Source: Sipunculus nudus (taxonomy: Eukaryota; Annelida; Sipuncula; Golfingiida; Sipunculidae). From it: 64,000 nt of DNA. Each line of letters begins with the position of its first letter. Position 1 is the first letter of the stretch. The stretch is taken from contig CM049314.1 of NCBI GenBank assembly GCA_026874595.1, positions 34,110,229-34,174,228 of the forward strand, read 5' to 3'. Position numbers and translations under genes: made by a program. Shown here piece after piece: positions 1 to 64,000 of the stretch. Under the pieces are notes generated by a model. That model did no database searches and had not been told where the DNA came from. It saw only the letters and a program-made list of their open reading frames with translations.

Positions 1-1925
1 AACGGTTATGATTTGTACCCTGATAAAGTTTTGACTAATAGCTGTAACTTACTATCTCCAAGAACACAGGTAAAAATGCGTAAAAATAGAAATATTGCAG
101 GTAGGCCCGCCAGTCGTTTGCAGCATATAAAGTTCTCAATGATCAATTAACAATCCAGATTTTAAGGCAATCGATCCAGACGTTCATGAGAAATCTGGCC
201 TTTTGTAGGAAGTTTTACTGTCTAGAGACTTGGATTCTGAGGTGCTGATACACATGTTTTCGCTACGTAACTATGAGAATAAAGGCTACAGTGACCTATT
301 TTTTATTTGCAAGGAGATTTATTCAGGATCTACCAGACTGCCAAGATTTGTGTTTCTAGCTCTTGAGGTTTTACATTTGTGCCCTGTTTCACGACGACTA
401 GACGGCCGACAAGACAACGGACAAAGAGTGATCGCTCAAGCTCAGATGACTTTCTTAAATAGAGAAATAAAAGCGTAAACATTAGAAAAGATAGTGGCAC
501 CACCAGTCTTAAGGAACTGATGAAATACCCCATGATCAATATGCATTAAAGGACCACGGCATTTAATGCATTAGTTATTCAAATACGGCTGCTTTTATAT
601 AATTTTTTTAATTATTTTGGGTACAATAATAAGTAACTCAAAGAATATATTTCACAACGTCCTAATGTCAAGTGTCCATGGAGATTTTTCAAGGACCTCC
701 CTGGATGTCAAGTTAGAAGATTCTAGGGCTAGCAGATACAATTTGTGCCTGGCTTAACTCACTGGGTGCTCAAATTCATGTTATTGGTCGAAAGTTTACA
801 AAATTTAGGTTACCATGACCTTATTTCAATATACATGGAAAGAATCATGGCAATCAATGCATTAGTTATTCAGATACTGGAGTTCTTGTGTCAAATTTTT
901 GATTATTCTAGGGTGTACTTACGAGCCCCATGGCTCGAAGGCTATAGGTGGCACTGACCTTATTTAAGGTTTTCAAGGAGATTCTTTATTTACGTCCATG
1001 GGTGTTGAGTTAGAAGTTTCTAGATCCAACAGTTACGATTTGTGTTTTGATAAGGGACGACCGGACGGACAGACGACGGACAAAGTGATTGCTATAACTC
1101 AGCTGACTGAAAGTCATTTGAACCCGATAAAGGAAAAGTTCAAATGCTAGAATCAAAAGAACAACCCCTGATCAAATCCTAGAACGAATAAAAAATGAGC
1201 CACCATTGACCAAATTCTAAAAAAAAGTGATGTAGTCGAGAATATACCATCCGAGTTATAGTGTGAAAGTCTGTGTCGAGGCCATTCGAATCAAAGTCCA
1301 TATTCTTCGAGTCCAAGTCATCTGTAACCCAGGTCCGAATCCAAATCCAATAAAAATCCTTATTAATTGAATGTTTAGTTACGTAGAGGTGAAGCTTGGT
1401 ATATACAGTATCTGTCGTAATATTTATCGTATGTTATTAGTTCGCACATGTATAGAAATGTCTTTATGATATATAACAGAGCCTTCGAGTACAGAGTCGG
1501 AGTCCAAGACTCTCTATTCCAAGTCGGAGTCCGAGTCCCCAAAAGAGTGGCCAGCGTCTATTATTATATACATCATATGTACAATCTTATATCAACATAT
1601 GTACATACAGAGTCAATATCATGGCAGCTCATGCTTTAATTAATAAGATTCCGGAGATTTTATTTGTTGGTTTACTCAAAATATTAAAATCTCAAGAGTT
1701 AAGAGTTAATCCTTAAGAGCAAAAAATTATTATTTCAACTTTCAATTTTGTGAACTTACATTAATTATTTGTTGGAAAATCTTGAACACTATTAAATGGG
1801 ATATTTAGTAAAGGGTATTTGGACCTTATGTTTACGATTTTGTGCATTTTTAATCGACGGCCGGACCACGGACGACAGGTGATCGCTGCAGCTGAACTGA
1901 CTTTCAGTCAGCTGAAGAAAAACAA
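1..1925 (+). repeat. Diverged interspersed repeats with GACGGAC tails
   Basis: No gene is supported here. Similar sequence recurs several times. The clearest part is a tail rich in GGACGGAC/GACGGACAA followed by a GATCGCT..AGCTCAG..TGACTTT hairpin-like end, at about 394-460, 1045-1117 and 1848-1916, with a fourth copy at 52897-52975. The phrase around GCATTAGTTATTCA recurs near 570 and 862. Such tails are common in bivalve repeats (my knowledge, not tested here). The short ORFs in this stretch have no recognisable domains and are treated as chance. Confidence 0.5.
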
Positions 1926-2150
1926 GTCACAGTAAGCTTGGATATGTATTGCAACTGAAAATCTAATATAGGTTTACAAATTATTTTGCTGTATTAATAC
2001 ATAGATAGGATCAGAAATCGTTTAAAATAATGTGATTTTTATACACCTTGAATCGTTACATATAAAGGCGGAAACAGAATGATTACCATAATCATACATC
2101 ACATTCCAACAGATTTTTAGACATACATAAATAAAAATATCTATGAATAC
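1926..2150. other. Intergenic, nothing recognised
   Basis: AT-rich sequence without a credible ORF. A minus-strand AATAAA lies just to the right (2168-2173) and could end the secreted-protein gene that reads leftward from about 7.8 kb. Confidence 0.3.
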
Positions 2151-2159
2151 AGCTGAACC

Positions 2160-2375
2160 AAATGGACTTTATTTGCCAGTTAAACATAGGTTTAATCGTC
2201 AAGTTATTTGTTTTTAACTTAAATATAAACATTTAAGTTGTAATCCAGTACACCAACAGGAATTAAATGTTATTAAAGATCAATTTATGGTCCATATCTA
2301 TGATGCTGCCCTCTGCCGGGCGATGATGAAATTACAGAAGTGTGTCTTCCTTTTTTTCAGCCGAGGCGATCCGAT
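2160..2375 (-). other. Possible 3' terminal exon (UTR) of secreted-protein gene
   Basis: A good minus-strand acceptor (polypyrimidine then GCAG) precedes 2375. The first base A would complete TG|A, a stop codon. A minus-strand AATAAA sits at 2173-2168. No other downstream exon that continues the frame convincingly was found. Weak; the gene may end at 3904 by read-through instead. Confidence 0.25.
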
Positions 2376-5300
2376 CTGCAAAAAAAATATTAATAAATTA
2401 ATAGATTAATATAAACAGCCTCTTCTAGAATACTTAAATATCACGATCATAAGAACATACATTATTTTTCAACTGCGATCATGTCACCAAACTGTATGCT
2501 ATTTCGATCACCACACAATCATTTGGTCTCCTCGGCGGTGCTTCAATTTGAAAAAAAAAATAGTCTAAAAACACAAGCTCCTGAGCGATCGTAGGGAGAA
2601 GTAGCAGAAAGAAGTAACAGAAGACCTTGTAAATCAGCTATGGCCAAAAAAAGGTATCAGTTGCAAATCTGTCACCTGTGACAATTATTCTACCAAAAGT
2701 CAGTTTTGGTAAACGATTTGGGGCAAACAGAAAAAAAGCAGAAAAAAATCTCACTGATGGTTTTTGTACTCAGGGGGACTGTAAACTAATATGAACATTG
2801 TTGATTTTATACACATAAGATGCTTGAATAAATAAAAAAATAAACTCACTTAAAGTGAACTCAATAACCCCTCCCCCCCCCCCCAAAAAAAAAAAAAAAA
2901 CTCAGGACATTTTGGGAATTGGCCCAGAAAGATTCGGTTAGATTTTGGTGTGAATCTGGCCAATAATCCGTTTTCAGGAAAGTCACAAATACTCAGTCAC
3001 TCATGCATTAATGATCCTGAGAATATGGGCTGAATAAGAAAATGCCCACAAGGCGGAGGCTTGTGTTCCTTGGAATGCAGATTTATTATTTTCCCATAAA
3101 ATCTGGAAAACTGATTTTTTTTTCGAGGTGGATATTGCAGCGCCATTTTTATAAATAATGTGAACTGTGCAAGAACGGGAAATACGCCAGTAATAATAAA
3201 TATATTAATTTATTAAGTTTATATAGCTCTAATTCAACACCATTGTTATAAAAATCGATCACTAAATGAAAAATAATGATAAAGTGTACTGACATAGAAC
3301 ATATTGCAAATGACTAAGTCATTATGTCTTATGATCACAGTTACAAATGACGAACATATAAAATGTCGCCATCTGTTCCATCAACCTGTAACCCACTGCT
3401 CATCAGAGAAAATTTTCTCAAAAGTTAATATTTTGCAATGATTTCACACAATAGAAGGCTGCATATGGACATGACGCCCTGATATCTCCAACTTTACAAT
3501 CATATTGCCCTACTTCGAAATGTAGCTACTAAAACATTTCCTTTAAAAATTAATAGTCTGAAAGGGGGTTATCCGGTCTTGTTACACTCCAGCTGTCCCA
3601 CCATCATGTGGCCACCATTTCTTGGTGACCGTTTTTACAAATGTTTACGATTTTCAGGAGTTTCCCTTCATATAAATTAGGCCCTTGTCTCAGATTTTCC
3701 TTGCAATAATTTTTTTCTCGATTTTCAGGGATTTCCCTTCAAATGAATTAGGTCCATATCTCAGGGTTTCCTTGCAATAAATATTCTTTTTCGCATGGTA
3801 CTTTCCACAGGTAATAATTTGCAAAAAAAAAAAAACAGGTTAACAGGAGTTTGGCAATTAACACACAGGTTTGAAAGGAGTATGGTAATTAGCATGACGA
3901 CTTACCATTCGCTGGCTGGGAGCCGGAACTTGGGGTTCGTGCGCATGCTCTCTTCTTCCTCCTCATCGTCATCAAGCATGGTCCTGACCACCTTCTTCAC
4001 TGGCTTGGCGTAGTTCGCTTTCCTGTTAGATGAGATAAGCTTTATCATTAAATATTATTAAACCTCTTAGTAACGTAGTCGAGTCCACAGGTGTGAATCT
4101 GAGGAAGGAGGCCGAGCACCCGAAAGTTTGTGTTCAACATCCTGCACAAAGCAAGTGTTCAAAAAAGGTGTCAACCATTTACATTACAACATGGGCGTAT
4201 ATACAGTGCTTAGTAACAGTTTTTAGACAAAAAAAAGTAATACATCAGTCACCGTGGCATTATAACAACCTTTCTCAGCAGGAATTAAAGTCATTATGTA
4301 AGGTTTCAGGACAGCGCAGGAATAGATAGGAACTAATTGGTCAACATGTATGAATATTTTGTCAATTCAAGTTGCAAAGCAGTCAAATGCAAATGACTTT
4401 GTCTTTGTAAAACAAAACTTCTGCACTTGCATTTTAAATCAGAGCTAAAAACACTTGATTTTAAAATGCAGGTTATTTTAATATGCAGTTCTTAAGTGCT
4501 GGCTTCACATAATAATTACAAAAAAAAATATTAACAGTGATGTAATACTATGTCAGTGGTGAATTCAATCACTACTTGTTTCTGCAGCTCAGAACCTAAT
4601 TAATTCATTACCGTAAACATACACATCCTGATATAAGATGGCAAAATAGAGTTATCGCATTTGCATTTGATGATATTTAATCGCATTTTCATTCGCGTTT
4701 GCATAAGATTTACATGTATTTGTAAAATTTACATTTGCATTTATATGCACTTAGTAGCACTTGAACCAAGCCCTATCACAAAGGAGCCATGATAACATGA
4801 CATTCAGGCCTTTCTAAAAAATAAACTGAAAGGGACCTGCTAGTCATGATACAAGTCATGATAGAACACACATTTCAAAGGTCGGATCAAAATACTTGCC
4901 TTGTAAAAGTATTAGACATCACAATATTATTTTTAGATTAAGTTGTTTTATAAATTAAATGATATTGAAAAAAATGTTGTTCCAACAATCATGTGCATGG
5001 TTGTTACCCTAACGACGTGAACTGAAATTTGAAGCAGTTTCGGCTACCGCAGTTTCCGCCGTCAAGCCGTCATGGCGGATGGAGAGGCAAACTCTCCCAA
5101 CACAATCAGCCTCTTTATTAATAACTGCTGCATGAATACAAGTAAGTCAACCGTGAATGTAATATCTATTATTGTTCCCAACAGAATAACGTCACTTTTT
5201 GTCTTATATCGGGAAAATGACAGTTCAACAAGCAGATGTAAGAATTGGCGTGTACTTCTATACTTATACCAGAAACCATCCGAACCCTCTATCATGTACT

Positions 5301-7767
5301 GCCATTTCAACGTCTTCAGTTAAATAAAAATCGACGTTTGGGTGTCTAAAAGTAGATCACTTTAATTCCTACCATTCGTCCATGAGTGAGTTATCAATGA
5401 CGGCCTGAAGCTTGACCGGCACACCCGCCCTGTCCACGGGCTTGGCAAACCTCATCACTTTGTTAGGAGCGTCAAAGCCCTGCTCCATAAAGAGCAGCGG
5501 CACGGGTCTGTTGCCATTTCGTGACCCTGCAATCAACAGGTTGTGCTTAATATCGCTAAATTATGTAAATAAACGGTGTAAATACGTTCATTTGCCAACC
5601 GGTAACTGACAAATTTGTCCTGTCTCCACCAAATGACAATCTTTTTACTCTTACCCTTAATAGACTGAGCCGTTTTACTTGTATTGACAATAACTGGTTT
5701 AAAGAGTAGACCCAGTTGTGGTTCTGTATACAACAGACAGCGGGGTCTAGTATAAAGGGTAGCTATGTGATCTTATTATAATGAACATGCATGGCATAAT
5801 ACGCTCCTCCTCTTTCTGAATTATATTACTGTTTATGCTTAAGTTTATACAAAATTTTAATCAAAACTCTAGAAGTTGTAAATATAATAAATATACAAGA
5901 AAAAACGCCTGGAGTATTTTAAGTAGATAAGATGATGTTATTGTTAAATGCGCACTTACCATGAGATGTGAGATACATCTCGTATTTTTTTTTTTGTTAA
6001 AATAAGTATGAAGATTTGCTTTAATTTAAAAATTTCCAGATTAACTACGAAGAAGATTAAAAACTAAATTGAACCACGGTTATGACTTAGAGCTACAAGT
6101 ACTCCATTTATATTTCCCATTATAAAGTGCTTCTCTTACATTACCTTTTTTGTTCCTGGCCTCTGACATAGACAGTGACGTCATTACAAGCACAAAAGCC
6201 AACACAAATACCACGTGACCTTTCATGTTGTTTACTTTTGTATGTCCGTCCCTGCCGTGCTACCTGAAAACCACACAAATGACATTATTATTCAAACCCC
6301 TTAAAAATTATTTTTCGTAAATATTTAATATTTGTAATCAGTGGTATTCTTTAAATATTCTTAAATTAATTAGCAACAATTTAATCGAATACCTACCATT
6401 CACGCGGGTGGTGTAATTCCAGATATAATTGTGGTGGTTTACTGGATTTAATGTTGTAACAAATTGATTAATATGACTTCCATTTCCATCATGAAACATG
6501 TTTCATCATAGGATATGTGTATCTATAAACCTGTGTTCCAATATATTAACATGGTGCTCCCCGTTTCCTGTGAATGAAGCATTATATAAGCATATTTTTA
6601 AAAAAATAGAGTTCAGTCGTTCGAATTTGTTCGATTGTTTTACTGATTATGAAGCGGGATGTCTTGAATTGAGTGAGAAGTGAATTGGAATTGAAGGTGA
6701 AATTGCATCCGTAAATTGGAATTCAACATAACCAAATGAAATTGAATTGGAATTTAGGGGAAAATTAAAATAATTGGAATTTAACTGAATCAAATGGAAT
6801 TTAATTGAAATTTACGGGAAAACTGTATGAATTGGAATTAAATTTGAATCGGAGTCTCCAGGCTCAGCTGAATTGAAGGACAAATGTTCGAGCTTTTATA
6901 TTCATAAATATAACATAAAAGCCTCAAACCTGTTTCAAGGAAAATAGTGCTGTTGCTGAATCACAACCACTGAGTTATGCGCATCAGCACGCTCACCAAT
7001 GAAATTTCCTGTTATCTAAAGACTGTAGTTACCAAAAGGCTAGAGAATTGTGAAGTGAATGTATTTTAATTGATTAAAATGTGATCTTTTACTCAATTGG
7101 AATGTTTTTCCAACACAGTGACAAGAATTAGACTCTAAGCTTCATAACACTTTTAAAATTGGATCTGAATTGGAACTTGCAAAATCTGAATTGAACCCTC
7201 GTCTTGTATAGAATTCCAAAATGATAATGATGTTGATATTGACAGGGTCGAAAAGCCCTGATAAAGTCATGGGTTGATTTTTTTTTATTTCAGTTCTTAA
7301 AAGTTATTATTTCGTCTTAATTTCAAAACGTCATGAAAATGCCATGAAATTTAATTTGCAGGCTGTCTAAAATATCTCTCATCCACGCTTTCTTTCAGTC
7401 GAAAAATAGTTATGAATTAATGCTTCGCGGCAACAACAGTTCGCGCTTGAAGTTTTTTTAAAGATCATGAATTTGTTTTCGATTATGAAAAGGTCAAGGA
7501 AAAATGCAAGAATATATGATCTTCTAGAATTTTATCAACCCAGATTGATAATGATAATATAAAAACACACAACCAGAAGACAACTTACCTGACGTTCTTT
7601 GCGGAGAGGGTGTGAGGGCGCAGTGAAGGTGAACACCCCGAGCGTCACCACACGTAGCTGAATGATAACGGGTGACCGAGCTGACCCCAAGGCCGTTACG
7701 CTCCCTACCCCACGACCAGCCGACCGTCCTAAACATCTCAACCACATCCACACACATACAGTTCTTT
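2375..7767 (-). CDS. Small secreted protein gene (unrecognised family), gene-level span
   Basis: This model was assembled by hand from a 5' leader exon (to 7589), a start exon (6263-6145, ATG at 6226), two coding exons (5526-5373 and 4022-3906) and a possible last exon from 2375. Phases join cleanly (82 nt, 154 nt, 117 nt). The product is about 117 residues. It starts with a classical signal peptide (hydrophobic core VVFVLAFVLVM, likely cleavage near SEA-RN), followed by a basic stretch NKKGSR, and has an acidic run DDDEEEEE in the last coding exon. Basic pairs (KK, VDR) could be processing sites, so a secreted peptide precursor is possible. I do not recognise the family. The exon structure and signal peptide are seen directly; secretion is inferred from them; the function is unknown. 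Confidence 0.6.
2870..2900. repeat. C-run followed by A-run
   Basis: A homopolymer C tract directly followed by a long A tract within the last intron or 3' region of the secreted-protein gene. Low complexity, no other signal. Confidence 0.6.
3649..3780 (+). repeat. Two-copy 71-bp tandem duplication
   Basis: GATTTTCAGG...TTTCCCTTCA..TTGCAATAAT occurs at 3649 and again at 3720, with scattered substitutions. It lies in the region downstream of the last coding exon of the minus-strand secreted-protein gene. Confidence 0.7.
3906..4022 (-). CDS. Third coding exon of secreted-protein gene, acidic
   Basis: The acceptor CTAACAG precedes 4022 and the donor GAATG|GTAAGT follows 3906; there are 39 codons plus 2 bases. 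It begins W-KANYAKPVKKVVRTM, continues with DDDEEEEE and ends FRLPASE plus TG. As in the previous exon, read-through gives TGG TAA (-ASEW stop). Splicing to 2375 would instead create a TGA split by the intron, giving -ASE stop. Confidence 0.6.
4098..4190 (+). repeat. Interspersed repeat copy (GCACCCGAAAG family)
   Basis: GAAGGAGGCCGAGCACCCG through AAAGGTGTCAACCATTTACA matches a second, diverged copy at about 43008-43098 inside a Kdm6a intron, in the same orientation. Origin unknown. Confidence 0.6.
5072..5323 (+). other. 83-codon ORF in a small duplicated segment
   Basis: An ATG in CCGTCATGGCGG opens an 83-codon reading frame lying inside an intron of the minus-strand secreted-protein gene. 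A diverged copy of about 5091-5350 lies inverted at about 13660-13960, also preceded by an ATG (ATGGAGACGAG). The shared part keeps frame (NCC-NT, KSTV, PNRITSLFVL, ENDSS) but also contains GTAAGT and CCAACAG, so it might instead be a 5' exon plus a short intron. No family recognised. Confidence 0.35.
5373..5526 (-). CDS. Second coding exon of secreted-protein gene
   Basis: The acceptor TTGCAG precedes 5526 and the donor GAATG|GTAGGA follows 5373. There are 51 codons, entered with 1 base and left with 2. It begins GSRNGNRPVPLLFMEQ, has FAKPVDR in the middle and ends in NSLMDE plus the split Trp codon. If the donor is not used, the next bases give TGG TAG, so the exon can also end the protein as -MDEW. 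Its AKPV...EW layout matches the following exon, suggesting an old exon duplication. Confidence 0.6.
6145..6263 (-). CDS. Start exon of secreted-protein gene: signal peptide
   Basis: The acceptor TTTTCAG lies just before 6263 and the donor AAAAAG|GTAATG ends the exon at 6145. ATG is at 6226-6224, in AACAACATGAAAG. It encodes 27 codons plus one base: MKGHVV, then a hydrophobic core, then TSLSMSEARNKK. Length and composition are typical of a eukaryotic signal peptide. The start was chosen as the only ATG giving a signal peptide that splices in frame to the next two exons. Confidence 0.65.
6660..6860. repeat. AATTGGAATT-rich repeat
   Basis: Repeated GAATTGGAATTGAA and GGAATTTAATTG phrases. A similar block is at 18065-18200, and weaker copies lie at 7080-7200. 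It reads as an old interspersed repeat or low-complexity tract; no coding potential. Confidence 0.6.
7589..7767 (-). other. Putative 5' leader exon of the secreted-protein gene
   Basis: On the minus strand a GC-richer segment ends in ACGTCAG followed by GTAAGTTG, a strong 5' splice site with the last exon base at 7589. A TATAAAA-like box at 7797-7803 puts a start site near 7767 by usual spacing. Two overlapping upstream ORFs (starting ATGGTGAAAAG and ATGTGTGTGG) run out of frame relative to the main start. The joining to the 6263 acceptor is inferred from order and strand, not shown by transcript data. Confidence 0.4.
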
Positions 7768-7796
7768 TCACCATCCCAATAGTATTTTAGGATTTT

Positions 7797-7803
7797 TTTT
7801 ATA
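7797..7803 (-). promoter_or_regulatory. TATA-like box
   Basis: Minus-strand TATAAAA within TTTATAAAAAAAA, about 30 bases upstream of the GC-richer leader exon, with CTATTGG (reverse CCAAT-like) nearby. AT-rich surroundings make chance occurrence quite possible. Confidence 0.25.
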
Positions 7804-7941
7804 AATATCTCAAATTAAATCTTGTTCTCTGCATGGACTTTTTCCTGTATTTTGTGTAAATCAAAATATATATTCAACTTATCTTAAGAATCTTTCCCGT
7901 ATTATCTGATTGTATGATTGCATTCCTGCATGCATGGGCGG

Positions 7942-7943
<2 letters not shown>

Positions 7944-8020
<77 letters not shown>
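7944..8020. repeat. (TA)n microsatellite
   Basis: About 38 uninterrupted TA units, abutting the left edge of the segmental duplication at 8023. Confidence 0.95.
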
Positions 8021-8022
<2 letters not shown>

Positions 8023-8023
<1 letters not shown>

Positions 8024-8573
8024 TGTTTGTTTCTTGAATATTGAAATGGATAAGGGGTTGCATTAAGTATATCTCAACAGGTCATTGATGACTGAATGTG
8101 TAATTTGTTGTTATTTTTTTTTTATTATATACTCTGTAACAAGTAAGAGTAATCATAATATCCCAAAATTTAAACGGAATGATGCAACTTGCATAATAGT
8201 TCTGCAAAATAGAAAATCGGAAATAACCCATTTTGTGAGTAAAGAAGAAATGTATTCTTAACATCTTTATAGAGTTTAGTCTCACGGGACTAACTCGGAT
8301 ATTCAAATTATAGAGTTACGTGTGATAAAATAAGAGGCCTAATGAGAAATGTTACCTTAAATAGTTCGTGCAGCATATGGTTTGTGAGACAGCAATATGA
8401 AGAAACTGCATGTATGAATTTATATTTTTTTATCATTTTAGTTTTTTTTATCTTGGATCATATTATATTATGCTCATTTGATTATGAAATTTGATTCTAT
8501 TAAATGCTTCAATGAAATAAGTCGTGTCACATTTTGAGGAAAATGCTAGTGACCTGATCCACTTTAATTACTT
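8023..8573 (+). repeat. Segmental duplication block A, copy 1
   Basis: 551 bp that recur at 9340-9890 with offset 1317, with no differences that I noticed and the same length. The small ORFs inside the two copies are identical. It starts directly after the (TA)n tract. No gene content recognised. Confidence 0.9.
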
Positions 8574-8574
8574 A

Positions 8575-9340
8575 AACTTGCCTTGAAACATCTCTTATCT
8601 AATGTATTCACCGGACTACATTGCCCTCTTCATTACATTCTTATCTACGCTTCAAGTGTATTTAGAAACCGTATAGTACATTGTGGTCATAGAATTATTC
8701 TGTCTATAATACCAAGTGAGTCGTACCCTTTTGAGTTCGATTCTGCGCAGTGCAGCTCGAGCCCGGCGAACGGAAAGGGTGGGGCAGGTTTTTAAGGGGT
8801 ACGGTGTGTAAATCTTTAATAGCCGGGTGATTAAGGTATCAGATGTGAGCATCCTTTATGGACATGTATAACAAGTCTTTATTTCTTAATCCATGTTGTT
8901 AACGGTGTCTGTCATACAGTCCAATTTTCAAGGTGTAATTGCTCACTGCTCATAAATGATGATTATATTTTTAAAGGTTAATAGCTTGTTTGTTTTTTTT
9001 TTAGAAAAATTAATAATATTTACAAGCTACGTGAGCAAAAAGTGCTACAAGTCTGAATATTCTCTGTGAATGGGGGTTCGGGGAGAAGACCCCACTAACA
9101 GTGGTGGATCCAGAGGGTAACTGTGGGAGCTATAGCTCCCTTCAGGGTTCTGGCCTCTAGGGGGGGGGCATTATGCAGCAGCTATGCTGGTCACGCATGT
9201 GTTGGTCAGTTGGATATGTCTCAAAGTCTGACTGGTGGACACTTACCTAATAACACAGCAAAATGATGGACTGAAATCTCTTAAATTCATTTTTTTGTAC
9301 TGCAAATTTCACAAGCGCCGATTGTGCTCAGGTATGAGCG
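8575..9340 (+). repeat. Segmental duplication block B, copy 1
   Basis: Matches 11319-12083. I see two substitutions (ACATCTC against ACAACTC near 8590; GTTCGGG against GTTGGGG near 9078) and one base less in a T run near 9000. It contains a tRNA-like phrase, CCGGGTGATTAAGGTATCAG, and the left end of an hAT-like element (CAGTGGTGGATCC at about 9101). The copy is cut inside that element at 9340, where block A restarts. Confidence 0.9.
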
Positions 9341-9890
9341 TGTTTGTTTCTTGAATATTGAAATGGATAAGGGGTTGCATTAAGTATATCTCAACAGGTC
9401 ATTGATGACTGAATGTGTAATTTGTTGTTATTTTTTTTTTATTATATACTCTGTAACAAGTAAGAGTAATCATAATATCCCAAAATTTAAACGGAATGAT
9501 GCAACTTGCATAATAGTTCTGCAAAATAGAAAATCGGAAATAACCCATTTTGTGAGTAAAGAAGAAATGTATTCTTAACATCTTTATAGAGTTTAGTCTC
9601 ACGGGACTAACTCGGATATTCAAATTATAGAGTTACGTGTGATAAAATAAGAGGCCTAATGAGAAATGTTACCTTAAATAGTTCGTGCAGCATATGGTTT
9701 GTGAGACAGCAATATGAAGAAACTGCATGTATGAATTTATATTTTTTTATCATTTTAGTTTTTTTTATCTTGGATCATATTATATTATGCTCATTTGATT
9801 ATGAAATTTGATTCTATTAAATGCTTCAATGAAATAAGTCGTGTCACATTTTGAGGAAAATGCTAGTGACCTGATCCACTTTAATTACTT
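9340..9890 (+). repeat. Segmental duplication block A, copy 2
   Basis: Apparently identical to 8023-8573. Its right edge joins segment U (9891-11318) instead of block B. Confidence 0.9.
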
Positions 9891-10148
9891 TTTTATCGTT
9901 GTACAAAGAAAACTGTCCAAAATCCTGGAATATCACAAGCAGACACAAAATGAGAGAGCAGTGGTTTCCATTGTTAAGAATTTTTCAGTAAATCAATAAG
10001 TGTTATCTGATCCTGAAAGCGCACAAACCATGAAACATGAACCAGGTTTGTAAACTGACCCCCCTGTTTTAATTGAAGACCGAACCATGCAACCTTGGGT
10101 TTCAGTAGTGTGGTCCCACTCCACTGATTGCTTGGTTGTCACATGAAC

Positions 10149-10386
10149 AGGGATGGACGTAGGATTTGAGGACGGGAGGTTTTACTGTTACATCGAGGGA
10201 CTATTTACCTAAAAAAGCATTCACGTGACGTCACGGTCCTTCAGGAATGTCAAAGGTCAATTCCAGAGAGTGTTTAATAAGATTCCTAGCTCCCAAAAGG
10301 AAGGGTAGTCTTAAATGCAAAAAAAAATGTATATTTTTCGAAGTAAAGGGAGGGTAACCAATCCACCCGCTCTTGATTCGCCCCTG
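10149..10386. mobile_element. hAT-like non-autonomous element, about 240 bp
   Basis: The ends form an imperfect inverted repeat (CAGGGATGGACGTAGGATTT on the left; CAGGGGCGAATCAAGAG as reverse complement on the right). The element is flanked by direct repeats CATGAAC at 10142-10148 and 10387-10393. End sequence of this kind is common in hAT-derived short elements. No transposase. Confidence 0.5.
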
Positions 10387-10732
10387 CATGAACCTCTAGA
10401 AAATCACTCGGATGTGACGTATGTCTTTCTTCATGCGTCACAGAGCGGGGGCTTCAGCCAGCCGTGACGTCAACAGGGTGGCAATCAGTAATGACTTCTT
10501 TATTGCATATGCTACAAATGCTACAAAGTGAAGTGACCGTGCGCTGATTTTAGAACGGGCGGGGGGGGGGGGGCGCTATACCTTGGCCTAGGGGCTTTAA
10601 ATGCCAGTATACTTTATACACAACTCTCCCTTTCAAAATTAGGGAAGAAAACTGAGCGAAACACAAAATCTGAGGTTAACGGGATCGGAACCCGAAGAGT
10701 GAAGACAACATAATGGTCTCAACAGTCAGACT

Positions 10733-11199
10733 TTAAAGGTGCCCATTCATCTACCATTTGAAAAAGAATTTATTTGATTCCTGGCTTCCCATTAGTATAT
10801 ATTAATGATATAAGGGTAATTTTGGATGTGAAAAGTTCTCCTTCGAGAAAGACGATGAACTTGTTTATCATTCAATATGTTTGTAAACACAGCAATGTTG
10901 ACAAACGGGAAAACATGTAACCAAAGGTGATAGGTTGCATATATATGCGGAGGAAGAAAGATCAGTTGTTACAAACGCTATTTGTAAAGCTCTGGCTTAT
11001 CTAATTTGCTGCCAGATGCCCTTGCTGAATTTGTTTTATTTTTGCGGGCCCCCACATATTATAAACACGTTGATATAAACAAAACAAGCACCCTGTGTGC
11101 GATGATATCCGTGTTTTCTAGCCTATTTTTATAAAAAAAAAAACTCTACGGGACTACCTTTAGTTTATAAAGGTCAGACAGGTGATTGGGCCCCTTTAA
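10733..11199 (+). mobile_element. TTAA-flanked MITE, copy 1
   Basis: 467 bp bounded by TTAA, with inverted termini TTAAAGGTGCCCATTCA and TTAAAGGGGCCCAATCACC. Related full-length copies lie at 47787-48256 (same strand) and 30525-30994 (opposite strand), all 467-470 bp. TTAA target choice is typical of piggyBac-mobilised elements; assignment is inference. Non-coding. Confidence 0.75.
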
Positions 11200-11318
11200 A
11201 ATCAAAATGTGTTGCATTTCAAGGAAGCACCTTCTGTTTACATTTCACATGCGCATGCTTACTTCTTATTCCGTGAAGTCCTTATATTACCACACAAAAA
11301 AAAAACATGTGTATATGT

Positions 11319-12083
11319 AACTTGCCTTGAAACAACTCTTATCTAATGTATTCACCGGACTACATTGCCCTCTTCATTACATTCTTATCTACGCTTCAAG
11401 TGTATTTAGAAACCGTATAGTACATTGTGGTCATAGAATTATTCTGTCTATAATACCAAGTGAGTCGTACCCTTTTGAGTTCGATTCTGCGCAGTGCAGC
11501 TCGAGCCCGGCGAACGGAAAGGGTGGGGCAGGTTTTTAAGGGGTACGGTGTGTAAATCTTTAATAGCCGGGTGATTAAGGTATCAGATGTGAGCATCCTT
11601 TATGGACATGTATAACAAGTCTTTATTTCTTAATCCATGTTGTTAACGGTGTCTGTCATACAGTCCAATTTTCAAGGTGTAATTGCTCACTGCTCATAAA
11701 TGATGATTATATTTTTAAAGGTTAATAGCTTGTTTGTTTTTTTTTAGAAAAATTAATAATATTTACAAGCTACGTGAGCAAAAAGTGCTACAAGTCTGAA
11801 TATTCTCTGTGAATGGGGGTTGGGGGAGAAGACCCCACTAACAGTGGTGGATCCAGAGGGTAACTGTGGGAGCTATAGCTCCCTTCAGGGTTCTGGCCTC
11901 TAGGGGGGGGGCATTATGCAGCAGCTATGCTGGTCACGCATGTGTTGGTCAGTTGGATATGTCTCAAAGTCTGACTGGTGGACACTTACCTAATAACACA
12001 GCAAAATGATGGACTGAAATCTCTTAAATTCATTTTTTTGTACTGCAAATTTCACAAGCGCCGATTGTGCTCAGGTATGAGCG
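11319..12083 (+). repeat. Segmental duplication block B, copy 2
   Basis: Partner of 8575-9340. This copy continues into the rest of the hAT-like element, so it is probably the ancestral arrangement. Confidence 0.9.
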
Positions 12084-12319
12084 TTAAGTTGAAAGCTTAT
12101 AAATATAAAATAGATATACATTCAATGAGAAAAATGCTAGATTGTACACTGCAACGAAAGGATTTCATTCTAAGCTACAAAGTCCTCCCCACTAACGGTG
12201 ACTAAACCCAATCTTCCTACCCCAATCCCAGGTTTGCACATTGGCTCATTTTAGATGCCAGCTAGTAACACTCTGCGACATATTAGCTCCCTCCAAACAA
12301 ATTCCTGGATCCGCGACTG
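11842..12319. mobile_element. hAT-like non-autonomous element, 478 bp
   Basis: Inverted ends CAGTGGTGGATCCAG (left) and CAGTCGCGGATCCAGG (reverse complement of right). Flanks CCCACTAA (11834-11841) and GCCATTAA (12320-12327) resemble an 8-bp target duplication with two changes. The left part is copied at 9101-9340. No transposase ORF. Confidence 0.5.
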
Positions 12320-12327
12320 GCCATTAA

Positions 12328-13110
12328 AGGAAAATCATACATTACGTATGTTAACACTATCTGGAATATTAATATGCCCCTTAATGAGGTCCTGTCCCTT
12401 AAGTTGACTAGCTGGACATGGATGAACCAGTAATGCTTATATGATGAGATTTGTCCGGAGATTTCATCGCAACACATACAGTATTTAACGGAATAATTGA
12501 TAAGTAAGTGGGCTATGTTAGTGCATAATTTTTTTTTCATCTCTCATATACACAATCTTGTCCCCTTAGCCACTACTCGTGCCAATATTAATTGTATCGT
12601 AAATTAAACTGCTTGTAGATAGGAAATGCCCTTTAATTTCATATTCTATTTTCCAAGAGTCTGCAAGAAACTTTTTTTAATGTTTGGCTTCACAAATATA
12701 ACAAAACACAAAATAACAAACACAAACACAAATTATAGCAGTGTCAAATACAAACATTATTAGTTATTACATGTTAAATACAGATTATGATACATATAAA
12801 TTTTCTGATACTGTAATATATTATAAATCTACAAATGTAAATTTGGTCTCATTCATTGCGGATTCTTAAATAAAAATTTCCTGTCACCATTAATTTCTAC
12901 TGCTTATTATGTATATTGATAAAAAATAGACTAAAATAGGTATTGCTAACTAAAAAGCAGATCTATTTGGAACTCATTCAGAACTATTTGATTCAGGAAT
13001 ATGTCTGAATTTCAACCATGTTTATGTTGTCACGCTTATGTTACCTAATACATCAAGTAAAGAGTTAAAATACAAACATATGGTTGAAGTACAATTCTGG
13101 TCTATGCATT
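12328..13110. other. Intergenic, nothing recognised
   Basis: AT-rich sequence between the hAT-like element and the leader of the plus-strand coiled-coil gene. The only ORFs are short and uninformative. Confidence 0.4.
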
Positions 13111-13251
13111 ACTTATACCCTTGTCAGCTGCTGTTTGGTGCCCAGGGCCCTCGCACACGTGTCATGCTGCAGCGACACCTGGGATCTGTAAACTTTATTA
13201 CGGAATGAACAACAGATGGCGCTAGGAACCAGTTTACACACATAGCGAAGT

Positions 13252-13265
13252 GCGTCGATGGCAAC
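13252..13265 (+). promoter_or_regulatory. Partial X-box-like site (weak)
   Basis: GCGTCGATGGCAAC ends in the intact half-site ATGGCAAC of the RFX X-box but lacks a good left half. It lies 54 bases before the ATG of the coiled-coil gene, a usual X-box position in cilium genes. Tentative. Confidence 0.2.
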
Positions 13266-13318
13266 GGGGCAGTGGGTCTTGTTTTGGAAAATTAACTGGC
13301 GGTTTCTCTCCAATCAAG

Positions 13319-13427
13319 ATGTCCACCCATGTAATCAGCCACCGTAAAGACCCGTTAGACCTTATAGAGAGACTCCTGAACAACACAACGCTGTCTACAA
13401 AACGTGTGACGCACAGAAATATTGTTG
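13319..13427 (+). CDS. Coiled-coil gene exon 1
   Basis: ATG at 13319 (AAGATGTCC), 36 codons plus one base, donor TTG|GTAAGT with the last exon base at 13427. It encodes MSTHVISHRKDPLDL through RVTHRNIV. The leftover G plus AT from 21306 gives Asp, continuing as DLGENVRG. An earlier in-frame ATG at 13250 exists but reads through GC-rich leader; 13319 is preferred because similarity to the family starts after it. Confidence 0.6.
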
Positions 13428-14737
13428 GTAAGTGTGGACACTTCTATTTCTTCTAATATCGCCCGTTGTTGATCTATAGTTCTGCAGTGCCATTATTGAA
13501 TGAACTTGGGGGTTCGGCCATATGTTTACCTGGTATCAATGTTCCCGGGTACTTATGTTTTGTTAAACATGAATAAAGATAACAATGAATAAATGCATGA
13601 AGCCTTAGATCCAGTTTATACAGAGGGACACTAGGACAGGCACCATACTAGCGACAGCTTGTCACCCCAAACGACGATTTTAGATGAACTGAAGACGATG
13701 GGGTGACAGTACAAGCTATTGGCTTCGCATCAATTCTAGTATGTGCAGATGTGCACGCCATTTCTGACACTACTTTTTCATTTTCACCTACTTCTCGAAC
13801 TGTCATTTTCCTGAGTTAAGACAAAAAGTGACGTTATTCTGTTGGGGAAATTAATAATTATTATATCCACGGTTGACTTACGTGTATTCGTGCAGCAGTT
13901 TTTAATTCCGAGGCTGGTTTCACTCGAAAAACTCGTCTCCATGTCTGTCAGCGGGAGAATCATAACTTCCGGTAGGGAATTTCCAAACGGCTATGTGTAA
14001 AACTCGGAAGTCCGAAGTCGGAAGCAAGGACTTTTTTAAAGCAATGATCGAAGCATAATTAAAAAGCTACTCCATCAATGGAAAGTACCTTTCTATTTTT
14101 ATTGATAGAATAAGGTCTTTTCTATCATTATGTAAAATAATCAAAGTTATCCATCCGAAAATACAGACTATTTTTTGCTCGGAAATGCCCGGTTAGGGTC
14201 CAAATGTGTAAAACTCGGAAGCCAGTAATGGCAAATGCACTGTTCATCATATCGTCAGCAAACGTGTCAAGCATTTTCAGTTTCTTCAGTATCATATATT
14301 TTTCATAAACCCAATCTGTTTTGTAACATTCATGATGCTGTTTTTTTTATAATATATTATATTAATATTTTATTTCATTTTGTAAAACAAGATTATTTTA
14401 ACTCATCAATATATTACGCTGTTACCGCATTTTATGTTGGTGGAAATATGAAAAAAAAATATTGATAAATTTTATACATGTTCCCCTATAAAAATCATCC
14501 TGATATTATCATAGAGACTTAAACAAAAAATTTTACAGAACCAAAAAAAGTCCAGTTAATGTTTTTACAAGTTGTTTTGAACAAAATATTTTATTTTAAT
14601 GTATATATTGAAAAACCTTTTCCTCTTCCACTGACCAAAAAATTTCATCAGGATTATGAATCTCTCAGACTTTTATCTATAATGTAATACTTTTATGCTT
14701 AATTATATTTTACATTTCATGGTCCGGTTGCACACAT

Positions 14738-14808
<71 letters not shown>

Positions 14809-16122
14809 GTTAACAAAATTGTAATTTCTTATCAAGATCCTTGTAATCGTACAGTAATATGAAGTTGAAGGGAGCACATTCTGGTTAGATGCCCTTATCA
14901 TGCATATATTATATAGGTTTGAGAGTGAAATCAGTTGCAAACATACTTTAATATATTAATAAATATCCATATATTTGAAGTTGAAGTGTGATGTTGAAAC
15001 ATCAGGAGTGAAATTATTATAATATAAATATCGAGATTGATACATGTTTGAAAGAAAGAAACAAAAACTTGAAAAATAATTATTTTTAGTTTAAAAAAAA
15101 TATTTGCTTAAATTCACAAATCGATCAGATTTTAAAATAACACATATATTAGTATGTTATATATTATCTGGACTGTTGTTTCCCTTTTCTAAGATATAAA
15201 TTTAACATTTTTTTTAAATATCATTGAACTCTAACATATTGAAAGACATTTTGTTTTGTATATGATACATGTATGTTTGTTCCAGCGATGACCTACTGGG
15301 ATATATTGAATTTTCATATTTGTTCAACGTATGGAAAATATATTACTATTTTTTATTTTGAATGACATCATATTTTATTACTATATATATTTTTAAAACC
15401 GTGTTAGGGTTTATTATACCATAATTATTATTCAGTGGTGCATCCATAGAGGGCGCAAGGCCGTTCAGACGTAATATCTCTCATTTTATCGAGATCTTTT
15501 CCCATTTATTCGTAATTAATTTTCATTTCTTTTCCAGATTACTTTTTTTATTCCCTAGCAATTTCATTATTATATTTATTACTTTCCAATTCATAAATTG
15601 GTGATTTACTCCACTGAGAGAGCACCAGAAAACCCCCCCCCCCCCCCCCCCCCCCATTTGCATTACCGTGTGAGTCATGCACGGTCTCCCCACAGAGCTG
15701 AGTTCAGGGTGGGATCGACCGTGAAAAATCTCATGGCTCCTCGGCTGATACTCGGACTCGTGCACTGTGTTCTGCTGTCCCAGCCTGTGCGCTCACAGAT
15801 CACAGATGTCGGAAAAAATGCAAAGATTGTCATAAGACTTAATCATATCAATTATTTTACAACAAGTACTACATTTAAATACTAGGAATAACATTTGCCA
15901 GTTATAAATGTATAGACGCGCATTTCATCATTGACATTAACATGTTACGAACTTTTGAATATTTGGACTTTCCAGTTTATACCGTAATTTTATAGAAATA
16001 TAAAAATTAAAGCCTAACAACCTAAAGTTTGAATTCATTGTTCAAAAACATGTAGGAGAATAGTTGCAGAACAGAAAATCAATCATAATCTTGAGATGGG
16101 GTGAAATATATTACGTGAAAAT

Positions 16123-16174
<52 letters not shown>

Positions 16175-19100
16175 TTTACAAATAAAAAAATTAAGAACTT
16201 ACAGTTTTCCGATTATGTATCATGTATTGTATTATACACTCATTAAAAGCAGAATCATGCATAAGCAATTTTAATATATGCATGCAACTATAATTATAAT
16301 GAAACTGCATTTGGGCACAAGTTAACCAGTGCGTCGCTGTGACTTCCGAGTTTTACACATTGGATAACATCCAAGCACTTCTGACTGACTTCCGAGACTG
16401 GTTTCCAAGCAAAAAATTTTCCATAATGTTCAGATTAAACAATGGATTACTATTATTCTTCACAGAATAATAAAAAAAGATCTTATTCTATCGGGGAGAA
16501 AACAAAACGGTATTGAAGTGTTAGCATTTTGTATATGCTTTAAACTGCTTTCATTGGTTTCCGGCTTCCGTCTTCCGACTTCCAAGTTTATATACACGAC
16601 TGCGCCATGACACATTTTGTTTTGAATGAGAAGTACCGCTTCACGTGAATCGGTGCCACAGTGATGAAAGGAGGTAATAAATGTAATTATTTTTGTGTAC
16701 CAACATTTTTTCTTCGATACTAAGCACATATAAATCGACTATATAAGTCTGTGATGCCAAATAATACCAGACAGGAAATATTTTGATCCGACCCTTAGAA
16801 TGGGCGTTCTGTTGTGACTGCCATCAGGACTCCAGGCCCTATCAGTTTATTTCCGAAGGCCTGAGTGTCATGTTGTCATGGCTAGCACCATACATGCATA
16901 AAGGGTCAAAAGTACTCGGGGCAAGTGCAAGGGTCTACTGTCAGTTTGTATGCGCCCAAGGAGCGAGTCAAGAATTCAGGCTGATGTTTGAGCCATTGAG
17001 TTTGAGTCAATGAATAAAACTACTGGTTTCATGTTTGTGGTTTCTTGTCTTTTGTTCGTATGTCTGCCGTATGTATCTGTGTCTCCATCTAGTGGCAAAC
17101 CTGTTATGAGAAATGCAATTATAAGTACACATAACATGCAATTGTGAAGCTCTCCACCGGGTCTCAAACCAGCAATCATGGATTAATAAGTCCTGTGCGC
17201 TACCAATGCGCCATGCAAGACCAGTTGGAAAGGAAGGGTTGGGTGGGGATATTTAAATCTGCTCTTGAGAATTGGTCCTAGTTGTTAAAATGAGGGTTAA
17301 TTTTTGTAAAGCATATGGGTCGTCCAAGGTCCTTGTGCCTGGACATCGCAAAAGCTTAAAAAAAATTAATCCTCAGCTGTTTGTTAACTGCCTGCCACTA
17401 AACCGTACTCCGTCTCGCGCTACGCATGGACAAGGTGGAGTCACTGTTTCATTTGTAAACTCTAACCCTTGAAATATATCATATATCCATGATGTGTGTG
17501 CGTACAAATGCCTGGAGGGTGCAAGACAACAGATGTGAATGACGTAAGCAGGACATGTGCATATAGGCCACATGGTGTTAACAAGCCTAGGGAGGAATCA
17601 TGACAGATACTTACATGTTAAATTGCGTGAAGGAAGGATCAATTGTACATTATAACAGGGTTAGAGGAACATGGGAAGGATATAGGATACCATTAACTTA
17701 CAAAGGAGTAAACTGGATATATTAATACAACGTTTGCACATGTATCCGCAGTGTCTTAACGTGTCCAGAACAGCAGCCTGAATTCTAGACTCGTACCGCG
17801 CCGCATCCCTAGATAAATGAAGGCAGTGGCCTGTAGCTCTGTATATAATACAGAGCCACATCTGGGTCTACATGAAGCATTTCAGTTCTGTTTAGCTCTT
17901 CATTGAAGATTATTCGTTGTCATTGAGTTCTTATCACGAAAACAATCATGGGAGCGATTAACAATTCAGGCTGGTGTTTAAGTCAACAACAAAGTATGTC
18001 CACTCATGTCATTATGTAGTAATGCTGTACTTGTGTGCTGCTCATATGTCCACCATCAGACCTGGGGTCAATTCTGAACTGAATTGGAATTGAAGGGAAA
18101 AGTGAATGAATTGGAATTGAATTGGATTAAATTGAATTGAAAAAAGTGAAATTTAAATGAATTGGAATTGATTTGGAATTGGAGTTCACAGGTTACACTG
18201 AATTGATCTGAAATTATGACAACAGTTCCATCTCTCATAATGTTCAAAGTGTTGCTTATTGGAAGTTGCTCAAGGGCAGTTTTAAAATCAGAGTTGAAGC
18301 ATTTGGTTAAAATTAAAACAAATCCTTCTCATGGATGACACAAGTATCTTGATAACAGAAATGCTTCTTAATCACTTTTCCTGAATTATTTGAATCAGCA
18401 GTTTCAGCACAGATGGGACAATATTAATATATTAATAATTAATTAATATGATGTATAGTACTTAATAGAAATTTAAGCTTATCAAAGTAAAAGTAATAAT
18501 AATATATATAAAAGTGAACTGTTACAGTTATGTTAATAGAAGGCAAAGTATAAGAGTAATATGTATTACTTTCTATTACTTTGAATTTCCTGCTGTGCAA
18601 TAGAGCATGTGATCAGATAATACTGAACGGTGTCCTCCCTCTGAGGCGAAGTCTGCTAAGACAAACCGGTGAATAAATGAAAGTTGAGAAGACCCTTACT
18701 TGAGACTAATATATATAGGTTTATATAAAGGGAAACCTCCAGCCCAGTGGTTACCTGGTACTGGTGCTCAATGCCACTCATTAATCTGAGTCGTCCAAAC
18801 GGACCAACATTCAAGTGGGTTTCCTTATCATAGCAGGTGTTCGTCTCAGCTTTGTTCTGCATGAGCTGATCTCCGTATTTGGCTCGGTATCAGTGAACCA
18901 GATAAATTCAGAATATAGTTGCACCCAAACATCAAAATATGTCATAATAAATAAATAAAATATTTATATTATGGTTTCATGTAAATACAATTTAAACTCT
19001 TCCTCATCATATATATAAGGAAACAAGGAATACAGAATTCAGCTCTCTTGTCCTGGATATGCCCGAAATGGCCAAAAGTTGTGCCGTTAAAAGGGTTGAA

Positions 19101-22100
19101 CATGATTAAATGGTTCATGCAAGTAAACATGATATTTGTGTGAATCGCACATTTAGTTTAGGTGAGAACTGTGACCAATTAAATAGCAAAACAAACGCAG
19201 ACTGAGTGATCTTTTTAAAATACCTGGCATGCATTATTCTAGTGATTACTATGTCATATCATATGCTCAGTTGTGTCAAAAAGAGTAAAAATCAAACTGA
19301 TGAACATATTTTTGTTAACGAAGCTGATTTATTTATTTGGAAAAATAAAAACATATACTGAATGTATAACTAAGTATGAAAATTGGTCCCGTTTGGACAA
19401 CTCTGAATAGTGAGCACCAGTACCGGGAAACCAATGGGCTGGGGGTTTCCATATATATATATAAACCAATTTGTCTCAAGCAAGAGTTGTCTCAATGGGT
19501 CATCGATTTTCGGGTTCGTCTCAGCGGACTTTGTCTCGGCAGACTGAAACCTGCTGGACTGGTGTGCTTTGACCAGCTGTTATCTATGTGGTGACCATTG
19601 ACCAATAGGTCTGATTAACTAGGGTATTTCATTGGACAGAACAAGCAACAGCCATGAAATAGTACAATACCTCCTATAGACTGCTGGTCTTTGAAAGTCA
19701 GTAAAATTATATTGCACATGCACCAAATTTGTTGACCTTGCTATTGTTAGGGGATATAACAGTGTTTATGAGAACTTAAATGTTTTCCATCACTCAAAAT
19801 AGAATATTTGCATATACATTAATTGTACTATACTAGGTTTGTTTGGTTTTCAAATGAGTGGCCATTATTAAGTAGTGACCTTTATCCCAATTTAGGCAGT
19901 TTACCTGATCTTGAGGAACAATTGCCCAGTAAAACTAGTAAAAGACTAAAGTCTGTCTGGCTGCTATGCCTTACCACATGATATGGTTAAAGTCATAATT
20001 ACTGACACTTAATTTAGTTTTGGATCAGATTCAATGTTTATGCTCTTCATCAGGACTCCTACCAGCAGCCGTTTATTAACAAGTCCTAATGCTGTCATCT
20101 GTTGCATGAAAGACCAGTTGAGAGAGAGTGGTTAAGTGGGGATATTTTATCTACTATTGTCTGGATGTTCAGAAGGAACAAAATGACCTGACTTGACGAT
20201 TGTTTGTGTGTGTGAGAGAATTGGTATTACCAGTAGATGTTAAAATGAGGGTTAAATTTTGTGAAGTGAAGCTTATTCCTCAGGAACCACTGGGTGGATT
20301 GTTATAAAACATGCTATGATCATTTGCACTGATGGTCTGTAACTGTTGCATGAGTTTTAGGGTATCACCTACAGTTTCTGATTTTTAAAGAATTTTTATC
20401 AGATTTTTCAATTTATGCCTTCTGAGTGGGATATCTCCATAATTGTTCAACACAGGAACTTCATTTCTTCAGTGCTTATGCATATCAACAAAATCTCAGT
20501 CAAGTTTGAAGATGGGTAATCTCGACCTATTTATCAAGGTCACAGAGCTTGTAATAAAAAAAATTGGAAGCTTATACCTCAGGAACCACTGGGTGGATTG
20601 TTTTGAGATGTATGGTTATTTTCCTTGATGATCTTTAAGTGCTGTGCAGATGAGTTTTGGGGTGCCAGACTTGCAAAAGTACTACATACATCTCTAGTTC
20701 AAATTTATGACCCGAGCAATAGAATTATACAGATATACAGCCATGTGAGAACAAATATTTCATGTTTTATTACTTTTTTTTTTTTTAAATTTTTTTGGTG
20801 GAGGTAACCGCTTCCATTTTTTAATGCTGACTTAACTAAGCCTTAACTAAGTATGTACATCTGCAGAGTTTCCATTTCGGTTTTAGGACTACTTAACAGG
20901 GCGGTAGCACTCGCTTCCTATCATTTTTATATCCTGGTGTCACCCAGGCCCGGTGTCTACCACACCTGCGGGTCCTGGGTGTGTAATCACCCCCATTGCT
21001 GGGTCATAACACCGAGGAACCCCCCAAAGATGCACTCGTATGTGAGTGATACACGGCTGTAGGGCACAGCCTTCCCATTAAGCCTGCAGAGCGCTCACCC
21101 TGGGTGGGGGCCGACGGTGAAAAACCTCACCGCCTCGGCTGAGATTCGAACCCACGATCTCCCGGCTTTTTGTTTGTTACTGTTACCACCCATTAACTCT
21201 TTTGGCTAAGGGCTTTGTCAGCTTTTGCTGATATTCTAGTTTCTTTCATTCATTGAATATGGTATTACTACCAGTTCCAATCACTAATATGTTGTGGTTT
21301 TACAGATTTAGGTGAGAATGTGAGAGGACAGCTGAATGTGGACTTAGAGGGAGAGAAATCAAAGGCCGTCCAGGAAGCATTAGAAGCAGCAGAACAGAGA
21401 CATACTCGGGAACTGAAGGCTGCTCTCAGAAGACTCAAACACGAACTACATGACGAGCAGAAGAAGGCACTGGAAAGACAAAAATGGGTGAGTGTGTAAG
21501 ACATCAGGCCTATCTACCACCCCTCTTATCTTCATTTGGACTGACCAATACAGACTCACCCCTATTGTAAAGTAGTCTGTCCTGGTTTTCAGGGCAGAGA
21601 CTTTCACTTATTCTCTGGTGTCTGAATGATCCAGACGTGGGCCCAACAGCCCACATCTGGATTGTCACTTGTTTAAGTCATTTTGGCATGCCAAGGGGGT
21701 AAACGTTAATCTACATAAGGCAAAATTCCAATAGCTGCCGCTGTTGTTCTAATTCCCTGTTAATCAAGATTCAGTAATAAACTAGAAGTAAATGTTTGGC
21801 TAAGTAATAACAACCATTCCAGATTTAGACAGACCTTTCAGCCATTTGGTGATGTTAAACTATAACTCCTGTTTAATATTAATTGGGGGGGGGGGACATA
21901 GAATCTTTACATGATTCCTGACACCGAGTACCTGAGCCCATACATTCTTCATGTTTCTCTGGTATGTCATTAAGCCTCCACCATTAAGGATAGAGGCCTA
22001 TTGGGATTTATGAGTTATATATAAATCCACATTCGAGTAAAACATTGTTGGAGGACCTTCTCAGATCTCCCGAAATGCAAAACCCTCAACTTCAATTTTT

Positions 22101-25100
22101 ATTTTTGTCTTCTTCTACCATTTTTGTGTTGGCTCGATCTCCAATATGACTTATTTTGAAAAGCTGAAATTTGGGCACAGTATTAGTTCTAGGTTACAAA
22201 TTTGCACCTGATATTTATTTGTGACTGTGACCTTATTCCCAAGGCTGAACATCCTTAACCAAATTCTCCATTATTGCCATTTAATCCCTTTTTGCACTAA
22301 AGATCTCCAACATCGGTGATTTTCAATAACTTCTCTTGAGGTTGCTCGGTGATTGCATATATTTGGTTTATACTATATGAGTGATGATGGGACCAATTCA
22401 TTGTTATACTGCTCCTCTGTTGAGACACTTCGGAAAAGCCCATTTTTTTTGTCTTGTATAGTCTGTTCCATGGGAGGGTGCCCTTTGAAATTTATCAATT
22501 ATTCTCTTAAACTCAAAACTTATCACAGAGTCTGAAATTAAAACTGATGAAGGAATAAAAGGCTTATTATTAGATGTAAACTTTATAATAAAATACCAAC
22601 ATTTATATTTTGCAATCCTCTGGTTCTTCTGAATCTTGTGGCCAAGTGTCATGGTGTCTGCCAATGGTTGCAGACAACTGCAATTTTTAGAATATTTATG
22701 ACCAATTATTAGCCAATCAGGAGCTGTCAAGTGCAGTTGTTTGAGCATGTCACCAGTGACCTTGACCTTTATGAATGGAGTAGAGGTGTTGTAAAAAAAT
22801 AGACTGTTTACTTAGATATTGATTTAGTTGCAGTACTTAAATGTTTTGCAAGATATGATTTTAATTTAAATATAGTTAATTAGGCCAATTCCCCATCCCT
22901 TCATTGCAGCATACTACCTGGATTTAATTTGCCAGTCAATGAAAATATCGCCAAATTTCAATGGGCACCCTACTGTGGAACAGACTTTAGTGCTGGGAAT
23001 TTGCTGTGTCCAATTCGAGTCATCTTCAATATTTTCCCCTTAATTCTCAAGAACTTTATTTTTTGGAGAAATTTTACAAAAGGTCTTATTTCAGCACCAT
23101 CTGTAAGAATTACACCACTCTGAAGCTATTACGCTGGTAAATGATTTAATACACTGTACCTGTTTGTTGGTGTTTTGAATGTGTGTGAAGGTTCAAGGTA
23201 GAAACTTACAGTATGTATTATATATCATACAGTTCTTTGAAGATCTGGCAAAGAGAGTCGCCCGTCAGAGAGACCTTGCTGAAGAAGAGAGGATCAGAGA
23301 GCTTAAAAGGTGGGAAATAAATGTAATATAGGTAAATTGATATGTATGTGCTTGACAAAAGTTAGATATAATACAGGATGAAAAGTTGTACAAAATTGTA
23401 AGAATGATACCATAGCACTTGATATACATTTAGTTAAAACAGAGAGTTAAATGTGTACATATCATGTAAAACAGACAGTTTGTGATGTACACTTTGTGTA
23501 TTACAACCAGTTTTGGATGTATATTTCATGTATTACAGACAGTTTGAGATATATGCTTTATTTATTACAGACAGTTAGAGATGTACACTTCATGTATTAC
23601 AGACAGTTTGAGATGTGTGCTTTATTTATTACAGACAGTTTGAGATGGCTAAAGATGATGCATTGAAGGAACAGTGGGAGGAATGTGAACGACTGAAGAT
23701 GATCGCCATAGAAGAGGCTTGTGCAGCACTGAGAAAGCAACTCCGCAATGACTTTATCCTTGAGAAGGAACAAGCAATCGCTAATGCCCTAGCAAAGGCT
23801 CGGGTAAGCAGTCATTCGAAGAAAACAATAATCAAAAACAAAATAAAAGATAATTTTTCTTCAACACATAATTATCCTACAAAACTTTGTTTGCCAAATG
23901 TGTTAAGTGCCATCCAGATCAGGGCTTGACATTAACTGTTAACCTCTTGCCTTGGGAAGGTAAAAGTTCCTGAAAATGGTGGAAGGGCAATCTAAAGTTG
24001 GCTCCTGCTTGCCTGACTGGGCAAATGGGTGCAACATGAACCTCTACACAGAGGCCTGAATCTTAACTAATCTTAAGTCAGCCATTTTTTTTTTTTTTAA
24101 GCAGAGGTTTATCTCATTTTAATATCAGAGGCATCATAATGTCTTAAATTACCTGCATGTTGTTCTGTGCGAATGCTCAAGAGAAATATTGTTAACAAGC
24201 AAACATTTGAAATTGTTTATATTTTTTTTAAAAAATCGTGTAGATATCATTTTTGTGGTAGTAGCCACGATCTCTGGTTATTGTGGGACAACTAAATATT
24301 TATGTGGGGCAGGTAAAAGCTAGTTTTCAGTTGCCTAACTGGGCAAGTACTTTCAAAAGTTAATGTTGAACCCTGCAAATTAGTTATAAAATTTACTACA
24401 AGAGGGCAGCAGAAGGCCTTCAGTCAGGCTCATACAAAAACATCAGGGATGAGGTAGTAAGACTGTACTAGGAGTGCCACCTGTCTGTTCATAGCTGAAC
24501 TAATGCTTGAATACTGATGGCTCTGTTTTACATTTTGCTTTGCAATGTGGCCATTAAACAATCTGGTGTGCCAATTTCAGGAATTGCTACCAGTATATTG
24601 TACAAAAGTTGCATTTTGGTTTAATGTTTAGTGGAAACTATTAACCATACCTCACTTATCTAGAAACTTGCTTACCTGTTATTGAAAACAGGAACTTCAA
24701 CTGCTCATCTGGCAGATATCACTTACTAAACAATGGTTAAATTTTAAGAAAAGCTGGTTGGGGGGGGGGGGGAATGAATATTCCATTTTCCTGTTACATG
24801 TTGTTTGCAATACAGTTTAGAAAGGTATCTTTGAGTAACAGAACCTTGCTATTTGTGATAACATGCATCATCAAACATTACTTGAATGGTAAACAGGAGC
24901 AGTTCAAGATTCGCGAAAAAGCAGCAATAGAGAGAACAAGACAGGAATGTCAGAAAGAGGCTGCTGAGGAGGCAGCAAGAGTTGCCAGGCAACATGCTGC
25001 AGAGCTGAAGAAGAAGCAACAAGAGTAAGTGAAGCCAAGTTTTAATTCCATATTGTGGTATTTTATCACAAGGTTCTGAATTTAAAGAGCCCCCCATTGC

Positions 25101-27766
25101 ATTGCACTGGCAACACAAATATAACCTCTTGTTTTGCACTCATGACACGTAAAAGGTCCATTGGGACATCATATCTACCTGACCTAATTGTATAAAAGTT
25201 GTAAACCGGCCGCGTAAGGCTGCCTTTCCATGAGCGCGACGCCTTTGCCACGCGACATACCACGCGACATGCCCCGTGTGTAATCGCGCCGCCAGAACGT
25301 TTCCATGAACGTGATTTTTTCTGCGATACAATGCAGTGGAGCTCTGTTGCTGCAGCCATGTTTCCCTGCAAAAATATCGCCTGGTGAAGGGTTCGCCTAG
25401 CGGGTCGTTGAACGCGTGTTGCAGAAATCACTACATGCGCGATTTTCGCCGCGCGACATTTTTGTCGCACAGGATGTCGCGCGGGAACCCGGGTCCATGG
25501 AAAGGCTATATGGTTAAAACACTAGAGCGATTCTGCCGCTGTCGCAACCCCATCGCAGACAAATCGCGTTAATGGAAAGGCAGCCTAATGCTGGGTCTGA
25601 AATGCCTGCTTTGACCTACAGGGAATGTTGTTGTTTTCCCCAAGCACATACTAACCAAGTTTGAAAATGATGAAATAGCTGTTCAAAATGGCAAAGTAAT
25701 GGTGAATACCAATAATCCTGTCTTACACCTAATTCCGTTTTAGCATACAAGTTTCAAAGTCATAACAACTATGTCAGATACATGGTTTTCTAGCTGAGTT
25801 AAATAAAATAAGACACCTTTGATAGGTATGTTTAATTCTCACTACAAATCGAGAATGATCCTTTAATGTTTTGCAGGAGGTAAATTTGAAACTGTCTAAG
25901 GGCTGTTGTTTGATCCATTGTTGACAACCCAAAATTAAGAAAAATGTGGTCATTTGGATACATATCAATGTAATTGTAACAAAATGAGCAATCAAACAGA
26001 TTCCTGTTTCTTTTTTTTGTTTAAACTGGAATATTCTTTTGATTGATGTGATTAGGATGATATGGAAGTTGGGCAAAATAAACCAAAGGGCCCATGAAAA
26101 AAAAATCAAGTTCAAGAAAGGCTTTCATTAAAGTTTGTATGGTGTTTTTGGTAGATGGGTTCACTGAAGGTTAGAATATTACAACCAATCTCAGAAAAAA
26201 AAATAAAATTCCATAGTTTATGATACAGTTTTTCACAGTAAAAGAAAGCCACATGTTTGAGTTGATTTATTGATTTCTTAGGGTTTTAAAGAGTATACTC
26301 GCTGGGAAACATCTCCATGTGTTACCTGAAAAAAGGGTATATTTCTGGCAACTGTCTGCATCAAATTCACTGGGGGTTTTCACAAGTGTATTCAAGGGTA
26401 TCCACAACATTTGCAAGTTTTTTTGGTTTTTTTTTTCCAAGTCATTTTAAGATTAATTCAGTCAAAACTAAATTAATATTAGACCCCATTATTCTTTTTT
26501 TTCATTTTACACCTGGTATGGTGCTTTTTTATTTTATTTTTGTTTAATTTTAGATAATGTTCCCATGATAGTTTAATAATATTAAAAAAAAATTTAAATA
26601 GATCATTATTCTAATAACCCAGTATGAGTTAGCTACTTTTTATTGAGCTCATGTTAACTTTATGACAGTTTATAGAAAACATTTATTCAGGTATTTTTGC
26701 TCAACCATGTTTCTTTCCTGCTTAAAATTTAAACTTTGTATAAATAAAAAATCCCATGTAGAAGTGTGTCACTGTCTGAAAACTAAACTGATTATCACTC
26801 TTTGTGATATTACAGTGATGAGTTATAATGTTATTCATGCAGGTACAGTTATCATAGCTAATTATTACAGGTATGATAATTACAGCTAATTGTTACAGGT
26901 ATGATAATTACAGTATATTATTACAGGTATGACATTCTCAACCAGAAATACCTCAAAGAAAAAGACCACAAGGAAAGAGTTGAACTTGATTTCAAGGTAC
27001 GTATAAAAGTATCTCTTAATGAATAGAGATATTTTGTAAGTTTGCAGTTTTGCAGTTGAACAAATTTAATTTTTAATTATAGAATAAGGTTTGATGTTTT
27101 CACTAGTTTATATCCCTGATGTATGTAGAAGGGAAATCTTTTACAAGTGCTTCTGTTTAAAAACAAATCTGCAAATTAATCCATGTTTAATCATAATTTT
27201 TTCAAATCAGTGTTTGCTGATTTCTCGGACAATTTTCTTTGATTGCTTTGTCTGAGAGCCTAATGTCCTGTATACAAGGCTAATAATATGATCATGTTCT
27301 TTATCAAGTGTAATAAGACATTCTTCAATCTTCTTGTTTTAAGAGTTACTCAATGGTAACAAATTGCCCATACTTGCAGTTCAGGTCTTTGTATGACTAA
27401 TGTCTTGTTTACAAGGCTAATAATATGATCATGTTCTTTATCAAGTGTAATAAGACATTCTTCAATCTTCTTGTTTTAAGAGTTACACAGTGGTAACAAA
27501 TTGCCCATACTTGCAGTTCAGGTCTCTGTATGACTACTGTCTTGTATACAAGGCTAATAAAGTTATCACATTTTGTATCCAGTGTATTGAGACATGCTTT
27601 GAACTTCTTGTTTTAGGAGTTACAAGACGATTACAGACGATTCATGGACTACACAGATGGCAGGTACCACTCTGACTACATGATGCGACTGCGTAATCAC
27701 GGCCTGAAAATCGCACAAAAGAAAGTCAGTGTGGTCACATATGAAGACATTGAGCGCCTAAAATGA
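13319..27766 (+). CDS. C6orf163-like coiled-coil protein, seven coding exons
   Basis: Coding exons 13319-13427, 21306-21487, 23233-23309, 23635-23803, 24897-25024, 26927-26996 and 27617-27766 join without a frame break (885 nt, 294 residues plus TGA). Every intron is GT-AG. After a short head (1-36) with VTHRNIV, the chain is dominated by Glu, Lys, Ala, Arg and Gln in heptad-like order (about 45-240), i.e. a long coiled coil. It ends with FMDYTDGRYHSDYM and a basic tail. From memory, the layout, the length and the motif TH-x-x-I-x-D-L/I-G resemble vertebrate C6orf163 (about 330 aa), a poorly studied protein. Function is unknown. An additional exon in the 7.9-kb first intron cannot be excluded, although exon 1 and exon 2 fit in phase. 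AATAAA signals lie at 27844, 27933 and 27948. Confidence 0.75.
13655..13725. repeat. Imperfect hairpin
   Basis: AGCTTGTCACCCCAAACGAC is nearly the reverse complement of the segment GACGATGGGGTGACAGTACA some 20 bases later. Part of it belongs to the inverted copy of the 5.1-5.35 kb segment. Confidence 0.5.
13660..13960 (-). pseudogene. Inverted, degenerate copy of the 5.1-5.35 kb segment
   Basis: Minus strand reads ATGGAGACGAG, then AACTGCTGCACGAATACAC followed by GTAAGTCAACCGTG, then CCAACAGAATAACGTCACTT, matching 5091-5350 on the plus strand. Its frame ends after SRSR at a TGA, while the 5-kb copy stays open. It is either a pseudogenised paralogue or an interspersed repeat. Confidence 0.4.
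14739..14805. repeat. (TA)n microsatellite
   Basis: Uninterrupted TA dinucleotides inside the foldback element. The minus-strand ORF with an (IY)n run is an artefact of this tract. Confidence 0.95.
15631..15656 (+). repeat. Poly-C run
   Basis: A run of about 25 C. Directly to its right starts a SINE-like piece (15665-15770). Confidence 0.9.
15665..15770 (-). mobile_element. SINE fragment, partner of 20895-21165
   Basis: GACCGTGAAAAATCTCATGG then CTCCTCGGCTGATACTCG matches, with changes, the end of the element at about 21110-21150 (GACGGTGAAAAACCTCACCG then CCTCGGCTGAGATTCG). Partial copy only. Confidence 0.45.
16127..16171. repeat. (TA)n microsatellite
   Basis: About 22 TA units, inside the foldback element. 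Confidence 0.95.
17140..17310 (-). mobile_element. tRNA-derived SINE copy
   Basis: On the minus strand TGGCGCATTGGTAGCGCACA looks like a polymerase III A box region and GGTTTGAGACC like a B box. A diverged copy with the same downstream sequence (ACCAGTTG..GTGGGGATATTT, then TTAAAATGAGGGTTAA) is at about 20065-20270. No intact cloverleaf, so not called a tRNA gene. Confidence 0.5.
18065..18200. repeat. AATTGGAATT-rich repeat, second block
   Basis: Same phrase set as 6660-6860 (TGAATTGGAATTGAAGG, GGAATTGATTTGGAATTGG). Confidence 0.6.
18690..18850 (-). repeat. Inverted repeat pair, left member
   Basis: The reverse complement (TTGGTCCGTTTGGACGACTC ... GAGCACCAGTACCAGG ... CTGGAGGTTTCC) matches 19380-19510 on the plus strand (GTCCCGTTTGGACAACTC ... 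GAGCACCAGTACCGGG). Diverged copies about 550 bp apart, in intron 1 of the coiled-coil gene. Confidence 0.65.
19380..19510 (+). repeat. Inverted repeat pair, right member
   Basis: Partner of 18690-18850. Both contain a short TA tract after GGTTTCC. Confidence 0.65.
20065..20270 (-). mobile_element. tRNA-derived SINE copy, diverged
   Basis: Second copy of the 17140-17310 element; the A-box region is more eroded. Confidence 0.45.
20895..21165 (-). mobile_element. GC-rich SINE-like element
   Basis: Minus strand begins GATCGTGGGTTCGAATCTCA (B-box-like) and the far end has GGGCGGTAGCACTCGC (A-box-like on the plus strand). It stands out as GC-rich against the intron, and lies about 140 bp before exon 2 of the coiled-coil gene. 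Confidence 0.5.
21306..21487 (+). CDS. Coiled-coil gene exon 2
   Basis: Acceptor TTTTACAG, donor AAATGG|GTGAGT; residues 37-97. Heptad-rich: EKSKAVQEALEAAEQRH, then KAALRRLKHEL, then DEQKKALERQKW. Confidence 0.85.
23233..23309 (+). CDS. Coiled-coil gene exon 3
   Basis: Acceptor ATCATACAG, donor AAAAG|GTGGGA (non-consensus +4); residues 98-122, FFEDLAKRVARQRDLAEE then ERIRELK. It leaves two bases (AG), completed by A at 23635 to Arg. Confidence 0.8.
23461..23646 (+). repeat. 32-bp tandem array containing the exon 4 acceptor
   Basis: Acceptor-like ACAG|ACAGTTTGAGAT recurs with AG ending at 23474, 23506 (mutated to AA), 23538, 23570, 23602 and the true site 23634, i.e. exactly every 32 bp. Each unit carries the 3' end of the intron and the first dozen bases of exon 4. 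Each intact upstream copy I read (23538, 23570, 23602) runs into a stop when read as exon start. Confidence 0.9.
23635..23803 (+). CDS. Coiled-coil gene exon 4
   Basis: Acceptor TTATTACAG, donor GCTCGG|GTAAGC; residues 123-179: QFEMAKDDALKEQWEECE, then ACAALRKQLRNDFILEKEQ, then ANALAKAR. The acceptor is the last of a 32-bp tandem array (see repeat 23461-23646). Confidence 0.85.
23920..24375 (+). mobile_element. MITE with CAGGGCTTGACATTAAC ends, copy 1
   Basis: 456 bp; left end CAGGGCTTGACATTAACTG, right end (reverse complement) CAGGGTTCAACATTAACTTT. Internally rich in TTGCC...GGGCAAG phrases. Other copies lie at 44144-44358 and 44358-44634. No ORF. Confidence 0.65.
24762..24773 (+). repeat. 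Poly-G run
   Basis: About 12 G, 120 bp before exon 5 of the coiled-coil gene. Confidence 0.8.
24897..25024 (+). CDS. Coiled-coil gene exon 5
   Basis: Acceptor GGTAAACAG, donor CAAGA|GTAAGT; residues 180-221: EQFKIREKAAIERTRQECQ, then KEAAEEAARVARQHAAEL, then KKKQQ. Leaves GA, completed by G at 26927. Confidence 0.85.
25215..25587. mobile_element. GC-rich MITE in intron 5 of the coiled-coil gene
   Basis: 373 bp with inverted ends TAAGGCTGCCTTTCCATGAG and TAGGCTGCCTTTCCATTAAC (reverse complement of right end), TA at both flanks. CpG-rich interior (CGCGACAT, GTCGCGCGGG) unlike its surroundings. The 134-aa ORF across it is not a gene. Confidence 0.7.
26829..26938 (+). repeat. 28-bp tandem array containing the exon 6 acceptor
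   Basis: AG ends fall at 26842, 26870, 26898 and the true 26926, exactly 28 bp apart. The unit is TTACAGGTATGATAATTACA-like; the first copy is degenerate (GCAGGTACAGTTATCATA). Use of any upstream copy gives an early stop (for example EYDNYS then stop). Confidence 0.9.
26927..26996 (+). CDS. Coiled-coil gene exon 6
   Basis: Acceptor TTATTACAG, donor TTCAAG|GTACGT; residues 222-245, EYDILNQKYLKEKDHKER then VELDFK. Its acceptor is the last of a 28-bp tandem array. Confidence 0.85.
27250..27619 (+). repeat. 137-bp tandem array containing the exon 7 acceptor
   Basis: CTTCTTGTTTTA-AGAGTTAC occurs with its G at 27336, 27473 and, at the true acceptor, 27610: twice 137 bp. Copies two and three are nearly full length (27346-27482, 27483-27619); the first is partial. 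The upstream copies read TTTTAAGAG where the true site reads TTTTAGGAG. Confidence 0.9.
27617..27766 (+). CDS. Coiled-coil gene exon 7 (last)
   Basis: Acceptor CTTGTTTTAG; residues 246-294 then TGA at 27764-27766. It encodes ELQDDYRRFMDYTDGRYH, then SDYMMRLRNHGLKIAQKK, ending in YEDIERLK. The non-coiled, aromatic centre is the part most reminiscent of the C6orf163 C-terminus. Confidence 0.85.
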   Translation, partial: ELQDDYRRFMDYTDGRYHSDYMMRLRNHGLKIAQKKVSVVTYEDIERLK

Positions 27767-29234
27767 TCTGATAAATTCCTGAAGCTGTGCCCTGATTAAA
27801 AAAAATTAAATACAGTATTCCACAAAATACAGTCATCTGTCCTAATAAAGGCAGCTCACAATCCAACTAGAACTGAAGCTTTGGCAGTAAATTATTGATA
27901 TCTTTAAATCTTACATCTAGAGCTACATGTTGAATAAATTCTCACAGAATAAAGAAATAATAATTCCTGGTTTAACAGGAAACTTTCATACCCTAGAGTA
28001 TGCGGAATGTTTTAAAACTTATTAGTATTCAAAAACTTTTGAACGTATGAACATTAATAATGGTAATGCCCTCTTAATAAGCAACACAAATCCCCTATGA
28101 ATTGTCAGAACCTTTTAATTGACTTTCTTGATTGTCAGCTGACAGACTTAACCTTGCTGCTGGACCTTATATGAAGGTACAGTCATGCAAAATGGATGGA
28201 TACAAATCGTTAATTCAAGAGGGGTATTTTTTTTATATATATTCAGCTCTCCTGTTGATACCCTTTCACATGACAAATGCAAAACATTTAATATAAGTCT
28301 CCAGTAACAGTTTAACATTCACAAAACAAAATTAATCAGTCTGGATAAACCCAAATTCTATTCTGCATCACGTTTGATTGCCTTGCAGTGTACACCAGTA
28401 TGTACACCAAAGGGTATAGACAGAAGTGTGGACCAGTATATAGATACATATTAAATTTAATAATTGTCAAATATTGTTATCAATTTTCTGTCCATTACTG
28501 AAACATCATTAAAGTATTACTAATCGAGTCATACCAAACTTTATAATTTATATTACTTTTTAATAACCTTTGAGAACAGTCTTCTTGGACTGTTTCCTAT
28601 ATCTTATAGATCCTGCAGTGAGTATTATTTTTATTTTTAATCAATGTGTTTTAACTTTAAATGGCCAGCTTATTAATATGCCATAGACATATCCTTATAA
28701 AAATTCTTTGCCCAAACATTTAAAGCTGAGTGATTATTTCAGATGGTACTCGCATGTGATTGTAATAATCCAGTATTCACAATCGCAAAACCTCAAGGGC
28801 CCAAAGCCAATAAAAAAAAAGATGTTTTTAGTGATGAAGAATGAAGAAGCATATTTCTAATTGTAAATCAGTCAGCCTTTCTTAGTGCCAAATTTATTGG
28901 TTGTGTTACTGTGCTTCATATTTATATATTTATATATCATATCAAATGTTGAGTATTATTATATAAAATGAATTAATGTATCAGTATTTGTATCTGGCCA
29001 TAACTATGATAGATCCCTCGAGTCAGCTTGTACAGAACATATTTTCAGAGTCTTTGCTGTCCAATTCACAATGTACCAATACCCAGTATTTATTCAGAAT
29101 ATATTGTATTTACTCCTATAAGTATTAGTATTTACTGTATATATTAAAGTATTTAAACACTTGTTTCTGTTAAGCACATACTTGTCAGATTGTTAATAAG
29201 TCACATATTATCAATATAAAATTGAGAACTTCAG
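27767..29234. other. 3' UTR and intergenic sequence
   Basis: The 3' UTR of the coiled-coil gene probably ends after AATAAA at 27844-27849 or at 27933/27948. Beyond that, no ORF, RNA gene or repeat that I recognise. Confidence 0.45.
27844..27849 (+). terminator. Candidate polyadenylation signal of the coiled-coil gene
   Basis: AATAAA 77 bases after the TGA; further AATAAA at 27933 and 27948. Confidence 0.45.
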
Positions 29235-29400
29235 TACAGTGAAACCTGTGTCATGGGACCACCCATGGGACTAGCCAGAAGTGGTCTTAATTCACAGGTG
29301 GTCTTATTGGATAGGTCAGTTGTAGCCAATGTGAATGCTTTCGGCTCACCCAAGGGTGATCTTAATAGGCAGGTGGTCTTATAAGACAGGTTCCACTGTA
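29235..29400. mobile_element. TACAGT-ended MITE, copy 1
   Basis: 166 bp, ends TACAGTGAAACCTGTGTC and TACAGTGGAACCTGTCTTAT (reverse complement). Interior carries GGTGGTCTTA repeats. Related copies at 57253-57423 and 60254-60433, a looser relative at 45422-45615. Ends of this type fit pogo/Tigger-like elements (inference). Confidence 0.65.
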
Positions 29401-30524
29401 TAAGATTAAAAGGCCAAACATTATCAAGACCAGTTTAAGAAACGTTACTGTGATATTACAGAGGTTGGCATGAACACTTACCATTACCAGTTATTACTTT
29501 AAGCTGTATTATAAACTGTATCCTTATTGATAGGCTATGTTTACATAATCAGAATTATAATTTTAACCTGAACAGCCTTCTGCCATATACATATATGCCT
29601 CCTTTAAGCAAGTGGTCAGATATGCATATCACTTTAAGGGGAAATTAATCTATACTCATTATCTAACTTTATGAAGGTGCTTATAAATTTGTCATGATTG
29701 TTAGTGACTTTGGTGTGTTTAGCATATCAGTATTAGATTTTAAACATAAATAGAGAGATTATATTTTACATGTCAATTATTATAACAAGAAATTATAGCG
29801 TCATATAGTACCAAGAAGATACACAGGATGTGTGGTAGAGTTGTGATGGGCAGTAGCTGTAAATTTTTATGAGCAGTTAATCAAACTAGATGTTTGTGTT
29901 GTAATGGCTCTGTGAAAAATGGAGGGCTAATATTAGAGACTTATACTGTGGTTGCCATTTTGTTTGCAAGAGTTTCAAATTCATGATATTTGCGACAGGG
30001 AAATTAGTGCAAAAAAAAAACCCTTTTGATTAAGATTATCCATCATCAAAGGGAAATTGTAGAGCAAAACATTGATATATAAGATATGATAGATCTTGCA
30101 TGTAACTCTGAACCAGTGACTGTTATAATAAATGATCAAATCTTTCAAATAATCTGTCGATAATGAACAAGAATTTCCCCTTGTTCAATGCTGCCTTGAG
30201 TCTTCGTCCAATTTTTACGATTTGTGTAAAGATTATTTAATACAACTAAATCAGAATAAGATTTATATGAAGTATATTGTGTAGTTTACAATATGGACAA
30301 ATTGCGAAAATATAATCCTCGCGAAACAATGATAATATGAAAATCGCAAAATTTGAAACCCCACGAATATGAAGCTAACCACAGTATTGGGCCTGTACCT
30401 CATCAGGTAGAATGGAAATTGTACGTACACCATCGCATGGATGTACATCAATGAGAAGAGTACATAAGAAAGAAAACTAAAATGCAGAATTGGGTTCAAC
30501 TGCAGATGCACATGAATTTTGATA
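29401..30524. other. Intergenic, nothing recognised
   Basis: AT-rich, no supported gene. Confidence 0.4.
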
Positions 30525-30994
30525 TTAAAGGGGCCCATTCTGATATCTGGTGTTTATTAAATAAAGATAATCCCTTGAATCTTTTATAGAAATACGCCTG
30601 AAAACGATGATCCAACCTCACAACTGTAGGCTGTTCATTTTGTTTATATCCACATAGTTATGTGTGTGGGGGGGGGGGGGGGGGCAGCCAAAATACTAGT
30701 AATCCACTCATATTCAACAAAGACATCTGGTGGCAAGTCAAATGAACCATTTTGCGAGTAGTGATCTTTCAACTTCTGCACATATGCAGCCAACCACCTT
30801 AGGTAGTGGTTTTTCTGTTTGTAAACATTGGTGCATGCACCGTGTTTACAAACAGCTTATAGATAAACAAGCTCATCCATCCGTCACAGAGGCGTTATGA
30901 GACTTTACCTTGACAGGAATTACTTGCAGCTCAATATTATGTACACAGAGTAAGCCATAAATCCTTTATATTCTACAGGAATCGCTGGCTTTAA
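30525..30994 (-). mobile_element. TTAA-flanked MITE, copy 2 (inverted)
   Basis: 470 bp between TTAA sites, starting TTAAAGGGGCCCATTC. Aligns in reverse to 10733-11199 (shared TTTTGTTTATATC, GTTTGTAAACATTG, GTTTACAAAC, ATAAACAAG). The most diverged of the three copies, with an 18-base G run inside. Confidence 0.65.
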
Positions 30995-32163
30995 AATGTT
31001 GAGTTGTATTCAAATGCACAGTTATTGGTAAACCTGCAAAATGCTGTTTCAAAATGCTGTCTCAGATTATAGTAACCAAAAAAGCACTTTAAGAAACATG
31101 TAACATTTTAAAATAATATATTCAGCCATGATGGGTTTAGCAGCTCCTACTCTCATAAAATAATAGTTCCTATAGCTCTTCCACTTTGTTTCTGCTTCAT
31201 CAACCTATTATGACATTAAGACTATCTTTCAATTTATCGTAGCCATGTATTTGTCTCCAGTAAAACGGGGACGGGTTACCAGTTAGGCCAGTCCAGACCA
31301 CCCTCTTGCCAGTATTGTCACAGTTGTTTAAACAAGGCTGACCTGATGCCAGCTTAGCGCCTGGGTAGCAGAGGCCCGTGTGCTGGTGGATAGGCCAATG
31401 TTGGTTCGATATAAATAATGTCTTAATATCATAATAGGTGTATGAAGCAGGAACTAAGTGGAAGCATAATGACCGATTATTTAATATAAGTAGGCAGCTT
31501 CTTGTTCTTCACTACTTTATATACAAATACCTCATCAAAATACAATTAAAGTGCAAATGCATTTGGTAATTTTTATCAAATTTGCTTTTGTATTTTAAAT
31601 GAGCTGACTTGCATTTGAACCCAACCCCACTATAGATCAAAGTGGTGCCACTGTATGGATTCATAACAAATTTATGAATGGTCTTTCAGTATATCAGGTT
31701 TTGCCCATATTGCATAAAATAACATGAAAATATTATGCACTCAGTCATCCTAGTGTGGATACTTACCTAAAAAATTGTCATCTTAGTGAAGTCTTCTTTG
31801 GGGATATCCGCAATCATCTGACACTGCAGGAAGTGTTGTTAACATATTTTTGTCCTTTTACTTTAATGGCCAGAAAAAAAATTGAATGAAAATACCTGTT
31901 CATTTCAACAGGTATCTGTAATACCTGATTAGACACTTGATAAGAAGGTGATTTGTTGGTGCTAGAACATGTCAGTCAGTTATCATCATGTTCCCCCTGT
32001 ACTTAGGAGGTTAAGTCATATATTTTGTAGTTATTTGTTTTGTAGGAATTTTAACATTGTAATTAAACAAATATTGTGATGTGCTTTAATATGAAAGTAT
32101 TTTAACATTTCTTTATTTCTTATACCTTTTTACATGTTAATATCAATATTTTTGTAATATCTC

Positions 32164-32166
<3 letters not shown>
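30995..32166. other. Intergenic, nothing recognised
   Basis: AT-rich, no supported gene or repeat. Confidence 0.4.
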
Positions 32167-32217
<51 letters not shown>

Positions 32218-32218
32218 T
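32167..32218. repeat. (TA)n(CA)n microsatellite
   Basis: About 20 TA units followed by a short AC run. Confidence 0.95.
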
Positions 32219-32779
32219 AAACATCCTGAAACAGAATGTGCTGTACAGTTTAAAGTGATATGTCAGTTACAGATTCACTAATATTTGAAGGTTAGCAGTA
32301 AATTTCCAGACTTTTTGCAGGTCATAATGTAACAGCTTATGTATGCATATAAGTAAATGTTCGTTGAAATAGAAGTAGACAGTTATATGCTTATCTGGCT
32401 TTGCAGATCAGAAACTGAAATATTGTACCTTTCTACTCCATGAAGTTGATGGATCTCAGTGTTTGATCTCTCTTTGATAAGAAATCAAAGATATTTGTTA
32501 ACTACCCTGATCCTTATGTAGGTGTACAGTTGTTTCATTGAATAAAATTGTCATCGCAGAAAAAATGTGTATCTGAATTTGTGTATAATATTGAGTGTGT
32601 CAGTTATGAGTGAGCTAACAATACTGTTATAAGTTAAATTGGATTTATTATTGGTTTCACTATCCAATCTCATTCTCAATTTATAAAGTCTTTGGTTATT
32701 CATTAAAACCCTGTGTATATGATTTTACTCTAATTCAAGGTCTCTTGTTACATAATCGATTGGGTGTTGGTTGTTTTAG

Positions 32780-34760
32780 ACAATACTGTCTTCCATGCCT
32801 CCTGAACAGCTTACATTAGGAGTCTCACATGCCTATTGCTCAATATTTACCAGGAGCCCTATGTGCCTCCTTTACAACATCCATCAGGTGTTCCATACGC
32901 ATCCTGTACAATATCCACCAGGTGTTCAACATGCCTCCTGTACAACATCTATCAGGTATTCCACATGCCTCCTGTACACAACCCATAAGGAGTCCCACAT
33001 GACTCATGCACAACATCCATCAGGTGTTCCACATGCCTCCTGTACACAACCCATAAGGTGTTCCACATGCCTCAAATTCATCATCCATCAGAAGTTCCAC
33101 ATGCCTCCTATACATCATCCATTAGGTTTTCAACATGCCTTCTGTACAACATCCATCAGGTTATCCACATGCCTCCTGTACAACACCCAAAAGGAGTCTA
33201 CCATGACTCATGCACAACATCCATCAGGTATTCCACATGCCTCCTGTACACAACCCATAAGGAATCCCACATGACTCATGCACAACATCCATCAGGTGTT
33301 CCACATGCCTCCTGTACACAACCCATAAGGTGTTCCACATACCTCAAATTCATCATCCATCATAAGTTCCACACGCCTCCTATACATCATCCATTAGGTT
33401 TTCAACATGCCTTCTGTACAACATCCATCAGGTTATCCACATGCCTCCTGTACAACACCCAAAAGGAGTCTACCATGACTCATGCACAACATCCATCAGG
33501 TATTCCACATGCCTCCTGTACACAACCCATAAGGAATCCCACATGACTCATGCACAACATCCATCAGGTGTCCCACATGCCTCCTGTACACAACCCATAA
33601 GGTGTTCCACATACCTCAAATTCATCATCCATCAGAAGTTCCACACGCCTCCTATACATCATCCATTAGGTTTTCAACATGCCTTCTGTACAACATCCAT
33701 CAGGTTATCCACATGCCTCCTGTACAACACCCAAAGGAGTCCCACATGCCTCCTGTACAACATCCATCAGGTATTCCACATGCCTCCTGTACACAACCCA
33801 TAAGGAATCCCACATGACTCATGCACAACATCCATAAGGTGTTCCACATGCCTCCTGTACACAACCCATAAGGTGTTCCTCATACCTCAAATTCATCATC
33901 CATCTGAAGTTCCACACGCCTCCTATGCATCATCCATTAGGTTTTCAACATGCCTTCTGTACAACATCCATCAGGTGTTCAACATGCCTCCTGTACAACA
34001 TCCATCAGGTATTCCACATGCCTCCTGTACAACACCCAAAAGGAGTCTACCATGACTCATGCACAACATCCATGATGAGTTTCACATGCCTCCTGTACAA
34101 CATCCATCAGGTGTTTCACATGCCTCAAATTCATTATCCATCTGATGTTCCACATGCCTGCTATTTAACACCCACCAGGTGTTCCACATGCCTCCTGTAC
34201 AACATCCATCAGGAGTTCCACATGCCTCCTGTACGACATCTACTAGGTGTTCCACATGCCTCCTGTACAAAATCCATCAGGAGTTCTACATGGCTTCTGT
34301 ACAACATCTACCAGGTGTTCCACATGCCTCCTGTACAACATCTACCAGGTGTACCACATGCCTCCTGTACAGCACCCATCAGGTGTTCCACATGCCTATT
34401 GTACAACAACCATCAGGTGTTCCACATGCCTATTGTACAACATCCATCAGATGTTCCACATGCCTCCTATACAGCATACATCAGGAGTCCTACATGCCTC
34501 TTGCACAACATACACCAGGAGTCCCACGTCTTCGGTACAATAACCATCAGGTTTTCTACATTCCTCCTTTACAACATTCATCAGGAGTTCCATGTCTCTT
34601 TTTCCACATCTATCAGGTGTACAACATGCCTTCTTTACAACATCAATAAGGAGTCACACATGCCAATTGCTCAATAGTTACCCTATGTGTCTCCTGTACA
34701 ACATACAATAGGAGACCCACATGCCTCTAGTACAACACACAATAGGAGTTACACATATAT
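32780..34760 (+). repeat. 34-bp minisatellite with 272-bp higher-order repeat
   Basis: Unit TGTTCCACATGCCTCCTGTA + CAACATCCATCAGG, measured as exactly 34 bp (for example TGTT at 34384, 34418, 34452). Variant CCTCAAATTCATCATCC recurs at 33070, 33342, 33614 and 33885, i.e. 272, 272 and 271 bp = eight units. The array is free of stops in long stretches of several frames (up to 250 codons), giving a repeated HASCTT/CLLYNIHQ-like product, but this follows from the unit lacking stops. No spacers, so not CRISPR. Confidence 0.95.
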
Positions 34761-35900
34761 CAACCAGGATCAGACTGTCCTCCTATATATCAACCAGGCT
34801 CAGAGGGTCCTCTGATAAACCCATCAGACCCACTGTCCTCTCCTGAAGCTTCCATCCAGACTCACAAGGTCCTCTCTTGAAGATGCAATCATTGCAAGAC
34901 TTGCAAGGCTCTCTCTCCCTCTGACAGAAGCACCCAGGGTTAGCAAGGCCCTCTCTTAAAAGTTTACAAGACGTAAAAGATAATCTATTTGAGATGCAAT
35001 CGATACATAAACAGCCTTCTCTTAAAGACACCATCTAGACACACATGGTCCTCTTTTGAAGATGCAATCAAGATTTTAACTGTCCTCTCTTAATGAAGCA
35101 ATCAAGACTCCCAGGACTATCTGTCAGGAGAGTTAAGGTTCACAAGGTCCCCTCTTAATTGAAGATGCCACCAGAATCACATGGTCCTCCCTTAAAGCTG
35201 TCATCCAGACTGACATGGTCTTCTCTTAAAGATGCAATTAAGACTCACAGGACTATCTCTCTGTCAGAAACGATAAAGGTTCACAAGGTCCCTTCTTAAT
35301 TGAAGATGCATTCAAAGCCCACATGGTCCTCTCTAAAAGATGCCATCTAGAACCACACAGTTTTCTGCTCAAGTTGGAATCCAGACCCACATGGTCCCAT
35401 CCAGATCTACATCCTCCTCTCTTAAAGATATAACCAAGACCATCATGGTCCTCTTTTAACTATGCAAATAGGACTATCTCTGACAGAAATAACCAAGGTT
35501 CACAAGTCAAGGGCTTCTCCAGAAACTCACGGTCCTATCTTAAAGATGATATTTGGGCTCAAACAGTCCTCAGAAGGGCCTCTCTTTAAGATGCCATCCA
35601 GACTCTATTACATCAACATTGATAACGGTTGATGGTCCCACTGTACACCTTCCATGAGGAAATACTTTATCCTTCACTGCTCAGACATTCCTTACTGTGC
35701 CCCTATTCCACACCCATAAAACTTGAAATATTCAAATGGGTCACACTTCTCCCCTGCACACAAACGAGATGACTGTTCTCTACAATATCCTTCAAGGATC
35801 ACACAGCCCATGTTTACAAAATCCATAAATATTCTCATGTTTCTCTACAAAAAACAGCACATCTCAAATGTTCTGCACAACATCCATCTCAGCCTGACTG
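34760..35900 (+). repeat. Older, degenerate flank of the 34-bp array
   Basis: CACATGGTCCTCTCTTAAAG + ATGCCATCCAGACT-like units, again about 34 bp (for example from 35028 and 35062). Both versions start CACATG and carry ATCCA, so they look like one family, increasingly diverged to the right and fading near 35.9 kb. Confidence 0.75.
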
Positions 35901-38900
35901 TTTGCTATTAGTTAATTCAAATTTAACTTATAAAAGGAACACCGTGAACATTCATACACCATTCAAACATGGACATAAATCAAGACAGGTTTCAAAATAA
36001 GTAGAGGTTTATTAGCCTCATAAATAAAGCTGTATGTTACATGTAAGACCAGACTTCACCTGTGTCAGTCATGCAACATCTGAATTATAAATATACACAA
36101 TCCTAGTGGACTATCTTGTCCATCTTGCTGTACACAAGGTGTCAAACACTAACATTACAATTCACAATACACTAACCGACAACACTGATAGGAATTTCAT
36201 CCTTCTCATAAATCATTAATCTTTTTCCTATGTGCCATCCAGCTGGCCACAGAAAGATGCATTTATCACCAACCATTCCAATAAACAATTCTTAAAAGAC
36301 ATCTAGCACTACATCAGATGAATATCAACAATTGTGAAATATGAAAAGGTCAAATGTGGAAAAATGGCGCTGAATGGCCATCTACTAGTTCATTTGATTT
36401 ATACAGCGAATCAATGCAGACAATGAAATCCAGTTCCATTCATATTCAAAAAGACAAAATATATTCAACATAATTTTCAAACTCTCCACTATCACCACGG
36501 CTGTTCAGTACGTAAACCTGACATTGTTATGCACTTGGGTTGGTGACATTCAAAAATATATTAAAATCTGACCTGTACATTTATTTACCGAAGTAATACC
36601 AAACTTTCACAGGAAAAATGCATGTGGCCTGTTTGAGAAAGGTGAAATTTGTGAGTGACAAATTGGATTCAAACTTTTGTCTTGTATAATTACTTGGATG
36701 CGATTTTGAATATTACTTCATATTTTTTTATCTATTTTTGAAGTCTGCCAATCAGGTTTCCTCATTCTCAAGTGATATACTGTGGTTTACTTAACATTCC
36801 TTACAGACTGTTAATGTAAAAGAAATTATTTACGCCTATACTTTTCAATATTTGATTCACAGAAAACATGAAAGATACATTATTATTCATAATAATAGTC
36901 TTCTGGATTTAAATTTTTGAAGCTATGTGTACAGATAATAAATGAGATGCAAATGAGGCCAATGAATATGCAGATGAGGTGTATTATCGAGGTTACACTT
37001 TCATAATCTGTTAAGTTAGTAAATTCGTAACCTGCACATAGATGAAACAAACCACAGTATAGATCAGTCACAAAACCATTCACTTTTATGGGTCATCAAT
37101 ATGTCATTTAGCCGAACCAATCACACTGACTATGTATAATAAAAAATATTCAACACCACAACATTAAGGAAACAGTAGTCCATCAGTACACATCAGTCTT
37201 GTGCCAGGGTCTGCGTAACCCTGCACAAACTGGTAACAACAACATGTCCAGGCAGCAGCCACCTGCTGCGCTGATAATCAACAAATATTATCATATAAAT
37301 TACTACTAACTACAGTCATTACTAAGCACTACAGAATCTGTATCTGCATCATCTTGACACAAACCTACAGTATTTTTTACTTCCCTCTACAGAAATGAGC
37401 TTACACGCGTATCCGTGTCCTCTTGACACAAAAATACTGTCTGTATTAATTATTTCTGTTTCCATGGCAACCACATGTTATTAACAATCTGAGACCTGAC
37501 CACCAGACTTTCAAGTATAATACTAATGTCACAGGGAAACTTTACCAATCTTTGGAGCATACACCCACAGTATATACTAGCTTTCCTACCGTTCAGCTAT
37601 TAGCACTGCTAGAATTTACACATCATGGTCTGATTTCTTTCACAGCCTGTCTTATCTCTTGTATCCACAGACCATTCCCCGACTGTGTCTATATGAATAA
37701 TTACTACAACTAAACATCTCTGACACATCTACATTTAACTTAATTCTAATTCTTTGACAGCAAATTGTCATTTGCCTGTCCTGAAAATCTCCTGGTAGAT
37801 CACAAATTCAAGAGCAACTCCTGTAATCTATTTCATAAATCTGTCAATTTTCTGCATTCCTACACAGGCCAACATCACATCTCAAAAGGCCACCATTTAT
37901 CCCAGAACTCCTTGGCAATGTCACAGGTTTGCTTTTAGCCTTATTTATATTAACATTTTAGGTACATACACTGAATGTTCATGCTTTCAAATTACTGATA
38001 GTTTCAATCTGTTGCAATGACAATATGCTCATTTGTCAAATAAGTCAAGACTGAGTAAATAATTTTCATTGCAAACTAAATTTCTGATACAAAAATAATT
38101 TTTTATAACAATGTCCATAAGTGAGAGGGGCGTTATTATCCTGCTGTCTTAATGTGGAATAAAAATAAACCATCACCAATCAAATCATTGCCATTCTTGT
38201 GCTTGAGACTTTGCATTGCTTTACACTTGTGTCAGCTTGTCCTCCTTTCATTTCTTGTGCTTGTGAGACATAACACCACATCTCATTTCGGTCCCTGGTC
38301 AGCAATTTACACCATTCTTTACACAGTCTACTAAAGCACAAAGTACACAAGGTTTCTTACAAAATATTATGCATGCATCAATCAAATAGGCTATTATATA
38401 TATTTATATATATATATATAATTACATTTATTATTGTATTATATATATATATAAATATCAATGTGCTTTACACCGGCTTGCTTGTATATCAAAGCCAAGA
38501 ATTATATAATATCCTAGCCGACTGGGCGTAATAAAAATTGTGTTATGACTAAGTATAAAACATGATTGACAGTCCATCTCTTTGGTGATACATATAAGCT
38601 CCCTATGACCCTTAGTGGTCACATTTTGGTATTGTAGTTACATACATATTCAGATCTCACAATTCCACACCACAACTGTAAACATATTAATCACTGATAT
38701 ATCTATGTTAAGCAGGTCTACCGCAAAAATGGAGTAGGAACTTCTTTATCAATAAATAACCAGTCCTCCATATATAAATATTAATGTATACAATACTGGC
38801 ACATACAGAACCCACCAGTTCCTAGGTTTACCACTAGGGGAGATGCAACTAGTTTCATTCAACAGTGCAATAAGAGACAATACACTTGCTAATTTATACT

Positions 38901-41664
38901 GCAGATAGCAGAATTACAAAATATACTATTGGTAAATGTCATTTATAATGACCCTACAGAAATTAAACAAAATGTATGTTTTAAAACCTGTTCATAGGTT
39001 TTTACAAGCTTGATCAACAAGTAACACAGATACAATAACTGTGCCTGTTGCAAAAGGAATACCTCCAAAATAATGGCTTAACTAATGTTAAACTTGCGAT
39101 GACTCCTCCCCTGGTGATGATGGAAGAAACCAGTTGATAACATCACTGGCCTAAATACTGTCCAATATTGTCAGTGCCAGATATGTCTCTTTCTAATCAT
39201 ATGAGTGTAAACAAAATTTAAGATTTAAGATACAATCTACTTGAATAGTGGATAAATATTTGACAATATAATTTCTGCCCATAACAGAGCAGCTCTGATC
39301 TGACAAGCTACAGTACAAAATCTCTGTAAAAACATAAGCAAGGGTATACTACTTTTGTGAGCAACTGCTACATGATTAAAGTGTGCTCCAACTACACCGG
39401 TTGTTATTTGCTGCCTCTAAATTCTGCCACTGAACTCATGTCAAGCTGTGACCGGTTAAGGTTCCTCCAAACAAACATGTAAGCAAAGCAAAAGACAGCA
39501 AAAGAGTTCCCTGCTAACAAAATCATAGCCTAAAAAAGGGTCAGCTAATCTGCTGAGGTGAGATGAGTTAAAGTGGCTCAAGTCGTCTTTAGGACTACAG
39601 TCCAGAAGCACATGTGTCACTAAGTATTCACTATGAAGACCAAAACAACATCCAAACTGTAAAAGTGTTATTGAGTTTTGTGACTGGAATAAAGCCTGCA
39701 AAAATGTTATTGCAATAGACATTTGATGTCTTCCACTTGCCAATAGCAGGTACTGTTGAATGACACCTGTCAATTACAAGCTTTCAGGAAAGCAAGATTT
39801 AAGTAGTCACCAAAGTGTCTAGTGTACACAACTTTGAAGCCAACTTTGGTAAATTTTAGCATGGCCAGTGTGATTGTACTCAACGAAATTAGATCTTGAC
39901 CAAAACTATTTGTGTTGTGAAAAAACTGTGTCATGTGCTGCAGTTTAAAGCAGCCTTGGCAGTTTAAATAAAACATATTTACTGGAAATGTGCTTGATAT
40001 TCCTGAACTAATGAGCCATCTACTTTTAAACAGAGCAATTGGCTGTGCCCCAGCCTCAGCAGATATGAAGACATTTTAATCTGATAACAAATAAGACTGA
40101 TATTGATAGATTTATAAATAATTTTTTCGGAAGCTATCTTTTACTATTAGTTGAAACAGCTGCGGACATTTGGAATAGTGCATCATGGGATAGCTTGACT
40201 GCTGCCTGGGTTATTTTGGCTGCCATAAATCATGAGCCTGAATTAGCATTAGCATTAAAATATCTCATCTGCATATGCAAATGCATTGACTATAATATAT
40301 AAGTAGTGCCACCTCTGGCTGATGTAATTACACCATAAATAAAACTTGCAAAACCAATCTTTGTGATAAGTGCATGTATATGATTCTTGTAATATATAAA
40401 AGTCTCACCCACTCAGATGGTTTTTTTTTATGGCAAGATTCTGTAACATATATATATATTTATATTATATATTGGTAATGATATGCAAAAGCTAACACTG
40501 GCCCTCAGCCTGTTAAGTTTGTTCATGTTATTACAACTACAGATTCTAAGTTTCTTGTTTTTTTGTAGGTGAACGTTTTAGAGATAGGGTACAATGAAAC
40601 CTCTGTCAACTAGAAATATTTCACATCAGACTAACTATGAATTTTAAGGTGACTCAATTTAAAGCCTTTATAATTTGTTTCCCATTTGAATATTATAATG
40701 TAACTGAAATGTGTATGTTTGCTGAAGGTGGAAAGCAAGGGGGTGAGGAAGCACTGTCCTGCAATGCATAAGGGGCACTAGATTAGACATTGCTTAGGTA
40801 AGTGCTGATTCAATGTGTGTGTGTCCTGGTGCATGTACATATTCATAACATGTATCTATCCACTGCTTGTGTTAAACATTAACGGCTGACAGTAACTCTG
40901 AAAAGACAGATAACATGAAGATTTAACAGGGTGCTGCCGATAGAGAATGCCCTAAATCAAATGATCAGATCATGTGATCAGCTGCCATGGCAACTTTAAG
41001 CATCTGATGTACAACTAATTTTTATTATTATACAAAAGAATAAACACCAGGCCTTGTGAACTCTGATAAACAATTCCAACAGAGACTTATAATTACAAGT
41101 AAGATGAAAAGGTACATAATGTGAACAAAATGTTACACTCAATATAATTACATTTCACTTGTATCCACTGATTATATAGTCAGGGTGCAAAGGTTTGATC
41201 ATTTCATTATAACAAGTGATTCAGTTGTATATTCATAATCAATTGTTCTGAGATGTGTGATAAATGAAATGAAAAGCTAGTATAGCTGTGCTAGCCCATT
41301 TGTACTTCTCGCATCTCAACAATTCTACCAACAAAATACCATAAAGAAATGCTTGCATTGGTGAAAGAAAAATAGTGCAGTGATCCTTAATCACAGAGAA
41401 CAAAATCTTTGTGTGTGTCTGTGTACTTACATGCATGTGAGAAACATATCACAATGAATCATATCTCACAGTATAATAATTGATTTTTAACATCATTCTA
41501 ACGATATTTGGAGCATTCTATGCTCTGCCACCAGGATTCATTGTGGAAGAGTGAAGAGAACAGTTGACCTTGACCCTCGCAGGATCACATGACCGCATGC
41601 AGTGGGGGTGACGCCCTCTGGTAGCTGATTTATATATGATTCCAAGGCCTAGGTGAGCTGACCA
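35901..41664 (-). other. Intergenic and possible Kdm6a 3' UTR
   Basis: No supported coding exon. Minus-strand AATAAA occurs at 41026-41021, some 640 bases after the Kdm6a stop, and again near 36005, so the 3' UTR might be short or long. A TA-rich palindrome-like stretch is at 38395-38455. ORFs of 60-105 codons here have no domains. Confidence 0.35.
41021..41026 (-). terminator. Candidate Kdm6a polyadenylation signal
   Basis: AATAAA on the minus strand, about 640 bases after the stop codon. One of several in AT-rich sequence, so tentative. Confidence 0.25.
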
Positions 41665-41688
41665 TCAACTCAGGGACCCAGAGGGGTT
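41665..41688 (-). CDS. Kdm6a: Kdm6a exon 24 (last codons and stop)
   Basis: Acceptor TGTTTCAG, then NPSGSLS and TGA (41667-41665). Very short, chosen for phase, a good acceptor and the similar short Ser-rich end of UTX; an alternative end by intron retention is possible. Confidence 0.7.
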   Translation of the reverse strand, partial: NPSGSLS

Positions 41689-44600
41689 CTGAAACAGAAA
41701 CCAGGATATTAACTCAATGTGATATTTTTAAGCCGAATACTCCTCTAAGGCAGTACCAGAAACAAAGATTTTAAAAATTTATTTATAAAAACTGTGTTTA
41801 TTTTACACAGATTGCAGAAAAAGTAAAAATAACTAAGGCATTTTCCTTGCCTAAATTGGTAGTTTGGGTTTTCTGTACAAGTGGACAGCACTACAGAACA
41901 CAGTCGAAGCTATCAATCTTTGATGGGCCACTACAACCTACTCTCATACCCATGCCAAGAATCAAACCTGGGTTGCCAGCAGAGAGAATTGAGCATTTGT
42001 CTACTTGGCTCATTTGTCTACTAGGCTCTGATATATATCACTAGACTGACACATTATGAATCATTTCAGTGTAGGTATAATTCCCCTTGATTTCTAATTT
42101 TCATGCAATTTTTTACAATTTGACATTGATCAAGAGGAGTATCAGACAAGTGTAAATTCTTACATTTTTAATTTCATTTTATTTATTTTTTTTTGCCTTT
42201 CAAAGTTTGACCCTAGATGCATTTTATGACTCACTTGGGAGTCATCAAACCTACTATGTAAATGACTGTTCAACAGTGTTTAATGTACAACTTTAATTTC
42301 TGCAATTATTTCCTCTTCTCTTATATCACAAATATATTTTAATTCCTGATGATTATCAAGCTAACCACAGTATCATGTACTGTGAAATGTGTGTCCATAC
42401 GTTGCCAGGTACTTACAAGGACAGCAAGCTGGAAAGAGTCAAATATTTGGCTGAGTTCCTCCATTTTATACTGGTTCAAGACAACAAATCCTTCTAACGT
42501 TGAGCTCATCTTGCGGGCACAGTCGTAACAGTGGACCAAATGTTTTTTATCTTGTTCAGTAACAAACAAGATGTTGAACACTTCAACCTGCAAATCACAA
42601 AAGGTACACATGCAGGGCAATATAACAAATTATAAAAGAGAGACAAAAAATGCATCATGTTCATGTAAGAGTCCATCAATCCAGTCATTTCCTACATTGA
42701 GCTTTTTTATATATAAAACACATTGGGTCATGGCACTTTGCATATTGACATAACCTACGCATATCATCATTTTATAATATAATCAAAGAACTTTAAATCT
42801 AAGAAAACGCAAACAAAAACCAGGTGGTTAATATGCCTCCTTTTTGCATCCGTGCCCCTGTTTTTTCTGCTAATACTTCCCTCACAAAAGAAAATTATAA
42901 ATTCACCAATAAATTAAATTAATAACAATAATATCCTTAAAAATTCCACCAGACAGTTCAGGATTTTCAAACTTTGATTTTTACAAGATTTGGGTCCTAT
43001 TTGTACCAATTTAGGAAGGGGGCCAAGCACCCGAAAGCTGGTGTATAACAAACTTCACACAGCTAGTCTTTAAAAAGGTGTCAACAATTTACATAACTTT
43101 CTTGTACCAAGAAATACAAATTTATCCCTAGCAGAAATACCTATTTACCTCGCACGTGTTGCAGTAGTGGGCAGCTTCGTTCTCTGACCGTCCGTGCCAT
43201 TTTATTTCTTTATTGACACTCTTCACAAAGTCCATCAACATCTGGCACATGTTGATTGTCTTCATCAGGACAGTTCTGTAAGAACAAGATCTTTACTATA
43301 GAGTCAGGTTAGTTTCATATTCACAAGGTTAATATTTGCAATTAATGATACTCATGTATATATTCATAATTATTTGACAAGGGGAACGTCTAATGAGAGG
43401 AAAACGTTTCGTACATTACTGGTGGATAAAATAAAAGGTCTGATTTTATCTACAAGTCTTTGATTTATATGTAACAGAAAAATCTGTAAAGTACCAGTTT
43501 TTGAAGTGCAGTGCTTTGGGAAGGGAGAACTTAAACAAGCAAATTCATAGAATTTATGTCCCCCACTTCTGCCTCTTCATGTCCACTGTTTTAGTTTTTA
43601 TGTTCCCCTGAAGATGTCTTCACATGTCATAGTGCCTGTGTTTTAGTTTTCATTGTCCTTTTCATTGTCTCCACATGTCATAATTTGTTGTGAATTGGGA
43701 ACAAAAGGGACATTTTTGTTTAGTTTCGGAGCTGGTCATATTAAATTTTCAGACAGACATTCCAAAACCAATCCCAACCAAGGTATGCATGAGAGCAATC
43801 ACTGACCCAAATTTGAATGAAATCGGATAGTCTATAGGAAAGTTACTGCACAGAAATGAAAATTTGACAGACGGACAGACAGAGGGACAGACAAACCCAA
43901 ATCAATGTCCCCCATTCTGAAGAAGCAGGGACAAAAATCTGTGAAGAACCAGTCTTTGGCCTGCAGTGCTGTGGAAAGGAATAACTAAAATAAGATGTCG
44001 GTTCATGAGGCCGTACATTATGAATGTTCACCTTGGTTGGGCGTCTTATTCATGCAGGTTTTATTTTCGTGAAAATTTCCTACTTTGCGCACATTGCAAA
44101 TTTAAAACCCTTTTTAACAAGAAAACCATCCACAGTATTAATGCAGGGCTTGACATAACTCTTGAAAGTACTTGCCCCACATGAATTTTCATTAGCCCAA
44201 CCAAAAATCAGTGACTGCAGCCACAAAAACAAACTGTGCTTCAGATGAAAGCTGCATGTATTTTATTGCATGCTAGTCACTGTACATGTTTACATGTTTG
44301 TTTACAATACTTCTGATAAGTCACTGTACAGATAAGTGTGTAGGTAATGTCAAGTTACAGGGCTCAATATAAACTTTTGAAAGAACTTGCCCAGTCTGGC
44401 AAGTAACATCTAGCTTTTACTTGCCCTTCATGAATTTTTTACTTGCCTTACAAATATCAAATATGTTATTTAAGAACACGAAGATCCTTTTCAAGCCTTT
44501 ACTTGGATAAAAGTTTATGCTGGACCCACTTGCTGAGCCGGGCAAGTAGGAGACGACTTCTAGTTGCCCTTCCATTATTTTCTGGAACCTTTACTTGCCC

Positions 44601-45253
44601 TGGGCAAGCAGTTAACCGTTAATGTCGAGCCCTGGATAAGGAGCACTTTTATATCAGTTTATGTATGATGACTGCTGACAAAGTATATTCTTACACTCCT
44701 ACGCTGACTCATCTGCACAATGCTGCATCACTGATGTTTCAAATAAATGTGTAGAGAGGACCCTGCACTTACTTTATCAGTCCGTAGAGCTTGGCGTCTG
44801 TAACTTTGATGTTGCGTGCCAGGTTCCAGGAGAGGTGCATCATGGGAACTATAGACTTGTACAGATGAAGTTTGTTGTACTCGTACCGTTCCTGGGCAAG
44901 CTGGTATTGTTTCCACGTCAATGGACCGACATTCCACGCAATATTATTGCACCAACCCTGTTTACAACAAAAATAAGACAACTGATGTTGAAATGTGTAT
45001 GTTTAAAACATATTTATTTCATACTGGATTGCCAAGTACAACATTTTGATTAATTAAGTTTATGACATTAAGAGCACTGGTTTTGTTAACACAACTGGAT
45101 AAACGTTTAAAATAGTAACATCATTGCTGAAATATGTTTTCAAAAACACTACCTCTTAGGATTTTACACAAATTTGTAACAACCAATTTGTTTCAATTTC
45201 TGTTTCAACTGTAAGCACTCAACCTAGGTTTTTATTTTAATTTATTTGAAGTC

Positions 45254-45319
<66 letters not shown>

Positions 45320-45628
45320 TTATAGTCCTATATATCAGTACATCTGAGGCTCTCATTCAATTTTATATACAACCAATTCACAGTTTTCCATTGCATGCAC
45401 TTAGCCAAGGATTTACATATATACAGTGAAATCTCGATGTGTCTAAATTGAAGGGACCCACAGAAAACTTCGACACATCCCAGGTTTGACACAAGCCAGT
45501 TTTATTTGGTAATTATATAACTAGAGTTGTCCGGAATATCGAATCTGTAACTTCCACATAAGCATGGTATTGGTATTCGACTTAAGTGAGTTCGACACGA
45601 CGAGGTTTCACTTTATTATATTTATTTA

Positions 45629-45706
<78 letters not shown>

Positions 45707-48700
45707 TAGATATATATAAAACACACTTACAATGGCCTGGACCCAGTGGACTGTCCCCGAGTTAACCCAGACCAGGTCCCCTGGCTTCTGTATAAACCTG
45801 TACACCGGCACATCAAAATCAAACAGATCCTCCAACATTGGCCACCACGATCCTGTCAGGTAGTTGATATTGTTCCTGTGAGAAAAGGTACATTTTATAT
45901 ACAACCACTTGTGTTATGTGCAGTAACAATGTCATACAAAATTATGTTGATCTGCTTGGCCACAGGGGTATCTTCAGTTTAGTTTGGACTAAGCTAAGTA
46001 GATGGCAGCAGACAATGTATATGCAATAACACAATGTTTTACAAAATATTGCGGTTTCACAACAGCTCAGGGTTGGTTTGAGTTTAGTTTGGACTACACC
46101 CAGTAGATGGCAGCATCTGCTGAATGAGCAATACTTTAACTGTATAGATAAAGATGTAGCATAATTATGAACATGTTAGAATCACAGAGTTTCAAACTGA
46201 AGACTGTTAATTAAGGTCCCTACAAGCTACAATATGCAATAAAATTAATATCTATGGGAGTGTTGTAAATAACAATACGTAAGAAAATCAGTCAAGGCTA
46301 AAAATACAAATGTTACAATTATGATGTCATAATGGTGACCTGAGTCTATTTTACAGCTGTAATAAAGCTGTGCATTTTTTTTCACAAATGATTAGCATAT
46401 TTAGCTACTCAATCTAAATGAAGGAGCTAGCTGCAAAGCTAGCTATAACTGTGTTCAACTAATAAAAACATGTTTAAACTATATAATTTTTTACAGAGAA
46501 GCTAACTTTTAAATGATACATTGAAACAGCTTACTTTTCACAGAGCTGATGGATAGAGCCCCAGTACGACTCTGGCACAGCAAACCACTCACAGTCCCCT
46601 GGGCCAATGTTGATGTTCACCGAGCAGAAGTTATTGTTCTCTTGGTGACCTGGAAGCAAACGAAGAGTAAAATATAAACCGTGGTGTATCAATAATGATG
46701 CAGGTTATTACTATATCATTATATGATGTAAGGTCAGAGTAATCGAACAATATATCTGTCATACAAGAAGTTAGAATGCCCATCATTTTTGCAAAATATC
46801 TTCTATATCTCAACAAATGTGCTGGTGGTGTAATGGTTAGTGCACTGGACTTGTGACCCCAAGGTCAATAATTAAAATTTCCATAATACCGACCAGGCAA
46901 ATCAACTCTTTACATCTTAACTGTTCAATTGACCATTCTATCAAATCAAAATTTGACCTTACCTGGTGTCCTTGACCCTGGGACCTTCATGTAAAGCTGT
47001 ACAGAGTTCATGCCTAATATGGTGTGACCAACATGACTCAGCATATTACTGGCTGCTACCACCTGCAAATAAGGGTCAAAGGTCATGTAAGGCAAAATCA
47101 AGATAAATTATATTGTTTTTGTTCATAACATCAGCTACAAATATACATAAATGTGTTCATCTGAATGAGTGTTAATTATGCAAGACGTCAAGTTAACAAT
47201 GGTTAAATATGTTTTTATTTAATTTAGTCAGTTTATCCAACCAACGAATTATACCTAATATTGCTTTTAGTCTCATTGGTAAAATTGTATTCATAGCTAA
47301 GAAAGGTATGAGCAAGCTGGTTGGCACACAAAAACAATGTATGACTGTATTGTATATAACATCTAGGGAGTAGTTCCTCAACTTCACTGCATTACATACA
47401 CCATTCCATCCTGCATAAATATGTGATCAATATATGATGAATAAAAGCAACTAGAAAGACATGATAATATGATACAAGCTTTGGTAAAAGAGAAGTCCTA
47501 CTAACCAAACAATGCATCATTCAATCATTATTTACGATCCTCACAGCAGTTATACCCTGCGGTCATCCCAGATCATCCCTGATTACACCAGGACACATGT
47601 TTCAAATTTGGAGCTGGATGCACAATGTGATACCATGTTTTTATTGGTCTGATTACAATTCTTCGCTCTTTGTGAACCCTGGTGTTCTTATTTATAAATC
47701 TTGTTATACAGTGGTTACGCAAAAAGAGACCAGGGATGTATAACCGCTGCATGAGGAGCGTAACAAGATTTTGGACACACACAACATTAAAGCTACCCAT
47801 TCACCTACATTTTGAAAAAGAATTTATGTGATTTATGGCTTCCTCTGTGTATATATTAATAAAGTAAGGGTAATTCTGGTTGTAAAAAATGTTTGTATCG
47901 CCTCTGTGAAGGATGTATGAACTTGTTCATCAACGTGTTTGTAAACACAGCAATGTTTACAAATGGGAGAAACATGTAACCTAAGGTGGTAGGTTGCATA
48001 CATGCGGAGGTAGAAAGGTTACTTGTTACAAAAAGCCATTTGCAAAGCTCTGCCTTATCAGACTTCCCACCAGATGCCCTTGTTGAATTTGTTTTGATTA
48101 TACAGGCAGGCCCCCTGAATATTACAAACATGTTGATATAAACAAAACAAGCAGCCTGTGTGCAGTGATATCCATGTTTTCTGACCTATCTGTATAAAAG
48201 CTCCGAGGGATTACCTTTAGTTTATACAGACCAAGCAGGTGATAAGGCCCCTTTAATGACAGCTGAAGAGACTCACCCTTGTGAAGGCCGGTAGCTTTGT
48301 AAGCTCCTGTAGCTGAGGTCTCCACTTCTGTTCATCAGACAGGTCCACATTTGTACCAAACTTTATCTGCTTTTTCTTCTTAACCCTAAACAGTTATCAT
48401 ATTTTTTATCAAATGTGTGAATATATGTGAGAATTTTGTCTTGGCTAAGTTCAAGAACACACTTTAGTAACTTTAAGCAATAAATCACTGTACATTAATA
48501 AATGATAAATTAAACATTCTGATGTTAAGTCCTTGAATCACTGCACTGACCTAAGCCTGAAACATGACACTTGGGTTCCTATCCCATGTTAACATCCATA
48601 TATGATACTTATATTACTAATAAAATATATGTCACAGCTCTCTGGTGACAGAGAGTTATTTATCTTTTTCAAGAGCAATAAACATACACTTAAATTAATT

Positions 48701-51700
48701 AAAATGCTCTACTTAGTCCCTTAAGACCGATATAATTTTAATTCTTTATAAAAATTTAAAGGAACTTCTTTACCCAATACTCCAAAACCATAAGACTGGA
48801 TTCACAAAATGTCTTGCTTTGTTTAAATGAAGACATCATCAACTGATGGATTTAAAATTGTCTGGAATCCCACTGTAATCTGTGGATGCAGGTGTGGTCA
48901 TGCCAAAAGTGTTTCTCCAGCTTCTACTCATTCAAAACAGAGAGCTGTCAACTCACCCTTTGATTCCTGAGGAGTTGGAGTCACTGTCAGATTCTTTCTC
49001 CTTAAAAATTCCTTTGGCTTTTTCGTGTTCCTCCTGAAATTGATCAGTTACATTACAATCATTACTTTATATCAGTTAAAATCAGTGATATAACAAGTAC
49101 TCTAATCAGTGTTACCTGAAGTTATCACCACTAAACATTAATTGTAGCACATTTTTATCAAGTTACATTTCATATTGGTTATTCATGCCTGAAGCATGGA
49201 GATAAAAGGATAAAGATTAGTATTATAAACATATCTTTAATGTTACCCACAAATAAAACTTTCAGAGACTGATATGATAACAATATCAGACCATTGACAT
49301 ATCATCTACCAGCTATGAGCAGGAATTATATAAAGCCATGTTGTTATTTACATATCTGTACTGTAGAGTGAATTGCTGATAACTGAACCCTTGCAAATTA
49401 TCTGACAGCAAAAAAGTAACCTCATCAACCACAGTATTTTAAACCTTTTTAAGCTGAACATTATTATTCTCACTGCTTAATTCAACATTGATGGGTTATA
49501 TCTAAACACTGACCCGTAATGACTCTTGGAAGGAGGAAGCCTGATACTGAGCGTATTTTGCGACCGTTGTGTGAGACCGGCTACTCTCACATCGCCAGAT
49601 ACGGTTGCCAAATATATCACGGTTTTCATCTGGGGCTTGTTGGCGCTGTGTCCTCACTTCCACTGGATGATCAGCGTTAGCCTCAACAAGAGATTTCGTT
49701 GAAAATAAACCAAGATCTGTAACAAAACACAATACAACACTGCATGGATATAACTGTTACTATATTAGCATGAGCATTGCACTTGCTTTTACTTCAAAGG
49801 ACACTTTTAAAACAAGATTGTATTTCTCATATATCCATCTAAAAGAATTCACTTGTTTTTTCAGACTTTTCACCAGCTTGTGATTGGTCTTCAAGGATAA
49901 TTAAACAAATAAAAAAACTGAAAAAAAACCTATTAAATCTGCATGCAAACAAGGACCTGACTGTATGGACAATGAACGAAAGTACAGACTGACTGAATAC
50001 AGTAAACAATGCCAAACCCTTTCAAAATGCTAATCAGCTATGGTTGCCATAGCTATCTCCAATTTTCCTCAACTTGACCACTGGCTACCCTACTTTTGCA
50101 CACAGATATTAGTGAGCTTGACCTGTGTAGTCCTACATTGGAATCAAGCACACTGTTCAATGGCCATCATTCAGACTTTTAAGAATAAACAGATATAGAC
50201 CTTGGACATAACAAATCCACTTACCTAGTTTTAGGGCACCTGCCAACCCTCGTATAACAGCTACAGGTTGTGATAGGCAATACTGTCTCAGCTCCTCTGA
50301 GAAAGCATCTTTTTTGGACTCCAGCTGTAAAGAGTGCACACAAAGTTTTATTACCCAGGCATAATTGCCTGTTACAAAATTCAAGACCTTAATGTAGTTT
50401 ATATAAAAAAAAATTCAGTTTATAGCCATCTTGTTCTACAAATTTCACAATTACCAATGAAAACTACACTGTATTTTATCATTTAAATTCAGTTTGATTT
50501 TGCCTTGTATTACTATTCGGAGTAATTGTGTCAACTCAACACACTAAATTTCAGATTACACATGGGACCTGTGGGCTGAGCTTGTGGTTTGGCTTTGCTG
50601 AAAACAAGCACTGGGGGCAGATGAAGGGTATGTTCCTTGAATTCCAAACTTTGCATGATTCAGTACTTACATATACACTAGGAGTATTGGGGTTGAGTTT
50701 ATCAGTACTTACATATACACTAGGAGTAGGGGGGGGGGGGGGTTGAGTATATCAGTACTTACATATACACTAGGAGTAGGGGGGTTGAGTTTGTCCTTTG
50801 GCAGTGTTGGGTAGGGGCACTCCGGGGGAGCTGGAGGAGGGCACTGGTCTGATAAAATACTGTTGTGTATTCTCCCCTTCACACCTACAAACAACAATAA
50901 ACATTTATAACATTATAATTATAAACTGTTCTCAGAGAATAATTATATACCTCTATTAATATAACAGATCAACATTAAGGGCAAAACCCACAGAGGCCGA
51001 CACACATCTCAACACAGGGTGACAAGGACCAAAAAACATAAGGTGACTCAAACCGACACTTGGTTATGTCCTGACAGCCTAAGTAGCAAACCAATTGACC
51101 GACACACTCGCGCCACACATGGGATTCACACCATGGAGATTGCTGTGTATTCACGAAAAGTTGTGTCAGTTTGCGTCACCCAGCGTTTGGTGTATACAGC
51201 GTGTCACACGTCCAACTCCACTGCACAATCCTTGTCGAGTTGTGTCGGGAACAAGCTGACGCACGTAGACATGGGCTTCCATCGCATGACAAATCGAACA
51301 TGCTCAATCCTGTCGCATTGCCCAGGATGCAAATGACGTGTCATGAGACCTGGTCCACTGCCACAACACAAGAGGACATCTCTACTAGAGCCCTGCGCGT
51401 GTCAGAAATTTCAGCCCGCACCCGCCCCGCAAAAAATGTATGGAAACCGCAGCTGCCCCGCTCCGCACCTTTAGATTTAAAATTGACCCGCACCTGCCCC
51501 GCATATCAAAATATTAACCCGCAACTGCCCCACCTGCACCTATATATTAACTAGACATTTCTTGGCACCGCTGGTGCCTTAGTATCCCCAGACAATTAAT
51601 CCCTTTAATAATTTAAGAATAGGCCCCCCATCTTCAGCAACAATTAATATCAGACCACACTCATAGAAAAGGTCACTCTCATAGAAAAGGTCATGACCCC

Positions 51701-54700
51701 AATTTCAATATACATCATTCCCTAACCCATGTCTATGTATATGCATAATATGAAAGAAATCTGTCCATTAGTTTTTGACTTATAATGCTCACAGTACTGT
51801 TAAGTGGCAATGATGGGGTATTAAACGGCTGGAAAACAAGTAAAAGAATAACAGGTGGCGCTATCAGTTTTCAGTACATGACAACACTATCCAAGATCTT
51901 TGGTCAAGTTGATTTTTGGACCAATCAATGCATCCCTTATTGAGAAATTAATGATTTTGTGTGATTTTCACCATATATGGCAATATTCAAGGTCAAGGCC
52001 ACTCTCATAGGAAAGGTCATGACCCCAATTTAAATAAACATCATCCCATTACCCATATCTATGTATATGCATAATATGAAAGAAATCTGTCCATTAGTTT
52101 TTGACTTATAATGCTCACAGTACTGTTAAGTGGCAATGATGGGGTATTAAACGGCACGAAAACAAGTAAAAATATAACAGGTGGTGCCACCTGTTTCCGG
52201 TACATGACAATACTATCCAAGATCTTCGGTCAGGTTGATTTTTGGACCAATCCATGCATCCCTTATTGAGATATTAATGATTTTGTGTAATTTTCACCAT
52301 ATATGGCAATATTCAAGGTCAAGGCCACTCTAATAGGAAAGGTCATGACCCCAATATATATATATATATATACATCATCCCATAACCCATGTCTATGTAT
52401 ATGCATAATATGAAAGAAATCTGTCCGTTAGTTTTTGACTTATAATGCTCACAGTACTGTTAAGTGGCAATGATGGGGGTATTAAACGGCACGAAAACAA
52501 GTAAAAGAATAACAGGTGGCGCCACCTGTTTCCGGTACATGACATTACTATCCAAGATCTTCGGTCAAGTTGATTTTTGGACCAATCCATGCATCCCTTA
52601 TTGAGAAATTAATGATTTTGTGTGATTTTTACCATATATGGCAATATTCAAGGTCATGACCCCAATTTAAATAAACATCATCCCATAGCCCATATCTATG
52701 TATATGCATAATATAAAAGAAATCTGTTTTTGACTTATAATGGCTTTTTTATGGAAAACAGAGGTTTTTCCTTAATATCTTGAAGGAATGAAGTCCTAAT
52801 GACCCAATTTTCGGTATGGTAGGAGATTTTGGAAACATCTAATGGTATGTTAAATTTTGGATTCATAGGTCCAATGGTTTTAAAACGTGCCCTGTTAACG
52901 GCCGGACTTACGGACGGACAACGGACAAAGGACCACGACTATGGCTCAGATGACTTATAGTCAGCTGAGCTAAAAATTCTACATAATACTTGTAAGCATT
53001 TAACAGATTGTTCTTTAGGTGTTTATCCAACCCTAGATAAAATTTATTCAAAATCTTTTCACACCTTTTTTGAGTAAAGTTGCTTACAGACAAACCACCT
53101 AGCAAACCAACAAACCAAGGCAAAAACATAAAGCCTCCTTGCTGAGGCATATCACCTCTGAAGTATATAAGTTGTTACATTTACAATGGTATAAATGTCT
53201 GTATAGTTTTGATAATTTATTTAATTCTTGGTTGAAAAAAACATTTAATTCTAACATAACAATGAAATAGGAGCGATAATGAATAAACTTTAAAACTATA
53301 ATGAAAAAGTTTCAGGACTTTGTCATCATGTATAAAATTTCAGGATATTTTCAGGGTTTTTAAATGTTTAAAAAATCTGCATAGAAAATAACTCACCTAA
53401 ACCCTGAGAAGCTTTAATTATCTGAGCGGCAGTCATGGTAATTGATAATTTTGTCGGTGAGGTCGTTGATTTTTCATCAGACTTCCTGTCTGTTGTGTTG
53501 ACCTTAAGTTCGTCCTTCGTGCCCGACTGGTTGGTCTCCGCTTCTGAGTTGGAATGAGTTACACTATCATTCAGCAGGTTTTCACTGAGCAAATCAAAAT
53601 TGTCCTTTTTAGCCCCTGAAATGTCTGATTCACCGATTGGATCTTTATCTAGTTCAGGGCCCTGAGAAAGCTGGGCCAAAATGTCCTCTGCTAAGGAGGT
53701 AGCGATATCTTTCTGTGACAAGAGCGCGGTGATCTCCTGGTCACTCATGGCAGTCTGTAAGTCCTTTGGTAACACGGAGTCTGAGATCTCGGACAGGGCC
53801 TGAACAATGTTGTTACTGTTCAATGATGAAGTGTGAGTAATATGTGATGATGATACTGGCGGGACGGTAGTCGGGTCAGCCCCTGAGCGACCTGGGCTCG
53901 TGGACGAGAGGGGTGTGCCCAAAATGCCCTGAGTGGCACCCATGCATGTTGCCATGGTAACTCCTGATGGAATGGTATTATTAGCGCCACCTGGTTGTTG
54001 GATCCTGAGTGAATCATTGCTGGGATAAGGCACAGAGTTGGCAGCACCCGGGTGATCTGCCTGTGACAGTGCTGCATGATGCGGTGAAGTTTGCGAAAAT
54101 GGTGTCACGTTCCCACTGTGTCCCGGTGACTGGAACCTCGACGGGTGAAGCCCCATGGGACTCTTACTTCCCGATGCGGCTGGCGACAGCCCTCCCTGTA
54201 CCATGCTTGGGCTAGGGAATGGCGACGTCGGCTGGCTGCCCGGGATGTGAACAGATGGCGGTTGAGCCCGTTGCTGCTGTAACTCTCCCATCTTGGCTTG
54301 GTGATGCTGCTGCATCAAAAACTGGTGCTGGAGCTGCTCCAACAGATGCTGCTGCTGGGGGTTCAGGTTACTCTGTCAAAGGTCAAAACATGAATATTCA
54401 TTACTTTCACCTGTATGGTATGGTAGTACAGATGAGTGTGAACTGCAAGTTGATACGTGTGATAAAATGGCAGAACATGATGTGCTGAAAAATGCTCCAT
54501 AAAAAATATTATAAACTATTATAAAATATTATATTATATATAATATGATATATTTATAAATGCAAAAATCACCATGTTCCAGAAATGAAATCATTTAAAC
54601 CATCTGTCTTTTTTTTCAATCTTTGCTGGAAAGCAAAAGATGTTTTCTGAAAGCAGGCCAGTAATTTAACCATGATTGTATGCTGATACCATTCAACTGT

Positions 54701-57700
54701 ATAAATCTGTATGCATAGTAAACAGTGAAAGTGATAATTACCGCATTCTGCTGGAGAAACTGAAGCATCTGCAGTTGCTGGGGCGACAGAAAGAAGGGTG
54801 GGGGTTGCTGAGCACCTATAGGCTCTGGTGTGTCAGACTGTCATATACAGAAGAAATATTAAAGTAATATTCATGAAACTCATGAATATTCAAAGTTATA
54901 CAGATGCTAAAGATCTGATGGTCAATACAGAGCAATCATTTTCATTCAACTTTAAAATTATTAGAAGCTTCATAAATATTAATCTGATGGTATATGCAGC
55001 AAGGTTAAAGATACAGTAGCAATTTGTGTGGTATTCATGAATATTCATAAATTTAACAAATACCAATCTGATGACATGCATTTATCATCTGATGAATATT
55101 AATGGTGATCATGAATATGAAGACCATTACACAGCTGATTCAAAGAATCCCTTCAATAAAGTAGATGTAATTATAGCTAGCTCACTTTAATCAAGGCTTG
55201 GCAAAGTGGGCAGGTTAGACAATTGCGCAGTAATGAATCATTCAAGATTCTTAAATATATTATGTCATAATTTTCTTTATATACTGAGCAAAGAAGATAC
55301 ATTTTCTGGGAGAGGATTGTTTTTGGCTAGTCATGTTTGAATGTATCTGTTATGTGCAAAAGCCAAGTTTGATCAACATATTAAAGAAATATAATAGTTA
55401 ATATTAAGCAAGGAAAAGAAAAGCCTGTGTCACTTGATTGATCAGTTGCACAGCTTTTTTACCTTGTGTTTGCCTGAAGTTTTACGCCGCTTTGCAGGAG
55501 TTTCTGGTGAATCTAACACTGTTTGGCCCCCGTCACCCTGTCTTCCCACGAGAGCGTTGGGCCCCACACCTTGTGGCGCCCCCTGCTGACTGTCTCCAGT
55601 ATATCCCTGCTGCTGACCTGGCACCATACTGTTCCGAATCTGCTGTAAAATAAGTACGAGAACAATATATGACAATTGTCAACACATACCCAAAACAGAT
55701 GAGAAACACAAATATAAAGCATCATGAAATCAGTGCCAACATTATACATAATCATTGTGATATCAATACTAGTATTATGACAAGATTACTATGACATCAC
55801 TACCAGGTTTATGACATCAACATTATGATCATTGCCAGCATTATGACTTCATCATTATGATATAACTACCTAAACATTATGATATTTAAAGTTTCAATAT
55901 TCAAATATAATTAAAACACCACTAACATTTTAGTATAGTAAGTGCAGCAAAATAAGTTTTATGATATCACAATATCACTAGCAGCACTGAATCCCCATAT
56001 ATCCCTGATATTATTATGACAGAATGATAATCTCCTTATTGTTGTGATAAAAACTCAGTTGCAAACCCTAAGAAAGGTTGGGAGTCAATCCAGACTTTGA
56101 AATTAATCACCCTTGTCGTTCATCTTTTCATGTTGGTGGCAACTTTATCAACTTAATGGATGCTGCTCAAAGAGAATTTCTTTAACCACAGATGCATGTA
56201 ATAAGACGTGACAGGTTACTAACCTGTTGAGATGGGGAACTATTCTGTCTTGATGTCAGTTCAGCAGGGATAGGCAACTTCCAAGCATCCTCTATGCTAG
56301 GCAAAGACTTTGGTCTGGAAATACATAAAACACCATCATTGTGTAAAATACTGTATATTATGATATCAATATTAAAAACAGCATTTACTAATAAACATAT
56401 GTGTATGCAATGTATCCTTAGCTGTGTTACTATACTTCTCATTTACTAATGTTCACTGCCTTGTTTTTTGCACAATTTTTGGGACACCAAAAGCACCAAG
56501 TGTTTAGGATACCTGGGCTGAAACGCTTACTTAACATCCAATTTTAAAACAATCTGGGCTTAATTAGAATGTTGATTTAACACAGCTAGAAACTGCTGAC
56601 AAACATACACTGGTATATCCTGAATCATCTTCATTCTGTTACTTTGGCTTCTGAACTGGGCACTGATGAACAATGAATAAACATTGATAGAAAAGAAAGT
56701 ATACTTAAACCCTCTGTCAGCTTCTATGTTATATTGTAATTTGCATGGAAGACTTGGATTGAGTTTTTTACATGTATGTACTGTGCCGCTCTATCAGGGA
56801 ATGCTTCATTTTCATTCATTCTGATATCCCTTGTTCATTAAATTAAGCTACTGTAATACAAATATGTATTTGTATATACAGGTAACCCACTTGTTCTGCA
56901 GGGCTGGGACTGTCACATTTCCTAGGTGCTGCTGTAGGACCTTGATTCTTGCTGCTAAGTTTGGGTTAATGCATGCTGAAAACATCATAATCTACATAAA
57001 CAGTACACTCAATACACACAGACCTCCATTAAGGAATCATTCAATAAAAAATATTAAAGATACAAAAGAAAATGCTTATGTGATTGCGTATATATTTTCT
57101 ACTTGAAGACCTCGGACGTGCTTGAAGACCTTAAAACAGCAAACCTCAACCATATTTTAATGACTAGAAAAACATTAAAGCAAAAGGGTTTCTTCGATTT
57201 ACTTTGTGCTCAAATATTAAAATTAAATTTTCTATGGTTCAAATTTATACAATACAGTAGAACCTGTCTTAAAGACCACCTGTCTAATACAATCGCCTGT
57301 CAATAAAGACCACCCTTGAGTGGACCGAAAACAGTCACATTTGTACTGACCTGTCTAATAAGACCATGTGTGAATTGTAAGACCAGTCTCACAAGGTGGT
57401 CATATTACACAGGAGTCACTGTACATCAATTTTATTTTTCATTTTGCATAATAACTGAATGGATCTTTTACCTTTGGTGCTTTTAGAGGCATTCATATAA
57501 CAAGTGAGGGCATCACGCGGCTGTCCACACGTCTCATACAGGATACCAAGGTCCGTCCAGGCCGCTGTGTGAGACTTGTCTAACTGTACTGCACATATAT
57601 ACGCCTGAAGAGCATCCATCGGCTGATTCTGTTGCTGATATAAAACTCTGAAAAATAAGATATAATGATCAGTATAATATGTAACAAAGACAGAGAATAA

Positions 57701-60700
57701 TGCTAAAGGGATAATGAACAGTTAAGAGGAAATACCAATTAATAAGAAAAGAGCAGAAAAATTGTTAAGTTAAATGAGCGATATACATGAAACTATGATA
57801 GATTATATATAAATCATTTGTATAAGGTATAATAATCATTACAAAAAAGTAACTTTGAAAGTATGGACCATCATGTTTAAAATATCTGGCAAATTTGTAT
57901 ATATAATGTATAGAACTCTTCTTAATTGCACAATATTCTATCAATACTGAAGTACAGGCTAAAACAGTCTGAATGAACAAAACATTTCATGGCAAGCACA
58001 AGGAAATATACAAGCAGGTAAAGCATTTTGATATACAATTATGGTACTGATAATGATATGTCACGTGAAAAATGTAAATAACAAACTTACCCTATGGAGC
58101 ACCAAGTGTCAGCGTTGGCCTCCGATTTGTCTATTGAATGTCGGTACGAAACGAAAGCATCATGCACCTTTCCTATACTCGAAAAACACCTGGAACACAT
58201 TAATTTCCCAAAATGAACCCTACCTTGATTAAATTTAAATATAATCATTAAGGATCCAAATCCTGAAATAAGCAATTATAATATCAAAAGATTCAACTAA
58301 TAATAAAATCAGTTACTGTTAAAGCAATGGCACTTGCTGACAAAGAAACTTCACTGACAATACATAATTTCTCATAATCCTTTTAAGTGATTTAATAACA
58401 TAACTGTAACATGTCTGCCACAGCTGTAATCAGCCGTAACTGTATCTAGTTTTCCTGTTTCAAACTGTAACATTTACACCTAGTGAAATAGTTCTTAACT
58501 CTAAAAGTCACATAGCTGTAATCTATCATACAGCTGTATCCTATCAAACAACTGTAACCTATCATGCAGCTGTAACCTATCATGCAGGTGGAACTTTGGA
58601 AACAACTAGTGCCTCTCACAATGTAGCCTCTCACACAGCTGTAACCTGATGTCACACTATCTGTCACAGGTATGACCTCACACACTCGTTATCTCACCTT
58701 CCCAGCAGGTACCAGCTCTGTCCGCTGGTGGGGTCGGCTTCTATAGCTTTCTGCAAGGACTGGATCGCATACGCTTGTCTGGTGTTCGCATCGCCTAGTT
58801 GATTCTCTGTATGGTACATCCAGCCTACAACAACAGGCAGCAGGTTAATTTCATCAGATAACAATAAAATATTATCCACACTCCCAGATATAACTGGATC
58901 AAGGTGCACCAGTCTTTGTATTCTATACAGGCTAATGCTTCACTATGCTCTACAATAATTAATGAATGACATACATCTTATCTGCTACAATGTTACTCCT
59001 GTTGTTGGCAGTAAATATTAATATTTTAAAAATTCTTGAAAATATTTCATCATAATATTACAGTACAAATTGAATTTCTTGAAAGTAATTCATCAAAATA
59101 TTACAGTATCAGGTCATAACCAAGGTGATAACATGATGCTAGATAAGCAAACAAAGTGATTAGATTCCATTGTGTAGATCCCACATTACAACCATGAATA
59201 TATTTTATCATCCCTCAAATCAATACCATTGAGAAAACCATGTTCAAAGATAATGCTCATATCACATCCTTTTCAATGTCTTTGTGGGTGTACCACACCT
59301 AGGGTAAAACAATGTAACAACACTGCATGGCCAAATAATACCCCCTTCACACACAAAATGGTTTTAAAACATTTTGCTCAAAGCGCATTAGTCAAATCAG
59401 TTTCAAACAGTATGGTGCATTCATGCTAATCCTTGGTGAACATTGCACATGTAGATAGGTGTAACAACATGTTGACACAAGCCTTCGCCCATGTGCTGTG
59501 ATCCAGTTGCTGCTTCAAAACTTGGTCTTAACCATTCTGAATGCAATTGGACCCTTCACAGGCACATGTGGACCAGATAATTCACAATGGAATTGGTTTG
59601 AAACCACCTCCTGAGCTGGATTCAACTGGTTAAGCCAAATCTGTTTGAAAACGCTTTAGACTGCAGTTTGAACACTCGAAACAGTTTCTAACGAAACCAT
59701 TTTTCATTGTAATGTGTAAGGGTTATAAGATCAAATACAAAATTACCCAGCTGCCTCAATGCATTTCCCCGCACAACCCCAGAGATTTCTTTGTTCTCAA
59801 TCAACCTCTCATACGCTTCCTTTGCGAGTTTGTGCTTTCCCTGAAACAAAAATGGCTGATGTTAGTAACATAATTTAGTGTGATATTACAAGATAAAGGT
59901 CTAATATTAGATCAGAAAACAGGTTACTAATGGTGAGAGTGTGAGACCTCCAAATATAGCAATTGTACATTGTGTTACAGTGAGGTACTCAGCTACTGAT
60001 TAATAAGACAAAAATAAGACAATCTTTCCCTTTATAATAGATGTATAATATAGTATATACAATTAAATATTAAAGTGTAGGAAAGATTTACTTGGGAGTA
60101 TTTCCATGCAATCTTGTTATATGCAAAAGGAAGCAGGCATCTTAAAATTACTAAGGCTCTCTCAAAGTTCCATTTTTTAGCTGGTAAAAAGAATCCCTCA
60201 ATCTGAAAGATGTGGGCATCCAGTACATTCTAATTCAATTGGGAAATGACATATACAGTCAAACCTTTGAATTACGGACACTGACGGGACCAAACATTTT
60301 GCCTGCAAAAGAGATATGCCCTAGTATGGAGGTCATATATTTTGGCACATACTATCAAGGGACTGCCTGTAAGTGGCCTTAAATAGGTGGTGCCCATAGT
60401 ACAGAGGTGCCCGTAAGGAAAGGTTCAACTGTATGTACAAAACAAAATTACTTAAAGAGCATAAATGTACAAAAATGTTTATCTAAAGAAACCACTTACC
60501 TGAAGTTCCAACACATGAGCTATGTGGAATCTTACTACAAGGAGAAACACAAGAAATTAGTTACGTCTCAGAATGACCAACAAAACATTGTGGTAAAGGT
60601 TAGCCAAATAGAAACTAACATATTCATCTCATCATTACAACCATGATGCAAGCTTTTTTTTTAATTCTTTATCTGTCTTACTTACCTGATAAACTTTTAA

Positions 60701-62221
60701 CTTGATTCATTATTTCCTGAACAAACTCCATTTCAGCAAATGTTCTGGTGATTTGTTTGGCTAGATGAATAATATAGTCAAATACTCTATTTACTTTTGT
60801 AACTTGGCCAGCACTGCACTCAGGACTTAAAATATAATGGACTGGTGGAAAAACTGTGACTGGCAGGACACATGATACCCAAAAGGTCTACTTGTGTGAT
60901 CCAAAAATATTCTATTACAGCAATGCTATAAAAATTCTCTCCATAGAATTAAAAGGAAAAATGATTATAATGTTTTGAACAGAAATGAACAATAGTGGTG
61001 TGAGGAGTATTATTCAAGCAAGATTGCCTGAATCAGTTGATAATATATTTTCACTCTTTACCATAGGCCGATAGGTTGAGTATTTCTAAAAAGTCAGTGA
61101 ATATACATATGTGCATATATTAACACATATTTCAAAGTTAAGATACTTTCTTAGCATACAAAGTAAAATAGCTGTATAATAATAATTGTTATTTTGTGTG
61201 AGTGAAAATTACAACCTTTCTTACTTGGTAAAATTAGCTTCTTATCAAATGCTAGACACCAAGTTACAGAGGTTCAATGTGGCCCCAGGGAGAGCAGTTT
61301 GCCCACCTCTTCACTAAGTATCAGTATTACTTCAATGCTATTGGTTAAGATTTGATTACATATAAACACTACTTACTTTCCCACACAGACAGTGAACATG
61401 GGCTGGCATCACACAAGGCCTGCTTAAAGTGCTGCAACAAAAAACAGCTGGATAACTGAATGGTCTAAAAATCAATCACCCATATTAAAATATCTTTATC
61501 ATTCCATCTGCTATGCTTAATATAAATGATATTACGTAAATATTGCTTTAAACTTTAAAGTTTTACATCTAAACAATTTTCTCCTTCAATCTGTGTGTTG
61601 GTCACTCTCAACCTCTTTGCTCTCTCTTCTCTTTTTCTCTGTTTGTCTCACTTTTTCTCTGATTGTCTGCCTCTCATTCTATTTGTCTGTCCCTTTTTTC
61701 CTGTTCATCTGCACTATTTTTCTGTTTTTCTTGTCTCTTTTTCTCAATTTGTCTTTTTTTGTTTGTCTGCTTTTTTCTCTGTTTGTCTGTCTCTCCTTTC
61801 ACTGTTTTTTCTGCTTATCTTTTCTCCGTTTGTGTGAAATAATTTTTCTTTTTGTCTGCCTCTTCTCCTTCATTATGTCTCTTTTTTCTTTCTCTCTTTC
61901 ACTCTCTCTCACACCTATTTCCAAGTTTGTCTCATAATCTCAGCTGAATTTATTTACATTTGTCTGTCAGTGTGTCTCTCTGTCTGTGTCCGTATGTGTC
62001 AATGTCTCAGTCTCTCTCTCTTGCGCTCTCTCTGTCTGCTTTGGTGACTCGCTCTACCTCCGTCTCTCTCTCTTTCTCTCTACTCTTTACTGTGACTTAC
62101 CTTCAAGCTTGTTTCATAGTCTGAGTTGACCTTGTACATCAATCCGAGACGTATGTGGACTTCATTTGCCCTGCTGAACCCCGGGTCCACATACAGCACC
62201 TGTTGTAGCAGCTTTGTGGCC
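41665..62221 (-). CDS. Kdm6a: Histone H3K27 demethylase KDM6A/UTX (5' end outside window)
   Basis: The enzyme removes methyl groups from H3 Lys27 with Fe(II) and 2-oxoglutarate, in the nucleus, as part of MLL3/4 (COMPASS-like) complexes (family knowledge). Twenty-four coding exons join without a frame break to 1,203 residues plus TGA. In order: TPR repeats (1 to about 263), LPSIEDAW and [11 protein letters not shown] linker motifs (264-294), a Gln/Ser/Pro-rich linker (295-752, one 976-nt exon), [10 protein letters not shown] (about 743-752), [20 protein letters not shown] (about 775-794), JmjC domain (about 900-1075), and a zinc-binding C-terminal domain (1135-1162 CxxC...CxxC). Iron ligands His950, Glu952 and His1030 and the 2-oxoglutarate Lys941 are present, so the enzyme should be active. 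The first TPRs and the start codon lie beyond 64000. Nothing suggests a pseudogene. Confidence 0.97.
41900..42010 (-). mobile_element. Eroded SINE fragment in the last Kdm6a intron
   Basis: Minus-strand CCAGGTTTGATTCTTGG is B-box-like, with CTCTCTGCTGGCAACC before it. No full element visible. Confidence 0.3.
42417..42587 (-). CDS. Kdm6a: Kdm6a exon 23 (zinc domain, second CxxC)
   Basis: Acceptor TTTGCAG, donor [32 protein letters not shown], then [19 protein letters not shown] and [17 protein letters not shown]. Cys1159 and Cys1162 complete the site. Read-through past the donor would add [11 protein letters not shown]-type residues to a stop at 42339. Confidence 0.96.
43008..43098 (+). repeat. 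Interspersed repeat copy (GCACCCGAAAG family)
   Basis: Partner of 4098-4190; in a Kdm6a intron, 50 bases from exon 22. Confidence 0.6.
43149..43275 (-). CDS. Kdm6a: Kdm6a exon 22 (zinc domain, first CxxC)
   Basis: Acceptor CTTACAG, donor [30 protein letters not shown], then [20 protein letters not shown]. Cys1135 and Cys1138 form the first zinc pair. Confidence 0.96.
44144..44358 (+). mobile_element. MITE with CAGGGCTTGACAT ends, copy 2
   Basis: Starts CAGGGCTTGACATAACTCTTG; right end, GGTAATGTCAAGTTACAG, gives the inverse. It abuts the next copy directly. In the Kdm6a intron between exons 21 and 22. Confidence 0.5.
44358..44634 (-). mobile_element. MITE with CAGGGCTTGACATTAAC ends, copy 3
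   Basis: 277 bp; minus-strand start CAGGGCTCGACATTAACGG, other end CAGGGCTCAATATAAAC. Same TTGCC/GGGCAAG interior as 23920-24375. Confidence 0.6.
44773..44957 (-). CDS. Kdm6a: Kdm6a exon 21 (JmjC C-terminal part)
   Basis: Acceptor TAAACAG, donor [30 protein letters not shown], then [17 protein letters not shown] and [12 protein letters not shown]. Confidence 0.97.
45256..45316. repeat. (TA)n microsatellite
   Basis: About 30 TA units in the intron between Kdm6a exons 20 and 21. Confidence 0.95.
45422..45615. mobile_element. TACAGT-ended MITE relative
   Basis: 194 bp; ends TACAGTGAAATCTCG and TAAAGTGAAACCTCG (reverse complement), with TTCGACAC phrases inside. Looser relative of the 29235, 57253 and 60254 elements. 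Confidence 0.55.
45637..45718. repeat. (TA)n microsatellite, imperfect
   Basis: Long TA tract with single C and GA interruptions, ending about 12 bp from the exon 20 donor. Confidence 0.95.
45731..45875 (-). CDS. Kdm6a: Kdm6a exon 20 (JmjC, distal iron His)
   Basis: Acceptor TCTCACAG, donor [29 protein letters not shown], then [17 protein letters not shown] and TVHWVQAI. His1030 (45748-45746) is the third iron ligand. The donor is only about 12 bp from a (TA)n tract. Confidence 0.97.
45976..46125 (+). repeat. Short duplication (AGTAGATGGCAGCA)
   Basis: CAGTTTAGTTTGGACTA..AGTAGATGGCAGCA occurs near 45976 and again near 46086 in the intron between Kdm6a exons 19 and 20. Confidence 0.6.
46535..46649 (-). 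CDS. Kdm6a: Kdm6a exon 19 (JmjC, iron ligands HxE)
   Basis: Acceptor TTCCAG, donor [29 protein letters not shown] then [13 protein letters not shown]. His950 (46647-46645) and Glu952 (46641-46639) are the iron-binding HxE pair. Confidence 0.97.
46812..46870 (+). mobile_element. tRNA-like SINE head
   Basis: TGGTGTAATGGTTAGTGCAC then GGACTTGTGACCCCAAGGTC looks like the 5' half of a tRNA-derived SINE; the B box is eroded. Lies in a Kdm6a intron. Not a functional tRNA. Confidence 0.45.
46963..47062 (-). CDS. Kdm6a: Kdm6a exon 18 (JmjC start)
   Basis: Acceptor TTTGCAG, donor [32 protein letters not shown] then [12 protein letters not shown]. Lys941 in YMKVPG is the 2-oxoglutarate contact of the family. 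Confidence 0.97.
47787..48256 (+). mobile_element. TTAA-flanked MITE, copy 3
   Basis: 470 bp, TTAA to TTAA, ends TTAAAGCTACCCATTCACC and TTAAAGGGGCCTTATCACC. Close to copy 1 along its whole length. It ends about 20 bp before exon 17 of Kdm6a. Confidence 0.8.
48277..48385 (-). CDS. Kdm6a: Kdm6a exon 17 (pre-JmjC helical part)
   Basis: Acceptor TGTTTAG, donor [32 protein letters not shown] then [10 protein letters not shown]. Confidence 0.95.
48957..49033 (-). CDS. Kdm6a: Kdm6a exon 16 (acidic/basic spacer)
   Basis: Acceptor TTTCAG, donor [31 protein letters not shown] then SSGIK, like the SDSESTSSDNSG spacer of UTX. Confidence 0.92.
49514..49716 (-). CDS. Kdm6a: Kdm6a exon 15
   Basis: Acceptor GTTACAG, donor [32 protein letters not shown], then [19 protein letters not shown] and [11 protein letters not shown]. 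Confidence 0.97.
50225..50324 (-). CDS. Kdm6a: Kdm6a exon 14
   Basis: Acceptor TTACAG, donor [30 protein letters not shown] then [13 protein letters not shown], the strongly conserved [17 protein letters not shown] block. Confidence 0.96.
50660..50795 (-). repeat. Tandem triplication of the exon 13 donor
   Basis: Minus-strand TACTCCTAGTGTATAT|GTAAG occurs three times, with the donor GT at 50762, 50712 and 50670 (spacing 50 and 42; the difference is a 14-base C run). Use of a downstream copy would add 50 or 92 nt, both frame-shifting. Confidence 0.92.
50763..50884 (-). CDS. Kdm6a: Kdm6a exon 13 (NPPTPS motif)
   Basis: Acceptor TTTGTAG, donor [32 protein letters not shown] then [10 protein letters not shown]. 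The final ~26 exon bases plus the donor are copied twice more in the intron (see repeat 50660-50795). Confidence 0.95.
51390..51550 (+). repeat. C-rich CCCGCACC/TGCCCCGC block
   Basis: Repeated CCCGCACCCGCCCCGC-like phrases, much more GC-rich than the intron around it (between Kdm6a exons 12 and 13). The preceding 51000-51390 is also GC-rich; together perhaps a mobile element, but I could not place ends. Confidence 0.4.
51640..52790 (+). repeat. Tandem array of about 330-bp units
   Basis: ATGCATAATATGAAAGAAAT occurs at 51741, 52067, 52401 and (shortened unit, diverged) 52704, spacings 326, 334 and 303. Units contain GGTCATGACCCCAAT and GCAATGATGGGGTATTAAAC. In the largest Kdm6a intron seen (53396-50885). 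Confidence 0.85.
52895..52975 (+). repeat. GACGGAC repeat tail with hairpin end
   Basis: CGGACTTACGGACGGACAAC then GCTCAGATGACT TAT AGTCAGCTGAGC, a near-perfect hairpin. Same type as the tails at 0.4, 1.05 and 1.85 kb. It follows the 330-bp array and may be the end of the same element. Confidence 0.6.
53397..54372 (-). CDS. Kdm6a: Kdm6a exon 12, 976-nt linker exon
   Basis: Acceptor TTTGACAG, donor TTTAG|GTGAGT. 325 codons: [20 protein letters not shown] (family motif NLNPAQ-LLEQLESQF), then a long disordered Ser/Pro/Thr/Asn-rich part, and [19 protein letters not shown] near the end. Codes for most of the intrinsically disordered linker. Confidence 0.95.
54375..55120. repeat. CATGAATATTCA palindromes in Kdm6a introns
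   Basis: The phrase ATGAATATTCAT or a close variant appears near 54391, 54868, 54884, 55032 and 55092, around exon 11. AT-rich and short; perhaps an old repeat. Confidence 0.4.
54742..54837 (-). CDS. Kdm6a: Kdm6a exon 11 (linker)
   Basis: Acceptor TATGACAG, donor [32 protein letters not shown] then [12 protein letters not shown], matching the LTPQKLQHLEQLR area of UTX. Confidence 0.85.
55463..55642 (-). CDS. Kdm6a: Kdm6a exon 10 (linker, basic motif)
   Basis: Acceptor TTTTACAG, donor CACAAG|GTAAAA; 60 codons, Gln/Gly-rich, ending [16 protein letters not shown], which looks like a nuclear localisation signal. Confidence 0.88.
56224..56314 (-). CDS. Kdm6a: Kdm6a exon 9 (linker)
   Basis: Acceptor TTTCCAG, donor [31 protein letters not shown] then [11 protein letters not shown], the conserved [18 protein letters not shown] block. 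Confidence 0.95.
56891..56975 (-). CDS. Kdm6a: Kdm6a exon 8 (end of TPR region)
   Basis: Acceptor TTTTCAG, donor GAACAA|GTGGGT (weak +3/+4); [19 protein letters not shown] then VPALQN. Corresponds to the AARIKYLQ region of UTX. Phase 1 in, phase 2 out, fits both neighbours. Confidence 0.88.
57253..57423. mobile_element. TACAGT-ended MITE, copy 2
   Basis: 171 bp, ends TACAGTAGAACCTGTCTTA and TACAGTGACTCCTGTGTAA; interior GACCACC/GGTGGTC phrases. In the intron before exon 7's 3' side; 49 bp from the exon 7 donor. Confidence 0.65.
57472..57647 (-). CDS. Kdm6a: Kdm6a exon 7 (TPR)
   Basis: Acceptor TTTTCAG, donor [33 protein letters not shown] then [20 protein letters not shown]. Confidence 0.96.
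58091..58189 (-). CDS. Kdm6a: Kdm6a exon 6 (TPR)
   Basis: Acceptor TTCCAG, donor [31 protein letters not shown] then [14 protein letters not shown]. Confidence 0.96.
58514..58586 (+). repeat. 18-bp minisatellite
   Basis: Four units AGCTGTAACCTATCATGC starting at 58514, 58532, 58550 and 58568, plus looser copies at 58395-58445 and 58640. In the intron just after Kdm6a exon 5. Confidence 0.85.
58698..58824 (-). CDS. Kdm6a: Kdm6a exon 5 (TPR)
   Basis: Acceptor GTTGTAG, donor [31 protein letters not shown] then [19 protein letters not shown]. Confidence 0.96.
59747..59840 (-). CDS. Kdm6a: Kdm6a exon 4 (TPR)
   Basis: Acceptor TTTCAG, donor [32 protein letters not shown] then [13 protein letters not shown]. 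Confidence 0.95.
60254..60433. mobile_element. TACAGT-ended MITE, copy 3
   Basis: 180 bp, ends TACAGTCAAACCTTTG and TACAGTTGAACCTTTCC (reverse complement). Interior differs more from the other copies. 67 bp from the 35-nt exon 3 of Kdm6a. Confidence 0.55.
60500..60534 (-). CDS. Kdm6a: Kdm6a exon 3, 35-nt micro-exon (TPR)
   Basis: Acceptor CTTGTAG, donor [24 protein letters not shown]. Found only by matching the UTX TPR (IQFHIAHL-E-Q) and by phase. Confidence 0.92.
61377..61431 (-). CDS. Kdm6a: Kdm6a exon 2 (TPR)
   Basis: 55 nt, acceptor TTGCAG, donor [30 protein letters not shown], matching the human HFQLALVDCNPCTLSNAE position by position in length. Confidence 0.93.
61600..62095 (+). repeat. 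Long polypyrimidine tract, (TCTGTTTGTC)-like
   Basis: Almost 500 bases of CT-rich sequence with recurring TTTTTCTCTGTTTGTCTG. On the Kdm6a strand it is purine-rich and starts five bases after the exon 1 donor. ORFs of 80-114 codons here (Ser/Phe/Leu only) are artefacts. Confidence 0.85.
62101..62221 (-). CDS. Kdm6a: Kdm6a exon 1 of the visible part (TPR)
   Basis: Acceptor TTTCAG|G, donor TTGAAG|GTAAGT; residues 1-40, [19 protein letters not shown] then [19 protein letters not shown], the VLYVDP...LRLGLM TPR of UTX. First base completes a codon from an exon outside the window. Confidence 0.95.
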
Positions 62222-64000
62222 CTGAAACAACAGAAACAATTTGTTAATAATGGTAATAACCTGGTCACAGTTATCAACTATATACATATCATAAATACAT
62301 ACAGCTAGAATACATTATACTCTCACCAGAAAAAGGACCACCAGAATTACTGGTGGTAGTTAATGGTGGCAGATGAATAAGCATTTTATTTTGTGAAAAG
62401 GTTAATTCAGGAAAAACAATGCTTATATATACGTTTCAATGTACCACTGGGCACATAAAAGTGAATCTTCAAGGCCATATAAGGCGGACTGGAAAACAGT
62501 TAACAAGCATCAAATACAAACTACAAGTCAAGAGTGGACAGCAAGTGTAATATATGTATAAAGGAAAAAGAACAAAAAGAAAGACCAAAAGATTTACATA
62601 AGAAAGCAATTATGCATGAATCGTCCATACTAGGTAAGTTAATTTCTCATTACTGTTCCTCCATCACGCCATATACAAGAGCATATATATAAATTTATAT
62701 TTAGTTTATAACGTATTTATTATAAATTATATTAAATTTTATTCATAAAAGCTTAAAAGGTCGATGACTAATTATATTTATGATAAGTAAAAAATAATGC
62801 AAGCCAGGATGGACATTAAACAGAATTAACCAGCTAGTATAAATTAACCCAGAGGTTTCTAAATCTGTGGGTGATCATGAGTTTGCTAGACAAGGTAATA
62901 ACCACCAGTAACAGTAAGCCGTCATATCTTCCAGCTGTACGAAGCATCACTGATAAAAACCAAAAAAAATATCAATAATTTCTGCAGAAATCAAGTTAGC
63001 GTATCTCATCAGGCAACCACAGGCCATAACCTGCAGTCAATGCCCTCTACAGTGCCTGGGAACAATATAATGGAAATCCAGGTATTGTTAATCAAGGTCC
63101 CTCCACTATCGCTATCTATTATACACAAATAGGCCCAGGTAAAGCCAGTTTTGTTCTAAGACCTTGTCCCAAATTTAGAATGCTCAACTCTTAATGAGAA
63201 ACTGGCAGTAGAGAACTGATATTAAAGAGGGTTCACCAACATTAGTTCTATGTCATGAACTCCTGTTTTTTTTAGTGTTATCAGCTCTTTTGTGCTTAAA
63301 GCAAATGAACATTAATAAGTGCTTCTCAAAATTAGCAAAACCAAGGTTTCTAGCCCATGTTTTTTTAAGTACAAGCAATGAGAAAAGGAACACTGATATA
63401 CCAAATGAATTATATTACATCCAAATTTATGTGATGTACAAATATGAGATGTTTACAATTTACACTGGCATATTAATAAGAAACTATTTTAGGAAACAGG
63501 ATTAAAAGGAAGAAAAAAATTTTTTATAGATTAGGATAAACAAATATATCAAGAGTTCCTTCAGTAAAGGTTACAGCAGCAAACAGATGCAATCTAACTT
63601 TACATCATGTATATCACCCCTGTAAAATAACTACAAGTAATGTGCTTTGTACTCTAGGCCGATTCCTGACATAACCCTCAAAATAATCCATTATACTCAA
63701 GTCCAGGGTAATACTACATTTTTCCTTCGGAGATATGTTACATTTTTTACTAAGTGAAGGGGCAGCACAGAAATCCAACATTTAGCTATCTGCTGTATTT
63801 TTAGCAGCATTCCAAGCAGTACCTAAAGCTTCTGATATCAAATCTGTAGAAAAATACAATCCATTTGTGACTCTATAAATAACTGCTGCAGCCATTTCCG
63901 TCACTCTCTGTACAGATTACCATTGATTTGTATTTATATCCAGTCCTTGCCTTGGACATAACAGTTACTCTAGCAGAAGCAGACCAATCCCACTGCTTGG
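62222..64000 (-). other. Kdm6a intron, upstream exons not found
   Basis: The preceding UTX exon (LYGLGLVYFHYNAFQWA-like in vertebrates) was looked for and not seen, so this intron continues past the window edge. No other gene or repeat recognised. Confidence 0.6.

Follow-up and report, generated by a model that had tools for sequence, protein, structure and literature searches.

Tandem repeats across exon-intron borders carry copies of splice sites in two genes of Sipunculus nudus

Four splice junctions in a 64-kb window of Sipunculus nudus DNA (the window being the whole stretch that was analysed) lie within tandem repeats whose units contain the splice site and a piece of the exon, raising the question of whether such overlaps exceed chance and what process creates them. 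The original prediction, made from the letters of this DNA, held that their number looks more than chance and proposed a lineage-specific process, or ascertainment of a known one, which creates decoy splice sites. Using Tandem Repeats Finder (TRF) over the window, we recovered all four of the repeats that had been claimed and found that each crosses a modelled junction, one of them at a donor of a UTX-like gene and three at acceptors of a second gene (gene 1), in the proportion that had been described. The window has a GC content of about 36%, its repeat ends seem to resemble those of bivalve genomes, and a search of it returned no RNA families at the gathering threshold and no tRNAs.

Gene 1 was modelled on the forward strand (13319..27766) as seven exons, at 13319-13427, 21306-21487, 23233-23309, 23635-23803, 24897-25024, 26927-26996 and 27617-27766, which together encode 294 aa in a spliced frame that is open from ATG to stop. 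All of its junctions are GT-AG, and the frame stays open over all six introns. By eye the predicted protein is charged and coiled-coil-like; no Pfam family lay above the cut-off in the 258 of 294 residues scanned (exons 2 to 7), where sub-cut-off matches were the only ones obtained. Identification of the gene as C6orf163 was unsupported (blastp E = 0.13 against the human protein).

The second gene, on the reverse strand (42417..62221), encodes a KDM6A/UTX-like demethylase, for which we modelled 23 exons and 1196 aa, excluding the 5' and 3' ends and including a 35-nt microexon. Its frame is open through all 22 internal introns from 62221 to 42417, a search of the PDB with its catalytic part gave matches to chains of KDM6A, UTY and KDM6B (the best being KDM6A, E = 3.8e-115), and Pfam places TPR families in the N-terminal part. 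Most of these exons were placed using the human UTX protein, and independent support for the model comes from the open frame and the PDB match. Exons at 55.6 kb, 54.8 kb and most of 54.4-53.4 kb belong to a stretch of poor conservation and were positioned without homology; those from 55.7 to 53.4 kb rest mainly on the open frame and on splice scores, the matrices being approximate frequencies. The two genes together have 28 complete introns and 58 splice sites, and the modelled junctions, which belong to sequence-based gene models, appear well supported by their open spliced frames.

The first three arrays lie on the forward strand in gene 1. Array 1 (23454..23647; 32-bp unit, 6.1 copies) crosses the acceptor at 23635 of the intron 23310-23634, and unit alignment and scores put its copied positions at 23475, 23507 (where the AG is lost), 23539, 23571 and 23603. 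Array 2 (26840..26932), with about three copies of a 28-bp unit, crosses the acceptor at 26927 (intron 25025-26926) and has copied positions at 26871, at 26899 and, weakly, at 26843, where flank identity is 46%. Array 3 (27260..27624), with 2.7 copies of a 137-bp unit, crosses the acceptor at 27617 (intron 26997-27616). Array 4 (50660..50792), on the reverse strand in the UTX-like gene, is reported by TRF as 42 bp in 3.0 copies or 50 bp in 1.9 copies, a difference in unit length that sits in a C run on that strand; it crosses the donor after 50763 (intron 50325-50762) and carries decoy donors after 50713 and 50671.

The description of these units (32, 28, 137 and 42-50 bp) as unrelated and as carrying pieces of exon was borne out, the longest contiguous exonic match in a copy being 13, 6, 8 and 22 bases in arrays 1 to 4, respectively. 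The arrays end 6-30 bases into the exon, and the authentic site always lies in the exon-most copy. No further copies of the array units were found in the 64-kb window except for chance matches of 10-12 bases, and this window shows none of the dispersed related copies that mark introner-like elements. Within array 3, identity between the middle copy and the outer intron-side copy is 97.8% (90 bp compared), and between the middle copy and the exon-side copy it is 86.6% (134 bp compared), a gradient as would be expected if the edge copy escapes homogenisation.

The divergence among copies also bears on whether the arrays, or their copy number, were inflated during assembly. At 11 of the 12 copied positions the flanks match those of the authentic copy with an identity of 0.46-0.93, and at the remaining one with an identity of 1.0; assembly errors would not create such differences. 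Pointing the other way are a nearly identical duplication of 1.3 kb in another part of the window, possibly false, and the repeat numbers of amphioxus PGBD5, which differ between two sequence versions in the relevant passage of PMC3902484. We consider an assembly artefact very unlikely.

We scored the copied sites with matrices built from the 54 array-free sites of the window (26 acceptors and 28 donors). Array-free acceptors have a median score of 7.4 (5-95% range 1.9-11.7, n = 26) and array-free donors a median of 8.4 (5-95% range 5.7-12.1, n = 28); the authentic sites of arrays 1 to 4 score 7.4, 8.3, 9.2 and 7.8. Among the decoys, scores go up to 8.4 and 7.6 in array 1 and to 9.9 in array 2, and the two decoy donors of array 4 score identically to the authentic donor. 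Overall, 8 of the 12 copied positions fall within the 5-95% range of array-free sites, and the creation of decoys was supported. The copies in array 3 are not exact decoys because both copied positions read AA in place of AG; the AGs beside these positions score at most 4.6, and other AGs in the array score up to 6.4. An AG or GT is retained at 9 of the 12 copied positions, compared to 7.7 expected from flank identity. Retention is therefore near neutral, and the decoys show no sign of selection, with neither purging nor maintenance seen.

Use of the decoys would disrupt the reading frame. Arrays 1 to 3 hold 39 AGs (13, 7 and 19, respectively) that precede the authentic acceptors, and no product that is both in frame and free of stops would result from any of them. 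The two decoy donors of array 4 lead to a frame shift and an early stop, so that messages from decoys, if used, should be targets of decay. Such outcomes, together with the normal strength of most copied positions, are what one would look for if the decoys were functional, with regulated alternative or 'poison' splicing tuning UTX and gene 1 levels via nonsense-mediated decay. However, most inserted lengths shift the frame by default and the copied sites are retained at about the neutral rate, and we consider a functional role very unlikely.

A further question is whether the arrays record the birth of the introns in which they sit. The UTX-like intron bearing array 4 lies after the residues ...PSVY. 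Its counterpart in human KDM6A we take to be residue Y944, with nucleotide 2832 ending PTPSIY in the 1401-aa numbering. The passage of PMC7257184 that concerns this position reports KDM6A c.2832+1G>C as a splicing alteration; c.2832 in PMC5732960 belongs to another gene and was set aside. Since a donor occupies this codon border in human KDM6A as well, the UTX intron appears to be old and array 4 secondary, added after the intron was already in place, and we rejected intron gain at UTX on this ground.

Creation of introns by tandem exon duplication, whether by the Rogers model or by a border-duplication variant of it, has some points in its favour in gene 1, where arrays 1 and 3 take up 56% and 58% of their host introns and the units of array 2 contain an AG directly followed by GT, with donor-like GTATGA (read by eye from the sequence). 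There is also a precedent in potato RdRp, where the passage on this gene in PMC4974935 describes a border-spanning duplication that made a new intron. Against such an origin are the UTX intron position common to human and the non-array share of the four array-bearing introns, which is 42-95% in each, and we regard it as highly improbable that the arrays are footprints of intron creation.

Do splice-site-crossing arrays occur more often than chance would allow? We looked near each of the 58 sites for a copy of the 24 bases around the junction and found that the four array sites rank first (19-23/24). They are the only sites among the 58 to have at least 18/24 bases copied nearby; the next two stand at 17/24, a level reached by 12.6% of intronic controls. 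At the level of single positions there was no enrichment, with a local copy (at least 19/24) at 4/58 splice sites compared to 402/5259 intronic controls, a set that includes microsatellites and a 1-kb array of 326-bp units at 51656-52656 (one-sided Fisher P = 0.66; 6000 controls drawn, 5259 kept after those touching exons were dropped). In its simplest form, then, the control comparison put forward with the original prediction went against it, intronic positions being copied locally as often as splice sites. Excluding the array at 51656-52656, 3.5% of intronic bases lie inside counted arrays, which means that about two of the 56 internal splice sites would be expected in arrays.

Counting arrays rather than positions gave results that vary with the null. 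We counted arrays with a TRF score of at least 50 and a period of at least 10, leaving out any that a row with a period of at most 6 covered for the most part (e.g. 18075-18181 in intron 1 of gene 1). This yielded 15 non-microsatellite arrays in the window, eight inside the two gene spans and seven outside, and a junction is straddled by four of the eight. When whole arrays were placed at random in the gene spans with no limit on exon overlap, 2.0 straddling arrays were expected (P for four or more = 0.10); with exon overlap of at most 60 bases the expectation fell to 0.9 (P = 0.009), and with at most 30 bases to 0.4 (P = 0.0004). Placing single units resembles the onset of a duplication more closely than placing whole arrays does, and gave 0.63-0.72 expected straddling arrays (P = 0.0008-0.0024, the value of 0.0024 coming from a variant in which nine weaker arrays were added with periods entered by hand). 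Nulls run per gene and limited in overhang gave 0.65-0.78 (P = 0.0007-0.0017). All of these P values are nominal and carry no correction for the window having been selected because of the pattern; for the same reason the enrichment, which depends on the null chosen, is suggestive and unproven.

A lineage-specific mutational process that favours duplicating exon-intron borders, e.g. by way of breaks associated with transcription or R-loops, would make the enrichment a true one. The unit-level P values of 0.0007-0.0024, the straddling of a junction by half of the gene-span arrays and the presence of three arrays in a single gene argue for such a process; the post hoc choice of the window, the P value under unconstrained arrays and the lack of any excess at the position level argue against it. 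We consider a process targeted to splice sites in this lineage possible and, on balance, improbable. The claim that the pattern is more than chance thus finds backing in unit placement and in whole-array placement with limited exon overlap, and none in the loosest null or at the position level; lineage-specific targeting was not established.

We think it probable instead that the arrays are neutral border-spanning tandem duplications that survive through their exon-side copy. Each array would go back to a local tandem duplication of the ordinary kind, in which the unit fell by chance across an exon-intron border; further slippage or unequal exchange would then have enlarged the array. One complete border would stay beside the intact exon, keeping the original message possible, and a border-spanning duplication may be tolerated much as a purely intronic one is, with the exon-side copy still splicing. 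The extra splice sites would be by-products under neutral drift. Some counts sit less easily with the neutral account: some 0.6-0.8 straddling arrays would be expected of a blind process where four are seen, and three of these are in one gene, at three of its six introns. Border duplication can also do harm, as human ATP11A illustrates (PMC9035003).

The neutral account also carries expectations about which site is used. In a human reporter library, the relevant passage of PMC6783452 states that the first of two consensus donors predominates and that tandem acceptors show no order preference. On these rules we predict that the decoys of array 4 are silent, its authentic donor being the first of three equal-scoring donors and so expected to win, and that arrays 1 and 2 leak; at the acceptor arrays some leakage to frame-shifted, decay-prone messages would be expected.

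These loci place three to six similar splice-site copies in a row beside one coding exon, in a natural setting where splice-site choice can be tested. Their value is moderate and lies mainly there and in giving reason for a genome-wide count, the arrays in this window being a well-documented local instance only. It is rather unlikely that we are looking at a non-cephalochordate animal lineage with a raised rate of border-spanning minisatellite growth. If this were so, many genes would have strong, frame-breaking decoy acceptors beside their real ones, amounting to a natural experiment on how the spliceosome chooses among near-identical sites. New introns and alternative exons have been proposed to arise through tandem duplication of borders, and if enrichment were shown outside amphioxus, the 'mirages' described there would be no peculiarity of lancelets but a general way in which gene structure evolves.

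How do these arrays compare with known systems? Border repeats are absent from the passages on amphioxus huntingtin in PMC2206037, on gastropod hemocyanin introns in PMC7931591 and on Drosophila intron gain in PMC2809761. In human ATP11A, as in array 4, an exon end and its donor are duplicated; there, however, a single 8-bp duplication extends the exon by 8 bp, shifting junction and frame, and is pathogenic (PMC9035003), whereas the units here are at least 28 bp and the exon-adjacent site would yield the conserved protein. The duplication in potato RdRp likewise runs over the border of intron and exon, with splice signals copied along with it. The present case departs from intron gain by tandem duplication (the Rogers model, ATP2A1): we infer no new intron, each array has several copies and holds its authentic site at the exon-side edge, and the UTX intron appears old.

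The closest likeness is to the mirages of amphioxus, and of the processes named in the original prediction it is ascertainment of a known one that fits best. As described in passages of PMC3087553, mirages duplicate exon-intron borders, donor or acceptor, in the manner of minisatellites, and their units measure 10-72 bp in Adh3 and 150-160 bp in the globins BflGb6 and BflGb9; AG/GT occurs in many but not all copies, a role in intron gain is proposed, and the authors' data for Adh3 and the globins suggest that regular splicing is undisturbed. Troponin C is cited, where mirages are discussed, as a further amphioxus mirage gene, and the passage on lancelet PGBD5 in PMC3902484 gives 60- and 108-bp repeats at splice sites. 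The genes here are not the amphioxus ones, and the present arrays are known from one sequence alone. All four are minisatellite-like tandem repeats that span the border of an exon and an intron and include exonic bases in their unit, they keep AG/GT in many but not all copies, their unit length varies by gene, and the exon-side copy of array 3 is set apart, as is the cluster-edge copy of an amphioxus globin mirage. These shared structural features suggest that the arrays of S. nudus are of the same kind as the mirages of amphioxus.

Within the window we identified a tandem duplication of ~1.3 kb, with copies at 8023-9341 and 9340-12084 that are identical over 551 bp and match at 99.6% over a further stretch of 767 bp. 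The second copy carries an extra ~1.43 kb (9891-11318) that is missing from the first, and the arrangement could have arisen by recent duplication followed by insertion, or could be an assembly error that joined two haplotypes. Gene 1, a modelled seven-exon gene at 13319-27766, encodes a coiled-coil-like product of 294 aa, and a Pfam scan covering 258 of the 294 residues returned no family above the cut-off. Using Tandem Repeats Finder on the window, we found that a minisatellite at 32864-34664 (34-bp unit, ~53 copies) has a higher-order period of 272 bp (8 x 34).

In UTX, the KDM6A/UTX-like demethylase gene, a 326-bp unit is repeated three times (51656-52656) within a 2.5-kb intron, and this array touches no splice site. 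A NAGNAG-type tandem acceptor at 55639-55642 offers two acceptors 3 bases apart, each in frame. UTX also contains a 35-nt microexon (60500-60534, in the region of a 12-residue peptide), and in the spliced model the reading frame is kept only when this microexon is included.
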